A stretch of DNA of 64,000 bases from Perkinsus chesapeaki (lineage: Eukaryota > Perkinsozoa > Perkinsida > Perkinsidae): positions 1-64,000 of the forward strand of contig JAAPAO010000078.1 of the NCBI GenBank assembly GCA_013115145.1, in the 5' to 3' direction. The position numbers and the translations under genes are program-made. The notes under the pieces are model-generated. The model searched no databases, was not told where the DNA came from, and saw only the letters and a list, made by a program, of their open reading frames with translations. Positions 1 to 64,000 of this stretch are shown piece after piece; position 1 is the stretch's first letter; the number at the start of each line of letters is the position of its first letter.

Positions 1-997
1 GATGCTCGTACACCTTAGCCACCCCATTGAGGTAGCGGTTCCCGAGGGTGTCCAACACTGTCCAACGGCCGAACTGGGATATCTCAAAATTGCTGATTCC
101 GGCTCGCCACATCCATTGAGACCCGCTGCGCCGCAGGGAGTGGGTCCCGTAACTTTCTGGGGACGCGCCACCGAACAGAGCTTTCACCCTCCTTAAAAGT
201 CCTGAGTATGTTAAACTATTGAATAGCATACCGTCTCTCTGTAGGGCTCCGCGTCCGTACCCGTCACACATGTAACTGTAGAGAGCGTGCACAGCGCAGA
301 GTGCGTCGCGGCAAACGGTGCCACGTGGCGTCACGCAGCCTATCCTTAAACACACGCCGCAACCAAATTGGTCTACTTTGCTCCTACGCACGTTGAGGCA
401 TGCCACAACTACGCCCTCCGTGGCTTCGAAGCGTACGTCGGCGCATCGCAGGGCTAGGCACTCTCGACACCTCAGCAGGCCAAAGAGGCAGAGGCGTATG
501 GCCACGATGTCGGCGGGCTCACCATCCGTGCCGGTGGTACCCGTGATGACAGCACCCCTGGCCTGCGCGACTGTCACGGCAATCTTGGCACCTGCGCGAT
601 CAGCTCCCTGCGGCTGCCCCCTTTTCACCGCAGTCAAAGCTCTTTTGACGTGCTCGGCCTCGATACGGCATAACTCGTATCCTTCCTCCAAGTTGCGCGT
701 CTTCAGTCCCGAGACGTATGTCCGGATCGTGCTGTAGGGGTAGCCCACCTTGTCCGTGACGTACACAAAAGCCAATAATATCCCTCCAGTCAGGGGGTAG
801 ATGTTACAAGGGTTGACGGACTGGCCGAAAAGGATGTCTCTCAGGAGCGTTTCTGCGGCTGTGTAAGTGCGGCGAGTACTGCCCGCCAATGCACCGTGCA
901 CCAGAACTGCGATCTCTCCCGCGACGTCCCTGCCGTCCTGAGCCGCACGGGCGAGGAAGCTCGCCGCATGCTGACGCCGCTCACGCCGGTCAGTCAT
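1..997 (-). CDS. Tyrosine recombinase (phage-integrase fold) of the DIRS-like element, 3' truncated by window
   Basis: An uninterrupted frame of about 332 codons starts at ATG 995-997, right after an in-frame TGA, and runs off the left edge. The catalytic signature of tyrosine recombinases is visible in order: the first Arg box as LLRCRECLALRCADV (approximately residue 180), the H-x-x-R box as THSLRRSG (approximately 290), a GRW that replaces the usual G-H-W/H, and the nucleophile candidate Tyr in NRYLNGV (approximately 325). Upstream, STRRTYTAAETLL and STIRTYVSGL look like the N-terminal SAM-like DNA-binding domain. In DIRS elements this enzyme integrates a circular cDNA. It sits 194 bp downstream of the RT stop. 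Confidence 0.8.
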   Translation of the reverse strand, partial: MTDRRERRQHAASFLARAAQDGRDVAGEIAVLVHGALAGSTRRTYTAAETLLRDILFGQSVNPCNIYPLTGGILLAFVYVTDKVGYPYSTIRTYVSGLKTRNLEEGYELCRIEAEHVKRALTAVKRGQPQGADRAGAKIAVTVAQARGAVITGTTGTDGEPADIVAIRLCLFGLLRCRECLALRCADVRFEATEGVVVACLNVRRSKVDQFGCGVCLRIGCVTPRGTVCRDALCAVHALYSYMCDGYGRGALQRDGMLFNSLTYSGLLRRVKALFGGASPESYGTHSLRRSGSQWMWRAGISNFEISQFGRWTVLDTLGNRYLNGVAKVYEH

Positions 998-1191
998 TCA
1001 GTCACGCAAGGGCCTTAGATGACCTAGAGATGAGACTGCGACCGAACAGAGCGCAACTCAATTCAAGGGTGACCAGAAACAGAACAGACATGTTGACCAC
1101 CGCATTCGGCACTACTGAGTTAGTAATACTCACCGCTGTCCATAAAACTAGGTACTCTGAGTACCGTACTCATATGGCCGGCAAAAGGCGT

Positions 1192-3201
1192 CTACGTTGA
1201 CCTCTGAATACTCTCTAAGGGTGCGGGGATCTCTAGCCAACCAGAAGGCATGCGTTGGCCGGAGCTCCTGGACAGCCGATCCGCGATGAGGTTTTCCTTG
1301 CTGGCAACTCTCCTTACTATAAAAGTGGTAAGCGTCAGTGCCGCGAGCGTCTCAACCATGCTTCGGAGCAGCTGTGCCAGGGCTGGCTTGGGGGAATACA
1401 TCTTCGTGAGAATGCCCTGTGTGGCAGTGTTGTCGGTGAACAGCACGACGTTGTAATCGGAACAGCTCCCGGCCGCTTTCTGAGCGACCGTTAGCGCTAA
1501 AGCGGCGGCCAGCAGCTCTAGCGCAACCATGTTGCGAGACTCCGTAGGCGCCGATACGTCTTTCAGCAAGCACTCCCATCCGCCTAACGCCGTGCCGCCC
1601 CCATGTTCTCGGACCGGCGTCCGGAAGAAAAAGACTTGCTCCGACCCGCCCGGGCCAGACAGTGCAATGACACCCCCCAAGGCGCTCAACGAGGCATCGC
1701 AGGCGATGGTTACCGTTCTCGATCTCGTGCAGACAACGCGAGAAAGAGCGCCCACTGGATGCCCCGAGTGTGGCTGATTGAGTAAAGACAAAAAGAAGGA
1801 AGATATGACGGCGACCTCACTGGTCCGTGGGCACTTTGCGACCTTCAAGAAGCGACCCTCCATCACGCCCTTCAGGCCGAAAAAAGGTTGAAGGTAAGGC
1901 TTCAGGAAGGGCCTCAGCTGACAATAGTGAGAGAGCTTCCCGGAAAGCGAGGCCAAATCCTCGATCTTTATCGACTCCGAGGCTAAGAGGGACGACAGCA
2001 AGAGCTTAGTTTTCGCCAGCTTGTCCGCCCCCAGGAAAAAGCTGGCCGAACCAGTGGGCTCCACCTCCAGAGTGACTCCGATGAACGTACCAGCACGCTG
2101 ACCCAGGCGCATCTTTTTAAAGCTGAGCCTCGACCCGAGGGCTGTCCATAGGAGCGATATCACGGTGCAAACCTCCGCGTAGTAGGTCGGGTCGACGAGC
2201 CAGAGGCCGTCGTCAACGTACATTAGCCCCGCGGCCGAACCGCAGGGCAGCCAAGAGCGCAAAATGCGGGACGCGCATATCTGGACAGCCCGCGCATAGC
2301 GCACGAACCAGAAGCCGCTCGAGTTCAGCCCGAAGGGCAGCGAACAATTCTCGAAATAGGAAGCCACCCCGCTGGCGTCCTCATGACAAAATGATAAATG
2401 TCGTCTCTCGTCAGGGTGGACTCTCAAGAAACGGTAGGCGCTCTCCAGGTCCAGCTCGAATATGAGCCATTTCCTGGTGGGGTATTGCTGCTGCAGCTCA
2501 CCAACCAATCTTCGTGTACAGGCGGTGGACGGAAGCTCGTTAGTGTTGGGCACGTTAGCCCGTAGGTTCACGTTGCCCCGGAGGTAATCGTCAATCACCC
2601 TCACGCCTCCGTCCTTCTTTGGGATTGCGCCTCTAGGGACGAAGCTGCGACCGCCGTCGTGCGCCTCCCTGTCATCCAACCGCTTAATGAAGCCTAACGC
2701 CTCCTCTTTCCGCAGCGTCTCCTCTACCGCATCGATGGCGATTGGATCCTTCATAGACGCATAATTCCTGAAACCCTCGCCAATCGCTTTGTTCGGGAAA
2801 GGAGGGTGGACTTTTTTGTTATACTTGGGAAAGAGGGGGCAGACGGCGATCTCTCGCGAGATGCCGATCGGCAAACCTTCTCGACAGAGCTCCCCGATGT
2901 CACCGTCGTCAACTCCCAATCTGTCAACTAGGATGCCGAGGAGCTTCCCGTCCACGCGATTCGCCGGCGACGCCGCATCAATCGCGAGGCCGAGTGAGCG
3001 GTGGAGCTCGACCCTCGCGCTCCCAGCGGCCACCTCGGCCAGGGCCCTCAAGCTGATAACCTGTGCTTCCGTGGGCTGCCCCTCCACGGCTTGGAGGGCC
3101 TCCACGAAACCCGATGACTGGCCTGCTCGCCATAAAATGGCGGCAAACTCGCTGCCGAAGGCTTGGTTAGCACCAGAAAGAGGGTCCTCCTTACCCGGCA
3201 T
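1192..3201 (-). CDS. Reverse transcriptase - RNase H polyprotein of DIRS-like element
   Basis: 669 codons from the only in-frame ATG (3199-3201). The frame stays open and looks coding up to about 3438 (an acidic stretch ...DIFDDDHFKDGG), so the true N-terminus may come from splicing, frameshift from gag or a non-AUG start. The RT domain shows LIFELDLESAYRFLRVHP (palm motif A), LPFGLNSSGFWFVR (thumb/fingers B-like) and the catalytic box LMYVDDGLW (motif C, YVDD). An RNase H-like domain follows: TIACDASLSALGGVIAL with the first Asp, ALELLAAALAL with the Glu, LFTDNTATQGIL with the second Asp, and SKENLIADRLSR with the last Asp. This RT-RH organisation, with no integrase or protease in the frame, is typical of DIRS-type elements. 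Confidence 0.85.
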   Translation of the reverse strand: MPGKEDPLSGANQAFGSEFAAILWRAGQSSGFVEALQAVEGQPTEAQVISLRALAEVAAGSARVELHRSLGLAIDAASPANRVDGKLLGILVDRLGVDDGDIGELCREGLPIGISREIAVCPLFPKYNKKVHPPFPNKAIGEGFRNYASMKDPIAIDAVEETLRKEEALGFIKRLDDREAHDGGRSFVPRGAIPKKDGGVRVIDDYLRGNVNLRANVPNTNELPSTACTRRLVGELQQQYPTRKWLIFELDLESAYRFLRVHPDERRHLSFCHEDASGVASYFENCSLPFGLNSSGFWFVRYARAVQICASRILRSWLPCGSAAGLMYVDDGLWLVDPTYYAEVCTVISLLWTALGSRLSFKKMRLGQRAGTFIGVTLEVEPTGSASFFLGADKLAKTKLLLSSLLASESIKIEDLASLSGKLSHYCQLRPFLKPYLQPFFGLKGVMEGRFLKVAKCPRTSEVAVISSFFLSLLNQPHSGHPVGALSRVVCTRSRTVTIACDASLSALGGVIALSGPGGSEQVFFFRTPVREHGGGTALGGWECLLKDVSAPTESRNMVALELLAAALALTVAQKAAGSCSDYNVVLFTDNTATQGILTKMYSPKPALAQLLRSMVETLAALTLTTFIVRRVASKENLIADRLSRSSGQRMPSGWLEIPAPLESIQRST

Positions 3202-3614
3202 CTGGCATGCGCCCCCATCCTTAAAATGGTCGTCGTCGAATATATCGCTATTTATGGCATCGGCGGCCTCCGCTTGGAGACCCCGGAGTGCGTCCTCGAA
3301 ATCATCGACGCAGTCGTGCTTACTCTCGAGTTGTGCGCGGAGGCGCTTCGCGATAGGCGCTGCATTGGCATCTGAGGGGAGGTGCCTCCGACCAACTTCG
3401 GTTACACAAAGCCACGAGATATACGGAAAAAAACTAAGCTATGCTGAGCATGTCTTGAGCACTGAGCGCTACGCCAGACGCGCGACGCCTTCGGAGGAGG
3501 CAGAGGCAGAGTAGAAAGGAATAGAAAAGGAAAGAAGAAAAGCAGTAAACGCTGGTTGACCAGACATCGCGATTAGAACAATTATAGTTCTATAGTTCAA
3601 CTATAGGCCTGCCC

Positions 3615-4856
3615 TTACTTACCGGAGGCTTGGAACTGAGCGTCGCTAGCACGACCGCGGCCGCGCTGCGGGCGACCGTCTTGGCCCTTCCCTCCGGTTC
3701 TGTGGGCGAAAATGCAGTTGTCACCGTAGGAGCACTTCCCGGTCCGCTCGAAACGTCGGCAAATTGTAGATGAAGGATTGGCAGATGAGCTTGTGCGCGG
3801 CCCGTGGCCGATGCCCAGAGCAGGCCTGAACGACTCCCTGTGGCAGGTGACGATGTCGGAGTTGCCGGTGATAAGCTGGGGGCCGATCTCAGTCGGATGG
3901 CTAACGGCTTCGAGTCTCAGCTCGGCGTCTAGCCGCCTAAGGGTGTGTATGTCAGACTGGAGACAGTTGTCACATAGGCGCATCAGGTAAAGTAACCCCT
4001 CGGCAGGGTTGAGTTTTTGCAAGATGCAATGACCGACCAACCAGCGCGAGATGTTGAGCAGGAGGTCCGCGGCTCCGAAAGAAGAGCGGGGCATGCCAAC
4101 CGCATCTTCAGCGACCTCGATGTCACCAGAAGCGGGGTTGTACCACATACGCCTCTTGATTTGCCCGCCCACCGGCGAGAAACTGCATTCGTCCTCCCTA
4201 ACGGGCTCGCCCCTGCGGATCTTCGCGAAAACCTTAGCAGAGAGCAGGAACCTCGAAGGGATATGCACGTTGTAGGTCTCTTCGAAACTCTGTCGCATGG
4301 ACTCCAGCGCCGGATCAGGTGGCACGTCCGAGGTTTGGGCCGTCGGACCAAAGACTCCGCCCAGCGCTCTCAAGGCGTAGATGTTGGAGGGGCAGCTGAG
4401 GCTGCCTGCCAGCTCGGCACAGTCACCCATGTTTTTGAAGAGCTCCGGCACCACGATACCATGACGCACCAGCACAGATGAGACGTCGTACTGGGCGGTA
4501 GGCACGAGCTTGTCGCGGATGAAGGTCACGACCTCCGCGGGTAGCATGAACTCAGCTCCTGGGTATAAACCCGACTGCTCGGCCGCATCGGCGTTCAGAG
4601 TAGGTACCTCATACGCGGCAAAAGTCCCCTGAGTAGCCGGAGGGGTGCTGCCAGCCTGACGCGCGAAACCCTCGCCCGCACCGGTGGGCGGGGGGGTCGA
4701 GTTAGGGGTAACCGACACCCCGGAAGCCGCGCCGGTCAGACCTGCCTCCACCGTTGCGCCGGTAGGAGTCGGACCAGTAGAAACTAGGGACGCTGCCCGA
4801 AGCCACAGGATGAGGCTGGACGACATTGCCCTGCTCGTCGACACGAATGGACCCAC
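3615..4856 (-). CDS. Gag-like protein with CCCH zinc finger
   Basis: A 413-codon ORF upstream of RT on the same strand. Residues 1-95 are Pro/Thr/Ala-rich and low in complexity. A central region (about 100-330) has hydrophobic helices, as in capsid-like proteins. Near the C-terminus CRRFERTGKCSYGDNCIFAH is a canonical C-x8-C-x5-C-x3-H finger, followed by a Gly/Arg-rich basic tail. A CCCH finger in place of the usual CCHC zinc knuckle is uncommon in gag proteins. An overlapping frame (4702-5079, beginning MAKAPGSS) has a more coding-like N-terminus, so a single frameshift near 4760 may separate the two halves. Role is inferred from position, not from homology. Confidence 0.6.
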   Translation of the reverse strand: MGPFVSTSRAMSSSLILWLRAASLVSTGPTPTGATVEAGLTGAASGVSVTPNSTPPPTGAGEGFARQAGSTPPATQGTFAAYEVPTLNADAAEQSGLYPGAEFMLPAEVVTFIRDKLVPTAQYDVSSVLVRHGIVVPELFKNMGDCAELAGSLSCPSNIYALRALGGVFGPTAQTSDVPPDPALESMRQSFEETYNVHIPSRFLLSAKVFAKIRRGEPVREDECSFSPVGGQIKRRMWYNPASGDIEVAEDAVGMPRSSFGAADLLLNISRWLVGHCILQKLNPAEGLLYLMRLCDNCLQSDIHTLRRLDAELRLEAVSHPTEIGPQLITGNSDIVTCHRESFRPALGIGHGPRTSSSANPSSTICRRFERTGKCSYGDNCIFAHRTGGKGQDGRPQRGRGRASDAQFQASGK

Positions 4857-5390
4857 CGAGAGGACTCTGGCTGCCCTCGACCGCTCCAGCGGGGATGGTA
4901 CTGTTAGCTGGTGAGGACATTGTAGGCGGAAACGAAACCGAGGGGGAAAAAACCTGGTCAGCGGACCCGAATAAGAGGTTGGTGCCGCACGACACCACCG
5001 ACCGCCGTTGGCCGCGCGGAAACCCGATGTCCCTAGCCCAGCAAGCTGCCGCTAGGGACGAACCAGGTGCCTTAGCCACGGCCTAGGACCCAAGGAAACG
5101 GTAAGAGCCGCAGAACTGTTGGAAGCCTATGTTCAGGGTTCCTCGAGCTCGCGAATCTACCAGTGTCCTTGAACCCACACTCCCGGATGGGAGCGGTATA
5201 GCCCTCCGCCCGAGCTGGGGCGTAAAATAAGTCGCAAGCGGCGACAGTTATCGGGAAGCGACTGACCACGATACCGGTTGCCGCGAGCCGTTTCGCGAAA
5301 CCGCACGCAGACGATGAGCTGCGCACCACGGATGATACGATATTGTGTCGCGGAAGCGCGCTGCGTGCCGCGCCCATCCGCATCGGTATT

Positions 5391-5989
5391 TAACATGCGT
5401 TAACATGTTAACACTCAGAAATAGCAGCAGTGGTTTAACGACGGATGTATGAGTTTCTTTGACTTTAAGTGTAGATTCTGATGATACGTTACTAAGAAGA
5501 AGATGAGTTTAGTAGAATCTTGGAAGTCTCCAAAGTGTTACAACTTATACTTGCACTGGAGAGCGAGTCGAGAGTTCTTGGATTGGGAACTGCCCCTCAA
5601 GCATTGCTAATAAGGTTTGAGCTGGGTATTGGAGGTTTTCAGTCGCGGAAGTAGCTGCAAACAACAAGCCGGGCAATCCTTGCGAACTATCGCGCTCACC
5701 AGATCCGTGAGCAGGCGAGGTATCAGCCTACTTTCTACTAGAAAACATTCATTAACCCGACTCAATGGACATGAGAAATTCATGAAAGAGACTTCTATTC
5801 TAAAGTGGCCCGAAGCGCCCGGAGTTGCCGCAAGTATAGTATATCCATCATTGACAGTCGCCCAGATAGTGAGCCCGTAGCAACCATGAGCAGTCTCCTT
5901 AGTGCCCATTGGGCGCAGATGTAGACTTATATAGTACTGAGGTATTACTGATGCTAAACCGAGTTAGCAGAGCTCGCTAAACCGAACTA
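5391..5989. other. No supported gene
   Basis: Flank between the retroelement and the first secreted-protein gene. Short overlapping ORFs exist on both strands at 5607-5909, but none shows family features and they shadow each other. I see nothing definite here. Confidence 0.5.
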
Positions 5990-6463
5990 TCATTTGCTCA
6001 AATAAACAGGGAACATATAACCATCATCGAAATATACAGCATAATGACAGTCGGCAACGGAAACGTGAAGGACCTTAGTGGTCACATTGACCCGGTTACG
6101 CAGCAGATCGCAACAGGTTTCAGGAAGCGGGCATTCCGCTTCCGAATCAGTTCCGTAGCAGAACGTTTTGCAGATAACTTCAGGATCCTTGCCCCAGATG
6201 TAGATCTTCGTAGCATACTCTTTCGCCTTATCTACCGTTCTTAAAGCTTGGCCAAAGAACATGACGAAGTGATTCCCCTTCAGTTCTCCCTCATATAAGC
6301 CATTTTGCACTCTACATGGTGAAGGGCACCCCATCGCGAAAAATGATACAACCCATACAGCGAGCAGCAGAAGTGGTCGCTTGACCTTACCACGAATCTC
6401 GATGAACTCTCGGAGGCTTGAGGAAGAAGCGAAGAGGGCCATGATCGAGGACAATGTCAGCAA
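5990..6463 (-). CDS. Small secreted cysteine-rich protein, family 1 (paralog of 8176-8634)
   Basis: 157 codons, no intron needed. A hydrophobic stretch PLLLLAVWVVSFFAMGC at residues 30-46 looks like a late signal peptide or signal anchor. It is followed by CPSPCRVQNGLYEGELKGN and a Cys-rich tail with 11 cysteines after the hydrophobic stretch, among them CKTFCYGTDSEAEC, CCDLL and CHYAVYFDDG. The ORF at 8176 aligns through this whole length (VSF-x4-GCP-x2-C, G-x-YEGE-x2-GN, C-x2-NCYG, C-x2-A-x-FD). It resembles no functional family I recognise. Lineage-specific secreted families like this are common in parasitic alveolates, which makes a host-interaction role plausible but untested. The pair is transcribed divergently, 1.7 kb apart. 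Confidence 0.7.
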   Translation of the reverse strand: MLTLSSIMALFASSSSLREFIEIRGKVKRPLLLLAVWVVSFFAMGCPSPCRVQNGLYEGELKGNHFVMFFGQALRTVDKAKEYATKIYIWGKDPEVICKTFCYGTDSEAECPLPETCCDLLRNRVNVTTKVLHVSVADCHYAVYFDDGYMFPVYLSK

Positions 6464-6647
6464 CTTGACCGATGGAGATGGTCCCTCGTTGTGTCGTATA
6501 ATTCATGTGAAGCGTGGCATCTTACGGACTCCAGATTGCACAACGCGTAATTGTCCGATAATTGGACTCTGATTCCATTTACATAACGAGTAGACCGCAC
6601 GATATGTAAAAACACGTGGCCGAACCAGCTTGATACTACCAGATGAA

Positions 6648-6698
6648 AAGTTGCGACAATGACTCATTGTCGCAACTTTCCCCTCAGAGGGGAAAGTT
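6648..6698. repeat. Two overlapping perfect palindromes
   Basis: 6648-6678 is an inverted repeat with perfect 15-bp arms around one base (arm AAGTTGCGACAATGA). 6674-6698 is another with 12-bp arms around one base (arm AACTTTCCCCTC). They overlap by five bases, about 190 bp upstream of the start of the secreted gene at 6463. Confidence 0.9.
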
Positions 6699-7042
6699 CC
6701 ACATTTGCAAAATCAAGTTCGTCTAGGGTTGATCCTGGGAAATGATCCATAGAGCATCACCGATGCAGCATCGGTGTTAAACACTAGCAGCTAGTCTCTT
6801 GATGGTGCCCGAAATCGTAAGTAGCGGAAATGCGGCAGTGGCAGGCTACCCTACTTGGTTACCGACGAACACTATGAATGTGTTACCACAAGCTTTATCA
6901 CGCGCTATTACGTGTTGAAACGTGCGTTGAGCAGCATTCACAATAGTGTGCAGAACATGAAGAAAATTCAATGGTGATTCCCGAATTGGACATCTGAGCC
7001 GCTGTTTTTCGCTCTTCGTCCATATGAACGGAGAAAAAGCAA

Positions 7043-7125
7043 CGATCCACATGGACGAACACACAGCGAGAAGAGAGCCAACAAATTCTTCTTCGCGCTT
7101 AGCTAACTCTCACAAGGGGAATTTG
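7043..7125. repeat. Diverged copy of a block also present at 36790-36875
   Basis: The stretch catggacgaacacacagc ... gagccaacaaattcttctt ... cacaaggggaat matches catatggatgaacacaag ... gagccaataaaggcttctt ... cgcaaggggaat at 36795-36872, which lies just upstream of the family-3 gene at 36970. Here it overlaps a short minus-strand ORF (6846-7064) that I do not regard as a gene. It probably marks an old segmental duplication between the two secreted-protein islands, or a shared upstream region. Confidence 0.5.
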
Positions 7126-7129
7126 CTGT

Positions 7130-8175
7130 TGTATATTCAGTAGGCATAAGGAGTGTACAGAATAGTTTCTCTAATTATTTATTTAGGCCTTAGATCTTCG
7201 ATCAGGCCCCGAGGTTGGTGTCGATTATCAAAGCTTAAATTGAAGGGAGTAATCCCTCAAAGGATATGAGCCCGACTCATTTGCTCATAAGCATATATTG
7301 CCCACTGTCGACGCGACGCAAACCTATCGGCGTGCGTGAAAGTCCATAAACCGACCACAGATTACCGACGGGCCATCGGGAACAATAATATCGATGGCTT
7401 GGTGTTCAAGCCATCAACTATATATCTTACCTGATCTATGAACTTATCGGTAGTTAGGCATACAACGCTTTTGAACATCCACTGGAAGTTCGAAATTGCT
7501 CTCCGTACGCTGTGTTCTTGAGTGATGCACCGTTACCCCTCTTTTGTTCTGGTGGGGAAAGTAAACTCGTGACACTTGTTGCTTACGAATATTCAACGGT
7601 TCATCTCGGTATGAGAATCCACGTATACAGATCCACGACAGTTATTACCCACCAAAATTGAGCGAGTTAAGGACTGAATGTAAATCTTCAATCTCTGGGA
7701 TCATATATTCTTGCACGCATGATGGTTGGGTACGTATCATGGTCGATATGCGGGATCTATGGTCGATATGTTCGTATCTATGCGGGCCTCATAATGGCTT
7801 CCAAGGCGAATGTTTCGCCGGTCTATCCAAATATCTCCGATATGTCAGACTTGTTCGACCAAGCCTCGAGTTTGACCATGACAATCATGCAAGGCGAAAA
7901 TAGAGTAAAAAAGATCCGAACTCCTTTAGCGTTCTTTCAGAGAAGCTATAAGCTCAGCTTATTGAGATATATCCGCATGAGCAGGTGGCGAGCAGTGGTG
8001 CAGGCAATAAATAAATGATTTCAACAATCCATGGGAGATGACCGAACACCATGTGATAGTAAACTTACAATCCTATGGCACAAATTCGATTGTAGTAGAA
8101 TTCCCACAACCAGCGCTGCACCGTGGGTCTTGTCCCTAGGAACCAATTGCAGATGTTTATTCATACCTATTCCCG
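7130..8175. other. No supported gene
   Basis: AT-rich intergenic DNA. The only notable item is a short direct repeat of atggtcgatatg at about 7739 and 7760. Short ORFs here lack recognisable features. Confidence 0.4.
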
Positions 8176-8634
8176 TTGATGACTCTCTTCCCCACCTACC
8201 CAGATCCCCACGACTCCATCGTTAGGGACAGAAAGGTCAAATCTACTCTTGTGCTACTTACTATGTGGCTTGTATCATTTTGCGGGATAAAGGGGTGTCC
8301 TCCAAAATGTGTCATAAGCCATGGTGTGTACGAAGGAGAGTTTGATGGAAATGTCATGCATCTGACTATACCATTCGAGGCAAAGATAAAAGGTGAATTC
8401 ACTGCGGATCTGTTCATCAACAGCACTAAGTCCGCATTCACATGCTCAAAGATGAACTGCTACGGACAAGATTTGCCTATTAATTGTCAACTTGGAACAT
8501 GGTGCAGTAATAAGCTACGCGACAATACAGGTGTGAGCTCGGCCGGTGTCCACTTGACCCTCGACCCCGAAGCCTGCTATTATACTGCGTTCTTCGATAA
8601 CGGCCCAGACTTCCGAGTCGGTCTTATTGCATAA
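8176..8634 (+). CDS. Small secreted cysteine-rich protein, family 1 (paralog of 5990-6463)
   Basis: 152 codons, single exon. Residues 24-40 (TLVLLTMWLVSFCGIKG) form the hydrophobic signal segment, aligned with the same segment of the paralog. The chosen start keeps the M-x-TL opening shared by both proteins. The mature part has GCPPKCVISHGVYEGEFDGN, then KMNCYGQDLPINCQ, WCSNKL and CYYTAFFDNG, so the cysteine order of the paralog is kept. One N-glycosylation sequon (INST) is present. Function unknown. An extracellular or parasitophorous location is inferred from the signal segment and disulfide-type cysteines. Confidence 0.75.
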   Translation: MMTLFPTYPDPHDSIVRDRKVKSTLVLLTMWLVSFCGIKGCPPKCVISHGVYEGEFDGNVMHLTIPFEAKIKGEFTADLFINSTKSAFTCSKMNCYGQDLPINCQLGTWCSNKLRDNTGVSSAGVHLTLDPEACYYTAFFDNGPDFRVGLIA

Positions 8635-8639
8635 GTCGT

Positions 8640-9317
8640 GCACATGAACCAACTCAACAACCTACCCAATCGTTGTCTCTATCTCAACCCCGCAAGTGCT
8701 TCCAGCAGCACTCATTATTTTCTTTGTTGTACGTGTTATGAAGGATCCTTCAAAGTTGAACATTCCCTCTATGGAACACCCTTACAGTTGAGGCCTCCTA
8801 GTTCATCACAACACAAATTTACCTTAGGTCCAATTTCACATCATGGCTATATGATTCTCGGAGACAGTTAGCTTTATCGAACCCAATGCATTCGTTGTAG
8901 TAGCTGATGGGTCGACCAGACAGTTACTGTCTCCTATGGCTTAAGTTCTGATGGATCCACCACACCGGAGGGACCACCTCCAAATAATCAACTTCCAGTC
9001 CTCTTGTCCACATTGCGTTATTCGATAACTTGAATGAACTTAGTTTATTGAGTGGTTTAAGATATGTGAGACCTCCTCCTCCGCCGGGACAGAACTGGGC
9101 TCTTAGGCCCATCTATGTACGATAGTGCAGGATTGCTCCCATGATGAGAGCTACATCAGTTCGTATCAATCTGGTGCAGGACCCTTCACTTTGACAGGTT
9201 CCGGTGGTGCCGCTGATGGCTTTATCGCATGATCTCTCCTCTCTCAAGTGCCCCACTACTACAACAAACCAACAGATTAAGGAAAAGCTATTCATCTCGA
9301 AGCATGCTAGAGTCGCA
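8640..9317. other. No supported gene
   Basis: Intergenic stretch between a plus-strand secreted gene and the 3' end of the minus-strand coiled-coil gene. Both genes point into it, so it should hold both 3' ends. Confidence 0.4.
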
Positions 9318-12300
9318 CTACACCTCTAGTTCGAGACCGTTCATCTGAAGGACCTTCTCATCGGTCATGTAGGAGACTTTGGCTTACTAATGTTGCTCGG
9401 ACCAGTTCTTGATTTTTCTTTCTAAAGGACTCGCTAGCAGTTCGCCACCGTGAGGCCTGGCTCTCTAGGTGCTAAGAAAGATGTCAACGGCAACCAGACA
9501 TGAAACAGGCCGTGTTACACAACTGGTGGTCATCGAAAACAACAACAACTCACTTCAATTTTTTCCTGCATTTTCTTCTTCAAATCTTCCTCTCTCGATT
9601 GCCACTCTTGCTTCAATCCTTCAAGCTGCTTCCGAAGTTTAGCGGCTTCTTTGCGACTCGCAAGCAACTGCATCAGCCACAGTAACAAAGAAAAAGGAAT
9701 TTCCTATATTCCAACTAAGATTGCAGTCACCTTTCAAAAAACTAAAATCTGAACTTGGTAAAGTCTGACAGCAGCTAGACTCTAGATGGTTAGAATAATA
9801 CCTGGCTTTCACCTAGGCGTCCCGGGTTCGATTCCCGGTAGCGGAACATCCATTCAACTCGACCAGCTCACCGTTGCTTCATTGTGATGGGCCGCTGCCA
9901 ATACTTCTCCTTCTTTGCGCTCTACTGCACTCCTATGATGTGTTACCTCCTTCTCCAGTTGCTCTACAAGTCTGCTGTTTTCTATTCTTAAAGCCTGAAC
10001 AACTGAAGGCAGCATCGCTCATTGGCCATCACCTCACTTCGATTTCCTTTCGTGTCACAAGGGACTCCTCTTCAGCTTTGGCACATCTTTTTATCAGCTG
10101 CTCGTTCTCTCTGTTGAGCTCGGCTGCTCGAGCTGTTAGTATCTCCTCCCTGGCAGTAGGAGGTGTAAACCGATCTCATGAAAGGACAGGTGCTACTCTG
10201 TCTTGAATGAGTTGTTCTGCAACCCGAGTTCATCCTTCAAAGCTCGGATTTGCTTGTCCAGGTCATCGTTCTCGGACACAAGTGCCAACCTCGACGTCTG
10301 GAGCTCCTCGGACTCCTTGCTCCTAAGGTCTCTCTCACGGTCAAGCTCTCGGTTAAGCAAACCATTGGCTTTGCGCAAAGAAACATTCTCCTCTTCAACA
10401 GTACACAGTCGAGCCTACAAAGTGTTTGATGGTGATAGGCTTTGTGAGCGGGGAGTGAAGCGGTAAGTGGGAGAGTAAGCCGTTTAATGCTCACTCTGAG
10501 GCTCGCTGCTGCTTCATCACTGGACTCTAACTTATGCTCCATATCACCACACCTATAAAAGATCTCAATGCTGGACGCCAGGCAGTAGGTCACTTCCGAC
10601 GAGAAGCTTCTCTCTCGGTTGCCAACGCTTCGGACATCTCTTTCTTAAGTTGAGCTACGTCTGCCTTCCTGGCCCTAACCTCACATTGGAGCTTCTCGCT
10701 CAGCACCTGTTCCTGTCAACCACGTGGTTCCGGGTTTTGTCACAGGATAAGCGTGCTTACCTGTAGGCAGGCTCTGTCCCGAGCGGTTTGCATCTCGACC
10801 AGTTCATCTCGAGCTTCCATGAGTTCACCCTTGCAGTCGTCCAATCGGAAGTGAGTATCCGCTCGCCGCTTCTCCAGGGATTTCTAAACTAGATCCCACT
10901 AGTGCATGCCACACATGTGCCCACCAAAGTTTTGTTAGCTGACTCGGCTTCAGCTCTGGCCACGTTGAGGTCCGCTGTCAGCTGAGCTATCCGCGACTTA
11001 GCGTCCTCGACTTGCTCCTCGAGCTGAATAAATGATACCAGGATTAAAGATCCATGTCAGTGGTGAACTGTTTGCAGAAGCTCGCAACTTACAGAGGTCA
11101 TACGCCTCACGGTGCTAGATTCTAGAGACCGCATCCTTTCGGTAGCATTGCGTGCTCGGGAGTCGGCCTCTTGAAGGGCCTGTGGAGTTAGACATCTGCT
11201 CGCTCTGTTCGTGATTCGCTGCAACCTTGTTTTTGTGGTGTAGTTCCTCTCGCAGCTTTTGCAATGAGTCCTCGAGGTTCTTCCGCTGTAGCCTGGAAAG
11301 TCGCCGCAGTCACAGCTGTGCATAGCCTTGATCCATACCGGTCACCCTGAGCATCCCGTTCAACTTGAAATCGGCGCTCTTCGCTGGTCTGGGCTTCAGC
11401 GGACAGTTCTTCAAGACGGGTCTCTGCTATTGCTCGGCGTTCTTCAGATCGAGCCAACTGGCGTGCGAACTGCAGGAGAGAATTGTAAGGCACAGTTGAC
11501 CAGTCTTAGTTCCATCAACACACGGGACGTCAACCGTGTTTTAGTCGCACACTACTGAGAGTGAACTGCTCAGGTGACATGTGCTGGAGTTTAATTAAGC
11601 ATGAGACCTTTCCATTGAAAGCCTCATCTCATCAGCAACGGTTAAACGGTATCCAACAAGGGAACGGCGACATGGATAGCCTGGGGTCTACTCGGAGCTG
11701 AGCCACTGATGTTGGGTTACTAGACTACCCGTAAAGTAGTCACCACCGACCGCAAGAAGCAACAGCGAGAAGGAAGGTATAAGCATTGCGTGAGTCTGAA
11801 GCGACGCATCAGACTTTGCATCGAGTGAACCGGTCGAAAGGTTCTTCGCTGAACCAGCTCTATAAGAAATACATCTTGATCAAGAGAGCATCGGGCAGTG
11901 CCCGACGGGCACCGATGTTCTTGCTCTCTTCCAGGTCCGTGCACTGTGCACCACATCCACAACGTGGCGCACGAGCTGCGCACCATACTAAGAGAAGGCC
12001 ACTCGAAGCTTGTAAGACCTTGCTACAGGTTCACTGCAGCGCCTCGATCGTAGGTTTTGTTCACTACTAAACGGCTGGGCCGAAGTCTTCAGGCCGCCGT
12101 GTATCCGTGAACATAGAAGTGGCTTGCAGTGGAGTGCTTCTAAGTCACTGGGGTACATCGTTCTCCCCAGAAGTCGTAGTATGTACGTTGGCAGCTGGTA
12201 CGGTTCTAGCAGCGATGACGATAATCCAATGATCCATCAAACCGGAAATACAGACTTCTGTCGACAAGATTAAGTGGGCAATGATAACATGAATAACAGG

Positions 12301-13829
12301 CGAATAGCATCCTCACTTCTTGTGCTTTGCTCTCTGCTTGGTTTCGCCGAGCACTGTTCTCCTGTTGTTGCTCTTTCAAATGACTGATGGCGAGCTGAAC
12401 GAAACATTCCCATCGGCTGTGATAATTTCTGGGCCTACTTGTAACTTAGACACTTCCTCCTTCAATAAATGATTCTGACAAAAGATGCTTACCAAGCGAG
12501 TAGAGGATAGGTAGATGAGCCCACTTGGGTATCAAGAACATCATTTTGCTCTCGAACACATTGGGCCAATTCCTCTCCAGCGGCGCCTCCATCAGGACTC
12601 TCAACGGCAATTCTAAAACAACGGAGATTCGGCTCCGCCGCCTAGGCGACCCTACCTGAGAGCGTCCGTGAGCCGTCCGATCTCCCCTCGTAGCTCTTTA
12701 TTTTTAGCAAGGAGCTCGGCGGCCTCATCTGTGAGCACTTTAAGTATGAGTGAACTACAGGCCAGCTTACGCGTGAGTAGACGCAACTCTTCGGTGCGTT
12801 GTGCGAGCAGATCCTCGGCAGATTTCTTGTGGGGTGATCTGGATACCACGATATCACCACCAAGACGAACCCTTGCAGCTACGCCGATTCAGTGCCGCTG
12901 CTGTCGTGAAAGTACTCCACAGATGCTTGGGTGGAATTACGAGGCATTTGATAGCAGGCAAGCCTTAATTATCCAACTGCGCTCGTTAGCAAGGAGCAGC
13001 AGCGTCCAACCTGGACGGGCCTTAGGCGGTCCAAGCCCCCTCCTTATAAACCATTTAACCCTCTATATAGATATCCACGTGATCATGCCATCAACGAAAA
13101 AGAGCAATTGGAGACATCAGATGCAGCATGGAAAGGATCACATAGGTCTCTTGACCTTGTTCACTTGACGTGAATGCGGGCTCTGCGTCGATTGGGTCTG
13201 AGACTTTAGTAGACACTCGTACACAGCAGCCTACCGCTACCGTCGGCTCTTTCCTGGACGAGGATGCCGCACAGGTGGCGCTAGCTGCCCGGCGGCGCTT
13301 CATTATGGTTGACTCTGTTATGTTGTCACTCAAATAGGGAACATATCGAACGTATCCATTAGCTACAACGACAACGACCAGCACTATGGAGGGTCATACT
13401 GTACGCTTTCTAACCTGGAAAGTGAGAGTCGTGAATCTCAAGGACCTTCCGCAAGGCCATGGCTTCAGCTGGAGTTGGTCTATAAGTTAGCAATAATCCT
13501 ACCTCCACCGAGGCACTTACTCGTAGACGGTACTTGGCACAGTCGCCACTGTCGAGATGGAAGCCAGACGATCGGTGCGCATGCCTCTCTGAGATACGGC
13601 TTATTGCGGACACCAGTCTGCAGATTGCTACTATTTGAGGCAGCTTCGGTGATTCTACTCGATTGGTATCACTTCCCCTTGCTGCCGCGGGAGAGCTCCG
13701 ATTGCTGGCTTCCCGAGCTAGGCGTAGGTCTCTCGGGCTTTTCAACGAGCGTCGACGACGCATTCGAGATCCGTGGACACCCATACGGCAGAATCTGTCA
13801 GCCTGGCAATCATTCAACGACTTGGACAC
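9318..13829 (-). CDS. Long coiled-coil protein, multi-exon
   Basis: Joining minus-strand exons across short GT-AG introns gives a mostly helical protein rich in Glu, Lys, Arg, Leu and Ala. The N-terminal exon (from 13829, MSKSLNDCQ) is basic and Ser-rich. It joins with matching phases to exons ending PKLPQI, ...TVYE, ...HDSHFP and MKRRRAASATC. Coiled-coil exons follow, for example AEELAKNKELRGEIGRL near 12680, SHLKEQQQENSARR near 12340, ARSEERRAIAETRLEEL near 11430, EEQVEDAKSRIAQL near 11010, ENVSLRKANGLLNREL near 10370 and RKEAAKLRKQLEGL near 9650. It ends MNGLELEV-stop at 9318-9320. No head domain is evident. Cytoskeletal, basal-body or Golgin-type scaffolds are possible. One intron (about 11490-12295) is far longer than the rest, and another (9765-9871) holds a tRNA-Glu-like sequence. 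The exact start is uncertain. Confidence 0.65.
9771..9846 (+). tRNA. tRNA-Glu(UUC)-like sequence inside an intron, antisense to the gene
   Basis: The plus strand has a 5-bp anticodon stem CCTGG/CTAGG around loop CTTTCAC (anticodon TTC), a perfect 5-bp T-arm CCGGG-TTCGATT-CCCGG with B box, an A-box-like TCTAGATGGTTAGAATA, and the 3' acceptor strand TAGCGGA plus A. The 5' acceptor strand GCAGCTA pairs at only 5 of 7 positions, and the D-arm is about three bases too long. It fills most of intron 9765-9871 of the minus-strand coiled-coil gene. It may be a tRNA gene that still works or a tRNA-derived intron seed. Confidence 0.5.
11560..12295. other. Unusually long intron of the coiled-coil gene with a hairpin
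   Basis: About 800 nt separate the coiled-coil exons near 12300 and 11480, against 40-110 nt for most introns here. Inside, 11883-11929 forms a hairpin: outer arms AGAGAGCA/TGCTCTCT, then TCGG/CCGA, with the inner palindrome GTGCCCGACGGGCAC. No protein domain is visible. An inserted element or a structured RNA is possible. Confidence 0.4.
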
Positions 13830-14007
13830 TATACTGCTGCGACACCAACGAAACTTTAATTATCAATCGGCACGTGGCAAATAAATCACTAATCGGTGAT
13901 CACATCGTCACATGGTAGGCTAAGACTGTCAGTGTCCAATCGCAATACGGAGGGGAACTGGATCAACCTGGAGGATATACGTCATCACATGTACGGCAAG
14001 GAGCTGC

Positions 14008-14715
14008 TTACATATTAGCCAGCTCGGTGTAGTTGATGCTGCCATCCTTATCCTTAGCCACACCAGTCAGGACAGCGTCCACCTAGGCAGCAACATTCAG
14101 AAGAAAATCGACGCTGTAGTCCAAACCTCGGACGGTTTGAGCTTATCCCCGAGGGTAGTAGTCAAACTTTTCAGCTTGTCACTATTAATCACACCTGCCA
14201 TTCCACGGTCTCAGGGGGCGCAATTGCAGATATTGTCACCAGTGGAGGTTGGGTCCAGAACCTTGAAGGCCTTGGTCAGCCTGTCATGTGGCACAGGCGA
14301 CTGGTAATGCTCGTCTACGAGAAGGCTGCCAGTTCCTAGAGTCGTGCTGACCTACTGAAGCTCGTGATGAATCTATCCAGGTTAACCTTTAGTGGCAGGT
14401 TACGCACAATCTCATCGCAATCCTTCTGTGTCGGCGTTTGCCCGAGGCCCCTACAGAAGCCGAGGGACGCAGATGTGCTTAACGACGACAGTGACGCAAA
14501 ACGACAAATGTCCTCCCATGAGTTAGAGCACATCGACACATAAACGCCGAGGAAGCTCACCACCTGAATAGCGTTATGACTTCCTCGTGAGTAAGGTAAC
14601 CATCGCCATCGCTGTCACAGAGACCAAATGTGCTCCTAAGAAAGGATCTGTGCTTGTTTGTATAATCGAGAATAATTTGACTCAATGGCTGAGAGTGCTG
14701 AATCAGGAATAACAT
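14008..14715 (-). CDS. EF-hand protein of the calmodulin / myosin essential light chain type
   Basis: Five exons can be joined by phase. Exon 1 (ATG at 14713-14715) carries a canonical EF loop DSDGDGYLTHEE. After an intron come GLGQTPTQKDCDEIV and LDRFITSF, which match the inter-hand region of myosin light chains. A third exon has HDRLTKAFKVLDPTSTG. After a 45-nt intron come VINSDKLKSLTTTLGDKLKPSE and, after another, VDAVLTGVAKDKDGSINYTE, with EF loop DKDGSINYTE, ending at TAA 14008-14010. Two loops keep the Ca2+-binding Asp/Asn/Glu pattern and the middle hands look degenerate, as in light chains. Likely partner: the IQ motif of a myosin. Calmodulin-like or centrin-like alternatives are less likely given GQTPT and the GDKLKPSEV region. 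Confidence 0.75.
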
Positions 14716-15069
14716 GCTTCAATCGCGGAGGGTCCATTGAGACACACTCAAAATACTATAAACGATAAATAATAGACCAAGGCACCGCCGCCCGCTGCAA
14801 CCTCGCAACAGGATACTTCTCGAGCAATCCTCTGCAGCATGACGCCTATACAACACGATCATTATCCATAAGCGATGCTTCGCTCCGTCTAAAAAAATTG
14901 CCCATTTTAAATTGACAACACAAAGGTGTTATATTAGTGAAGTCACTCATCATCATTATCGTGGAGCTTGTTAGGCTGGGGAATGCCTGCACTCCAGACC
15001 ATAGGAGGAACACAACGTAATTGATGTTATCAACAACAAAACGCCACCGCCTTCATTGTTATGTAAAAC

Positions 15070-17015
<1,946 letters not shown>

Positions 17016-17735
17016 GAGAAATGGGCTACAATAACAGATAGGCTATCAGATATACGACATGCCCGACTTTCAGGTTGTGTGGTGCCCAGTAGTAGACCGT
17101 CCCCAGCGGAGCAATGATACCTGCAGTAACATGGACCCACCAAATAGGATATTCCATCACATAGACACACAAAAAGGGGACACTGCATAAACAGGAACAT
17201 TGTGTTTATGACACAAAGGCTGTCCCCGTCAGGTAGTTCACCACCCGACTTGTTCGATATCTCGGTAACTCCTGAATACTCGAGCTACCGCACTGCGCGC
17301 TTAGGGGGTGAATTTGTTGATTGGAAATAACACAAGTCAAATATGAACAGCGATGGAGGTGTAACGGATTGTAATAAGTGAAGATGGTGGTGGTGGTCGT
17401 TGTTGTGATTTATGTAAATGTGAAGATTACAACGACGACCGCCGCCGTCGACGATGCCAACGCCGCTAGACTGTATATGTCAATACCGACTCGATAAAGG
17501 CTTCCAATCTCACACCACAGCAGGATCAACAATCTATTACGAAGTATACAATATCAACAACAATATCTATGCACCGAAAACTGAGAGTGGTAAAGCGATG
17601 CTGCTGAGCACAAGTGAGGAAACCTATACGTCAATTTAGTTGCCTACGCAAGAGATATACGACAAAAGTAATGACGATGATCAGATGGACTTAGGCCTTC
17701 CAGCGGCGGCAAGCATATTAGCTTGATCTTCGAAC
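17016..17735. other. No supported gene; imperfect GGT/ACC-rich hairpin
   Basis: At about 17388-17450 a run of TGG triplets followed by TCGTTGTTGTGAT faces ATTACAACGACGACCGCC, forming an imperfect stem. No gene evidence. Confidence 0.35.
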
Positions 17736-17739
17736 TGAA

Positions 17740-18560
17740 TCAGGACAGAATAAAAATGACCGTTCGAGCATCACGCTCGCTTACGTTAAGGAAGGTGTTC
17801 TTCACAGATACCGGGACTGCTGCACCACCGTCTCCACCGACATATCCTTCATCTTGCTGGCAATTTTGGCGCGTATTGGTGGATCCATCTGGAATGCTTC
17901 CAGAGTCGATCGATCCCCCCGGTGCAGCACTCGGGCCAGTCATGCCAAGCATTTGCTGCCAGTCGGCTAATCCAGTCAGATATCGGCCTGAAAAATGCAC
18001 TCATCAACAGCGGAGCGACGCAGAAACCTACTAGCGTCGGTTAAATGTTGCATATTGCTCGGGGTGAGACCATCTAAAACAGAAGCGTTGCCGCTCCCGA
18101 TGGCTTGTGTGTCGTCTGTCTCATGAGACGGCATTCTCGTGAAGGAGCCTATGGCGGCGCCACCACCAACAGCCATTTTCGACGACAGATGAGGACAGTG
18201 ACCAGTACCTGAATAAAGCGCAAAGTTATACGTCATACAAGCGGATAGATTCGAGCCCACATGGTAGTGGGTCAACTTCAGCGACACCGTCCAAGACGAC
18301 CATTGGCGATAAGGACGCATCATGCAGGGCAGGCGCATTAGATACACCTTCGAACCACACTGGAGAGGTGTTCATACCTACTAAAGCAATGATAACAATC
18401 AAAAGCAGCAGAGATATACCAGTCTCTCTGAACGACCATCTCAAGCGACCTAGATCGTATTTGGTAACTTTACCGCAGGTACAATTCTCATCATCAACTC
18501 TAACAACCTGATCTGAGAATACCCCCGGCAGCTGCCGCCAGCCAAGAGGCCTACAAAAAG
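17740..18560 (-). CDS. Small membrane protein, unrecognised
   Basis: Minus-strand exons give an acidic, Cys-containing start (VRVDDENCTCGKVTKYDL), then LRWSFRETGISLLLLIVIIALV, a clear single transmembrane helix. A downstream exon near 17740-17960 is Gly/Ser/Asp-rich and low in complexity (GGSIDSGSIPDGS). It sits just after the helical-repeat gene on the same strand and could instead be its 3' part. I do not recognise a family. Exon joins here are tentative. Confidence 0.35.
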
Positions 18561-18599
18561 CATCGCAGCGATTCTCGTGAAAGAGTCCTTCAAAGATGG

Positions 18600-20701
18600 T
18601 ATCTCCCTGCACTTTTTGGCCAGGGCTGTGAGGACGTTAGCGTAGTCATGTATACAGAACTTGGTAACAGCCTTCACACAACATTCAGCCAGCTCTTCCC
18701 ACAGGCTCGGATCGCCGTATGTCGTATTAGCCAGCGCCCACATAGAGTTAGACAAGCAGTGGGGCGCCAATTCAGGAGCGTCGTCTCGGAGCTTCTTGGC
18801 GCATCCTTCGACCTGATGATAATCAACACGAACAATGACCGCTGCGCCACAAAATTGATGGCCTTACCAAGTCTGAGTAGTCGTTAACTTGGCCAAGTCT
18901 GACGAGACTCCAGAGGCACAGTGAGATGCTCTGAGCCGACAAAGTGCTCAAATTATCACGCAGTATATCACATATCTCTTCAATCAATGGCATAACCTAA
19001 CCAACGGTGATGTAATCCCACAATCCGCTGTCCCCCTTACCGAATTCGAACGAGTATGCCCGAGCTTCACTAGACCGTGAAGAAGCATGGCGGCATCTTG
19101 AGCACCCAAACCGGTAGTTGAATTTATCAGGTTCGCGCGATCTGCTAGGGCGTCGATGGCACAGCAATCGCAGACTCCCATACGAGCATACGCACTGAAT
19201 ATCGTGGCTGAAGTGGAAAGATGTTACCTTGTGCATGCGTACAGAAAGATACTATCTTACATATATCCGCTGTGCTGAATCGGAAGCTTTTGGATTTAAC
19301 ATAAGCGGCGGTGGCATCAACCAATTCTGGATCTTTAGCTGCAAGATCAACTCCCATGAACGCCAGAGCCCAAAGACATGTGCCTGAGCCAGGGATCGAA
19401 CCTCTGCGGGAAAGGACCACACGGGTTATTACTTAGCTGAGCGGGGGAGTACTTGTCCAGATGTTCGTCCATTTGCCTGGCGATCGCATCACAACACAGC
19501 GGGTCATGATATCCGAGCTTGCATAGGCCCCACGCCGCCGACGTGAGATCCTCACACGAGAATCTGATAGAAAAACCGTAAAATAGCTTCCGGCCTACAA
19601 CAGCGGACTCACTTCGATGCGAACTGGGCAACGTAAGCTTGGCAGGATTGTATGAGATCATCATGCTTTATCCCCACGCGGCCGAATGACTTTAAAATGG
19701 TCGCCACATCTTGGGGATTCAATCTTCCCGCCTGAAAGATGCCATACCGCAACTTCCTCAAACCAACCTGAAATGCAGCATAACCCACCTGTGCGTGCAT
19801 AAGTGCAACATATCCACATCTTTCAAAGACCATCTTAACTCTAGCTTGATCAGTAATATGTGGCATCAATCGACTTAACCCCCAAAGTGTCATAGATAGA
19901 TCTTGAGGGTTATACTTATCAGCTTGAGACAGTATCTAACAATAATACCACAACCTTTCCGTCACAACAAAAAACTGCTCAAGCAAATTTCCAATAACAA
20001 ATGATGCCACCGATTAAAGCCGTAGACTGAATGAACCCCTCAACGCGATGAGCTAACTGTGGCCAAATATTACCAGTACCGAGGACGGGCCACGAACCGG
20101 AGGCGGTAGCAGCTCATGAATACTTCTAATGCCGACGCCAAAGGCGTTTATATTACTCTATCACAGACTGCAGTGAAGTCTATTCCTTCATACCAATCGA
20201 TTTTAGCAAACGCCCAAATCGACCTTGAAATGTCTTGGGCGACATACTCGGATAGGTGGGCACAAAGATACCTATCATCAAGCTAACATTTCGAATGCAC
20301 TCATCAACCTAAGATACTACCCAACAACCGATCTTAAGAAGTTCGGCTCCTTAAGACCAACCTTTACATGTGCCCATAACATCTGTACAGCCACCCGAGG
20401 AGTACCTAAAAATACCGCTGCCGAAGATCGAACCCGCGACCCCCTACTATTTGCCAGCCTCGGTGTCGCATAGGTACACATATCCCTAACCGGTCCCTCA
20501 TAACCCAGCTTGCCGCATTGTTCACATATCCCCGTCAAAATCGCCAAGTCCAGGCCAGCCTCACTTTTAGCCTGACATCTCATCATCATCATCCACCACC
20601 ACCACCATCCGTAGTACATGGTCCGTGGAAAACACTCTATTGAGCTCATCTGTGATCCATTCTAGTGCATTACTGTTACTCGCTTTATTGCCACTGGTCA
20701 T
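18600..20701 (-). CDS. Helical-repeat protein of the FASTK / heptatricopeptide type, probably mitochondrial RNA-binding
   Basis: Starts MTSGNKASNS (ATG 20699-20701) and joins across about eight introns. Repeated units of about 37-40 residues carry the signature of these repeats: VAVQMLWAHVKVGLKEPNFL, FSCEDLTSAAWGLCKLGY, YSPAQLSTCLWALAFMGVDL, GAQDAAMLLHGLVKLGH, CLSNSMWALANTTYGD and FCIHDYANVLTALAKK. The pattern (Q/A)D-hhh-h-WALAKLG is that of FASTK-like or heptatricopeptide repeat proteins, which act on mitochondrial or plastid RNA in alveolates. No RAP domain was found, and the C-terminal end is unresolved. Two introns (19384-19432, 20406-20447) contain tRNA 3' pieces, one (20283-20320) a family E core and one (19564-19612) a family B core. 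Confidence 0.65.
19384..19432 (-). repeat. 49-nt intron with a tRNA 3' fragment, sense
   Basis: Minus-strand intron between ...YSPAQL and TCLWALAF. Contains GAGGTTCGATCCCTGGCTCAG (B box, T-arm 3' side). Phase 1 join restores the repeat sequence. Confidence 0.65.
19564..19612 (-). repeat. 49-nt intron ending in family B core
   Basis: GT-AG intron of the helical-repeat gene. It ends ATTTTACGGTTTTTCTATCAG, with the last 20 bases shared with the family B element at 48186-48224. Confidence 0.65.
20283..20320 (-). repeat. 38-nt intron with family E core
   Basis: Begins GTAGTATCTTAGGTTGATG. Removing it joins FLRSVVG to LMIGIFVPTYPS in frame. Confidence 0.65.
20406..20447 (-). repeat. 42-nt intron made of a tRNA 3' half, sense
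   Basis: Starts GTAGGGGGTCGCGGGTTCG (B box) and ends GCGGTATTTTTAG. Removing it joins YATPRLAN to STPRVAVQ in frame. Almost the whole intron is T-arm, acceptor strand and T run. Confidence 0.8.
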
Positions 20702-20800
20702 CTTACGAAGTTGCCTGAAACAACAACAACAACAACAATCAATAAGGCTCTGCCTGTCAAGAAGATGATGATACAAAAGGGAAGATATATACACTAGCTT

Positions 20801-21084
20801 TAAACCCACTGTATAGTGCTGCCTTTACCCTATTTAAACCCACTGTATGATGCTGCCTTTACCCTATTTAAACCCACNNNNNNNNNNNNNNNNNNNNNNN
20901 NNNNNNNNNNNNNNNNNNNNNNNNNNNNNNNNNNNNNNNNNNNNNNNNNNNNNNNNNNNNNNNNNNNNNNNNNNAACTGTATAGTGCTGCCTTTACCCTA
21001 TTTAAACCCACTGTATAGTGCTGCCTTTACCCTATTTAAACCCACTGTATAGTGCTGCCTTTACCCTATTTAAACCCACTGTAT
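20801..21084. repeat. 34-bp tandem repeat interrupted by assembly gap
   Basis: Unit of 34 bp containing gtgctgcctttaccc and tatttaaacccactgtat. Two copies lie left of the N run (20878-20974) and three right of it, nearly identical. True copy number is unknown because the gap sits inside the array. It lies between the 5' end of the helical-repeat gene and the next minus-strand gene region. Confidence 0.9.
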
Positions 21085-21339
21085 GCCTATTACCTAAGAA
21101 CGTTATGTAGGTCCTCATCACCCGGGTCTCTATCAACCTGCGGTGGTGTCCTCTGCTGTTGCTGTTGCTGTTGTCTCTTTTGTGGAGGAGTCTGCGATCT
21201 GCGACCATCTGACACCAACAACAACAACTACATACGAAATGCTCAGGGCGAAAGCAGTCTCTAATAATCAGAATAAGCATGTGATCCCGTACGTTCAAAA
21301 CTCGTTCTAATCAGGATCAAGCAAACTAGAATTCGACAT

Positions 21340-22010
21340 TTCCCACTTTCGAGTGACAGCTGCTGCTCCTCACACGCCCCATGAATATAGTATCCAGGCC
21401 TTTAAAACTCTCAAGAATAACCCTCAACATTTTTACAAACTATTCCACAAAGGAGTAATCCAATACAACCACATGTCCCCAATGATAACAGAATCTATGC
21501 TTTATATATTTTTATCAAATAAATTCCTATTGCATCTTCCCACTAGGAACTCGTTCGAGCTGTCGATGATAGACACCGTAATGCAGGATGAGCCACTACC
21601 TCTCACTCCCATAGCAAACAGTGAAGCTATTTTCACAAACGCCAGTGAAATCAACAACTGGGAGTCATCTACCACCCTAATCAAGCAAATGCGCAGGAGA
21701 TTCTTTGAAAATATTTCCTATATCAGAGACATTCCTTGTCGGTCCAGCAACAGCTTCTCCTCCATGACCCCCTACTGTCCACCTACTTCTTCCTCCACTA
21801 CTGCCCCGTCCGCCATGCTGTTGCTGGGAGTAATGACGCTGCTGCTGTTGGTAAGCACCCTGAGTAGCAGGCGACATCGGCCCATGTCCCAGGATGCTTG
21901 AGGTTGCGGATGGTGGCGGGGGGGTTGACGGTGACGATGACGATGATTGGAACTAAACGGGAGGAACGTGGACAAAATAACACTTCTTAACCTGCACACA
22001 ACCAATCAAG
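21340..22010 (-). other. Low-complexity minus-strand frame, possible 3' exons
   Basis: Minus frames near 21677-21877 encode Gln/Gly/Ser-rich sequence (QGAYQQQQRHYSQQQHGGRG). This could be further C-terminal exons of the SAPS gene or a separate gene. The remaining 22011-22340 shows nothing. Confidence 0.3.
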
Positions 22011-22341
22011 TCGATAGATCATCGCTAGATTAAATATTCGTCGCGTCGCCTAAAAATTACTAACGTCACTCCCGTGCGAGTGCACCGTCTTTTGTCGACG
22101 ACGCCAACTGGACGAGCAGACTCGAGTTCCGAGTTGGGTCCTTATCTAGTCTGGGTCGACTCAACCTTAAGTTGCTCTTCAATCAGACTGCCTCCTAGCA
22201 GTATGTCAACTGCGCCCATCTACTAAAGCATATTATGTGACCACAGAAGGTAATGAGATAAACGAGTAGATATAATAGATTATACTATTTCATAAAAGGG
22301 TCTTAATCATCATGGCCACATTATAACTGACCACATTTTAA

Positions 22342-25300
22342 TCAGATTTCATCAACCCTCGGCAGAAAGCTCAGCCGAAGCCCTCTTACCAGATTCCCAA
22401 AAAAACCCTTCGACTGATGATGATGACGCTGTTGCTGTTGTTGATGTGATCCAGATGGCGAGGCATATACCCCCGGCGGAGGTGCTGGAGGGGTCCCTCC
22501 TCCCCTCTGCTGCGACATCCTTTCCATCTGCCCAGGTCGGCCCGCCCCCCTCTGGTGGTGGTTGCCCGGTGCACTATTCCCTGTATCGTCGGAATCGCCT
22601 CCTCGACTGTTGCGGTGGAACGGCAAAGAAAAAGTCATTGGTTTTGATAATACAGATGGTGAAAGTGTACAGTAACTTGATCAGAAATTGGTCTGCACTA
22701 AACTCCAACTCGCCAGGTAACCGATGACAGAAATGCTTTCAAGGAACTGGGCTGGTCACAAATCAAAAATATCATTTTTGCTCCTCCGAATTCTCGCTCT
22801 TCGAGTTCACCGCTTTCGGACTTTCTATACCGTCATCTCCAACAAGATCGATAGAATCATTCATATTGCTCCCTTCCACAGTATCTACCCCACAGCTAGA
22901 GGTGTCAGAAAAGCATCTAGTGCTACTACTACCTGCCCCGAAGGGATCCCCTTTCCAGGCATCACCGGCCTCCCCCGGCACTTCATCTGTCGGCCATCCC
23001 TCGGGCGTTGATGAACCAGCCACCCATTTGGTATCCGCGACTGTGGGGGACGTGACCCAGCCAGAGCTCTCAGGCGGCCACCCTGCTACAACCGGTTCTC
23101 CGCTTTTTCCATCAGAATCTCCCCCTCCCCCTCCAGGCCAGACCGCATTTACTGGTGACTCCGCCCAATCACTCGTCACCGGTCCCGGCCACTCAGGTGT
23201 AGGAGATCTCCCTCTTGGTGATGCATCGTGGTGCGAGCCAGCTTGAAAGAACTCAGGAGAGTCGAAGGAGTCATCGCCGAGCATCGCTCCCGTAGTAGTA
23301 GTTGAGGGGGTCGTAGTGGCAGATGCCGTCGATGCCACAACTGGTGGAAGAGAGGTCACTGGCACCCCTGGACCACGACCTACCAACAACAACGTATCTT
23401 CCATATCCGCAATTCCCATCGGTTATATAACTTGCCGTCACTACAGTCATTTTAATATATATATAATGAATGTTACTTTTGCCATCTGCGGCAAATCCAG
23501 GAGGGCTGGAAAATGCAGTCTATTACATCAGAATCAATATCTAATCACACTTATTATAATTACACTTATTGCAATATACACAATTATATGTCACATCACC
23601 ACTGGCATGAACCCTTTACCATCCGAAATGGCTCTAACACCATCGATTCCCGCCATTTCCCCTCGTCCGAACCTCCCCATTTCTATTGCCTATTACCCAT
23701 ATCCATCGACGTGGCCTCCTCGGGCACAATCCTCGGTACTGTTATCGATCCCCCCAGATCGAGCTTCATTTCACGACATAGTCGCCACCGAGACAAGTAG
23801 GCCTCAGCCGCCGACGATTCTAGATGAAGGAACTCAGGCGATGTGGATGACTGAAAAATCGCCACGAACCTCGGCGGAGCGAAGGCCGAAAAATATTCAC
23901 CTGCGTCACTAGTAGGAGTATTTCTGCCACCTGAGGTCGACATCTGACAGAAAAAAGTATTATCTAATCATAACAACAGCGGGATGAATGGAACCCACGA
24001 CCTCTGGCTTACAAGGACACACGCTCTACCGCTCCACCATTACTACCCCATTATTATTCCTTCATCTCCCGCTAAACACTTTTCAATCATCTCCTTCTCC
24101 CTCTTAATTGCCCCAATTATATCATCATCATCCCCCAATTCATGCATCGCTCCGCTAAGCTCTAATACCGAATTTGCCAACAATGAGCAAGCCGAATGCC
24201 TCCGCAGCATCGCCTCCATCGCAACCGTCAAAAACTCGACACCGACCAACTTATCCGGCCGATCGCACTCGCTCGAAAATATCCGATTCGAGCACGCCGC
24301 CATTGCTGTCATCACAAGACATACTACCTGTAAACCACCATATTAATTTAGTGGCGCGTGACTTTTCCCTTACCTCAGTTAGCAGTTCTACATCTTCCTC
24401 CTCCTCCCCTTTTTCATCTCCGCCCACAATGTCTGTCATTTCCTTCATCCGGCTGCCAACCGCACCCGCGATGACTCCACCAGGAGATGTCTCTGTCACC
24501 TCTGCCACAGGGAGGCCGATGCCACTAGGGGTAGATGCCTGCAGCATTATGATGCCAGAGCATAATATGGAGGATGACCAGGAGACATGCGACACAATTC
24601 TAGTAGCGGGAAGGCCACACATTTCTACTTCAAACATGACTCCCGGAAAATCCATTACTCACACAAATAAAAGCATTAGGACACTCAGACCGCAGTCCTA
24701 AAAGCTTTCTTAACCACTATGGAAGAAACGGAAAGATTCCCCGCGCAGAAAATGGAAGAAGACCACCACCGCCAAAGATACTTACCAATCGACAGCAGCC
24801 ATCGTCCTCCCCTTGGCTCTCCTCCTCCTCATCATCATCACTGCTCTCCTCAAGAGCATCATCTTCGCAAAATTTCAAAAAGAATAATAAACTTGTTACG
24901 ACATTCGCAGCCCCTCCCTTCACAGGGGTATCTTTCGGCAGCGTCCCCGACACTATTCGACCTATTAACCTATCAATCTCATCAAGGAGGCCATTCGCCA
25001 ACTCTGGCACATACACTTGGTGCACATCCTCCGACGGGGAGCGATCTGATAATACCGACAACACTGTTAAGGATTGCTGTATCGATTAAATCAATAATCA
25101 AATTTGATTTGGTATTCACTGAAGTTCTATCCATTCACAACATCTTATAATATCGTCCTCATCTCCACCTCGGATTCCCCCCATACTCCAAAACCGAGGC
25201 AAATGGCACGGCTACGGTGAGTTACCAGCGAACTTCAAGTACAACCACAGATGGGCTCCAGGTGTTTATGAGAAGACCGCGCGCCCCAAAATCTCTCCAT

Positions 25301-26823
25301 CTCCAAGGTACGGGCTTTGGTACCACGAAGAGAGTTTCATGCGAGTCTTGAACCAACCAATACCGGACTGAATAACGCCAAAGAACCGAGACACATCCGC
25401 TCAAAATCGATTTTATACAAAATAGCTGTCACGTTATACTTACAGCATAACAGTTTCTGCAACAGCTCAGCACAGTTACGGGACACTTCTTCTCTGCCAG
25501 GCGCTTTGTCACAAATAACATCCACAAAGTCACGCGCCGTTAAATTACCAAATGGTACCTACGAAAGATACGCTCTTTAAATTCTTCCGAGTGCGCACCT
25601 ACCGCATTTTTATCCGAAGTTAAAAGCAAGTTGTATAGCATTTCGCAAGTAGACATATCATAAAGCAACGAGAGCAACGACGGTTTCAAGGATTCCTCCA
25701 TGCCCCCTAAAGCACGGGTCAACCTAAGATACGTCCAAACCTCCTACTGCATATTTTCGCCACATCTACCGGTCGCTTCTCAAAGATTGCCTGACAAGAA
25801 ATATTTTCCCGCCGAAATTGCATCTTACGCTGATCGCTCGGGACATGTAGCCTGCAATGACACAATTGAGAGCCTTTCCGGTTTGTGACGCCGTGACGTA
25901 CTGAAACAACAACAAGTCACTCGACGACCATCGGGACAATTCTGATGAGGAGAGCCGAACTGATCGACCGCACTAAAATCTAGGGTTGAACACGAGGGAA
26001 TGGTGATTCGCGTTTGGACGGGATCTTAAGGATGAGCCTCAGCCGACCCTTTCGTGACACGAGTCTTGTGCGCATCGCCGTCGAGTACGATGTCACCTGT
26101 AGGATCCGCGCACGAGATGGCGCGCCGCGCAACCAATTTTACAATGTCCATATGACAGTGAAAGACGTTTAATGAAGTCGGTAAAGCAAAGAGAAAGCTA
26201 CGCCGTCTCCTAGTAGTCCTCCTATAGAGCAACCTTCTTCTTACCGCTTTAAAAAGATTTCCCAATGCTGACTCTCCAGTGGAAACATCTTCATGGACCC
26301 ATGCATCCAGAAACGTATCATTTTCGCAACTTATAAGCTCAACGCATATATACGGGAGAACGTACTTTCCTGAAAGTGACTTTAGCGAAGCGAAGCGTTG
26401 CATGTTTACCGATTTTACGATCCAGACCCACCCCCTACCTACGAGTGTCGGACGCTCCATCTGGCGGCATTTCCGTTAGTATTTTAACCATACTCTGCAG
26501 ACTAGACTGAAAAAATATCTTTTCCGACCTCTCACAGAAAAAACCTGCTTCAACCTAAGATACCCCCTACTACCTTTTCACACAATCTGTCTACCAGCTT
26601 GCTAGACCCTGCTCTGAGCTCCTGAACGACTTCATCTGAGCTCAGTATTTCCTAACATTTCCATAACCACTCATCATTTTCCATCCACTACTTCAATTGA
26701 TGATTTATTTCCTTTATCCAGCAAATCATCCAGCCTGCTGAAGGATGACCCGCAACCGTGCAGCCAGCTGTTACCCCGGGAAGCTTTAGTCGAGAAAAAC
26801 GATCCAGCCCCGACGTACTCCAT
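22342..26823 (-). CDS. SAPS-domain regulatory subunit of protein phosphatase 6 (SIT4-associated)
   Basis: Exon 1 starts MEYVGAGSFFSTK (ATG 26821-26823), with RLDDLLDKGNKSSIE joined in frame to EILSSDEVVQELRAGSSKLV, the opening helices of the SAPS domain. Later exons give KYVLPYICVELISCEND, LNCVIAGYMSRAIS, AIFEKRPVDVAKIC and PSLLSLLYDMSTCEMLYNLL, in SAPS order. Then comes NLTARDFVDVICDKAPG. An acidic linker (DDALEESSDDDEEEE, about 24860) and a Pro/Trp/Ser/Asp-rich tail (22772-23419) resemble the disordered C-termini of these scaffolds, which bind the PP6/Sit4 catalytic subunit. At least eight introns; four contain recurrent cores (A at 23944, C at 24328, E at 25707 and 26507, F at 26370). C-terminal exons below 23600 are assigned by position only. 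Confidence 0.7.
23944..24046 (-). repeat. 103-nt intron carrying a whole tRNA-Thr(UGU)-like body, sense
   Basis: Within minus-strand intron GTAGTAATGG...TCTGTCAG, 23979-24041 reads as A box TGGAGCGGTAGAGCG, anticodon region CCTTGTAAGCCAGAG and GGTCGTGGGTTCCATTC. This is very close to eukaryotic tRNA-Thr with loop CTTGTAA. The 5' acceptor strand is lost. The intron then runs to a T-rich 3' splice site. Confidence 0.65.
24328..24373 (-). repeat. 46-nt intron with family C core, antisense
   Basis: The plus strand of the intron holds TAATTTAGTGGCGCGTGAC, 18 of 19 bases identical to the terminal inverted repeat of the MITE at 50514-50644. Removing it joins VELLTE to VVCLVMTAMAA in frame. Confidence 0.75.
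25707..25747 (-). repeat. 41-nt intron with family E core
   Basis: SAPS-gene intron containing CGTATCTTAGGTTGACCCG. Removing it joins VDVAKIC to RGMEESLKPSL. Confidence 0.65.
26370..26442 (-). repeat. 73-nt intron with family F core, antisense
   Basis: The plus strand reads GCGAAGCGAAGCGTTGCATG then TTTAC, nearly identical to the core of the SIN3 intron 58584-58627. Phase joins PPDGASDT to RKYVLPYICVEL. Confidence 0.6.
26507..26573 (-). repeat. 67-nt intron with family E core
   Basis: GTAGTAGGGGGTATCTTAGG at its 5' end and GATATTTTTTCAG at its 3' end. Removing it joins LVDRLCEK to SSLQSMVKILTEMPP, matching SAPS. Confidence 0.7.
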
Positions 26824-27290
26824 AGAAGAGGAGGAAACAACAAAAGTAACGACAACTACAAATAATACTATTATTTACCAGGGCTCAGGATGTATCACCA
26901 CTAATTGAAAGCCCAGGCCTGATGACACTTTTTTGACAGGGTCGCGGAGGCTACACCACATAGACGACTTCAAAGTGCCCCCGTCCACTGTAGCAAAGAC
27001 GCCACAGTACTTTTCAATATATCTAAAGGAGTAATAAAATATTATTTGTCAAACAAACCGGGTGAAATAGCAAACCACCGACACATTTAGAAGAACGAAA
27101 AAGCGTTAACGTGAATGCAACGGCAAGTCATAATAAATAAGTTGATAGGCGGAGGGTCAAATGTTATAATAAGATCACTCTATAGAGGATTAGTTCCAAA
27201 AACAAAAACTGTGGACCGCTTAAGTATCTACGAAAGACTCAACAAAACATCTGCCTTCTCGAGAAACCAAATAATTGTAGGAATCAATCT
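26824..27290. other. Intergenic, no supported gene
   Basis: Between the CHORD stop codon and the SAPS start codon, both on the minus strand. The plus-strand ORF 27115-27369 overlaps the CHORD 3' exon and is a shadow. Confidence 0.5.
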
Positions 27291-28601
27291 CTACGCCGCC
27301 TTGACCATTTTCGGTTCGTGTTTTCCGGTCTTGCATTTCGGTAGTGCCATAAAATCATCCCAATCATAGCTCCGTGCACCGCAGCATGACCACTCCTTCT
27401 TCAAGTCGTGGAAAACTGGCCTAAAATGCACCCCATGGGACTCGAACCCAAGCCAGTGGCTTCCCGTAAAGCGGCTGCATGCTCTACTGCTCCACTATTC
27501 CTCCAGTAGATTACTTCCCATCATGATAGTGGCAGCAACCTTCCACGTTATCCTCTGGATCATACTCCTTTCCGCAGCCAACGTGACAGCAGCGATATTT
27601 ACCAGACGGTGTAACCTAAGCCACATTCTTCACAGTGCGCAAAAGACTCCACCACAAATTATTCACAGTGCGCAAAAGATTCTACCACAAATTATTCACA
27701 GTGCGCAATCCTCCGAAGATCCCCCCATTACAAGCGGTTTCATTTCGACCTGCGGCTTTTCCTCAACCTTCTCCACTGACAAGGCCGGAGCTGGAGTATC
27801 TAAGGTCGAAGCCATCCGTCTGGACTATGAGCTCACAAAGATACTCTTGCTCTCCTTCTCAGTTGTGTCTATTCTAACAGGTGCAGACGACGGCATGGTC
27901 ACCAAGCCGCTCGAATTAGTATCTATCCGTTGTGGGGTAGATGACTGTACTGATGCTGCCTGATCCTCAGCTTTGGCTTGACCAACACCTGAAATGCATC
28001 CACTGGGAATCGAACCCACGACCTTCAGCTTGTAATCCGCATTGCACACAGAAAACTTCGGCCTATGTTTTTGGATCCCTCCTCTGCGTTCCCGTACATA
28101 TTCATCGAGCAATTCGCGCAGCTCAGCCGAGGACGCTCCCTTCGTACAACACAATCGGATTGTGTTGTTGTGTTGTGACAATCCCAACACTAGCCAGTGG
28201 CTAGTAGCCACCAATTCTATGCGAATTTAATAACGAAACTTCACAGCCCCACTGCTGAAAGATATTCCACCCTATTACCCGGCTTCACTGGTTTAACATC
28301 CGTATGCTCCCCAACTGCACACCCCGGAATCTGCATGAACTCATCCCAGTCATACTTTACTGCCTGCCATCCACAAATCTTACACTAACCTCGCTATAAC
28401 CCCACCTACCCCACAGCACGTCCATGTCTTTTTTATATCTTGGAACACGGGCCACCCTGGATGATACCGACATGCCTCAGGACCGTTGGTCGCATCAGTA
28501 TACCTATTCACCACATCACCAAAGCTCACACAACCATCCTATCACTTTTTACCGCACCCGTGGTGCCGACATGTCTTAACAACTTCACTGCTATCAGTCA
28601 T
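27291..28601 (-). CDS. CHORDC1: CHORD-domain protein (RAR1/CHORDC1 type)
   Basis: Two zinc-binding CHORD domains are recovered. CHORD1: TCRHHGCGK-(intron)-NFGDVVNRYTDATNGPEAC, RYHPGWPVFQDIKKTWTCC, then across an intron AVKYDWDEFMQIPGC and GEH. CHORD2: CCHVGCGKEYDPEDNVEGC, HYHDGKPVFHDLKKEWSCC, YDWDDFMALPKC and GKH, ending at TAG 27291-27293. Start MTDSSEVVK at 28601. CHORD proteins work with Hsp90 and SGT1; no CS domain follows, so it is nearer the RAR1 layout. The first intron may be extremely short (about 21 nt), or the join may hide an error. The CHORD2 HYHDGK/PVFHDL junction is interrupted by a 94-nt intron carrying a tRNA-like body. The linker holds a 33-bp tandem repeat and another tRNA piece. 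Confidence 0.85.
27421..27514 (-). repeat. 94-nt intron carrying a class-II tRNA-like body, sense
   Basis: The minus-strand intron has TGGAGCAGTAGAGCATG (A box), a hairpin AAGCC-ACT-GGCTT in the variable-arm position as in Ser/Leu tRNAs, GGGTTCGAGTCCC (B box) and GGGGTGCATTTTAG as 3' end. It splits CHORD2 (HYHDGK / PVFHDL, phase 2). Confidence 0.75.
27628..27713. repeat. 33-bp tandem repeat, about 2.6 copies
   Basis: Unit begins cacagtgcgcaaaagat and ends accacaaattatt. Three starts at about 27635, 27668 and 27701. Lies in a CHORD-gene intron. Confidence 0.85.
27989..28049 (-). repeat. tRNA 3' fragment inside the CHORD linker, possibly exonised
   Basis: The minus strand contains AAGGTCGTGGGTTCGATTCC and ends GGATGCATTTCAG. 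GT and AG borders exist, but excising the 61 nt would break the frame, whereas reading through it stays open. Either the splice borders differ or this piece is translated. Confidence 0.45.
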
Positions 28602-28619
28602 TATTCAACAGGAACTGTA

Positions 28620-28665
28620 AAACCCGAAACCCAAAACCCGAAACCCGAAAATAAAACCCGACAAG
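28620..28665. repeat. Degenerate AAACCCG heptamer repeat
   Basis: About five AAACCCG/AAACCCA units just upstream of the CHORD start codon. It resembles plant-type telomere repeats but with CCCG in place of CCCT. Confidence 0.6.
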
Positions 28666-28769
28666 TGATCCATGAGTAAGAAACCGTAAACTGGACACGT
28701 CTCTTGCCTATGACGCCTCATCGGTTAGTGGTAAAGGAGACAACAACAGCAGCAAGCGAGGACCGCTTT

Positions 28770-30428
28770 TCAATTTTCAAACTTAGAGTTAGGAGTCTTC
28801 GGACTCGCCATTATTTTCATTCTTTCCTCCCCCATGCTATCCCCACTCTTTGGTGCGCTCAACAGACTCTCTGTGAACGTGAATTTCTCCTCTTTTGGGA
28901 CCTGAAAAATACCTTTACCAGGATTCGAACCCGCGACCTCTTACCAATTTCAACAACGGTAATCGCATGACCAGTGCGACCAAATAAATATACGCCGTCA
29001 CCACAAACGTGTAACGATAATCATGATTATCCATCAAATACCCCCCAATAACAGCCGAGCCAGACCAAGTCATCGACGACAGAGACTCCAAAGCATTCCA
29101 CCTGCCACGTTGATGAGATGGCACGAAGTCCATAATAATCGATCTATCTACCGGATAGATAGCATTCTGCACCGCACCACGGATCAGAAAAGTAAAGACG
29201 ACCGCCGGCAGCCATCTGACCCAGGCCAGACAGAACAGGCATATCACACCCATTGACGAGAAAAGTATCCCAGCTTGGACTCGACCGATGTGATTAGCAA
29301 CTTTATCACAAAACCAAGTGAACAAGCCAAATGTTAGGCCGTAAAATGCCCACAGTAGCTGCACTTGAGTTGGACTGAAATTGTAGTCGTTCTTGAAGAA
29401 TAGAGGGAAGAACTTCACTGTCATTCCAGCTCCTATACAAGTGATAAAATCATTGGCACACATCAGATAAGGAATCGTCCATGTCCATTTAGACGTAACT
29501 TTCCTGTGCACGCGTCCACCTAAGATTCATACAGCTTCTCAACAATCTATGTAATATTCCCTATCACCTTCACGGTTGCCGCTGTTGCCGCCGAGGCCAT
29601 CCTCATGGCTCACATCTGTCCATCCAAACAAGAATAAATTAGCCGGTATAAAGCCCAGGAAGCCAATAATCAACACCGTATGCAGCACACTGAGCCTCCA
29701 TGCATTCCCAAAGTAAACAAACAGGAAGAGCCCGATGAATGGACCGATTCCCGAGGCTAGCTGATTCACCACAGAGGCCCAGGTCAGCCACTTGGCTCTG
29801 TGGCCTTGAGGGATCGAGTCCGCGAAAAGGGAATATGTTGCGCAGTTTTGGGTGGCGAAATAACCACCGGCAACGGCGAGTGCAAAACATAAAACTATAA
29901 TCTGAAGAAGATATCTTCTGGAGGTCTTATGTGCACGCTTCGAGCTAAGATGCCATGATCATCCCCGTTATTACGTTATCGAAGTGTATTCCGTATATTG
30001 ATAGAGCAACCATCACCAGTGATGCCCATCCGCATAAGCGACAAATCCGAGCTCGAGAGAATCTTTTAAAAAATATCCGACCTAAGATACCATCTGCATT
30101 AGCCTACTTATCAACCAAGATTCCTGCGGGTATGGCCGCAATGACCTGACTCAACCCAGAAATAGATTCAGCCCAACCGACAGCTTTATTGGAATCACCA
30201 GCCATCACGTAAAGGTAGGCGTCAAATATACCCATTTGGGCGATAGCTTGACAAATACCTTGAAGAGCTGAGAACCTAAAGAGTATCTATGTCGACCGTG
30301 CAAGATACAAAATAGGTTGATGTCTACATCAACATGTGATAAATGTTCTTCTTGCATGCCTTTTCAAAGTCCTCTTTATCTGTTATTGGAGATAAGACTT
30401 GATGTCCCAGATGATTGGTAGTGGGCAT
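28770..30428 (-). CDS. Major facilitator superfamily transporter
   Basis: Starts MPTTNHLGHQVLSP (ATG 30426-30428), a short cytosolic tail, then transmembrane segments such as ALQGICQAIAQMGIFDAYLY, LSQVIAAIPAGILVDKFSR (the A-like loop G-x3-DK-x-SR after an intron), YLLQIIVLCFALAVAGG, GIGPFIGLFLFVYFG and LHTVLIIGFLGFIPANLFLF. Then, after an intron, YLMCANDFITCIGAG and AVIGGYLMDNHDYRY. Roughly 12 helices in all. After a 43-nt intron the C-terminal tail VPKEEKFTFTE ends at TGA 28770-28772. Sequence style resembles the MFS groups of plants and oomycetes with unknown substrate, so I do not assign one. At least five introns. Confidence 0.85.
28902..28944 (-). repeat. 43-nt intron made of a tRNA 3' half, sense
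   Basis: Reads GTAAGAGGTCGCGGGTTCG (B box) and ends AAGGTATTTTTCAG. Joins RLPLLKL to VPKEEKFTFT in frame. Nearly the same layout as the intron at 20406-20447 in an unrelated gene. Confidence 0.85.
30063..30107 (-). repeat. 45-nt intron with family E core
   Basis: Contains GGTATCTTAGGTCGGATATT. Removal joins GILVD to KFSRARICRL, restoring the MFS loop. Confidence 0.75.
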
Positions 30429-30659
30429 CCTCACAGAGAATTATAGATACACTGCAAGAATAACAACAACCCCGATTACCCAACGCGCATGACTAGCAAC
30501 AAGCAGTACCGTGTCAGAATCGCTACGCCCCGGTAATCGATTATGGTTCGTGCCTGCTGCTGCACTGTGACAGCTAGAGAACGTGACAGTTGAATTGTCA
30601 TAGGCCAAGCGGACATCGTTCCGCTGATCGAGAATTATAGGTCTCACCGTATGCGGTAA

Positions 30660-31270
30660 TCAACGAACACATCGTTCAACACTCACGGCATATACGCGAC
30701 AGTCCAACTTCCTTCTTAAATGGAGACACATTGTACACATGCCAACACCATGACTGCCTTATCAAGCATGAACAAACAGCTAGAAAAGGCGTGATCCATA
30801 AAATGGGTATTACCCTGAGAGTAATTGAAAACTGTCCGAATTTACGTATATTCCATATATCAGCAAAACCTCGTGGGCCCAGTGTGTTCATGTTCATTTT
30901 GAATTTATAAATCTAGCGTGGGCGCAATCGGCAAACAACCTTGAGGTGACATGGTACAAGGAAGTCTCACTGATGGTGATCATAATATCAATCCAATGCT
31001 CTCAATGGCAGGAGAGATAACGGTGACAATGGGCAGGAGAACAAAGCGAGGTACGCCTATGATGCCGCTCTTTGCAATTCCGAGACAGGCCTGCCGCCGT
31101 GTCAGTATCACCACCCGCCACCACGGTGTCACGGCCTTACTGGGTGATACTGTGAAGAAGGGTCCCAAGGGCTCTATACGATTTAGTGATTTTCGGACAG
31201 CCAATACAGGTCCGTAATAGAAATATAATCTTATACATCTGGTCCGGTTGTGTTCGTCATTACGTGCCAA
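30660..31270 (-). CDS. Possible membrane-protein exons, unrecognised
   Basis: Minus frames hold GIAKSGIIGVPRFVLLPIVT (hydrophobic, about 31060) and GQFSITLRVIPILWITPFLAV (about 30810), in an order compatible with one multi-pass protein upstream of the MFS gene. A faint similarity to the C-terminal half of sideroflexins was considered but not established. Splice joins were not resolved. Confidence 0.3.
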
Positions 31271-31301
31271 CTACAAAACGTCCCGCGGAAAAATGTAAGG
31301 A

Positions 31302-31345
31302 TCGAGGAATGGCAGAGTGGTTATGATCTCGCGACCGCTACTTAC
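31302..31345 (+). repeat. tRNA 5'-half-like sequence (class II style A box)
   Basis: atcgaggaatggcagagtgg then ttatgatctcgcgaccgc resembles the 5' half of a tRNA-Ser/Leu (TGGCNGAGTGGTTA). It is preceded by gtaagg, a possible donor. No B box follows. Confidence 0.4.
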
Positions 31346-31349
31346 CCTA

Positions 31350-32500
31350 CTAAATCTTTTTACGCCCAGTGGTTGTCACCCACTGCGATGTCACAAGGTA
31401 CGCAGTCGGTGGCACCGACTCGGTGCTGCATTCATACGAGGAGCTGAGACATATTTGCCAACATTTGTATTATCCAGACTGTGACTGTCGTTATTCCATG
31501 CCTCCTGGTATCAAAGAAAGCCAACAAGGGGTGACAGCCGATCACCCATTCTCGATGCCGCGAATGACAACACAACGCGCCTTTGTGAATGCTTGATAGG
31601 CTTCTCTAAGGCGTCGCTTCAGAGGAGATGTTCAGGCATTGGTGTGCAACAGTAGCGATATTCTTCCGAACGACCGGACTACAGAAGACATCAGTTTCAC
31701 AATGAATCATTCACTAAACCCAACTTCCAGACACCTAAGGTTCCCTCACTTCAAGAGCGCGACTGTGACTACTTTTCCCTCAGACTTGGAATTGTCCTGC
31801 CAAGGTATATTTTACTGGAACATGCATCGTTATACCGCTGGACTTTGTTGGGCTGACTCTTACTTGGCGAGCAGGGATTCCAGACAAAAGCTACATCGTC
31901 ATCAATGATAACGTATCAATTCTGGCATCTTCAGGGAATTGTAAAAGTTCGGTGCCATTCCTTAATTCGACAGTCGGCTTCCAGTGCTCTCCCGAGAAAA
32001 AGGCTCCACGCAGTTCTCAGTGGAGAGGAAGCTGTCACACACATCTTCAATAATCATCAACCCCCATAATCATTGCGCGTCTGCGAGGTGATACTCGCGG
32101 TATCATTCTTGACCGTCGTGATTAAGACGGGTTAAAGGGTTAGAGGTTGGGTTACGGATCACTCGTCTTCGTCCACGTAGAGGAATTCCGAAAAAAATAC
32201 CACGGAGCACTGGGAATGGTTCCCGCGGCTCCCACCCGTATTGTGGTCTTAGGCTAAGACCACAATATTAAGTCGCAGTTAAGCCATTTTACTGCGAAGC
32301 TTGGATGCCTTCTAGAAAGAAGGGCGATCGACACGGTACATCATAGAGCCCGGGTATGGAAGATGAAACTTTCGTCATGAAAGGCCTATTCCCCGAGAGA
32401 CAAGATCTCCGGGACCCTGAATTCTACACGAAGTTCTCGTCAGGAACCACAGCCCAGGTTACTCTCGAGCTTCAATCCACTCACCAACTCAAGCTTTCGG
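31350..32500. other. No supported gene; one long palindrome
   Basis: Plus-strand ORFs here have no family features. The palindrome at 32239-32267 is listed separately. Confidence 0.4.
32239..32267. repeat. Perfect palindrome, 14-bp arms
   Basis: Arms TATTGTGGTCTTAG and its exact complement around a single G. About 240 bp upstream of the start codon at 32508. Confidence 0.9.
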
Positions 32501-32507
32501 CCTATCA

Positions 32508-33251
32508 ATGAGATCTACATCAACTTGGTTATTGGCAGCTGCTTATATTATCATCGCCGCTGCAGCTCAGCCAGTGGGAAGATATGTTTATGCTGAAGAA
32601 AACGGTGCCTACACCCTCGCCTTCGACATCGATGAGGATAAGCGCGCCAGAATCAATTTCACTTCCCCTTTCGGTAGTTACTCCGAGGGTTCATACCCGT
32701 TGGTGAAGGAAAACTCAAGCGCGTATACTATAAACTTCACCGGCAGAATCGAAGGAGCGGGCTACTGGTACCTACGAATCGGGTTACTCTACGAGGACTA
32801 CGCCTACCAACCTGGTGACTTAAGGACTTTGACGTTCACGGGCAGAAATTCTCTGTATGTTATATTTGGTGGTAAAAGACTCAACTTGGTTAGACAGGCC
32901 TTCGGCGTGCAACAGGGTACTTTTATCTACAGTTCTGAGGGTCTTCATATGAACTACACAATCCAGCAAATCCCCTTACTACTGCCATTCCGTTTGCTTT
33001 ATGTACAATTTCATTGTGATAACACTGCGATGCCACCTACGCCGTTCTTCCTCTTTGAGAACAATACGGCTCGTCCCTACAAATCCTACACTCTTTTTCC
33101 ACCGCCTGCCGGCTTACAGAGAGACGTCTCGAGGTTCTGTCTCAGAGACCGCCCTCTACTACCAAATGATCTGAGCTTCATCGTTTTTGCCACCGAGAAG
33201 ACGATTACCATCAACATGATCGGCACGTACCTTTCGCTCACCAAGGTGTGA
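32508..33251 (+). CDS. Secreted glycoprotein-like protein, family 2
   Basis: 247 codons, single exon. Signal peptide MRSTSTWLLAAAYIIIAAAA with likely cleavage before QPVGRYVY. The mature region is rich in aromatic residues and beta-type patterns, with at least five N-glycosylation sequons (INFTS, ENSSA, INFTG, MNYTI, ENNTA), but only two cysteines (about residues 169 and 208). After cleavage the protein begins P-x-G-x-Y, the same opening as families 1 and 3 here. No known domain recognised. Its place beside the family 3 array suggests one island of secreted proteins. Function unknown. Confidence 0.75.
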   Translation: MRSTSTWLLAAAYIIIAAAAQPVGRYVYAEENGAYTLAFDIDEDKRARINFTSPFGSYSEGSYPLVKENSSAYTINFTGRIEGAGYWYLRIGLLYEDYAYQPGDLRTLTFTGRNSLYVIFGGKRLNLVRQAFGVQQGTFIYSSEGLHMNYTIQQIPLLLPFRLLYVQFHCDNTAMPPTPFFLFENNTARPYKSYTLFPPPAGLQRDVSRFCLRDRPLLPNDLSFIVFATEKTITINMIGTYLSLTKV

Positions 33252-33254
33252 ACA

Positions 33255-34070
33255 ATACGTCTTGATGGCCTAGACACTTGAACTGCAACTCACTTGCGCG
33301 GCTGCTGTTCTATCACTTATTAGATACAACGCTGTAGAAGGCTCTATTCTTTTGTTGCCATGAGATCTTTATCTTCTTAACTAACTGAATCCAGTGCTTG
33401 CGTCGTGTCAATGTTTTGTCGTTCAAAGAATCAGCCATATATTCCTCCTATGTCATCGTAGGTTTTCCACACTCCCTCAAAAGCGAATCATCGTCAGGTT
33501 ACTGGCATACAAAATAAGTGGGTTTTCTCTTAGTTCCCCATAGACTCGTATGGGCTAAACGACGAGTCGTGATCTGTACACTTAGTCCGCTCCTGGGCAT
33601 CACCCGTTTCCCTACTATTGTGTAAATGGCTGTCTGGCAACTAGACTCCAACGGGGGGAAATTCCGGCCCGTCAGGCGGCCGCCAGTGACGTGACATTAT
33701 TGGACCAATCCAATAACACGGTGTCTCCGGCACTCCAGTCCCCAAGTTTGTCTGGGAGCCTGAGATTTCTTGGGGTAAGCTAGATTATTATCACTTAAGT
33801 GCGACTGGAATAGATACATCGCTATGAGCCATTCCTGTCGGTACTGGGTGAATTGTACCGATTATCACAACACACATTGTCTATATGAAGATTATCCTGT
33901 CATAAGTTGTGACTCACAACGTTGCAGTTGCCCTGTTACTGGTGTAACGCAAAAGAGTATCTTAGGTGAAGAGTACAGAACAGAGAAGTGAACGACAGAT
34001 ACTTCTTACACCAATGTGCGGAGTCTTACATTGGTTTTCCAGCCTCTTTCACGGATAAACAAAGAGCATG
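33255..34070. other. Intergenic, nothing supported
   Basis: No ORF over 60 codons with features; AT-rich with scattered short inverted repeats. Confidence 0.5.
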
Positions 34071-34078
34071 CGTACAGA

Positions 34079-34146
34079 ACTGTGACAGCATGCTGTCACA
34101 GTGCTCAGAGCACAGTGCACAGTAGTCAGCAGTGCTAGCACTGCTG
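34079..34146. repeat. Cluster of perfect palindromes
   Basis: 34079-34102 is a perfect 24-bp palindrome (half ACTGTGACAGCA). 34101-34113 has 6-bp arms (GTGCTC/GAGCAC). 34127-34146 is a perfect 20-bp palindrome (half CAGCAGTGCT). The cluster lies 130-200 bp upstream of the gene at 34280. Confidence 0.95.
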
Positions 34147-34279
34147 TCTACTTGCTTATTTGCTCAATGACTGCCAAGACTATTTTGTCCTGGGGGCTAT
34201 ATGAGGATAGCCAATGCGATACCTGTAGAAACCATACTCTGGTAGTGTTCATAAGATTTGACGACTTGTTACCTCTTTA

Positions 34280-34669
34280 ATGAGATATCGTCTGAACTTC
34301 ATTTCCTACCTGGCCGTGATTATAATCTATGCGAAGTGTATATGTAAGGTTTATGGAGTGGCTCCGAACGGGAAGTATTGTAAGAAAGTTCCCCTAGTCT
34401 GCAAAGTCGAACTAACCTTTCATGGAAACACCTTCGATGTATCTGCTACTTATGGGCTCAAGAAAGGATCGGCTATGGGTATCCCTTATACCATGCCTAA
34501 CCCGGAAGTGGTGGAGATACCCATAAAGAACGAAGCTATTGTGAAGCTGTTTAATGATTTAAAGCCACCGGTGAAACTAGAGGAGCTACGATCCCTCGAG
34601 TATACTAAGAATAGATTAAAAGCTCACACGAGCAAAGGCAACATAGCCTTCAAGAAAGAGAGTTGCTGA
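34280..34669 (+). CDS. Secreted protein, family 3, copy 1
   Basis: 129 codons, single exon. Signal segment FISYLAVIIIYAKCICKVYG, then VAPNGKYCKKVPLV. Family 3 signature in order: P-x-G-x-YCK, K-V-x-LTF (LTFHGNTFDVSATY), KGSAMGIPYTMP, V-x-IPI-x-NE, L-x-PP, L-x-LEYTKNRLKAHTSKG, ending in a terminal Cys. Two Cys pairs (at YCK-x5-VC and the C-terminal SC) suggest a small disulfide-closed fold. Copies follow at 36970, 38952 and 40929 in the same direction. It is the most diverged in the N-terminal half. Function unknown; secreted effector or surface protein by inference. Confidence 0.8.
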   Translation: MRYRLNFISYLAVIIIYAKCICKVYGVAPNGKYCKKVPLVCKVELTFHGNTFDVSATYGLKKGSAMGIPYTMPNPEVVEIPIKNEAIVKLFNDLKPPVKLEELRSLEYTKNRLKAHTSKGNIAFKKESC

Positions 34670-34679
34670 AGGCTTGTCC

Positions 34680-35770
34680 GCTAGAGTCCTTAACCGCCTT
34701 CTAGTAGAAGGCTTTTAGTATATCAGTCGCGTAACTGAGTACACATTGTCAGAGTGTAATTTCAGTGGGACTCACCGGTGCTCCACCATTGGTGCAAGTT
34801 CTCAACTGAGGAGAATACGTGGCTGAGATGTATTCTTGTGTAAATCCACCGGCTTTTTGATTCCGTGTACATTAGTCACCTCAGTAACATCCAATCCACT
34901 TCAGGGTGCCTACTTTAGTGGGTGCTCCCAAGTTGCTAATGCTGCTGCGGTATTATAGACTTGCGTTAATTCGCAGTGAGCCAGCAACAATCAGTAACTT
35001 TGCCAACCCAAACTAGCCAGCGCTCGAAGTTATACCGACTACACGTCTTGGCGATGAAGAAATATTTTCAATCCCAGCACAATAATTGTGCCACAATTTT
35101 CCTTGAACTCTTTCTGGGGAGTTTCTCAAATACCCTGTCACCTTATCCTAGCACTTGAAGCATCGATACCCTGCGGAGCGATGTAATCGAGAAGCCGTTC
35201 TTCGCGAACTTGCTCTAACTAGTGCCATGTCCGGGACATTGTTATGATTGTAGGCCCTTTGGATGCAGCCGATACGTTCTAAGTTTGTGTTGTTTTATGT
35301 CCCATTATGTCTGTGTAAACTTTTCCACTTAACCTTGTTCCGTTTATGAAGCTAGTGGATCGAGTGTAAACATATACGAATTACGTCAAGTTTTTATTTA
35401 TTTCAATATGATCAATCTTTTGAGTTCCAGCGCAAACGGTACGGATCACAACATATAACGTTGCTTATTCTGGGTAAGGAGTCGCGGAGCGTATAGGGTC
35501 TATTCCAGTACAAACTTGTTAATCTTAGTTAATATTGTTGATACTGTTAATTGTTGCTAACCCAATAGTCGCGGATGGGGATTTCCCGGGCGGCCTCAAC
35601 CGGGAGCCAGCGATGCCTTTGTGGAGGCATAGAAGGATCCCTTCTCTTGTGAAACTTCCACGGCGAAAGTTGTCAAAAGATGAAGTTATGTTTGCAACTC
35701 TCCACAATATGTCATCAATCTGCTGTTGCAGTGACGAGATGAGCGCTAGTGGCTCCTCGCTAACCCTGGT
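34680..35770. other. Intergenic, nothing supported
   Basis: AT-rich, no convincing gene. Confidence 0.4.
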
Positions 35771-35775
35771 CCAGG

Positions 35776-35937
35776 ATTCCTGGAGGCGATTAAAGTGAAA
35801 TGGGCTTCCAAGTTCCGAGTCCGAGTGGTCGGACCCGAGGCACTTTAATTCGTACTTTTAACCCGAGCTCGGAAAACGACCTTTTCCGAGTACTTGGACT
35901 CGGAAAACCGAGCACTTTGATTGCCTCCTGGATGTTA
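35776..35937. mobile_element. MITE-like foldback element
   Basis: Left end CCTGGAGGCGATTAAAGTG and right end CACTTTGATTGCCTCCTGG are imperfect inverted repeats (about 16 of 19). Inside, TTCCGAGTCCGAG faces CTTGGACTCGGAA, so the whole ~160 bp folds back on itself. No ORF. A GGAT flank on both sides may be the target duplication. Confidence 0.5.
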
Positions 35938-35939
35938 CA

Positions 35940-36960
35940 TCCACAATGCCAATGCCATTGCAGGCTGGGCTGCTCTGTTACCCGTTTTGTAGCTGGATCA
36001 CGTCAACTCGCGTCAAGGAATTCTAATGATTGTGGATTGACCAAAGAAAAACTAGCCTCCACCATAAGAAAGCGTGACAATCAGACTAAGTGTGGAAAAC
36101 TCCACTACTTCAAACAAAGGAGAACCCCACCGACGGTCGATGATCGACCAGTCTGTTCAGTACAGCACAGCGACTACAGCGCAGGCTCGAGATCCCAATC
36201 ATACTTCCTGGCAGGAGGTTCCTGCCAGACCACCCTGATACAAACGTGACCGTGAAGCGCGGCGCAGTATACGAAACTACATGGAGCCTACATGTATCCC
36301 GTCGGGATAGGTTGGGGATAATCCCGAACCTAGCTAAGAGAAAGGCATCATCATAGTAAACTCTAGGGCGTTGACATAAAAAGGAAGAATGGTAACAGAT
36401 AAGCCACAATGCGTGTGGCGAGCCAGCGGCGTTGTGAGTCACATCCTAAAGGTGGAGTAACTTTTCTGAACAATGCAATGTCCCCTCTTTTACCCTACTT
36501 TCTCGTGCAAGATGATGCCTCCTCGCTACCTTTGGAGGCTTGAAACTGCTACAGTAGCAACTCGCCATGCCGTCTCCGTGTTTTTGTGGTCTTCTGGAGT
36601 GTGGCAGTCACGCGGTTCACTCCTCGCGGTGAGATTTGCAGCGGGCCGCCGCCGTCGCCGCCGGCGGCGGCTGATGCACTTCGCGGCGCCGCACCACCGA
36701 GCCCGCGCGTACTTTTGGTTCCGCGTTCGCATTCAGAATATCACTCTGCAACTACTGCCAGAGTCTGCAGTCTACTATTGCTCATTCCTCGTTCATATGG
36801 ATGAACACAAGACGATAAGGGAGCCAATAAAGGCTTCTTACTCACCTCACACCCGCAAGGGGAATGGGCTACGTGACGTATATACAAGGGAGCGGGCGTC
36901 GCACAATGAATAATAAAGTAGCAGTTCCTACTAATCTCCTCCTTTGCAGTTGTTGGAAGA
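35940..36960. other. Intergenic, with block shared with 7043-7125
   Basis: 36790-36875 is the second copy of the block described at 7043-7125. A GC-rich near-palindrome made of CCG/CGG triplets lies at about 36645-36672. ORFs here are overlapping and not convincing. Confidence 0.4.
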
Positions 36961-36969
36961 ACTGTCCCA

Positions 36970-37368
36970 ATGGTCTGCCTTCTCAACTTCATTTGCTTTC
37001 TACTTGTCGTTACGCTCTATGGAGATACATCGAATAATGTTACGGCTCCATGGCAGCCTGAGGGTTGGTATTGCAAGAAATTCCTCGTGGTGTACAAAGT
37101 TAACATAACTTTCCGGGACGATACTTTTGATATAAAAGCATCTTATCTGTTGAGGAAAGGCTCTGCTACCAACCTTCCTTATACTATGCCACGTCCGAAG
37201 CTGATGGAGATGCCAATCGACAACGAAGTCTTCATCAATCTTTTCGCGGCTGTAGATCCACCGTTCCCGATCGATGAGGTAAAATACCTTGATTATGATC
37301 ATGAGAAGGAGGTATTGACAGCTTATACGAGAAAGGGTCAAGCGATTTTGACGCACGGGAAGTGCTAA
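36970..37368 (+). CDS. Secreted protein, family 3, copy 2
   Basis: 132 codons, single exon. Signal MVCLLNFICFLLVVTLYG, then PWQPEGWYCKKFLVVYKVN, ITFRDDTFDIKASYLLRKGS, NLPYTMPRPKLMEMPIDNE, FINLF, and a terminal KC. It is closest to copy 4 (40929): the stretch from DIKASYLLRKGS to NEVFINLF is nearly the same in protein and in DNA, so the two derive from a recent duplication. Sequence just upstream (gcagttgttggaagaactg) also resembles that of copy 4. Function unknown. Confidence 0.8.
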   Translation: MVCLLNFICFLLVVTLYGDTSNNVTAPWQPEGWYCKKFLVVYKVNITFRDDTFDIKASYLLRKGSATNLPYTMPRPKLMEMPIDNEVFINLFAAVDPPFPIDEVKYLDYDHEKEVLTAYTRKGQAILTHGKC

Positions 37369-37379
37369 AACACTTAGTG

Positions 37380-38815
37380 AGGGTCCCTTACCGTTAACTA
37401 TGAGTGCCGCTTTCTATGAGGTTACTGGGATGCATTGGTATTCAGTTGCCTAGATTTAGGTGGTAGTATATACATTTCCTACTGCCCGTAGTGTACTCAT
37501 TTCATTGCGATGGCACTTTGGATTCATTAGTACTACCCTGAAGCTCATATCAGTTCAGCTCTTTCTAAGAGCTTTTCATTTGCCTATGCAGTAACGACTT
37601 GTGTTGCATTCAACGTTTGCTATTGATGTGTGTGAGCTCATAGTCCAGCGCCGAAATGTCATAGTTACATCAACTAGTCCTTATGATACATTTCATGCGA
37701 CTTCCAACAGGGTCCGATGCCTAGCCACGGAATTACGCAACAGAGAGCATGTGTACAACTACCTAAACACAGTAGCTCCAATCACTAGAGTCTACTGGTG
37801 CGACAGCACAAGCTTTATTTCTAGGCCACCAAGTATTCAGTCTTAGCATGCAGGAACACTCTTTTAGGGTCCCCAATATGAACCCAGTCACATCAACTCG
37901 AACAAATTGTTATTTCCGTTCCGTTCTCATCTAGAGAAGGAGGCCAGAACGTAACCGATGATTTGGTCGCTTACAAATGAGCAGTAGATGTGAGCTATCA
38001 TCCTCCACTCCACGGTAGTTCCATGAGCCGCAGCATCTATGCCACGGTGGTACTATACCGCCGAGTGTACCACCGGGCATTCAGCAGGCGAGAGAGTCTC
38101 GATAATACTGTGAGAACGCACCGGTTCTCCACTCTACACAACGCGCTGTAAGAATTCCCTCGGCCTCGTGTTCCGAAGGGGTTCTAAAGAACAGAGTTAG
38201 GATCACATTCACGGCTTATATAAAGTGCAGCGATAATAACACTGTACAAAAATTGTACTACTGTTAATTTAACAGTGTTAAATAGCATCGTGGTACTACA
38301 GACTGAGATATTATGTGTATGTCTTCTGTCTACGAGAACGCATGAGCAATATCAATCTGAGTCTCTGATCAGCAATTACCCTCCCAAATCGATTTTACGG
38401 GCTGGATATCAGAAAAGAATCATGCAGCGAGGGCAAACTGAGGTTTACGACAACAAAGCTATAAGAAATTGAATAGCATATCTGATTAAAAATGCCACCT
38501 CTGAATGGAAATGAACTATCAGAGTCACCATAGTCTGTCATTGCTAGTTTCACACGCAAATGTTTGAGTTAGATCACATCACATAATCCACCAAATGAAG
38601 CATTATGCACTCAGAGCGCAGCACTCTACGCTTACATAGAGTACTGGTCCTCTTTCGGGCATTTTCCCACCCAATGTCCTGACAACATTGTTGTCCGCCG
38701 CATAACCGGCGACTTAAGTTCAATACACAAAACGCCCGCTATTATCACGTCTGACAGATTGACTCAATCCCCGTGACACACACATGATACATTCTGTGAC
38801 AGAATTACTGTCCCC
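37380..38815. other. Intergenic; remnant shared with 40469 region and a palindrome cluster
   Basis: 37636-37660 (atagtccagcgccgaaatg) matches 40471-40495 (atagtccaacgccgaaaag), a leftover of the same duplication. 38239-38279 contains nested inverted repeats: outer AACACTGT/ACAGTGTT, inner GTACAA/TTGTAC and CTGTTAA/TTAACAG. Confidence 0.5.
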
Positions 38816-38818
38816 ATC

Positions 38819-39025
38819 TTGCCTTTACCCTGTTCCACAAAGCTAACCATATTTATAGTGAACTGTAAAAATTATCTATTAAAGGGGCCCCTTCGAATAT
38901 CTTTTATCCTTGTGTTGTTCGTAATACTGCACGCCCGCAGCTTATCCCAAATTGAGAATCCCAATGGGCTCTACGAATGTCAACTGCGCTCGCTGGTTGT
39001 TGGTTTGGATATATGCCGAGTGTGA
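38819..39025 (+). pseudogene. Truncated secreted-protein start fused out of frame to family 3 copy 3
   Basis: 68 codons with a strong hydrophobic signal SFILVLFVILHARSLS followed by ENPNGLYECQLRS, the P-x-G-x-Y opening typical of the secreted families. The frame ends after 68 codons while overlapping the next ORF (38952-39353), which has the family 3 body but a poor signal peptide of its own. It may be a remnant of another family member, or the real first exon of copy 3 with a frameshift or intron. Confidence 0.45.
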
Positions 39026-39353
39026 GTGTTTAGCCATTACCACGGTTCCACATGGTATGTACTGTAAGACGGTTAGGCCAGTGTATAGTGTTAACCTTAC
39101 TTTCCACGGCAGCAGCTTTGATATAGAAGCGAGCTACTGGGAGCACAGAGGGTCGGCTACAGGTATGCCTTATACCATGCCTAGGCCGGAAGTCGTGAAG
39201 ATCCCCATCGGGAATGAGGACCTTCAAAAGCTGTATTATGCCTTAGACCCGCCAATAGTACCATTTCAACTAGAGTATGCGGAGTACATAAAGGATAGAT
39301 TGAAGTTCTATACCAGCGCAGGTAACCCCGTTTTGACGAAGTACAATTGCTGA
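38952..39353 (+). CDS. Secreted protein, family 3, copy 3
   Basis: 133-codon ORF. The family 3 body is complete: VPHGMYCKTV, SVNLTFHGSSFDIEASY, RGSATGMPYTMPRPEVVKIP, GNEDLQKLYYALDPP, EYIKDRLKFYTSAG, terminal NC. The first 30 codons (MRIPMGSTNVNCARWLLVWIY) are a weak signal, unlike the other three copies. A good signal lies in another frame just upstream (38819-39025). So the 5' end may be chimeric or broken. Function unknown. Confidence 0.65.
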   Translation: MRIPMGSTNVNCARWLLVWIYAECECLAITTVPHGMYCKTVRPVYSVNLTFHGSSFDIEASYWEHRGSATGMPYTMPRPEVVKIPIGNEDLQKLYYALDPPIVPFQLEYAEYIKDRLKFYTSAGNPVLTKYNC

Positions 39354-39359
39354 GGCTTG

Positions 39360-40920
39360 TGATGAAGATGCACTTTTATTCATCTTGTCTTAAATGTACT
39401 TAATTTATTGATGCCCTCGCTGGGAAAGCTTTGCAATTAACCTTGTTAGCAAAGCGCAATGATTTGCTACTAGCAAAGGTTCATACTCGCGAGTATAACC
39501 TTAGTAATTGTTACACCAAAGGTGTTTTGCGTTCCGCGCAGTGTATTATCTCGCGCCAACTCTTCCAGTTGAACTAACTCAACACGCTTGCTTCATATGT
39601 CTCAACAGTCACCAGCATTCAGTGACGGCTACCCACCAACCATCATTAATGGAAGACTCATTATGAGACTAGGGGTATTGCTGTCGCACCACGAAGAAGG
39701 TGTGTAAGGGCACGGGTTCCATCGAGAATCTTAGTTTGAGAAGGCGAGGAAAATTGGATAGTATCCAAGTAATCGTTGATCACTCGGATACTAGCTAATT
39801 GCTAGTAGCAATTACTAATCGATTACTAATCGAGTTCTTCACAATATATGTGACTGATCCATCCTACATAGTGTAAGGCTACATTAGCCTCCATGACGGA
39901 GGATTCAGTTGGGTACTCAAATGTTGGTACATTGTGCGCTAGATGACATGTCTTCCTCCCTCGCCAGTTAGTGGGGACTGCATACTATAAGCGAGATCTA
40001 CATACAATGTACATTGCAAATAGGTTGTCCGCAATTATGGCGCGCCACTGGGATTTACTCACCAGTCTTTTTGGAACCACTAGCAGTCATGATACATGTG
40101 CTGCCATGCTTGCTGCCCGTGGTAAAGCGTCCTCAATCACGGAAGGTCTGCCCACCGAGAAGTCGGCCCTGCAGCACTGGGCGGTTACGGGTCGAGGTGG
40201 TAGACAGCCGACTCGCCACGAGAAACTCTCTCTTGTCGCTTAACATGAGTGTTGTGAAAGTAAGTTTCAATTTAGGGCAGGGATTTCACGTGGAATACGC
40301 CCAGAATCTGTATGTCTCATAGAGCAGACTCTGCTCAGCAAAGAGTTATTCAGGAGAGGGCGCTTAAGGAGCTTCACTATGCTGGTGTCCCATCGTACCA
40401 TTCTTGCACCGCGTTCTCAGAGAGAACCATGAATGAAAAATATACTATATGGAGAGTGAGCATTTGTGTGGGTTTATAGTCCAACGCCGAAAAGGCCATG
40501 ATCGGACTATTCATTCTATGGTTGAGTCGGGTACGAGTACAAGAAGATAGATGTAGATGTGTATGCGGCTTGACACAACAGACCGTCCCCAATGGAGACT
40601 CTCCATAGTTCCATTCGCACGTGTATACAAAAGTTGAAAGCTTTAAAATAAAATCTTGAATATAATATTAAATTTATATAATTTTAAGCTATATATGCTC
40701 AGAAATGAAGCTTAGCAGGAATAAAGGGATCTCGTCACACGGTGTGAGTCAAACCTTCAGGATCGATTTGCTTATAGTGTCGCGTACCAGCAATTCTCGA
40801 GTCGATCGAGTGTTTGCCGTCGTCGACCAGCGGGCCCCGGTGACCGGGGAAAAGCAGTGTTTTTTCAGCTCTCAACTCGAGAATCTCAATTCGACAGTTG
40901 TCGGTTAACCTTGTCGGAAC
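39360..40920. other. Intergenic with short palindromes
   Basis: 39459-39475 TTTGCTA-C-TAGCAAA, 39478-39500 GGTT-x-ATACTCGCGAGTAT-x-AACC, and 40835-40849 CCCCGGT-G-ACCGGGG (80 bp before the copy 4 start). ORFs 39971-40243 and 40014-40322 overlap in different frames and lack features. Confidence 0.5.
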
Positions 40921-40928
40921 TCACTCCA

Positions 40929-41327
40929 ATGCTGTTCGTTGTCAACTCAATTGGCTTCCTGCTCATCGCTATGTTCTGTGGGAGCTGTTCGGAATGCGTT
41001 ACATCTCCATGGAAACCAACGGGGTCGTATTGCAAGAAGGTGCTCTTGGTGTACAAAGTCAACGTAACTTTCGGTGACAAGACCTTTGATATTAAAGCGT
41101 CTTATCTGTTGAGGAAAGGCTCTGCTACCAACCTTCCTTATACTATGCCAAGTCCGAAGCTGGTGGAGATGCCAATCGACAACGAAGTCTTCATTAATCT
41201 TTTCAGGACCCTAAATCCACCCTTTCCGATAGATGATTTGAATTATCTTGAGTATGATCATGAGAGGGAATTTTTAGCAGTCTATACGGGCAAGGGTGCC
41301 ATCAACTTGACGCGTGCGGATTGCTAA
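40929..41327 (+). CDS. Secreted protein, family 3, copy 4
   Basis: 132 codons from the internal ATG at 40929, chosen instead of the upstream ATG at 40857. This start lines up with copy 2 (MLFVVNSIGFLLIAMFCG against MVCLLNFICFLLVVTLYG), and the added 24 codons have no counterpart. Body: PWKPTGSYCKKVLLVYKVN, VTFGDKTFDIKASYLLRKGS, NLPYTMPSPKLVEMPIDNE, LNYLEYDHEREFL, terminal DC. Function unknown; secreted by inference. Confidence 0.8.
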   Translation: MLFVVNSIGFLLIAMFCGSCSECVTSPWKPTGSYCKKVLLVYKVNVTFGDKTFDIKASYLLRKGSATNLPYTMPSPKLVEMPIDNEVFINLFRTLNPPFPIDDLNYLEYDHEREFLAVYTGKGAINLTRADC

Positions 41328-41329
41328 AA

Positions 41330-42175
41330 TGCTTACCGTCAACTGTAAGCGTCACTCTCGGCATTGGTATTCAGTTGGAAACTAATAGTTGCCTTCATTT
41401 AGTTGGTCGTAGATACATTCCGTACTGCCTGTATTGTATTGCAGTGCACTCATTTCATTTCGGTTATTGGTCTCAATTCTACTTAGAAGTATCTATTCAG
41501 CTATTAGCATTTGATCTAGTATTCAAGTGTTGGAGTTCAAATGTGATTGATTAAATCTTAAATGCCAGTTGATTAACGGTTAAGCCGGTATAAAAGCTCC
41601 GGCTGTAATAGTCAAACTCCAGTGTTGGGCTCAACGCTTTTACATTTCGAGTACCCTTTGATGAAGGCATCAAACCAATACAACAAGGCTTCAAGTTCTT
41701 ATCTCCGTGGTTACTTATAAGTTATAAAAACGAGTGCCGGTCTTGCTGTGGATGGGAATGACAGAATTGTTTCCATGAGGAACTCTTGACTGGAGCCCGG
41801 CTGGCTCCAGTCACCAGTCTTGATAGCCGTAACTCCGCCAGCCTCGTTCATCGAACGAGAAACCGAGGACGGAGGAATCAATCTAGGGCCCATCGGTGCA
41901 GCTGACGGGATTGCGTGACTCTAGGTGCACATAGGACCCGGGTAAGGGTAACCAATACCATTCGTTGGAATCGGCCAGTTGTTATTAACACTCAATATGC
42001 TATTCACACGAGACAGTAGAGACAGTAAAGTGTATCATACATATACAAGCATCGTCTATTGTACATCATAACCCTCAGCAGCACTGAGGATTCCTCTCAT
42101 TGCTGCCGTAGCTGTTCCTGACAAAAGTTAGGATCATACGGTACCAAGGTCATTGAATCGATTCCTACTACGTTA
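41330..42175. other. Intergenic, nothing supported
   Basis: Plus-strand secreted island ends and the minus-strand gene at 42180 converges on it. Short ORFs on both strands lack features. Confidence 0.4.
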
Positions 42176-42179
42176 TATA

Positions 42180-45075
42180 CTACCTTTGCGCCGTAATATG
42201 CGTCTTCGGATACATTTGCCTATCACCACCACGCGGAGGTTTATTGATCAATGGCTTGAAACTGCATTCGGCCATCTCTAGAGCCTCCTGCTCTGCCTCC
42301 CGTAGCCTCCGTGCCTGCCTCAACTTTTCATCCCATCTTCATTGGACCCCTTACTTCATCGCGTCGTTCTCTCTCTTTTGCCACTCGTCTCATGTAATCG
42401 CTTCCAGAATCAATCTCCAACCTCAGCCGCGATGGCACCTGTACCGTTGCTGCTCACTATGTAAGCAGCAGTCTTCACTTCGCTAAACAGTCGTCCCGCC
42501 TCCGAGGCCTTGGCCGGTGTTGATGCCATCATATTGGCTTCCTTCTCCGCCTTTCTCTTTTTCAAGTCAATTGACAGTCGCTCGATATTCTCCTCCTTCT
42601 TCCGAAGATCACCATATGATCGCTCGAATATCTGAGACTCTATCTGAGGCTTGGCCTATTGATGCCTATTCCGGTACCGTTCTTGAAGGAGCACTCTTGG
42701 CCTTGGCTGTTACCGTTGGTGTCTGATCACGTTCGAGTTCGAACTCATAAAGAGTTGGATATCTTTACAAACGGTTGACTCCTGTTTATCTCCCTCATCA
42801 TCGCCTCTCTTGAAAGAGATCGTTTGTGTGCCATTTTTCGGGCGACTTTTGATCTTGACACTCGACGAGAGCGGCTGGGCGCAGAACGCTCAGTGGTGGG
42901 AGCTTCGGCATATACCCCAAGCCTCACTCGCATATCCTAGGTTCATGCGTGCACTCTGCTCGTGCCTTCCTCTCGGCATTTGCCAGATGTTCTTTCCTTC
43001 GTGTCTCCCGCTCTTCTTGGCGCTGTAGGAAATTGTGCCTAGATTGACTCCGGAATTTCATCAAAGGTCTCCGCTACATTATTTTCTGTATTTGCTCTTC
43101 AGAAAGGCCTCCCACGCGCTGTTCGATAGACTTCTTTTTTTCTTCTAATCTTTTCCCACCATGCGACGCCAGTCGATGAAATACCTGTCCCACGGTTGGT
43201 GGAGGTGGCAAGGGCATCAGCTACCCACATTGTTGTTAGTGTACTGGCGGGCATGTCTCATGCTGTGCCTTACGGGATTGGTCGATGGCTTGAATGTATT
43301 CTTAGTGGCATCCTCTGCCGCAAGAAGTAGTGCCGAGGAGCCTGTCAACTGGTACGTGAAGACTCCCAATTTAGGATCTGTCTTCACTCCGGCGGTCCTC
43401 AAAGATTCTACTGCTGCCCTTCCTCTTTCTCTGAGATTTCCCTATATCCGGCTCGAAGGTACCTTGTATGCCAGGTATTGCCAAAGTTGCAAGACTAGCT
43501 TACATGCTGCAATTTCTTGCTCTTCTTTAGCTTCCTCCCTCTCTCTTTCACGTGCCTTTCGACGTTGTTCCCATTCCTTAGTCTGACGAGGACCACAAGC
43601 TATCAATCGGAAAGGTAGTTGGGCGAGACCCTTCCCAAAGTTCGTATCAAATTCATAACACATTGAAGCAAGAAACCAACCCGGATTCATCGGCTTGGTA
43701 GTTTTTCACTGTTTGGTTATTATCCGCCCCGTACAGCGGAGACCATCCCTCACCTGCTGCGGTCCTATTCTTGTCTTTATCTCACTATGATGAGTGGTGC
43801 GCGGTTTGAAATGACAATCTTGCATTGACCTGTCTTCCTTCTCTCTTCGTCTTTCCTCTATCTTTTGCCTTCTTTTCATCGCCCATGCCTCATGACGGTC
43901 GTAGAGCGACGAGAAGGAACGCGATGATGATGAGGTATTCATGGCATTCACGCTTCTGCTAGAGTTTCGCCGGAGTCTCTGTTGGGAATGAAGGAGAGCT
44001 GGTGTCGATGCCTTCGGCTCTGAGGGGGTATCAAGGATACCGACACGTAGACGTTCTACTCGCTCTGGGCAATAGCTCTGGGGCCACTAGATCAAACAAA
44101 CCGAAAATTAAACTTCATTATTCCCGATCGAACTCGTTGGGGGATCGGGAACGTGGGGAACGTTAGACTAATTAATTCACGTTCCCTGTGTATGATAACT
44201 TATCGTTGATACGATTTTCATCGTCACATGCCGTCGTGCCTTCTGAGTTGATGGTTTCCTCACCAGTCTGCCACCGTGTGCCCATGTCTCGTTCACTGTG
44301 GTCGACGGCATCTCCAATGTAGGAAGACGTGAAGCTCTCAGAGTAGAGTGAAGATGGTGTGATGCTTGGTGATGAAAGCAAATCAGTGCTGGAGAAGTAG
44401 CTAACGCTCGTTAAGGCTCCCAAATCAGCTGCGGTGACTCTATGTTCATAAGCCTCGGAACTGATGGTCTGCATCTTCGACCGGGGGTTGGCTATCGTAC
44501 ATTACTTCCTAAGAGTATCGTTTGGCATGCCTCTATAGCGTGCTGCGTATTGCCCCGCTGCCACAGTGGTTGCCCCACTTGATGAGCTTGTCTTAGCTGT
44601 CAATGGTGCCGATAGCGGACGGTACGATGTATGGTACACCCGACTGAAGAGGAGCAGCCACTACCAGCCGTGCACGTGAACTATGCAAATCGCTGACGCT
44701 CTCCACTGAAACTTTTTGTCGCAAATTTTTTAACCCTCACAGTGTGCACGATGAACTGGGGACAAGCTATACAGGGAGCCCAATGTTTTTAAATGACACG
44801 AGAGCTCACCTTGGATCACCCGTAGGTGGTGGCCTCAAATAGGACCAGTCTGGCCTATAGACGCCGTCACTAGGCTCGTGGCTAAATAGATGGTGACTTC
44901 TTTCGTATGCTGCAGTTGCTAATCTATTTGCTGTATCGAGTGACTCAAGCAATATGTCATCTAACAATAACCACGCCTGTCCCTTTGACCAATCCGAAAG
45001 CAACCAGTCAGCAGCGATCATTTTAGACTCTTCGTTTAACCGCGCCAGTTTGCTGTAGCTTTGCTCTGAGCCCAA
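42180..45075 (-). CDS. Charged coiled-coil protein with repeated C-x-F-K/E-P boxes
   Basis: N-terminal exon MGSEQSYSKLARLNEES with LLLDDILLESLDTANRL. A Ser/Thr-rich exon (44172-44474, SSPSITPSSLYSESFTSS). Then SFSSLYDRHEAWAMKRRQ and EERRREKEDRSMQDCHFKPRT; EWEQRRKAREREREEAKEEQE; QRQEERETRRKEHLANAERK with ARAECTHEPRI; and finally LREAEQEALEMAECSFKPLIN, ending at TAG 42180-42182. The box (D/E)C-x-(F/E)-(K)-P recurs after charged helices. This pattern is common in cytoskeletal or basal-body proteins of alveolates and kinetoplastids (CTFxPKI boxes), so a cilium or cortex role is plausible. Joins between exons were checked only in part. Confidence 0.55.
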
Positions 45076-45573
45076 CGCTAGCAGCTTAACTGTGCAATTA
45101 CTTCTAGAACTAATTAAGGCACAGTTAAGTAGTTACTTGTCAGATTTCTTTACAGTGCGAATGGATTCATCTAATGTGCAGGCTCTTGAACGCCTGTGGT
45201 TTGGTGATTCACCAATGTGGAAAGCCGGTATTTTATCTTAATACAAAATACATCGAAAACCCGTTGCTTGCTGATAACGCAAGTGAATTTCGCATCTTTA
45301 TTGACCCTGTCAAAGATACCAAATAGGTTCATCATCACCTGTATCTCGTGTCATAACATGCCCATAGACGACCCCATCTCGCTGTTCCTACACTCCAACA
45401 GTCCATGAAGAAGCCTCTAGTGCTCTCCTTACCAGAAGTCTCTCTGCTGCTTCTGGTGTTAGTAGTTTGGGAACTATAGGAGATGCTTCATTAAAACTCA
45501 TCGCCGTATGGGCGCCTATACAGCTGATGCACTGCAACGCAACCAAAGCGTCGATGAGATGTAATGTACGATA

Positions 45574-46045
45574 TCAATTTTGCGGAGCATTGTCGAGCTC
45601 CGAGAGATGCTTAGCGTACTTGTTATATAATTCTGGATGCTCCTTTTCCAGCTACATGCCCACAGTTGTGTCGGTAAGAGGTTGGATGTATCTTACTTTA
45701 GGGTAGAGGTCGCTCCATGGGTCGATGACCATGTCATCTTGAATGAATCGTTCAATCGGTAATTCTCGCAAGGATTCGGCGTCATTATTCCATCGGTGAC
45801 CTTTGCCTTTACCTGATTATGATACCACTCTTCGCTGAAATCGCGCGTCAGATTACCCTTCCTGCCGCCTTTATTGTAGCTGCGATACGCTGGTTGTGTC
45901 CAATCACCGTACCAAGACCCTTTACCTCCGTTCAACCTATTAAGGATCTTACCAGGTTGAAGCTGAGATACTACCTCTGAGCAGGCTGATAACCTCCACC
46001 GTACTGTTGTTGCTGTTGCCAATAGCCGGCTCCTTTACCATACAT
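45574..46045 (-). CDS. Gln/Gly-rich small protein
   Basis: Start MYGKGAGYW (ATG 46043-46045), then QQQQQYGGGYQPAQR. A 38-nt family E intron leads to LNGGKGSWYGDWTQPAYRSY. Another intron joins NKGGRKG to GKGKGHRWNNDAESLREL, followed by IERFIQDDMVIDPWSDLYPK and, after an intron starting GTAAGATAC, LEKEHPELYNKYAKHLSEL and a stop at 45574-45576. The N-terminal half resembles GYGG/RG-type RNA-binding tails; the C-terminal half is acidic and helical. A separate frame at 46057-46264 (MVNAEEAEAATVRSTIK) may be an upstream exon or another short gene. Unrecognised. Confidence 0.5.
45937..45974 (-). repeat. 38-nt intron that is almost exactly one family E unit
   Basis: GTAGTATCTCAGCTTCAACC then TGGTAAGATCCTTAATAG. 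Its core matches the reverse complement of the free-standing palindrome at 48525-48552. Join PAQR / LNGGKG is in frame. Confidence 0.75.
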
Positions 46046-46458
46046 CACAACAACTACCTTCCACCTAGTAAAGATTCCTTCGAGGTTGATTCGCGTACCA
46101 TCCTCACATGGCGCTTCCTCCCATTCAACCCAAAGTAACATTGTACCCCCAAAAAGAATTTTCGAGATCTTATTATTTTTTGACAAATTGCTGTGCAAAG
46201 TAGCGCTCGCCCACTTAATCGTTGAGCGCACTGTCGCCGCCTCCGCCTCTTCTGCATTCACCAACTAAGAGACTAGTTCCCAACCTTCTTTGTATCTTTC
46301 AGCGATGAGCTTGAGATCCTTGCAACTCTAAGCTTCGAGTCACCGTCTTTTAGCCTCTCCTATAGGAAGGTCCTTGAATGTACCCTAGGGACGGGAATGG
46401 TTTCGGCAGGGTTGTTGTGGAGTACTGTTGGTAGTAGCCCTGAACGTTTCATTATCCA

Positions 46459-48175
46459 ATGCCAGAAGTAGAATCAAAAAAGAGATCTTTAGATTCCGAC
46501 AAGGTTAAGTCGAGCACACCCGAAGTTATCTTTGGTGATTCCAAAATCGAAGTTGCCGGTAAAATATCTATCTCACATTAATGCACAGTCCCCATCAGGT
46601 TTATCGGACCCCACAGAGGTCCCTCTTGCCCGGACGTTCGACGAGTCTGGTCTGAGAAAGTCTCTTAAGGAGTATCTTAGCTCCAAGTTTTCCACTCCTT
46701 CCGCCATCCAAGCTGCCTGCTGGCCCCTCTTGCTTTCTGGTCTCGATGTCGTCGGTGTCGCTGAGACCGGCAGCGGCAAGACCCTCGGTTTCGCATTGCC
46801 TTTCATGTCGAAGGCTATGAATAAAGGAAATGACGGTATGATGATGGTGTTATCTCCCACTAGAGAGCTGGCGAGGCAAATCCACGAGGTTATCGTTGAC
46901 GTTGACAAGAAGAAGCAAAAGTTGCCTTCAATTTGCCTGTACGGCGGCACTCCTAAGTGGGAGCAGCAGAAACAGTTGAAGGCTGATAAGCCTCGAATAG
47001 TGATTGGCACCCCCGGAAGGGTCTTAGATCTCCTCCAGGACGGCTCATTGGACTTCTCTAAGGTTAACTATGCAGTTTTGGACGAAGCTGATCGAATGCT
47101 CGACATGGGGTTCCTACCGAGTGTCACGCAGATCTTCGGATATCTTCCATCGGCTGATAAGAGACAATCTCTTATGTTCTCAGCTACGTGGAATAAGGAG
47201 GTAATAAGGTAATTTCGTGGCGAGTGAGGATTGGTCACAGGTACGAAGATTATCTAGAAAGTTGATGAAGCGTGAGCGCATTACTGTTACTGTTATGGGC
47301 AGCAATGAGACCAAAAGCAACCAGGATGAGTTGACCGCCAATACTCGTATCACCCAGATGATCGATGTGGTCCACGATAGGAAGCCTAAGATGGACCGTC
47401 TATGGCATCATCTTGGTAACCTATGCCCTAATAAGGGAGTGTGGAAGGTAATATAAAGGGGATCGGAAGAGGAGGACTCAGCAATCGCCGGGATGTTGGA
47501 AATCTGTCACAAAGTCTATTTTTATACGAAGAGTGTTGGCTATCAGGTTATTGTGTTCGCACTGTATAAGAAGGAGGCAGCCCATCTCGAGCGATGCCTC
47601 AGGGACTACTATGATGTAGTGGGTCTTCATGGCGACATGACACAGTCCGCTCGGGAGGCCTCTATTAAGCGGTTTACCGAGGGGCAAAATCTTATATTAG
47701 TAGCTACTGATGTAGCAGCTAGAGGCTTGGATGTTAAGGACGTCACTGGTGTTATTAACTACACTTTCCCTTTGGTTATTGAAGATTACGTTCATAGGTG
47801 AGAGAGCGACGCAGGTTCGAATCCCAGGGAGGGCATTTTTCAGGATTGGCCGTACTGGACGTGCAGGGCGGACGGGCAAGGCTGTTACCATCTTGAATGC
47901 TGATGAGGAGAAGCAGTTCGCCTTCGATCTTAAGGGACTTCTTGAGCGATGTGGCCAGGAGGTAACTTCGGTAGCGGTTGATGGGGAGTACTTGGTATGG
48001 CCAGGTACCTGAGGCTTTGAGTAAGTTGGCAAACCAGACGGGTGGGTTCAAGGCGAGCAAGAAGAAGGTTCATCCCATTTATGGGGCATTCTTCAAGGAT
48101 GAAGAGGAGATGGCAAAGTTAGAGGCGAAGAAGACTCATATTACCTTCTCGGATGATGATGAAGATGACGACTAG
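46459..48175 (+). CDS. DEAD-box RNA helicase, Dbp3-like
   Basis: Six exons, five introns (46559-46598, 47201-47240, 47448-47546, 47798-47843, 47962-48004), all in phase. Motifs in order: FSTPSAIQAACWP (Q motif), AETGSGKT (I), PTRELARQI (Ia), GG, TPGRVLDLL (Ib), VLDEADRMLDMGF (II, DEAD), MFSATW (III, SAT), FALYKKEAAHLERCL (IV), GLHGDMTQSAREASIKRF, VATDVAARGLDVKDV (V), YVHRIGRTGRAGRTGKAV (VI). YTFPLVIEDYVHR and the tail NQTGGFKASKKKVHPIYG followed by an acidic end suggest the Dbp3 group, which acts in nucleolar large-subunit rRNA processing. Start MPEVESKKRSLD follows the divergent gene by about 400 bp. Confidence 0.9.
47201..47240 (+). repeat. 40-nt intron with family C core, sense
   Basis: GTAATAAGGTAATTTCGTGG then CGAGTGAGGATTGGTCACAG. 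Contains TAATTTCGTGGCGAGTGA, 17 of 18 bases of the MITE terminal repeat. Joins ATWNKE to VRRLSRKLMKRE. Confidence 0.8.
47798..47843 (+). repeat. 46-nt intron made of a tRNA 3' half, sense
   Basis: GTGAGAGAGCGACGCAGG, then TTCGAATCCCAGGGAGGGC (B box and acceptor strand) and ATTTTTCAG. It lies inside helicase motif VI (YVHR / IGRTGR), where the join is certain. Confidence 0.95.
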
Positions 48176-48623
48176 GCGTGCTGCGATTTTACGGTGGTCG
48201 AAACTGATAGAAAAACAGTAAAATGATGACCATCGTCTTCATTATCTAGTCCTAGAGATTACACATCGCTTATGTATTAGTTACTAGTTTCATTATTGGA
48301 TAATTCGCCACTAAATTACGTCTGAGGGCTGATGATGATGATGAGCTACAACGTTCCTGTTAAATATATAACAGCCACCACCACCTCCACACATGGTGGT
48401 GGTGGCTGCCTACGTACTGGAACCTGCGTCCGAAAGGATGATATCGTAACTGTCCTATTATACGCGGGTTTCAAGAGGCTTTGCTTGTGTAGAGTGACGG
48501 GGTGGTGGGAAGTTGAGCTGGAATGTATCTTACCTGGTTGAAGCTAAGATACCATATCACCAGTTGTTATTTAATTTTAAGTTGGCTGCTCTTGCCGCCT
48601 TCACTGCTACATCAAACTAGCAT
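48176..48623. repeat. Intergenic cluster of three palindromic elements
   Basis: 48186-48224: family B unit with ends ATTTTAC/GTAAAAT, containing CTGATAGAAAAACAG. 48372-48408: hairpin with perfect 14-bp arms (CAGCCACCACCACC) and a 9-nt loop. 48525-48552: family E unit with ends GTATCTTA/TAAGATAC. These lie between the helicase stop and the PITP start and could be 3' UTR, 5' UTR introns or free elements. Confidence 0.75.
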
Positions 48624-50491
48624 ATGCCTAGAGTCCAGGAGTATCGAATAGTCCTTCCAATGGAGGTCGAGCAATACCATGTTGCCCAGCTCTACATGGT
48701 CGCCAAGTCTAGCCTGGAAGATACTACTGGCGGGGCTGGAGTGGAAGTGGTTACAAACGAACCATATGATGATGGTAGTAGTGGTTTGGTGTAGTGGTTA
48801 GTATGTCAGCCTTTCTCAGGGGAGACCCAGGGTCAATTCACTCATAAGCGCATTTCTATCGCACCGTATTTGCCGTCTTGGGTAACATCATTGGTGAATC
48901 CTGATTGGCTGGTATTCGACGAGAAGAGTTGGAATGCCTTCCCTCGGTGCCGTACGGTCTACTCTTGTCCGATGCTTAGTGAGTTCTCGATGGAGATTGA
49001 TAGTATGCATATTGAAGGCAATTGTACAGATGATAACGCTCTTAAATTGGATGGTAACAAGCCGACAGTTTTTACGCTTTTTCTATCAGTTTTTGCCAGA
49101 TGCGGATCTTGCTAAGCGTAAAATTGACTTCATCGATATCGTAAACGATCACATATCCAGCAGGGATTATAATGAAGAAGAAGACCCGTCAAAATGGCAT
49201 AGCGAGAAGGTAGATGGAGACAAGCGTTCGGACGGGGAGATGCTGTTTGCAGCTCGACATGGGACCTTTGGAGTCTGACTGGATGCAGACGACTCAGCCG
49301 ATCATGACGTGTTACAAGGTACTAAGGGGAAGGGGGTTTGGTCACCTGGGGGCGGCGTCGGCGGGGGGGAGGTGTTATTACGTGCTGCTGCGATGTGATA
49401 ATACGATTTGATTGTCGATTCGGTGCTTAATAGTGCGGAGTGGAAGAAGCATGGAATAGTTACATTCGTTGCATGTGGACGTAGTTTATATCGAGTGTCA
49501 TTCATTTGAGTGGTTATCAGGTTATTCATGTTACCTGTAATCCTGGGTTTATGATGCAGAACAGAGTTGAAAGTTTTATAGTTAAAGCGACTAAGACAAC
49601 TCTATTCAAGTAGTAAGGGGATGGATACTTGATAAAGGGGCGAATCCTGCCCAGTCGAGAGGACATGACAATAATGCCAATGTAGAGTGTATTCAGCGAT
49701 GGTCTGAAGCTGAATAACTGAGTTGAGTAGTTCAATTACTAACCATTATTTCCTTCGCCACATTGAGGCCGATATCAATTGGTTTCGATTGCCGTCGTTG
49801 GAAGGCTGTCGTTGGCCTTGCCGTTTTTAACAGCGTACATCACCATTTCTCGAAATTTACGCATTCTCTGTTGGCGTGGAAAGCATTGGTATTAAAGGAC
49901 GTATGGGCTCCATAAGCAGCAGGAGTCGGATTGATTATTACCGTGGTTGGCTACCTTTACGCTACGTAGCTGGGGGGAGCAGGGTGGAATCTCGAACCTC
50001 GCAGGTATCATCGAAAATGTGTGTGCTGGGCGGATGAATGGGCCGATCTGACGATGGATGATATTCGATTGATGGAGGATAAAGTCCAGAAGAAGCTGCG
50101 GAAGTTCTGGAGGGACAAACGGATTGAGGAAGGCTTGGAAGTTGCCAGCGATTCTGACGCCAGCGAAGTGCAGGGGGAGCTGGAGGGCACCCCTACTGCG
50201 GATGAGGATGCCTCACCCGGCAGCGCAACTGGCCGCCGATCTCGAACTGCTAGTCGAGCATCAAGCAAAGATACCACCGGGTTGCTAACAGTTACGGCAT
50301 CACCGGTGGATCCGGCTAGGACTAGTGTGAGTGCGAGTGTTAATAATGACATAGCGGCGAGCGGTAGAGTTGGGGCTAGCCATAAGTGCAGCAGCATCAC
50401 TGGTGGAGGAAGCGGTGTGGAGGTTATGAGGGCTGGATCGCTGTTTAAATTGGGGGATGGTATTATAAATACCAGCTGGAATGAGAGGTAG
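48624..50491 (+). CDS. Phosphatidylinositol transfer protein (class I type) with Ser-rich tail
   Basis: Start MPRVQEYRIVLPMEVEQY matches the PITP N-terminus. Then KSSLEDTTGGAGVEVVTNEP, GQFTHKRISIAPYLPSW after a 36-nt intron, DEKSWNAFPRCRT (as in HEKAWNAYPYCRT), IDFIDIVNDHISSRDY with EEDPSKWHSE, MGPLESDWMQ, MMQNRVESFIVKA and CWADEWADLTMDDIRLMEDK. These give the lipid-binding STARD-like fold and its C-terminal G helix. The protein then continues with an acidic, Ser/Thr-rich tail (DSDASEVQGELEGT) to TAG 50489-50491. Introns include 48784-48819, 49054-49099, and two longer ones near 49320-49525 and 49608-50003. PITPs move PtdIns and PtdCho between membranes. All canonical blocks are present in order. 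Confidence 0.9.
48784..48819 (+). repeat. 36-nt intron made of a tRNA 5' half, sense
   Basis: GTTTGGTGTAGTGGTTAGTA then TGTCAGCCTTTCTCAG: an A box (TGGTGTAGTGGTTAG) plus the anticodon-stem 5' side, as in Glu/Asp/His tRNAs. Joins DDGSS to GETQGQFTHK in frame. Confidence 0.7.
49054..49099 (+). repeat. 46-nt intron with family B core
   Basis: Contains ACAGTTTTTACGCTTTTTC then TATCAGTTTTTGCCAG. Joins ALKLD to DADLAKRKIDF in frame. Confidence 0.7.
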
Positions 50492-50513
50492 TAGTGGGGG
50501 GAGGGAGGGTTGG

Positions 50514-50644
50514 TAATTTCGTGGCGCGTGACAAGGAATTGGGAATACTGTTGTAGGGAGGTAGTATGGGAATAGGATTTAATCTATTTTGTTACTCGTT
50601 GATGGGGTGCATGTTCGATCTTTACGTCGCGCGCCACGAAATTA
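50514..50644. mobile_element. 131-bp MITE with 19-bp terminal inverted repeats (family C)
   Basis: Left end TAATTTCGTGGCGCGTGAC (50514-50532) and right end GTCGCGCGCCACGAAATTA (50626-50644) are inverted repeats with one mismatch. No ORF inside. It lies just after the PITP stop. The same terminal sequence forms the core of introns in three other genes. Confidence 0.8.
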
Positions 50645-50819
50645 GTTGGTGACGTGAACTCTGCTCTTCAAGGTTGGTGAAAAAGCATTTAGTAGGGTTA
50701 TGATTTTGAGAATATCGTCGAATAGGTGGAGAGTCATCTCAATTACGATAATGCCGATCGGTGTTCGATGACCGAGAGGTGGGCAAGCATGCAGTCTGGC
50801 AACTGCTGCTGCTACCAGC

Positions 50820-53800
50820 TTATCGATCGAGAAAGGAAGGGGCGTAGTGCGTAAACAACTGCGAGGTGTTACTGCTTTTGGCATTCAAACTAGCACTGAT
50901 GTGTTGTGAAGTGGGGCCTTGAATGATGTATGTTTAGATACTTTGTGCTGTCGGGATCTGTCCTGAGCTATTATAGAGATTCGAGGGAAGTACGACCGAG
51001 GGAGAGTATACCGATGAAAGGGGCTGTAGTGCAGTGGTGTGGCTCACATAAGGGAAGAGAGCATGCCTTTATAGTCGTAATAACGTCACGCGCCATGAAA
51101 TTGTACGGTTATTCAGATGCCCAAGGACCATCGCAGACAGGTTGTTGTGTCTGGTGGAAGCGAGGGCGAGACGCGTCAGTGGATGCTTTGGTGTCAGGAG
51201 GCCGCAGATAGGGCTACGGCCTCAACGACACCTGGGCCAACCATGGAGGCATCTCCTAAGGTGGCTATGGTAGCTGAAGGAGAGCCAAAGGGGGGCGAGG
51301 GAAAGGTGAGTGGCGGTCTTTGGAGGGAAAAAGCAGTGTCTATCTTAGGTTGAAGCGCGCTCTTCGGGTGGTGGAGTAGTTCGCGAGAAGTCTGTTGATA
51401 AGGCTGGGCCGTCGGTGTCGTCTTCGTCAGGGGGCCTTCTGCCAGATGCCTGTACGCGGTATTTGCCTAAAGACCCTTTAAGAGGAATGGAGAGCCTTCT
51501 GAGGTTTGCTAGATGTGGATATCAAAGGAATGATATGTGTATGGTGTAAGTTGCCGGGGGTGGGGATCGAACTCGGGTGGGATGCCTCTGAGCAGGTCAA
51601 CTGATCGAGGGTTGAGGATTTGGCGGCAAATGGACCCTGTTGATGAGGAGGCCGGTTTGACGGTTTTTCTATCAAAAGTGTGGTCTGAGGCTACCAGAGT
51701 GGATTTCTATTCCGTCCCTTTGTCTATCGCCTTTGCAATAACTACCCTCTCCGTTTTCGTCATCCTCACACTCGGTGCTTTACTGACACCTCTAGCTGCA
51801 TTCATCCTCGTAGTGTGGTCCAAATGCCTGCTGGAAGTGTTCCCTATTGCCGAGGCCGTCAGGGAGGGTACTTCCAGTGGTGTTGTGATCGGTGAGGTTG
51901 TTGTGCCCACCACCGACAGCAGCATGGTCGAAGCCGCTCTTTTGGATGTATCCGAGTGGCATCGTTGGAGTCCGGCGCTGAAGTCTGCCGCTGCCTACAG
52001 GCTGTCTACTACTGGTCTGGGTCTTGTTAAATACGGCGGAGCGGAGCTTACTGAGCGAATTATTCGTCCTAGAGAGGAGGGGCCACCTAGCGTAGGTCCA
52101 TGCCAGGAACAGCAAGCTTGCCTGCCATCACTAATAGTGTTGCATTACGATAGCAAGGCAAATGAGAAGTACTTTTGCTGGGCGGTGTTCCCGGGCCCTA
52201 AGTCAGTGTCGGTGCTGATGCTGAGCGCTGGTGGCCCCGGGAGAGCCATAAGGGGCCTGAGGTTTGTGCGAGAGTATCTTAGCTCGCTGCAAGTTGCCCC
52301 TGTAGTGTGGCCGAGACCCTTGCCATCACTACCGGATATGTTTATGCCACGAGGGAGCCAACATGTTCATGCGAGAAGGAGAGGGTCTGGTGGATGGGTG
52401 GAGCTACCGGTGCCTTATGGTGTTAAAGGCCTCGACTCGGCATTAAAGAGGGCATTGTTGCACAACTCAGAGGAGGCTATTGTTGGCGGTAGGGTAATGG
52501 CTGATGAAGATGACCGTGGTGGAGCGGACGTGATGCCGACTCTTATGGGTGGGAGAGGAGGCGGAGCGAAGTTTTTTTATGGTTTTTGGTTTCAGCGTTG
52601 TCGCATCTATTCATCCAATCGAGTGCGTATATGCCAAGAGCGAGCACGGCTATTGTTAATAACGATAGTTGCCGAGCGGTAGGTTTGAACCGGGGTCTTT
52701 TGGATAGCAGTTGGGCGCTTCCCCCGCTGGGCTATAAATGTGTATTTCAGTTACAACTGGTGGGAGCGTGCATAGTGGCCAGTCTACAACGTCTTCTTTG
52801 TGCCCTTGAAAGCAGTGATGCCTTCCTAACCACATCTGCAGCAGCTGCCCGGACCCCTGGTTACCGAGCCATCATAACTCCTGGAGACACATGCCAATGC
52901 AAGACGATCCCTCGAGCTGGTCGAGGCCATGGAGCTGATATTTGCTGGGAGGCAGTGGCGCCCGATTGTGCTCATTATTTAGTGACAGAGGAAGAGGGCT
53001 GCGGGAGATGGACGCAACGAGGCACGATAAAGTGAGAAAAATACCCTCGGTGGGATTCGAACCCGAGTCGTGCTACTGCAGGTTTGGTGTATCATTATTG
53101 CCTCCTACATTGAAGTACAGAACTACTGGGATAGCTCTCAACCTCACCGGAAAGCACTATATCGACTTCCTCAGTAGTGAAGTCAAAAATGCAGCGGAGC
53201 GGAGCTCTAAGAGAACTGCAAATAAAGGCATTACCGCCTTCGTGACAGAGCTACCACGGCTGGTAAAAATGCCTGTTGCCGGAATCGAACTCGAGACCTT
53301 CTTCCTCTCGTAGGTCTGTCGCCCATTGAGTGGTTCCTCCAAGCATTGCTTGTTACGTTGGGAGGGCAAAGTATCTATCAACATTCCCGGAGCCAACGGT
53401 GGCATTTGCGAGCTCTCCATTGTGGATCCATCCAGCGGTAAGTTATCTCGCTGTTCTTGTTCAACCCGGATGAGGGAGGATTCAGGCCGAGTGGCTGGAG
53501 AAGTCCGAAACGGTCGTGGTGGCCTGCATAGTGTTGGAGAGGGCAATATATTCGACCGTGTGTGCTTCGATGGCGAGCCACTTTGGGTTAGCGGCCTGTG
53601 CCCCGAGGATTTAGCGGCGTCTTCCGAGCATGCCGCTGAAGCCTTCCCTCCAACGTCCCCAGTTGTCGAGATAAAGGTAGGGTGCCGGGATCGAACTTGG
53701 GACCTTTCAATCGCATACTTCAGGTTGAATCTAGCAAGCGTCTCTTGCCGACTGATTGTCATACTCATCGATTGATTGGTCGCCGGCGCCGGGTCCAGTC

Positions 53801-53822
53801 GACCAAACCATTACAGGAATAA
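50820..53822 (+). CDS. PH-domain membrane protein with START-like middle region
   Basis: The PH domain is split by introns: GRGVVRKQLRGVTAFG, YFVLSGSVLSYYRDSREVRP, GREHAFIV and, after a 40-nt intron, RRQVVVSGGSEGETRQWMLW, the C-terminal helix with its Trp. A linker follows, then hydrophobic IAFAITTLSVFVILTLGALL and AAFILVVWSKCLLEVF (one or two membrane segments). DVSEWHRWSPALKSAAAY resembles the start of START-like lipid-binding domains. The rest (through NGGICELSIVDPSSG and PVVEIK, ending TKPLQE-stop at 53820-53822) is unrecognised. A PH-START lipid-sensing protein of the EDR2 kind is one idea. Five successive introns contain antisense tRNA pieces. The 5' end is not fixed. Confidence 0.55.
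51077..51116 (+). repeat. 40-nt intron with family C core, antisense
   Basis: GTAATAACGTCACGCGCCAT then GAAATTGTACGGTTATTCAG. The complement of AACGTCACGCGCCATGAAAT is the MITE end with one change. Joins EHAFIV to MPKDHRRQVVV, restoring the PH domain. Confidence 0.8.
51546..51595 (-). repeat. 50-nt intron with tRNA 3' fragment, antisense
   Basis: Plus strand GTAAGTTGCCGGGGGTGGG then GATCGAACTCGGGTGGG. The reverse strand has GAGTTCGATCCCC (B box). Joins NDMCMV to STDRGLRIWRQ. Confidence 0.75.
52679..52710 (-). repeat. 32-nt intron with B-box piece, antisense
   Basis: GTAGGTTTGAACCGGGGTC then TTTTGGATAGCAG. The reverse strand has CCGGTTCAAACC. Joins IVAE to RWALPPLGY. Shortest resolved intron of this set. 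Confidence 0.6.
53032..53081 (-). repeat. 50-nt intron with tRNA 3' half, antisense
   Basis: GTGAGAAAAATACCCTCGG then TGGGATTCGAACCCGAGTCG. Read in reverse it is B box, acceptor strand and GGGTATTTTTC, the mirror of introns 28902-28944 and 47798-47843. Confidence 0.8.
53263..53313 (-). repeat. 51-nt intron with tRNA 3' half, antisense
   Basis: GTAAAAATGCCTGTTGCCGG then AATCGAACTCGAGACC. The reverse strand ends GGCATTTTTAC. Joins VTELPRL to VCRPLSGSS. Confidence 0.8.
53677..53723 (-). repeat. 47-nt intron with tRNA 3' fragment, antisense
   Basis: GTAGGGTGCCGGGATCGAAC then TTGGGACC. Reverse strand B box AAGTTCGATCCC. Joins SPVVEIK to VESSKRLL. Confidence 0.75.
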
Positions 53823-53940
53823 TTGCCTCTATCATCCACTGCCTTATTGTAGCATTTCTACCACTTTTTTCAACTCCTTGGCATTTGAGTTAACCAAGTG
53901 GGAGGGGGTCGGGCCCGCTGCAGTCCCTAATTCGCTCACT

Positions 53941-54665
53941 ATGCTCCTCACCGGCTCACTCCTCTTTTTTTGCTCGGTGTACGGAGCACCCTTGTGGGAC
54001 TCTGAGACTTGTCTGGAGGAATGCCCCGAGCTGGCTCAATCCGTGGCACTGCTGGAAGCTTTGGTTCTATCTCCTAAACTAGCCGCGGCCGCTCTATCGG
54101 GGAGCTATCAAGCCGGGTGGGAGGAGTATTTGACGCTTCGATCAGATTGATTGCCGTGTGTAGGTATAAGGCGGTCCGCGAGGACAAGGTGTACTCATGT
54201 GTGGCGGAAAAGCTATGTGGAACGTGTTTAGAGGTGAGCAGGGATCGAACTTGGGACCTTTGGATGAGGATTAATAAGTTTGTTGCTCTACCGTTCGGCC
54301 AGGAATCCACGTGCACGATTGGGCGATGCATTGTCGAGAATGTCGCATGTCGGGCCTTAACCGATTTCACCTCGGATCTAGTTAAGATATGTTACTGCTC
54401 GATTGGTGAGCCACGACCCTACCCTTCCCTCTCAACCATCACTTCAGGTTACAACATCGCTGTCTTAAATGGGATGGTTGACCCCCAGTGGTCATCAACT
54501 GACCCTCCCTTCTGCGAAGGTGGTGTGAATGCTCCTCAAGGAACAGCAGAGACTGTTCAGGAATCATGCAGAGGTCGGTCACCTCGTTGGTTTAAGTATC
54601 CAGTATTTTGCATTGTTGGACAGCGCCGCAGTGTTGGCTATATGCGGCCGTTGCCACTCGGCTGA
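53941..54665 (+). CDS. Putative secreted cysteine-rich protein with introns
   Basis: Starts MLLTGSLLFFCSVYGAPLW, a good signal peptide, then SETCLEECPELAQSVALLEA. A short intron at about 54118 joins GSYQA to GLIAVCRYKAVREDK with YSCVAEKLCGTCLE. A 69-nt intron (54234-54302) leads to ESTCTIGRCIVENVACRA. The many cysteines and signal peptide suggest a secreted protein. Beyond about 54390 the frame is uncertain; an alternative frame (54529-54762, LFRNHAEVGHLVGLSIQYF) also looks coding. Unlike the secreted genes at 5-41 kb, this one has introns. Unrecognised. Confidence 0.45.
54234..54302 (-). repeat. 69-nt intron carrying a whole tRNA-like body, antisense
   Basis: In reverse: TGGCCGAACGGTAGAGCAAC (A box), a decayed anticodon arm, and AAGTTCGATCCCTGCTCAC (B box and end). 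The 5' end of the tRNA-like body lies right at the 3' splice site. Joins TCLE to ESTCTIG in frame. Confidence 0.75.
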
Positions 54666-55386
54666 GAGGGAAAGGAAGTTCCAGAGGAATAATTTGCCTA
54701 ATTTTTTCGCGAAATTTGTAGATACTTGTCAGAATTCCGGTAGACTTTCGGATAGGATATGAATCGCAGCCACTCGATTGGTAAATATTAGGCCACGGTG
54801 ACGGAAGGCGGAGAAGAATCCAAAGGATACAATCGGGATACAGTCCGTTCAGTTGTTGCATGTGTATTGTTGATGCGCATTACGTCGCCAACCTAAGGCT
54901 GTGGTTGGGGTCAGAGGCCCCATTTATTTTCCTGTTGTCATGTCACAACAGCCAGTTCGACTCGATAACCTTATGTAGCGACACACCTATACTGTCGACT
55001 ATCTCCAATACAACAGCTGCTCATAATGTTAATTTCGAACCGGCTGCGGCGGCGGTGGTCCTATGGCTACGCCATGACTTATATGGTTGAATTTTAAACC
55101 GTAAATAATTCCATGTGTGTGAAACATATCCGTAGAGACAACAGCTTCTCGCTCGCTTCCCCTTCAGATTTCAGTATTTCCGACTTCATCGGTGGTTCAC
55201 CGCAGACAGAGGAGCCAACCGAAAATGCCAAGGGGAGTTCAGCGGAGCGAAGCAGCAGATTACGCATATACCTGATATCACTCTTCAGCTTCCTGTGGGG
55301 CGTGTTCATGCTTTTATAGCTTTGATGTTGTTACTTACTATCTCGAGTTCTGCGGGGCACCGCGGTATGGTATTAGCCGTTTGTAA
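54666..55386. other. Unresolved, possible exons
   Basis: Plus frames at 55113-55319 (SLASPSDFSISDFIGGS) look partly coding, with a GCGGAGCGAAGC family F motif at 55245, but no joins could be confirmed. Confidence 0.3.
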
Positions 55387-58300
55387 ATGTCATTCAACGG
55401 CAGCCCGATTCGGCAACAACCGGAGGAGGCAGCCCTCCCCGTCATACCACAGCAAGGGGAAATACACCACCCCATAGTGCTCCAGCAGCAGCAGGGGACA
55501 GATGCCGCACCACAAAGCCCAAATGAATTGGTCATCGGTTCAGTGGCAAGCAATAGTCCTTCTGGAAGCCCACTGCCACCTGCCCCGCCTCAACACCCAC
55601 AGATTCCAACCCCAGCCACTAGTAGCAGGCCGGCCAGTGCTGGTACCAGTACGATGAGCACACAAGGGGGCAGCAGCGGTATAAGGCTGCAAGTGGAGGA
55701 AATGAAGCAGTACCTCGATCAGGCTAAATGCATGTAAGGTTGGATGAATAAAATATTATATAGTTGGAAGTAAATTCTTCGGAAAGTGGTACCGGCAACC
55801 GCGCTTGGGCGGAGTTGTAGAAATAGGAGATAACTTCGGAAGAGGCGCTCTATTATAATTATGAGGCTTCTGGGCTTCAACCCACGCGAGTTGCGTTCTT
55901 TGTGTGTTTTTCGAAACAAGTTCTTTTTCAGGTTCGCAGATTCTCCCGATAAATACGAGCAGTTGCTAGAGGTCATTGCCGGTAGCAATGACAACTGCTC
56001 CCTTATAATTACTACCTTGTAGGTATGTCTAAAAGAACCCGTCCGCATCAGCCGGCCCCACCAAGCACTGCAGCCTCGACTCCCTCTGGTACAGTGACCG
56101 GCATCGGGGCACTAGTGGGGCAACTTCAACAACTCAATCACAGTCCTGACCAACAACAGCAACAACCCGCGGCAGCAGGCGTCCAGATGATACAGGCTCT
56201 GCAGGGTCTGATGCAGCATCAATCACAACAACAGCAGCAACAAGCAGTGGTGCCACAGCCAACACCTATGGATATTGCCAGACAGGAGGATGATATATCG
56301 GAACTGTGGGGCTTGCTCTATTTCACTACCGCCAATTTCACTTGTGTGTTTTAGGGACAACTTGGATGTTGGTGGTCTTATCGACAGGCTACTGGAGATC
56401 TTTGAGGGCCAAGGCGCGGCTAAATCCATGGTGAGGACGGGAGGGTATAGAAAGATCGACTTAGTCGATTCATCGCACGAGCTGCATGGGGCGTAGTTGA
56501 TCTCCCTCCTCGAGAAACATTAAGAAGTGGAGATATAATAGAAACCCTTGTTCGCGCTCAACATTTAATATTGCAGTGTGTGAGCGCCATGCCGCCGGTT
56601 TGGTTAATCTACTAGGGATTACTTTAATATTAGTTATCAATCTCCATTGTTCTATCGCTCACTGATAATATTGTTAGTATCTAGCACGGCACCTGTCCAG
56701 GTCATGGTATAGTCCCGGATGTTTTGAGATTCATTATCATCCTTGCAATCAGGTCCTATGCTTCCTACAACTCTGTCGGCTATCAAACCATCCAGCAGCC
56801 AGTTGGCTATTCGAAGAAGCTGAGAGACTTCGAGAAGCAGAAGTTAAAAGGCAAAAAGAGACCGAGGAGAAAGAAGCGGTAAATTGATTTAAAATGCCGC
56901 GTGCCGGGTTCGAACCCACGCCATTTTAGTTTGCAGCAGTCAGTGCAGCTGCTCGCGCTACTGCTGACGTAATAGGGCCTCCTGGACCGCCAATCTGTCT
57001 GGACCGCGCGGCCACTATGGCGTTTTTGACAGCAGGTGAGCGTCACTCTGCCAATCGATTGATGTCACTCATGTCGTTTCAGTTCTTCCAACTCTTCCGA
57101 GCAACGTCTATGCGGTAGGCATTGACTCGGGTTCGATCCTCGGCAGAGGTGTTTCTTTTATCAGGTTCTTAGCTCTGGTGTCTACCAAGGCCTTGAAGCT
57201 GGTATAGTTAATAGCAACTTCGATGAGGGTATGAGGAGGGTCCTGCAGAACTATGCCATGGCTACCTCAGTGTAAGACACATATCGCCATTCTCAAAAGT
57301 ACGGGCATTTGAAAATAAAATGCCGTACCTGGGATTCGAACCCGAGATCTCCGTCCCTGTACAAAGGGTGTGGCAAGAATGATGGGTTCTGATGGTAGGT
57401 ACCTGGCTCACCGTAAATCGATGATAAGGGTTCATGGGACTAACGAGTCGGCGTTCCCAAGTAGATCCACTGGAACCAGACGAGCTCCGGCTGCAAAGGG
57501 AAAGAGGAAACGAGCAACAACAGGAAGAGGAGCAGCAGCAGCCAAACAAGCTTCTACTAGCTCTGAGGAGGTATGTGAGAGATAACGGCTGATAATTATA
57601 CCAAATTTCCGTCGAATCTACGGGCATATCCCTGTCCTAGCTGACATTAGTTATACCACAAGTGTTGCCATGATTTCCTGAAGAGCGCGCGTTGTCCTAG
57701 AGTGTGACGTGGGAAGATTTCCTGAGGGAGATTCGAGGCAGATTTCCGAGAGCAATGTCAACACCCTAAAGAGAGTGAAGGGTAGTTATTGCGAAAATAT
57801 TTCAGAACGGTCAAGGTTCGAGCGAGGAGGCCAGCGTTGAGGCTACAACACCTGAATCGGATGAGAGTACTGAGCTATCAAGGCAACCGGTTCGGCAAGC
57901 TAGGAAGAAAAGGGTAACTTTTGACGGAAAAAACGTAAAAACTGTCTCGTTAAGGCGAAGGCGTCTTCATCCTCCGAAGTATCTGATGACGATGCGGCGG
58001 TGCCAAAGAGACGGTCAACTCGCCGGACTCGTGCAGCTGTGAAGGTAAGTAAGGTATTTCTGGACGCTCCTATGCAGCATTTAGACCGAGAGAGGAGCAT
58101 CATCATCTGAAGCTGAGGAGCCAGTTGCTAAGCGTGGTCGAACAAACAGGAGAAAAGGCAAATCAGCTGGCAGCGCGGGGGACAGCTCGGTGGTGAGCGC
58201 TACACAAAGACTAGGGGAGGAACCGACAATGGAAGGCCGAGAACGAGTTGCGCTTGAGATGCTGGTGGAGATTCTACCCCCTACACTTGCACATGAGATG

Positions 58301-61300
58301 TAACCAGCCAACACACGAGACTTAGTCGTGTTTAACCGTTTGGCCATCAGGTTCAAGACTTTGTCCATCTGGCTTGATGGAGGGTTCGAAGTCTCCACGG
58401 TCACCAGCTTTTTCGAGTAGACCGGAACAGGGAAGTCTGTCATCATGATTTATAATTTTAGGAGGATTATCGGTCATTTAAGGGGCTGCGCTACAGTACC
58501 GATGCCAACTGATGGCGAACAAGATGATATAGATATTCACAAGGAGCACAGTGCCTTATTTGATACTTATACTGAACAGGAGCGTAGGGCGGAGCGAAGC
58601 GTTTCATGTTTACACATTTGCCCTTAGGCACAGTGCTCTTTAATAGGCTGTATGATTTGGACCGTGCCGTTATGGAGGTATGCAATCGGCATCTGACTGA
58701 CCTAATCAGTGGAATACTTCTCAAACGGGAAGGTTCCAAGCAGCGGAAGGTGAGGGACGCTCCTTCCTGATGGGAAAGTATTGGATTCATCTTTCGGTGG
58801 GGAAAATCAAGCGTAAATAAAAGATTCTATGTTCTGCGGTGGCTCATTGTGCGGCGCAATAGTGTACCGCTGTCAATTCTTGTGCCAGGTCATCAGCCAA
58901 GCGCCAAAGGCTGAAGGATGTAGAAGTTATGTTAGCCATTTGTAGGTTGAAAAGATACAATCAGTTTGTACTGGTCATTGTGTTAGATGCTTCCCATGCG
59001 AGAGCGCGGAGGCAGCAGTCTGCAAGGAGAGGCTTCTGAGGACGCCTCCTGGGATAATAAACAACACATGGTTGGGCGTGTCACTTGGTAAGCTGTAATT
59101 CATACCGTATTTCCCTCGCATTCTCGTTCAATAAGGCACAGAGGAGGCACAAGACTTTAAGTATTTCCGTCGAAATCATAACGAGGAGGCTTTGTTCAAT
59201 AATGAGGATCATAAATACGCTACCACTCTCACGGTGAAGTGTGTCTCATTGACGGTAGGCTCTCATGCGCATGCGTGCGCATTTTTCATACCGTATTTTC
59301 GTAGGTTCGTCGTCTAGAGAAGCTCCGAAAGAGGTTGGATGGGATGTCGCAGGAGCAAAAAGAAGCTTATCAGCTTAAAATGCCTGGCGACATCACAAGC
59401 CAGTATATCGAACAAATCATTAATAGGCATGTATCTTATTCCGCTGTGGAATGCATGCTTCAACCCAGTTACGCATCAACAGCTATGGGTCAGAAGATGG
59501 CGGAAGATCTGATGAAGCATCCTGCCAAGTTTTTGCCCCAACTCGTGCGTTCCTCGCCCCACCGAAGATCGGTATCCATTACTTTAGATATCACGATTGA
59601 AAGACACACAGGCGTCGCTGACATCACCTTCAACGGGGCTTATTGCCGCAGCATCTAAGGCATGGCTAAAGGTGGACAAGAGAAGCTTCCTACCTGGCTT
59701 GGACCATAGAAGCTATTATTTCCGAGGGCACTGTAAGACAATGTCGTACTCCTTGATGAGCGGATTTTTATCAGGTCTCAAGAACTCTACAAGTAGAGCC
59801 TTCCTCAGTAATTTACAAGCTAGTGCCCCAATTGGCATAGTCGAGGAGGAAAGAGAATGGGCATCCTGGGGGTAGGCGCTCTACATTAGCAACAGCAGCT
59901 ACTGCAGAGGTGCCTGTGTTAGGCCTCACTGGCTCGCCAGCAGCACCAATGGCCGCTACCCTCTTACGGTCATTGGTGATGATGCTGTGACCTTTGAGGA
60001 CGCCATAAGTGAGGAGACGAATAGTGCAGCTGCGGCAAGTGGTGAGGATACTATTAAGCCGTCACCTGTTCTTTTGTGCATGCCGGATCCTAAGGTACCC
60101 TGTAGGATATATATTGTGTCACAGTCTCGGACAGGTACATGAATTGGCACTCGAAGTGGTTCGGTGTAAAGTTGAAGGAACGTTCTCCGAAGAGCCACCG
60201 GAGGGGGTATCCGCTGGAACAGCCATGGAGGAGCTCGAGAAGGTGACCCTGGACGTTGCGATCGTATGGCATTCTCTCCTAAAGGTTCTTCGACCATTCT
60301 TACCATCTACTGTACTGCCATCAGTTCACAGCTCGTCGACAACTACAATTCAGCAAGGAAATCATACCACTCGTTTGTTTGATGATGTCACCAACGACGC
60401 GGCGGATGCAGCCACTAAGCCTAAACCTGTGTTCCTGACCCAGACTCAGTAGGTGTAGTCGTTGGCAAGCGTCGAGATACATCACTTCCTTCTCTTAGAT
60501 ACTTCCTGCTGCGCTTCTATCATATAGTCTACTCACGCTTGGCCAGAGCTTCCTCGGACATCACTCGTTTACAGAAACAGTACAAGCAACACAAGGAGGG
60601 ACATTTCAGCAATGACGGCGGTCGAGGATGTGATCGAGACGGCCCCGTCTCGGTGCCCGACTCTCCTGAGCAGCCCCCTCCGGGTAAGCCCTTGGTGACT
60701 CTCGTAGCCCACAGTGGGCAGAAATATCTCACGTGGTTGACTAGTTACCGTCTTGTCAGATACGACGCCATCGACAGATAGTATGAACGGTGGGAATGCA
60801 ATAGAACCTGGCAGCAGAGGAATGGACTCCTTAGTATCCCAGATGGCACAGGTCGGAGGTCGTTCACCCTCGGCCTTGTATGAAGTACTACCTCAGATAT
60901 TCTCTTCATCACAGGACTCCGCATCACAGCCAGCGGCGGGCTCCAATAGCACCCCGGCCCCGAGCTTCAATAATATCGTTCGAGAACACTTGGGCTTCAA
61001 TAGAGGTTATTATCTCTATACCATGCCGAAGGTATGCCCAAGCCTCCCACTGCTGCTTCATTTAGCAGTCGTTTCAGGTGCTAGCTCGCATGGCCGATGT
61101 CTTGCATCTTGTCTGTCTGGGTCGAGCCGATATCGTCGTAAAACGGAAAAGCGTCGACTCTGGTGAGCAGCAAAGACCAGATGTAGGAGTTTGATACCTT
61201 CCGCTAGGTGGCCCACGAACACCCAGAAAAGATGCGGTCACCGAACGTATACTGGCATTGAACCAATCGGTGCAAAGTGTCGGTTTGAGCCATGAAACCG

Positions 61301-61335
61301 CCAAAGAGCTTGCCTCCCTTGGCCTAGAGTGGTAG
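55387..61335 (+). CDS. SIN3: SIN3-family transcriptional corepressor
   Basis: Start MSFNGSPIRQQPEEAA. A paired amphipathic helix (PAH) domain: EEMKQYLDQAK-(intron)-CMFADSPDKYEQLLEVIAG, then a Gln-rich insertion, then DNLDVGGLIDRLLEIFEGQ. A basic, Ser-rich linker (57480-58200) follows. The HDAC-interaction domain shows RLEKLRKRLDGMSQEQKEAY, MAEDLMKHPAKFLPQLV and KAWLKVDKRSFLPGLDHRSY (the SLDH-like box). The Sin3 C-terminal domain follows: RYFLLRFYHIVYSRLARASS and LGFNRGYYLYTMPKVLARM, ending KELASLGLEW at TAG 61333-61335. SIN3 scaffolds class I histone deacetylases on chromatin. Around 20 introns, including tRNA-containing ones at 56879, 57115 and 57272. Some exon joins between 58.8 and 60.5 kb are tentative. 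Confidence 0.75.
56879..56929 (-). repeat. 51-nt intron with near-palindromic tRNA 3' fragment
   Basis: GTAAATTGATTTAAAATGCC, then GCCGGGTTCGAACCCACGCC and ATTTTAG. B box GGGTTCGAACCC is its own reverse complement, and AAAATG/CATTTT flank it, so it reads as a tRNA end in both directions. Joins ETEEKEA to FAAVSAAARAT. Confidence 0.7.
57115..57164 (+). repeat. 50-nt intron with tRNA 3' half, sense
   Basis: GTAGGCATTGACTCGGG then TTCGATCCTCGGCAGAGG (B box, acceptor strand) and TGTTTCTTTTATCAG. Joins PSNVYA to VLSSGVYQG. Confidence 0.8.
57272..57366 (-). repeat. 95-nt intron with tRNA 3' half and paired acceptor-like arms, antisense
   Basis: Reverse strand: GAGATCTCGGG, TTCGAATCCCAGGTACGGC, ATTTTATTTTC. 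On the plus strand GTACGGGCATTT faces AAATGCCGTAC, a nearly perfect inverted repeat. Joins NYAMATS to VVARMMGSDG. Confidence 0.65.
57914..57954 (+). repeat. 41-nt intron with family B core, antisense
   Basis: GTAACTTTTGACGGAAAAAA then CGTAAAAACTGTCTCGTTAAG. The complement has ACAGTTTTTACGTTTTTTCC, matching the PITP intron 49054-49099. Confidence 0.55.
58584..58627 (+). repeat. 44-nt intron with family F core, sense
   Basis: GTAGGGCGGAGCGAAGCG then TTTCATGTTTACACATTTGCC. Joins DTYTEQE to RTVLFNRLYDLD in SIN3. Confidence 0.6.
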
Positions 61336-61869
61336 GCTATCATTGCTATGTCTTAATTAGGGTTTTAACTTAGCTATCGGCACTACAACTACTATGACGC
61401 TGGCCCAGATCCTGAAGGCCTTGGTGGATCTATTATTGCCGCCAGTATTCATAATAATGGATGGTTTGCATGCTGCGAGTTGAAGGCGGTCTGACGTATA
61501 TCTTATTAGAATCGTATTAGAATCAGTTTTCACTGTTAATATTTTACTCCCTCGACTACTTGTACACTTGTTGTTGTTAACCATCCTATCATCAAGTCGG
61601 CTATCTTTTGCTGCTGTTGTTATCATTGTCGCTATACAGGGGCGTACATTGACCAAAGTTATTACCCCAACGTGATGATGATACTAGCACAATATTCCAT
61701 ACGAAATCTACCACCGTTTGTGTTGTCAATGATGATGATGATGATGATGCTGAGTTACCCCTCCCACCGCGCTACGCCCCGACGTCTCCGTCCTCGAGCG
61801 CCCACAGATTCCACCACCACCTCACAGGAGTCCCCTAGGATATTCCTCGACATTTCCGCGCTTTAGCTT

Positions 61870-63548
61870 TTGGTTCATACAGTATTAGCATACCCCCATT
61901 TATGAAATCTCGACTAATTGTCGTTAATGCGTGTGTGGCTGTCGGACTGAGCGCCGGAGCTTTTATCCGGAGTATCTCTCCTGAGGCTGGCGGATCTCGG
62001 CTTTGTGATTGGATTGCTAAACTCCTGTGTGAATATATCACTCGAGGAGGGAACAATAAACCTGCTGAGGTAAATTAGTTAGAGGCCGAAGAAGTGCCTT
62101 CTTCGTTTGCCGCGCTTATGCATTTGTTTTCAGCTCCCGCTTACTGTCTGGGGGGAGAGGCAATGGGTAAGTAGAGTGGTATCTAAGCTGCTGCCCCCTG
62201 CGTTACTGCCACCACTCTTGACATTCACTCATATCTAGTTCATTCTGCTAAGATTCAAGCCAGCATTGGAGTTGATAAATTCGGCCGTTCAGAGTTGCGT
62301 GAAATAGCACGCTTCTCCAGCGGTGTTCCGGAGGGGAAGTAAGTGAAGAAGCCAGTGGCGAGATAATCACCATCTTCATAATAATGACTCATCTTAGCCT
62401 CGATCATTTGAGCATCATCACCGATGATCCTTTGATGAATAAGTGTCATGAGGGTTCCATCAAGGACTTCTGGAAGGATAAAGACACTATTAAAAAATGC
62501 AAGGAAATGAGGTCCTTGCAGGGCATAATTCTTGATCAAATTTGGGATGGAATTGATGAAGCGGTGGCCAAGCAGTATCAGGTTATGTGTACGTTGGAAA
62601 CTGCTGCTAGGCCGGCCATGGTGAGCTCATGCTTCAATGCCTCCGAATAACTTTGTCGGTATTGTTGTTGCCGCCTATTGCAGGGCATCGCATACCACTT
62701 TAATCTCGCTTGGGACGCAAAGCAAAGGCGGTTTACGCTCAATCAACTCATTGGAGGTGACAGGAATAACAGTATCACTATGTAAGCTCTTGTCATCATC
62801 ATCTCCTTCTCACAGCTTCGGTATAGCAGGCTGCGTCGTCGATGCTATCTGTCGTTTTAGTTTGGTATACATGGTTTCTGCATGAACCACTTTATCGACG
62901 TATTGAACCGATAAGTTATACAAATCGACCAGCCTTCTAGGCACCACGTTCGCGCGTTGACCATCCCCCGATAACTTTGAGTTCAATGTGTTAGACCCCT
63001 CATACCCTACCTCTTACCATCATTCGGGTCTGATCGATATCTCGGAGATGGGTTTGAGCGAGTGTGCTTGGTGTTCACACGATCAGCTTTTGCCCTTTAC
63101 CCCTTGCTGTTTTATCAAGGTGGCTACCACCACCACCATCACAGTATGTTCATCTCTGCATCCTTCTGTTGTCATATCGTCATACCACGTGAATGATATT
63201 CTATTATATTTCAGGCTCAAGTATGGTATCGTCAATATCGATAGACTGCGGCGCATGCTATCTGACTCGAGGAAGGAAACTCTCGGGTATTTCCAAAGAG
63301 GAAATGAAGCCAATCTGCAATCCTTGTGCATAAAGCAAGTCGAACGCTTTGTCGAATATGTTATGGGTGTTAGTGGTGAAACATTGCCAAGTCCAAAGTT
63401 GGCGTACGTTCCGAAGATATTCAGATGGCTGACAAATGGCAAATTTATGATTTATGATAACAATGAGCTGGGGGAAACCTACGAAAGACACGAATATCCG
63501 CCGTTCGCTCGAATCGATTATCAGAGACGAGAACAGCCACCATACTGA
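61870..63548 (+). CDS. Unrecognised multi-exon gene
   Basis: Plus-strand exons after SIN3: NACVAVGLSAGAFIRSIS with WIAKLLCEYITRGG (about 61930-62070), HSAKIQASIGVDKFGRSE (about 62240), SIITDDPLMNKCHEGSIKDF with SLQGIILDQIWDGIDEAVAK (62410-62580), HFNLAWDAKQRRFTLNQLIG (about 62700), and a long last exon with IVNIDRLRRMLSDSRKETLG, PKLAYVPKIFRWLTNGKF, ending at 63546-63548. It looks like a soluble protein of some 350-400 residues. No motif lets me name it. Joins are guesses from open frames and GT/AG borders. Confidence 0.4.
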
Positions 63549-63559
63549 TAGGTTTAACT

Positions 63560-64000
63560 TATTGTTGGGTTCATGATGTTTGACATGGAACCTTGTTAAG
63601 ATGTTAAGTCAATCTTGTCGCGTTTTGAGTTTACTTTATTCATCCACTTTTGTCTGACGCTGCCAGCCGTGTTTCTGGCCGTCGAAAAACTAGTTCATTG
63701 AGACGGCAACTAGCATGGGCTGTTACATGTACCTCCTCCTCCTCCTCTTTCTCATCCTTTTGTCATTATTCTCCCGGAAAGCCACGTCGATCTGTCGGAT
63801 GCATTTAAAAGTGTCACCACATCTACTAAATAAAATTGAACACAAACGATGCCAGCTTGGAATGTCCACAGTGTACATGTCCAAAATTATTGGCTGAATG
63901 AAATACTGTAGTTTCCCGACATATGGTGGTTGGTGATCCGAGTGGTAGAGTTCCTCGAGTTCAAGACTAGTAACGCCGGCAGGTCTGGGGAGTAGGTCTC
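63560..64000 (+). other. 3' flank with a compressed tRNA-like sequence
   Basis: At about 63934-63980, ggtgatccgagtggtagag resembles an A box and gagttcaagactagt a poor B box, too close together for a tRNA. No gene is supported here. Confidence 0.3.

Follow-up and report, generated by a model that had tools for sequence, protein, structure and literature searches.

The source of new introns is a long-standing question. tRNA-derived SINEs and tRNA retropseudogenes carry a Pol III B box and a T-run and occur as 5′-truncated copies in both orientations, and extra-TFIIIC (ETC) sites have a B box without a tRNA gene; we know of no ETC sites that are introns. Introner families, in the portion of the literature available to us, have median lengths of 30-654 nt, with target-site duplications (TSD) in 49 of 130 and TIR in 72 of 177; some bear the marks of DNA transposons and others are of unassigned origin (PMC9860276). 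The main text of that study contains neither the word tRNA nor the word SINE, and tRNA is mentioned 0 times in the accessible part of a further paper (PMC3443670). The available sections on Amoebophrya, a dinozoan relative, describe introner elements with inverted repeats, direct repeats and non-canonical splice sites (PMC7789003). Among titles and abstract beginnings on introners, SINEs and intron gain, a body of text with subscription journals and preprints mostly outside its coverage, no description of tRNA-derived introns was found.

The stretch of Perkinsus chesapeaki DNA analysed here (64 kb, "the window") holds introns that resemble introners, as far as the available text describes these, in that one family gives many introns in unrelated genes and in that the copies lack a TSD, many introners having neither TSD nor TIR (PMC9860276). 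The unit differs from introners in being tRNA-like with a B box, and its copies are strongly diverged. Repeated introns are shared with Amoebophrya, whose introner elements, in the sections available, differ from the GT-AG and tRNA-like Perkinsus elements (PMC7789003). With tRNA-derived SINEs and retropseudogenes the elements have in common the B box, the T-run, truncation and both orientations, but neither a body nor an A-rich tail was seen and the introns are minute; with a B box present, an A box in 7 of 76 copies and no TSD, they depart from typical tRNA-derived SINEs. In having an intact B box outside a tRNA gene the elements resemble ETC/TFIIIC sites. The reading we prefer, and to which we give about even chances, is that short tRNA-like elements (~41 nt) of tRNA/Pol III ancestry form a dispersed family, located mainly in spliceosomal introns of ~47 nt and making up most of each. 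The family and its excess over controls, strong splice signals near both ends, the two orientations, an extremely conserved B-box core and mispaired stems are direct results of the computation.

The preliminary description listed 18 loci with tRNA parts in the window. A T-loop/B box is present in 17, the remaining one (48784-48819) having only an A-box-like piece, and all 18 stretches run from GT to AG on the gene strand. Compared with GGTTCRANYCC, the B box has no mismatch at nine loci, one at six and two at two. Borders were compared with the predictions of a gene finder trained on the same genome and blind to tRNAs, with the window and element introns included in its training sequence; the results are those of its third version, the second having yielded too few introns.

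9765-9871, minus strand: 107-nt candidate intron with a degenerate near-whole tRNA antisense to the gene (Rfam tRNA at 9786-9839, 29.9 bits against a gathering score of 29), which we take to be Glu-like.
19384-19432, minus strand: 49-nt intron with the B box near the 3′ splice site, predicted exactly, in a gene that matches FAST_1 (32.7 bits, cut-off 27.4).
20406-20447, minus strand: 42-nt intron, sense element ending GGTATTTTTAG, predicted exactly in a low-scoring gene; B box with two mismatches.
23944-24046, minus strand: 103-nt candidate intron with a D-arm-like part and a degenerate T-arm; the gene finder gives two introns instead.
27421-27514, minus strand: 94-nt intron in a CHORD domain, with a B box, the end GGTGCATTTTAG and a D-arm-like upstream part; missed by the gene finder.
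27989-28049, minus strand: 61-nt candidate intron, sense element, B box without mismatch, profile score 41.6; no border support from the gene finder.
28902-28944, minus strand: 43-nt intron, sense element, in an MFS transporter gene (MFS_1), predicted exactly.
47798-47843, plus strand: 46-nt intron, sense element, predicted exactly; B box (47814-47824) without mismatch, then GGCATTTTTCAG.
48784-48819, plus strand: candidate intron that has an A-box-like stretch but no B box; the gene finder prefers 48775-48819.
51546-51595, plus strand: 50-nt intron, antisense element, predicted exactly; B box with one mismatch.
52679-52710, plus strand: 32-nt candidate intron; its antisense B box is weak (one mismatch), with a profile score of 8.0.
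53032-53081, plus strand: 50-nt intron, antisense element (GTGAGAAAAATACC...), predicted exactly; B box without mismatch.
53263-53313, plus strand: 51-nt intron, antisense element (GTAAAAATGCC...), predicted exactly; B box with one mismatch.
53677-53723, plus strand: 47-nt intron, antisense element, predicted exactly; B box with one mismatch.
54234-54302, plus strand: 69-nt candidate intron, antisense element plus a D-arm-like part; B box with one mismatch.
56879-56929, plus strand: 51-nt candidate intron whose B box, GGTTCGAACC, is palindromic and has AAAATGCC to one side; absent from the gene finder's predictions, with reading frames open for 67 and 62 codons.
57115-57164, plus strand: 50-nt candidate intron that holds a sense element; B box with one mismatch; absent from the gene finder's predictions.
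57272-57366, plus strand: 95-nt candidate intron, antisense element, B box without mismatch, profile score 39.3.

The gene finder thus reproduces eight of the 18 introns exactly, gives overlapping introns with other borders at two (23944 and 48784) and predicts none at eight. Nine loci have supported splice borders, eight by the gene finder and one by the CHORD domain, and are spread over six genes, the CHORD gene and five predicted ones; the borders of the nine marked as candidates above have candidate status alone. The joins at conserved motifs that had been described hold: the intron at 47798-47843 lies inside DEAD-box helicase motif VI, where its removal gives EDYVHRIGRTGRAG, gapless there against DBP2, and the CHORD domain across the 27421-27514 join is recognised by Pfam (E 2.4e-21) and is gapless against PDB 2yrt. 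The stretch at 48784-48819 is probably not a family member, given its missing B box, the other border preferred by the gene finder and the fact that A-box pieces are not enriched in introns (below).

Across the genome, GGTTCGANTCC-N7-GGCATTTT has 707 matches, compared with 3 for the reversed pattern. The test that the preliminary description had proposed, enrichment of the B box near 3′ splice sites, is passed, with a B box then TTYAGG occurring 115 times and the scrambled TTYGAG 15 times; next to a GTAAG donor the B box is found 151 times against 47 in the control, with tRNA genes inside both counts. Of 348 predicted introns, 21 score at least 12 with an element profile applied leave-one-out, and of 1715 dinucleotide-shuffled introns none does; the former rate is inflated, as 82 of the predicted introns were drawn from loci retrieved on account of their element. 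The window and L001-L020 alone give 8 of 266 predicted introns, these 20 loci being hand-picked, mostly contigs with tRNA hits, and non-random. We agree with the earlier claim of tRNA-like introns in unrelated genes: many predicted introns are similar in sequence and lie in unrelated genes, as is typical of introners. By the strict pattern the window is richer than the genome (8 copies in 64 kb, or 125 per Mb, compared with 32 per Mb in L001-L020 and 20 per Mb in the genome). B boxes with no or one mismatch occur in 26 of the 348 introns (8 of 1044 shuffles); with two mismatches there is no excess (21 of 348, shuffles 68 of 1044), so a class of half-decayed B boxes was not found among these introns. 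Introns made of an A-box half had been proposed as a class, which the counts do not bear out, A-box pieces with up to two mismatches being at chance level (39 of 348 introns, 102 of 1044 shuffles). Rows in most tests had to have an exact GGTTCRANNCC, and one true tRNA row was left out; 30 of the 76 element rows were chosen with a 26-base pattern, which 38 of the 707 matches fit exactly; the first 30 of these, following contig order, were taken. In the coding-potential and splice-signal tests, each of the two palindromic B boxes (at 56906 and in L009) is counted on both strands.

In tRNA terms, the element begins with the 3′ half of the anticodon loop, continues across the T-loop/B box and closes with the discriminator base plus a T-run of Pol III type. 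By our estimate, 66-92% of copies are in ~47-nt introns, in both orientations. Coding potential by itself gives a weak separation of element sites (AUC 0.63; 0.74 on 30 loci), a point against the family reading, so we prefer the splice-signal-only score, whose splice models were trained without element introns. Scores above 7 are reached at 43 of 76 element sites, compared with 333 of 1540 random sites (p 3e-13) and 10 of 30 true tRNA genes (p 3e-4). Median borders around the B box are -14.5/+32 for sense and -20/+28 for antisense copies. The median length of 59 element introns (nine of them from the preliminary description, some with unsupported borders) is 48, compared with 46 for 254 others, which argues that the element was not added to a pre-existing intron; borders and lengths make it almost the whole intron, as in introners. 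A D-arm is found in 7 of 76 copies, 1 of 76 controls and 34 of 35 tRNA genes; this scarcity matches 5′ truncation, and selection for intron size could yield the same. The 3′ end (A plus at least three T in four) is intact in only 22 of 47 copies not selected for it, which also speaks against the family reading. As for a branch-point role of TTCGA, ordinary introns show no clear branch-point motif.

Chance or base composition is vanishingly improbable as an explanation and is ruled out by the shuffled-intron and reversed-pattern controls. That intact tRNA genes are nested in the introns is also highly improbable: the genome is rich in tRNA genes (62 of 63 scored candidates reported), but ARAGORN at default settings reports none in the window and, across the 30 loci L041-L070, a single one that lies apart from the element, and these results together with the D-arms missing from most copies rule the idea out. 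The elements lack the cloverleaf and paired T-stem of a functional tRNA gene. A different route, which we consider possible but rather unlikely, is the capture of fragments from numerous tRNA genes or pre-tRNAs as filler DNA in double-strand-break repair, intron-sized pieces with usable splice sites being retained. It would fit the presence of both orientations, the variable 5′ ends, the D-arm in few copies and the absence of a TSD (at 59 introns the mean longest flank match is 3.915, permuted 3.921). It fits poorly with a T-stem that is paired along its whole length in 7 of 74 copies but in 33 of 35 tRNA genes, with the rather uniform T-loop (G57 in 72 of 77), with 5′ halves that show no excess, and with copies not clearly close to the tRNA genes compared: outside the B box, median closeness to 32 distinct tRNA-gene regions, an incomplete set with some isotypes only, is 0.57 for elements and 0.53 for column-permuted ones. 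In view of this slight difference and the mispaired T-stem, the earlier wording of "pieces of tRNA genes" is not supported in its plain sense. Covariation in the T-stem was looked for among the elements and none was seen; their median best identity to one another is 0.70, compared with 0.63 for permuted elements.

The B box may instead be under selection in place, for example as a putative TFIIIC site of the extra-TFIIIC type, whatever its first origin; judged on sequence features, we think this unlikely. At sites recruited by their flanks (below), its core is near-invariant (changed in 1 of 162 cells) and its neighbours G52/C62 are variable (12 of 54; p 2e-7), half-decayed B boxes are missing as a class, and either orientation is used. 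However, diverse B-box-bearing sources combined with recent insertion would look alike, and a TFIIIC site alone leaves GGCATTTT unexplained. When sites were recruited by their flanks only, 27 of 28 exact-flank sites retained the T-loop; the pattern with one mismatch gave 215 hits against 43 for the reversed control, and hence only the 28 exact hits were used. The rows used to train the separate flank profile had an exact T-loop.

Returning to the family reading, we suggest that the introns began as a tRNA-derived (SINE-like) sequence transcribed by Pol III, or as 5′-truncated copies of it, which would have entered exons at AG|GT sites. In sense copies the T-run would act as the pyrimidine tract before AG, and in antisense copies its complement would follow the GT donor. 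The stems may drift since the RNA has ceased to be a tRNA, and the B box may be kept because copies need it for transcription or because it is used in place. Transcription of the elements is doubtful, as the A box is hardly ever present. That the elements form an introner-like family with tRNA/Pol III ancestry is plausible yet unproved, since the TSD is absent, no empty site was found (36 joined sites searched in the assembly gave 70 matches, all to themselves, with no second allele or paralogue) and near-identical copies were not found, the best identity outside the B box being 0.83 among 74 copies. We would not expect, but still entertain, the stronger version in which hundreds of Pol II-gene introns are Pol III-type elements that double as TFIIIC sites, the B box being selected in place, and in which the family both made introns and kept a use.

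Such a family, tRNA-like and of Pol III type, would add a further route of intron origin and link Pol III signals with splicing, and the tRNA-like introns suggest an undescribed route of intron birth or upkeep. As the copies contain a readable motif, gain, decay and function are directly testable in related isolates.

As a separate observation, a spliced-leader motif, which we take to be dinozoan, has 20 exact and 6 one-mismatch occurrences, with 0 for the control.

All 18 loci in which the preliminary description saw tRNA parts, and nearly all of which it took for introns, begin with GT and end with AG, and 17 of them carry a B box with at most two mismatches; the observation of tRNA-like parts holds except at 48784-48819, which has no B box. 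Our gene finder, a combination of coding, splice and length models, predicted eight of the 18 exactly and two with other borders, leaving eight unpredicted. Two joins are pinned by protein domains, as had been proposed: splicing out 47798-47843 restores helicase motif VI, gapless against DBP2, and with 27421-27514 removed a CHORD domain aligns without interruption (Pfam 2.4e-21; 2yrt). Splice signals and these two domains suggest that element introns are indeed spliced.

The window (C745:1-64000, from a genome of 35.4 Mb in 884 contigs) is eukaryotic in character, with GT-AG introns. With a 35-column element profile, scored leave-one-out, 21 of 348 predicted introns score at least 13 and all others at most 3.4; no dinucleotide-shuffled intron scores 12 (0 of 1715). 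In a test of splice signals alone, modelled on 254 element-free introns, 43 of the 76 sites with elements scored above 7, as did 333 of 1540 placed at random and 10 of 30 at true tRNA genes; the test was calibrated with 127 held-out ordinary introns, a fraction of 0.79 of which score above 7. Depending on which of five thresholds is applied, an estimated 0.66-0.92 of element copies are intronic. Genome-wide, GGTTCGANTCC has 751 matches against 88 for the reversed pattern, and GGTTCGANTCC-N7-GGCATTTT with at most two mismatches has 707 (a count that takes in some true tRNA genes) against 3. Genome-wide enrichment, which the preliminary description had named as support for its claim, is strong: the acceptor TTYAGG lies 10-25 bases downstream of the B box in 115 cases (scrambled TTYGAG, 15), and the donor GTAAG 0-25 bases upstream in 151, at least 14 of those listed (part of the 151) being one repeated sequence, probably a tRNA gene, against 47 for scrambled GAATG, of which 17 in the complete list are one repeated tRNA-Arg(ACG) gene.

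Among 59 collected element introns, the element is sense to the host gene in 38 and antisense in 21. Relative to the B box, median borders lie at -14.5/+32 for sense and -20/+28 for antisense elements. Since the median length of element introns matches that of ordinary ones (48 versus 46), the element fills the intron; AG|GT exon contexts are alike in both.

The sequence facts on the elements are firm. The 77 aligned sites are conserved between about A37-A38 (tRNA numbering) at one end and the fourth T past the discriminator base at the other, with little conservation outside this span. The T-stem is not maintained: its three lower pairs are all formed in 7 of 74 elements against 33 of 35 real tRNA genes, and the mean number of pairs is 1.36 (permuted, 1.46). 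When sites were recruited by their flanks only (AAGGNC and GGCATTTT exact, T-loop unconstrained), 27 of 28 had the T-loop; G53, T54, T55, C56, A58, and C61 were altered in 1 of 162 cells and G52/C62 in 12 of 54. Locally, a profile without T-loop columns gave 73 top sites, 63 with at most two T-loop mismatches, 10 with at least four, and none between. We therefore conclude that the B-box core is kept, not the tRNA fold. An A box lies upstream in only 7 of 76 copies, and no excess was found of the 5'-half (A-box) introns previously described as a class.

Outside the B box, copies were compared with each other and with 32 distinct tRNA-gene regions, representing some isotypes only. Because the copies are nearer to each other (0.70; permuted, 0.63) and hardly nearer to these tRNA genes (0.57; permuted, 0.53), their sequences favour a family of their own rather than many separate captures of present-day tRNA genes. 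Target-site duplications were looked for in 59 element introns, and empty sites by searching 36 joined sites against the assembly; neither turned up. Among described systems, introners come closest. These Perkinsus chesapeaki introns show several introner-defining traits, and the proposed introner family stands to that extent, as a candidate and not as a proved member. The elements may have given rise to the introns, and may have a function.

Element density per Mb is 125 in the window, 101 near other copies, 32 in L001-L020 (chosen loci, mostly contigs with tRNA hits), and 20 in the genome. Element introns cluster, three to five together, at 51117-54762 and at three further loci (L064, L044, and L049), in a single predicted gene or in 3-kb stretches.

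Related small-protein genes in the window
34262-34669, +, paralogue of the group of four
36922-37368, +, paralogue of the group of four
38925-39353, +, paralogue of the group of four
40725-41327, +, paralogue of the group of four
5990-6502, -, member of the pair
8140-8634, +, member of the pair

The four paralogues share YCK..V...V..TF...FD..A.Y...GSA...PYTMP and are perhaps secreted; the pair shares W-VSF, GCP, and G-YEGE. One product of each set was searched against Pfam (38925-39353 and 8140-8634), with no match. A GC-richer stretch (0.56-0.58) ending near base 6000 contains a long gene, 1-5383 (-), perhaps a retroelement, with a weak RVT_1 reverse-transcriptase match under the cut-off (E 2.6e-4). 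At 9786-9839 (+), a degenerate, nearly whole tRNA (Rfam, 29.9 bits) has an intact T-stem, in contrast to most elements. Elsewhere, 4 kb of L011 (C440:1-10000) holds six tRNA-Arg genes, five of them TCT, and a motif that we take to be the dinozoan spliced leader occurs at 26 places in the genome, 20 of them perfect matches and 6 differing at a single base (control, 0).
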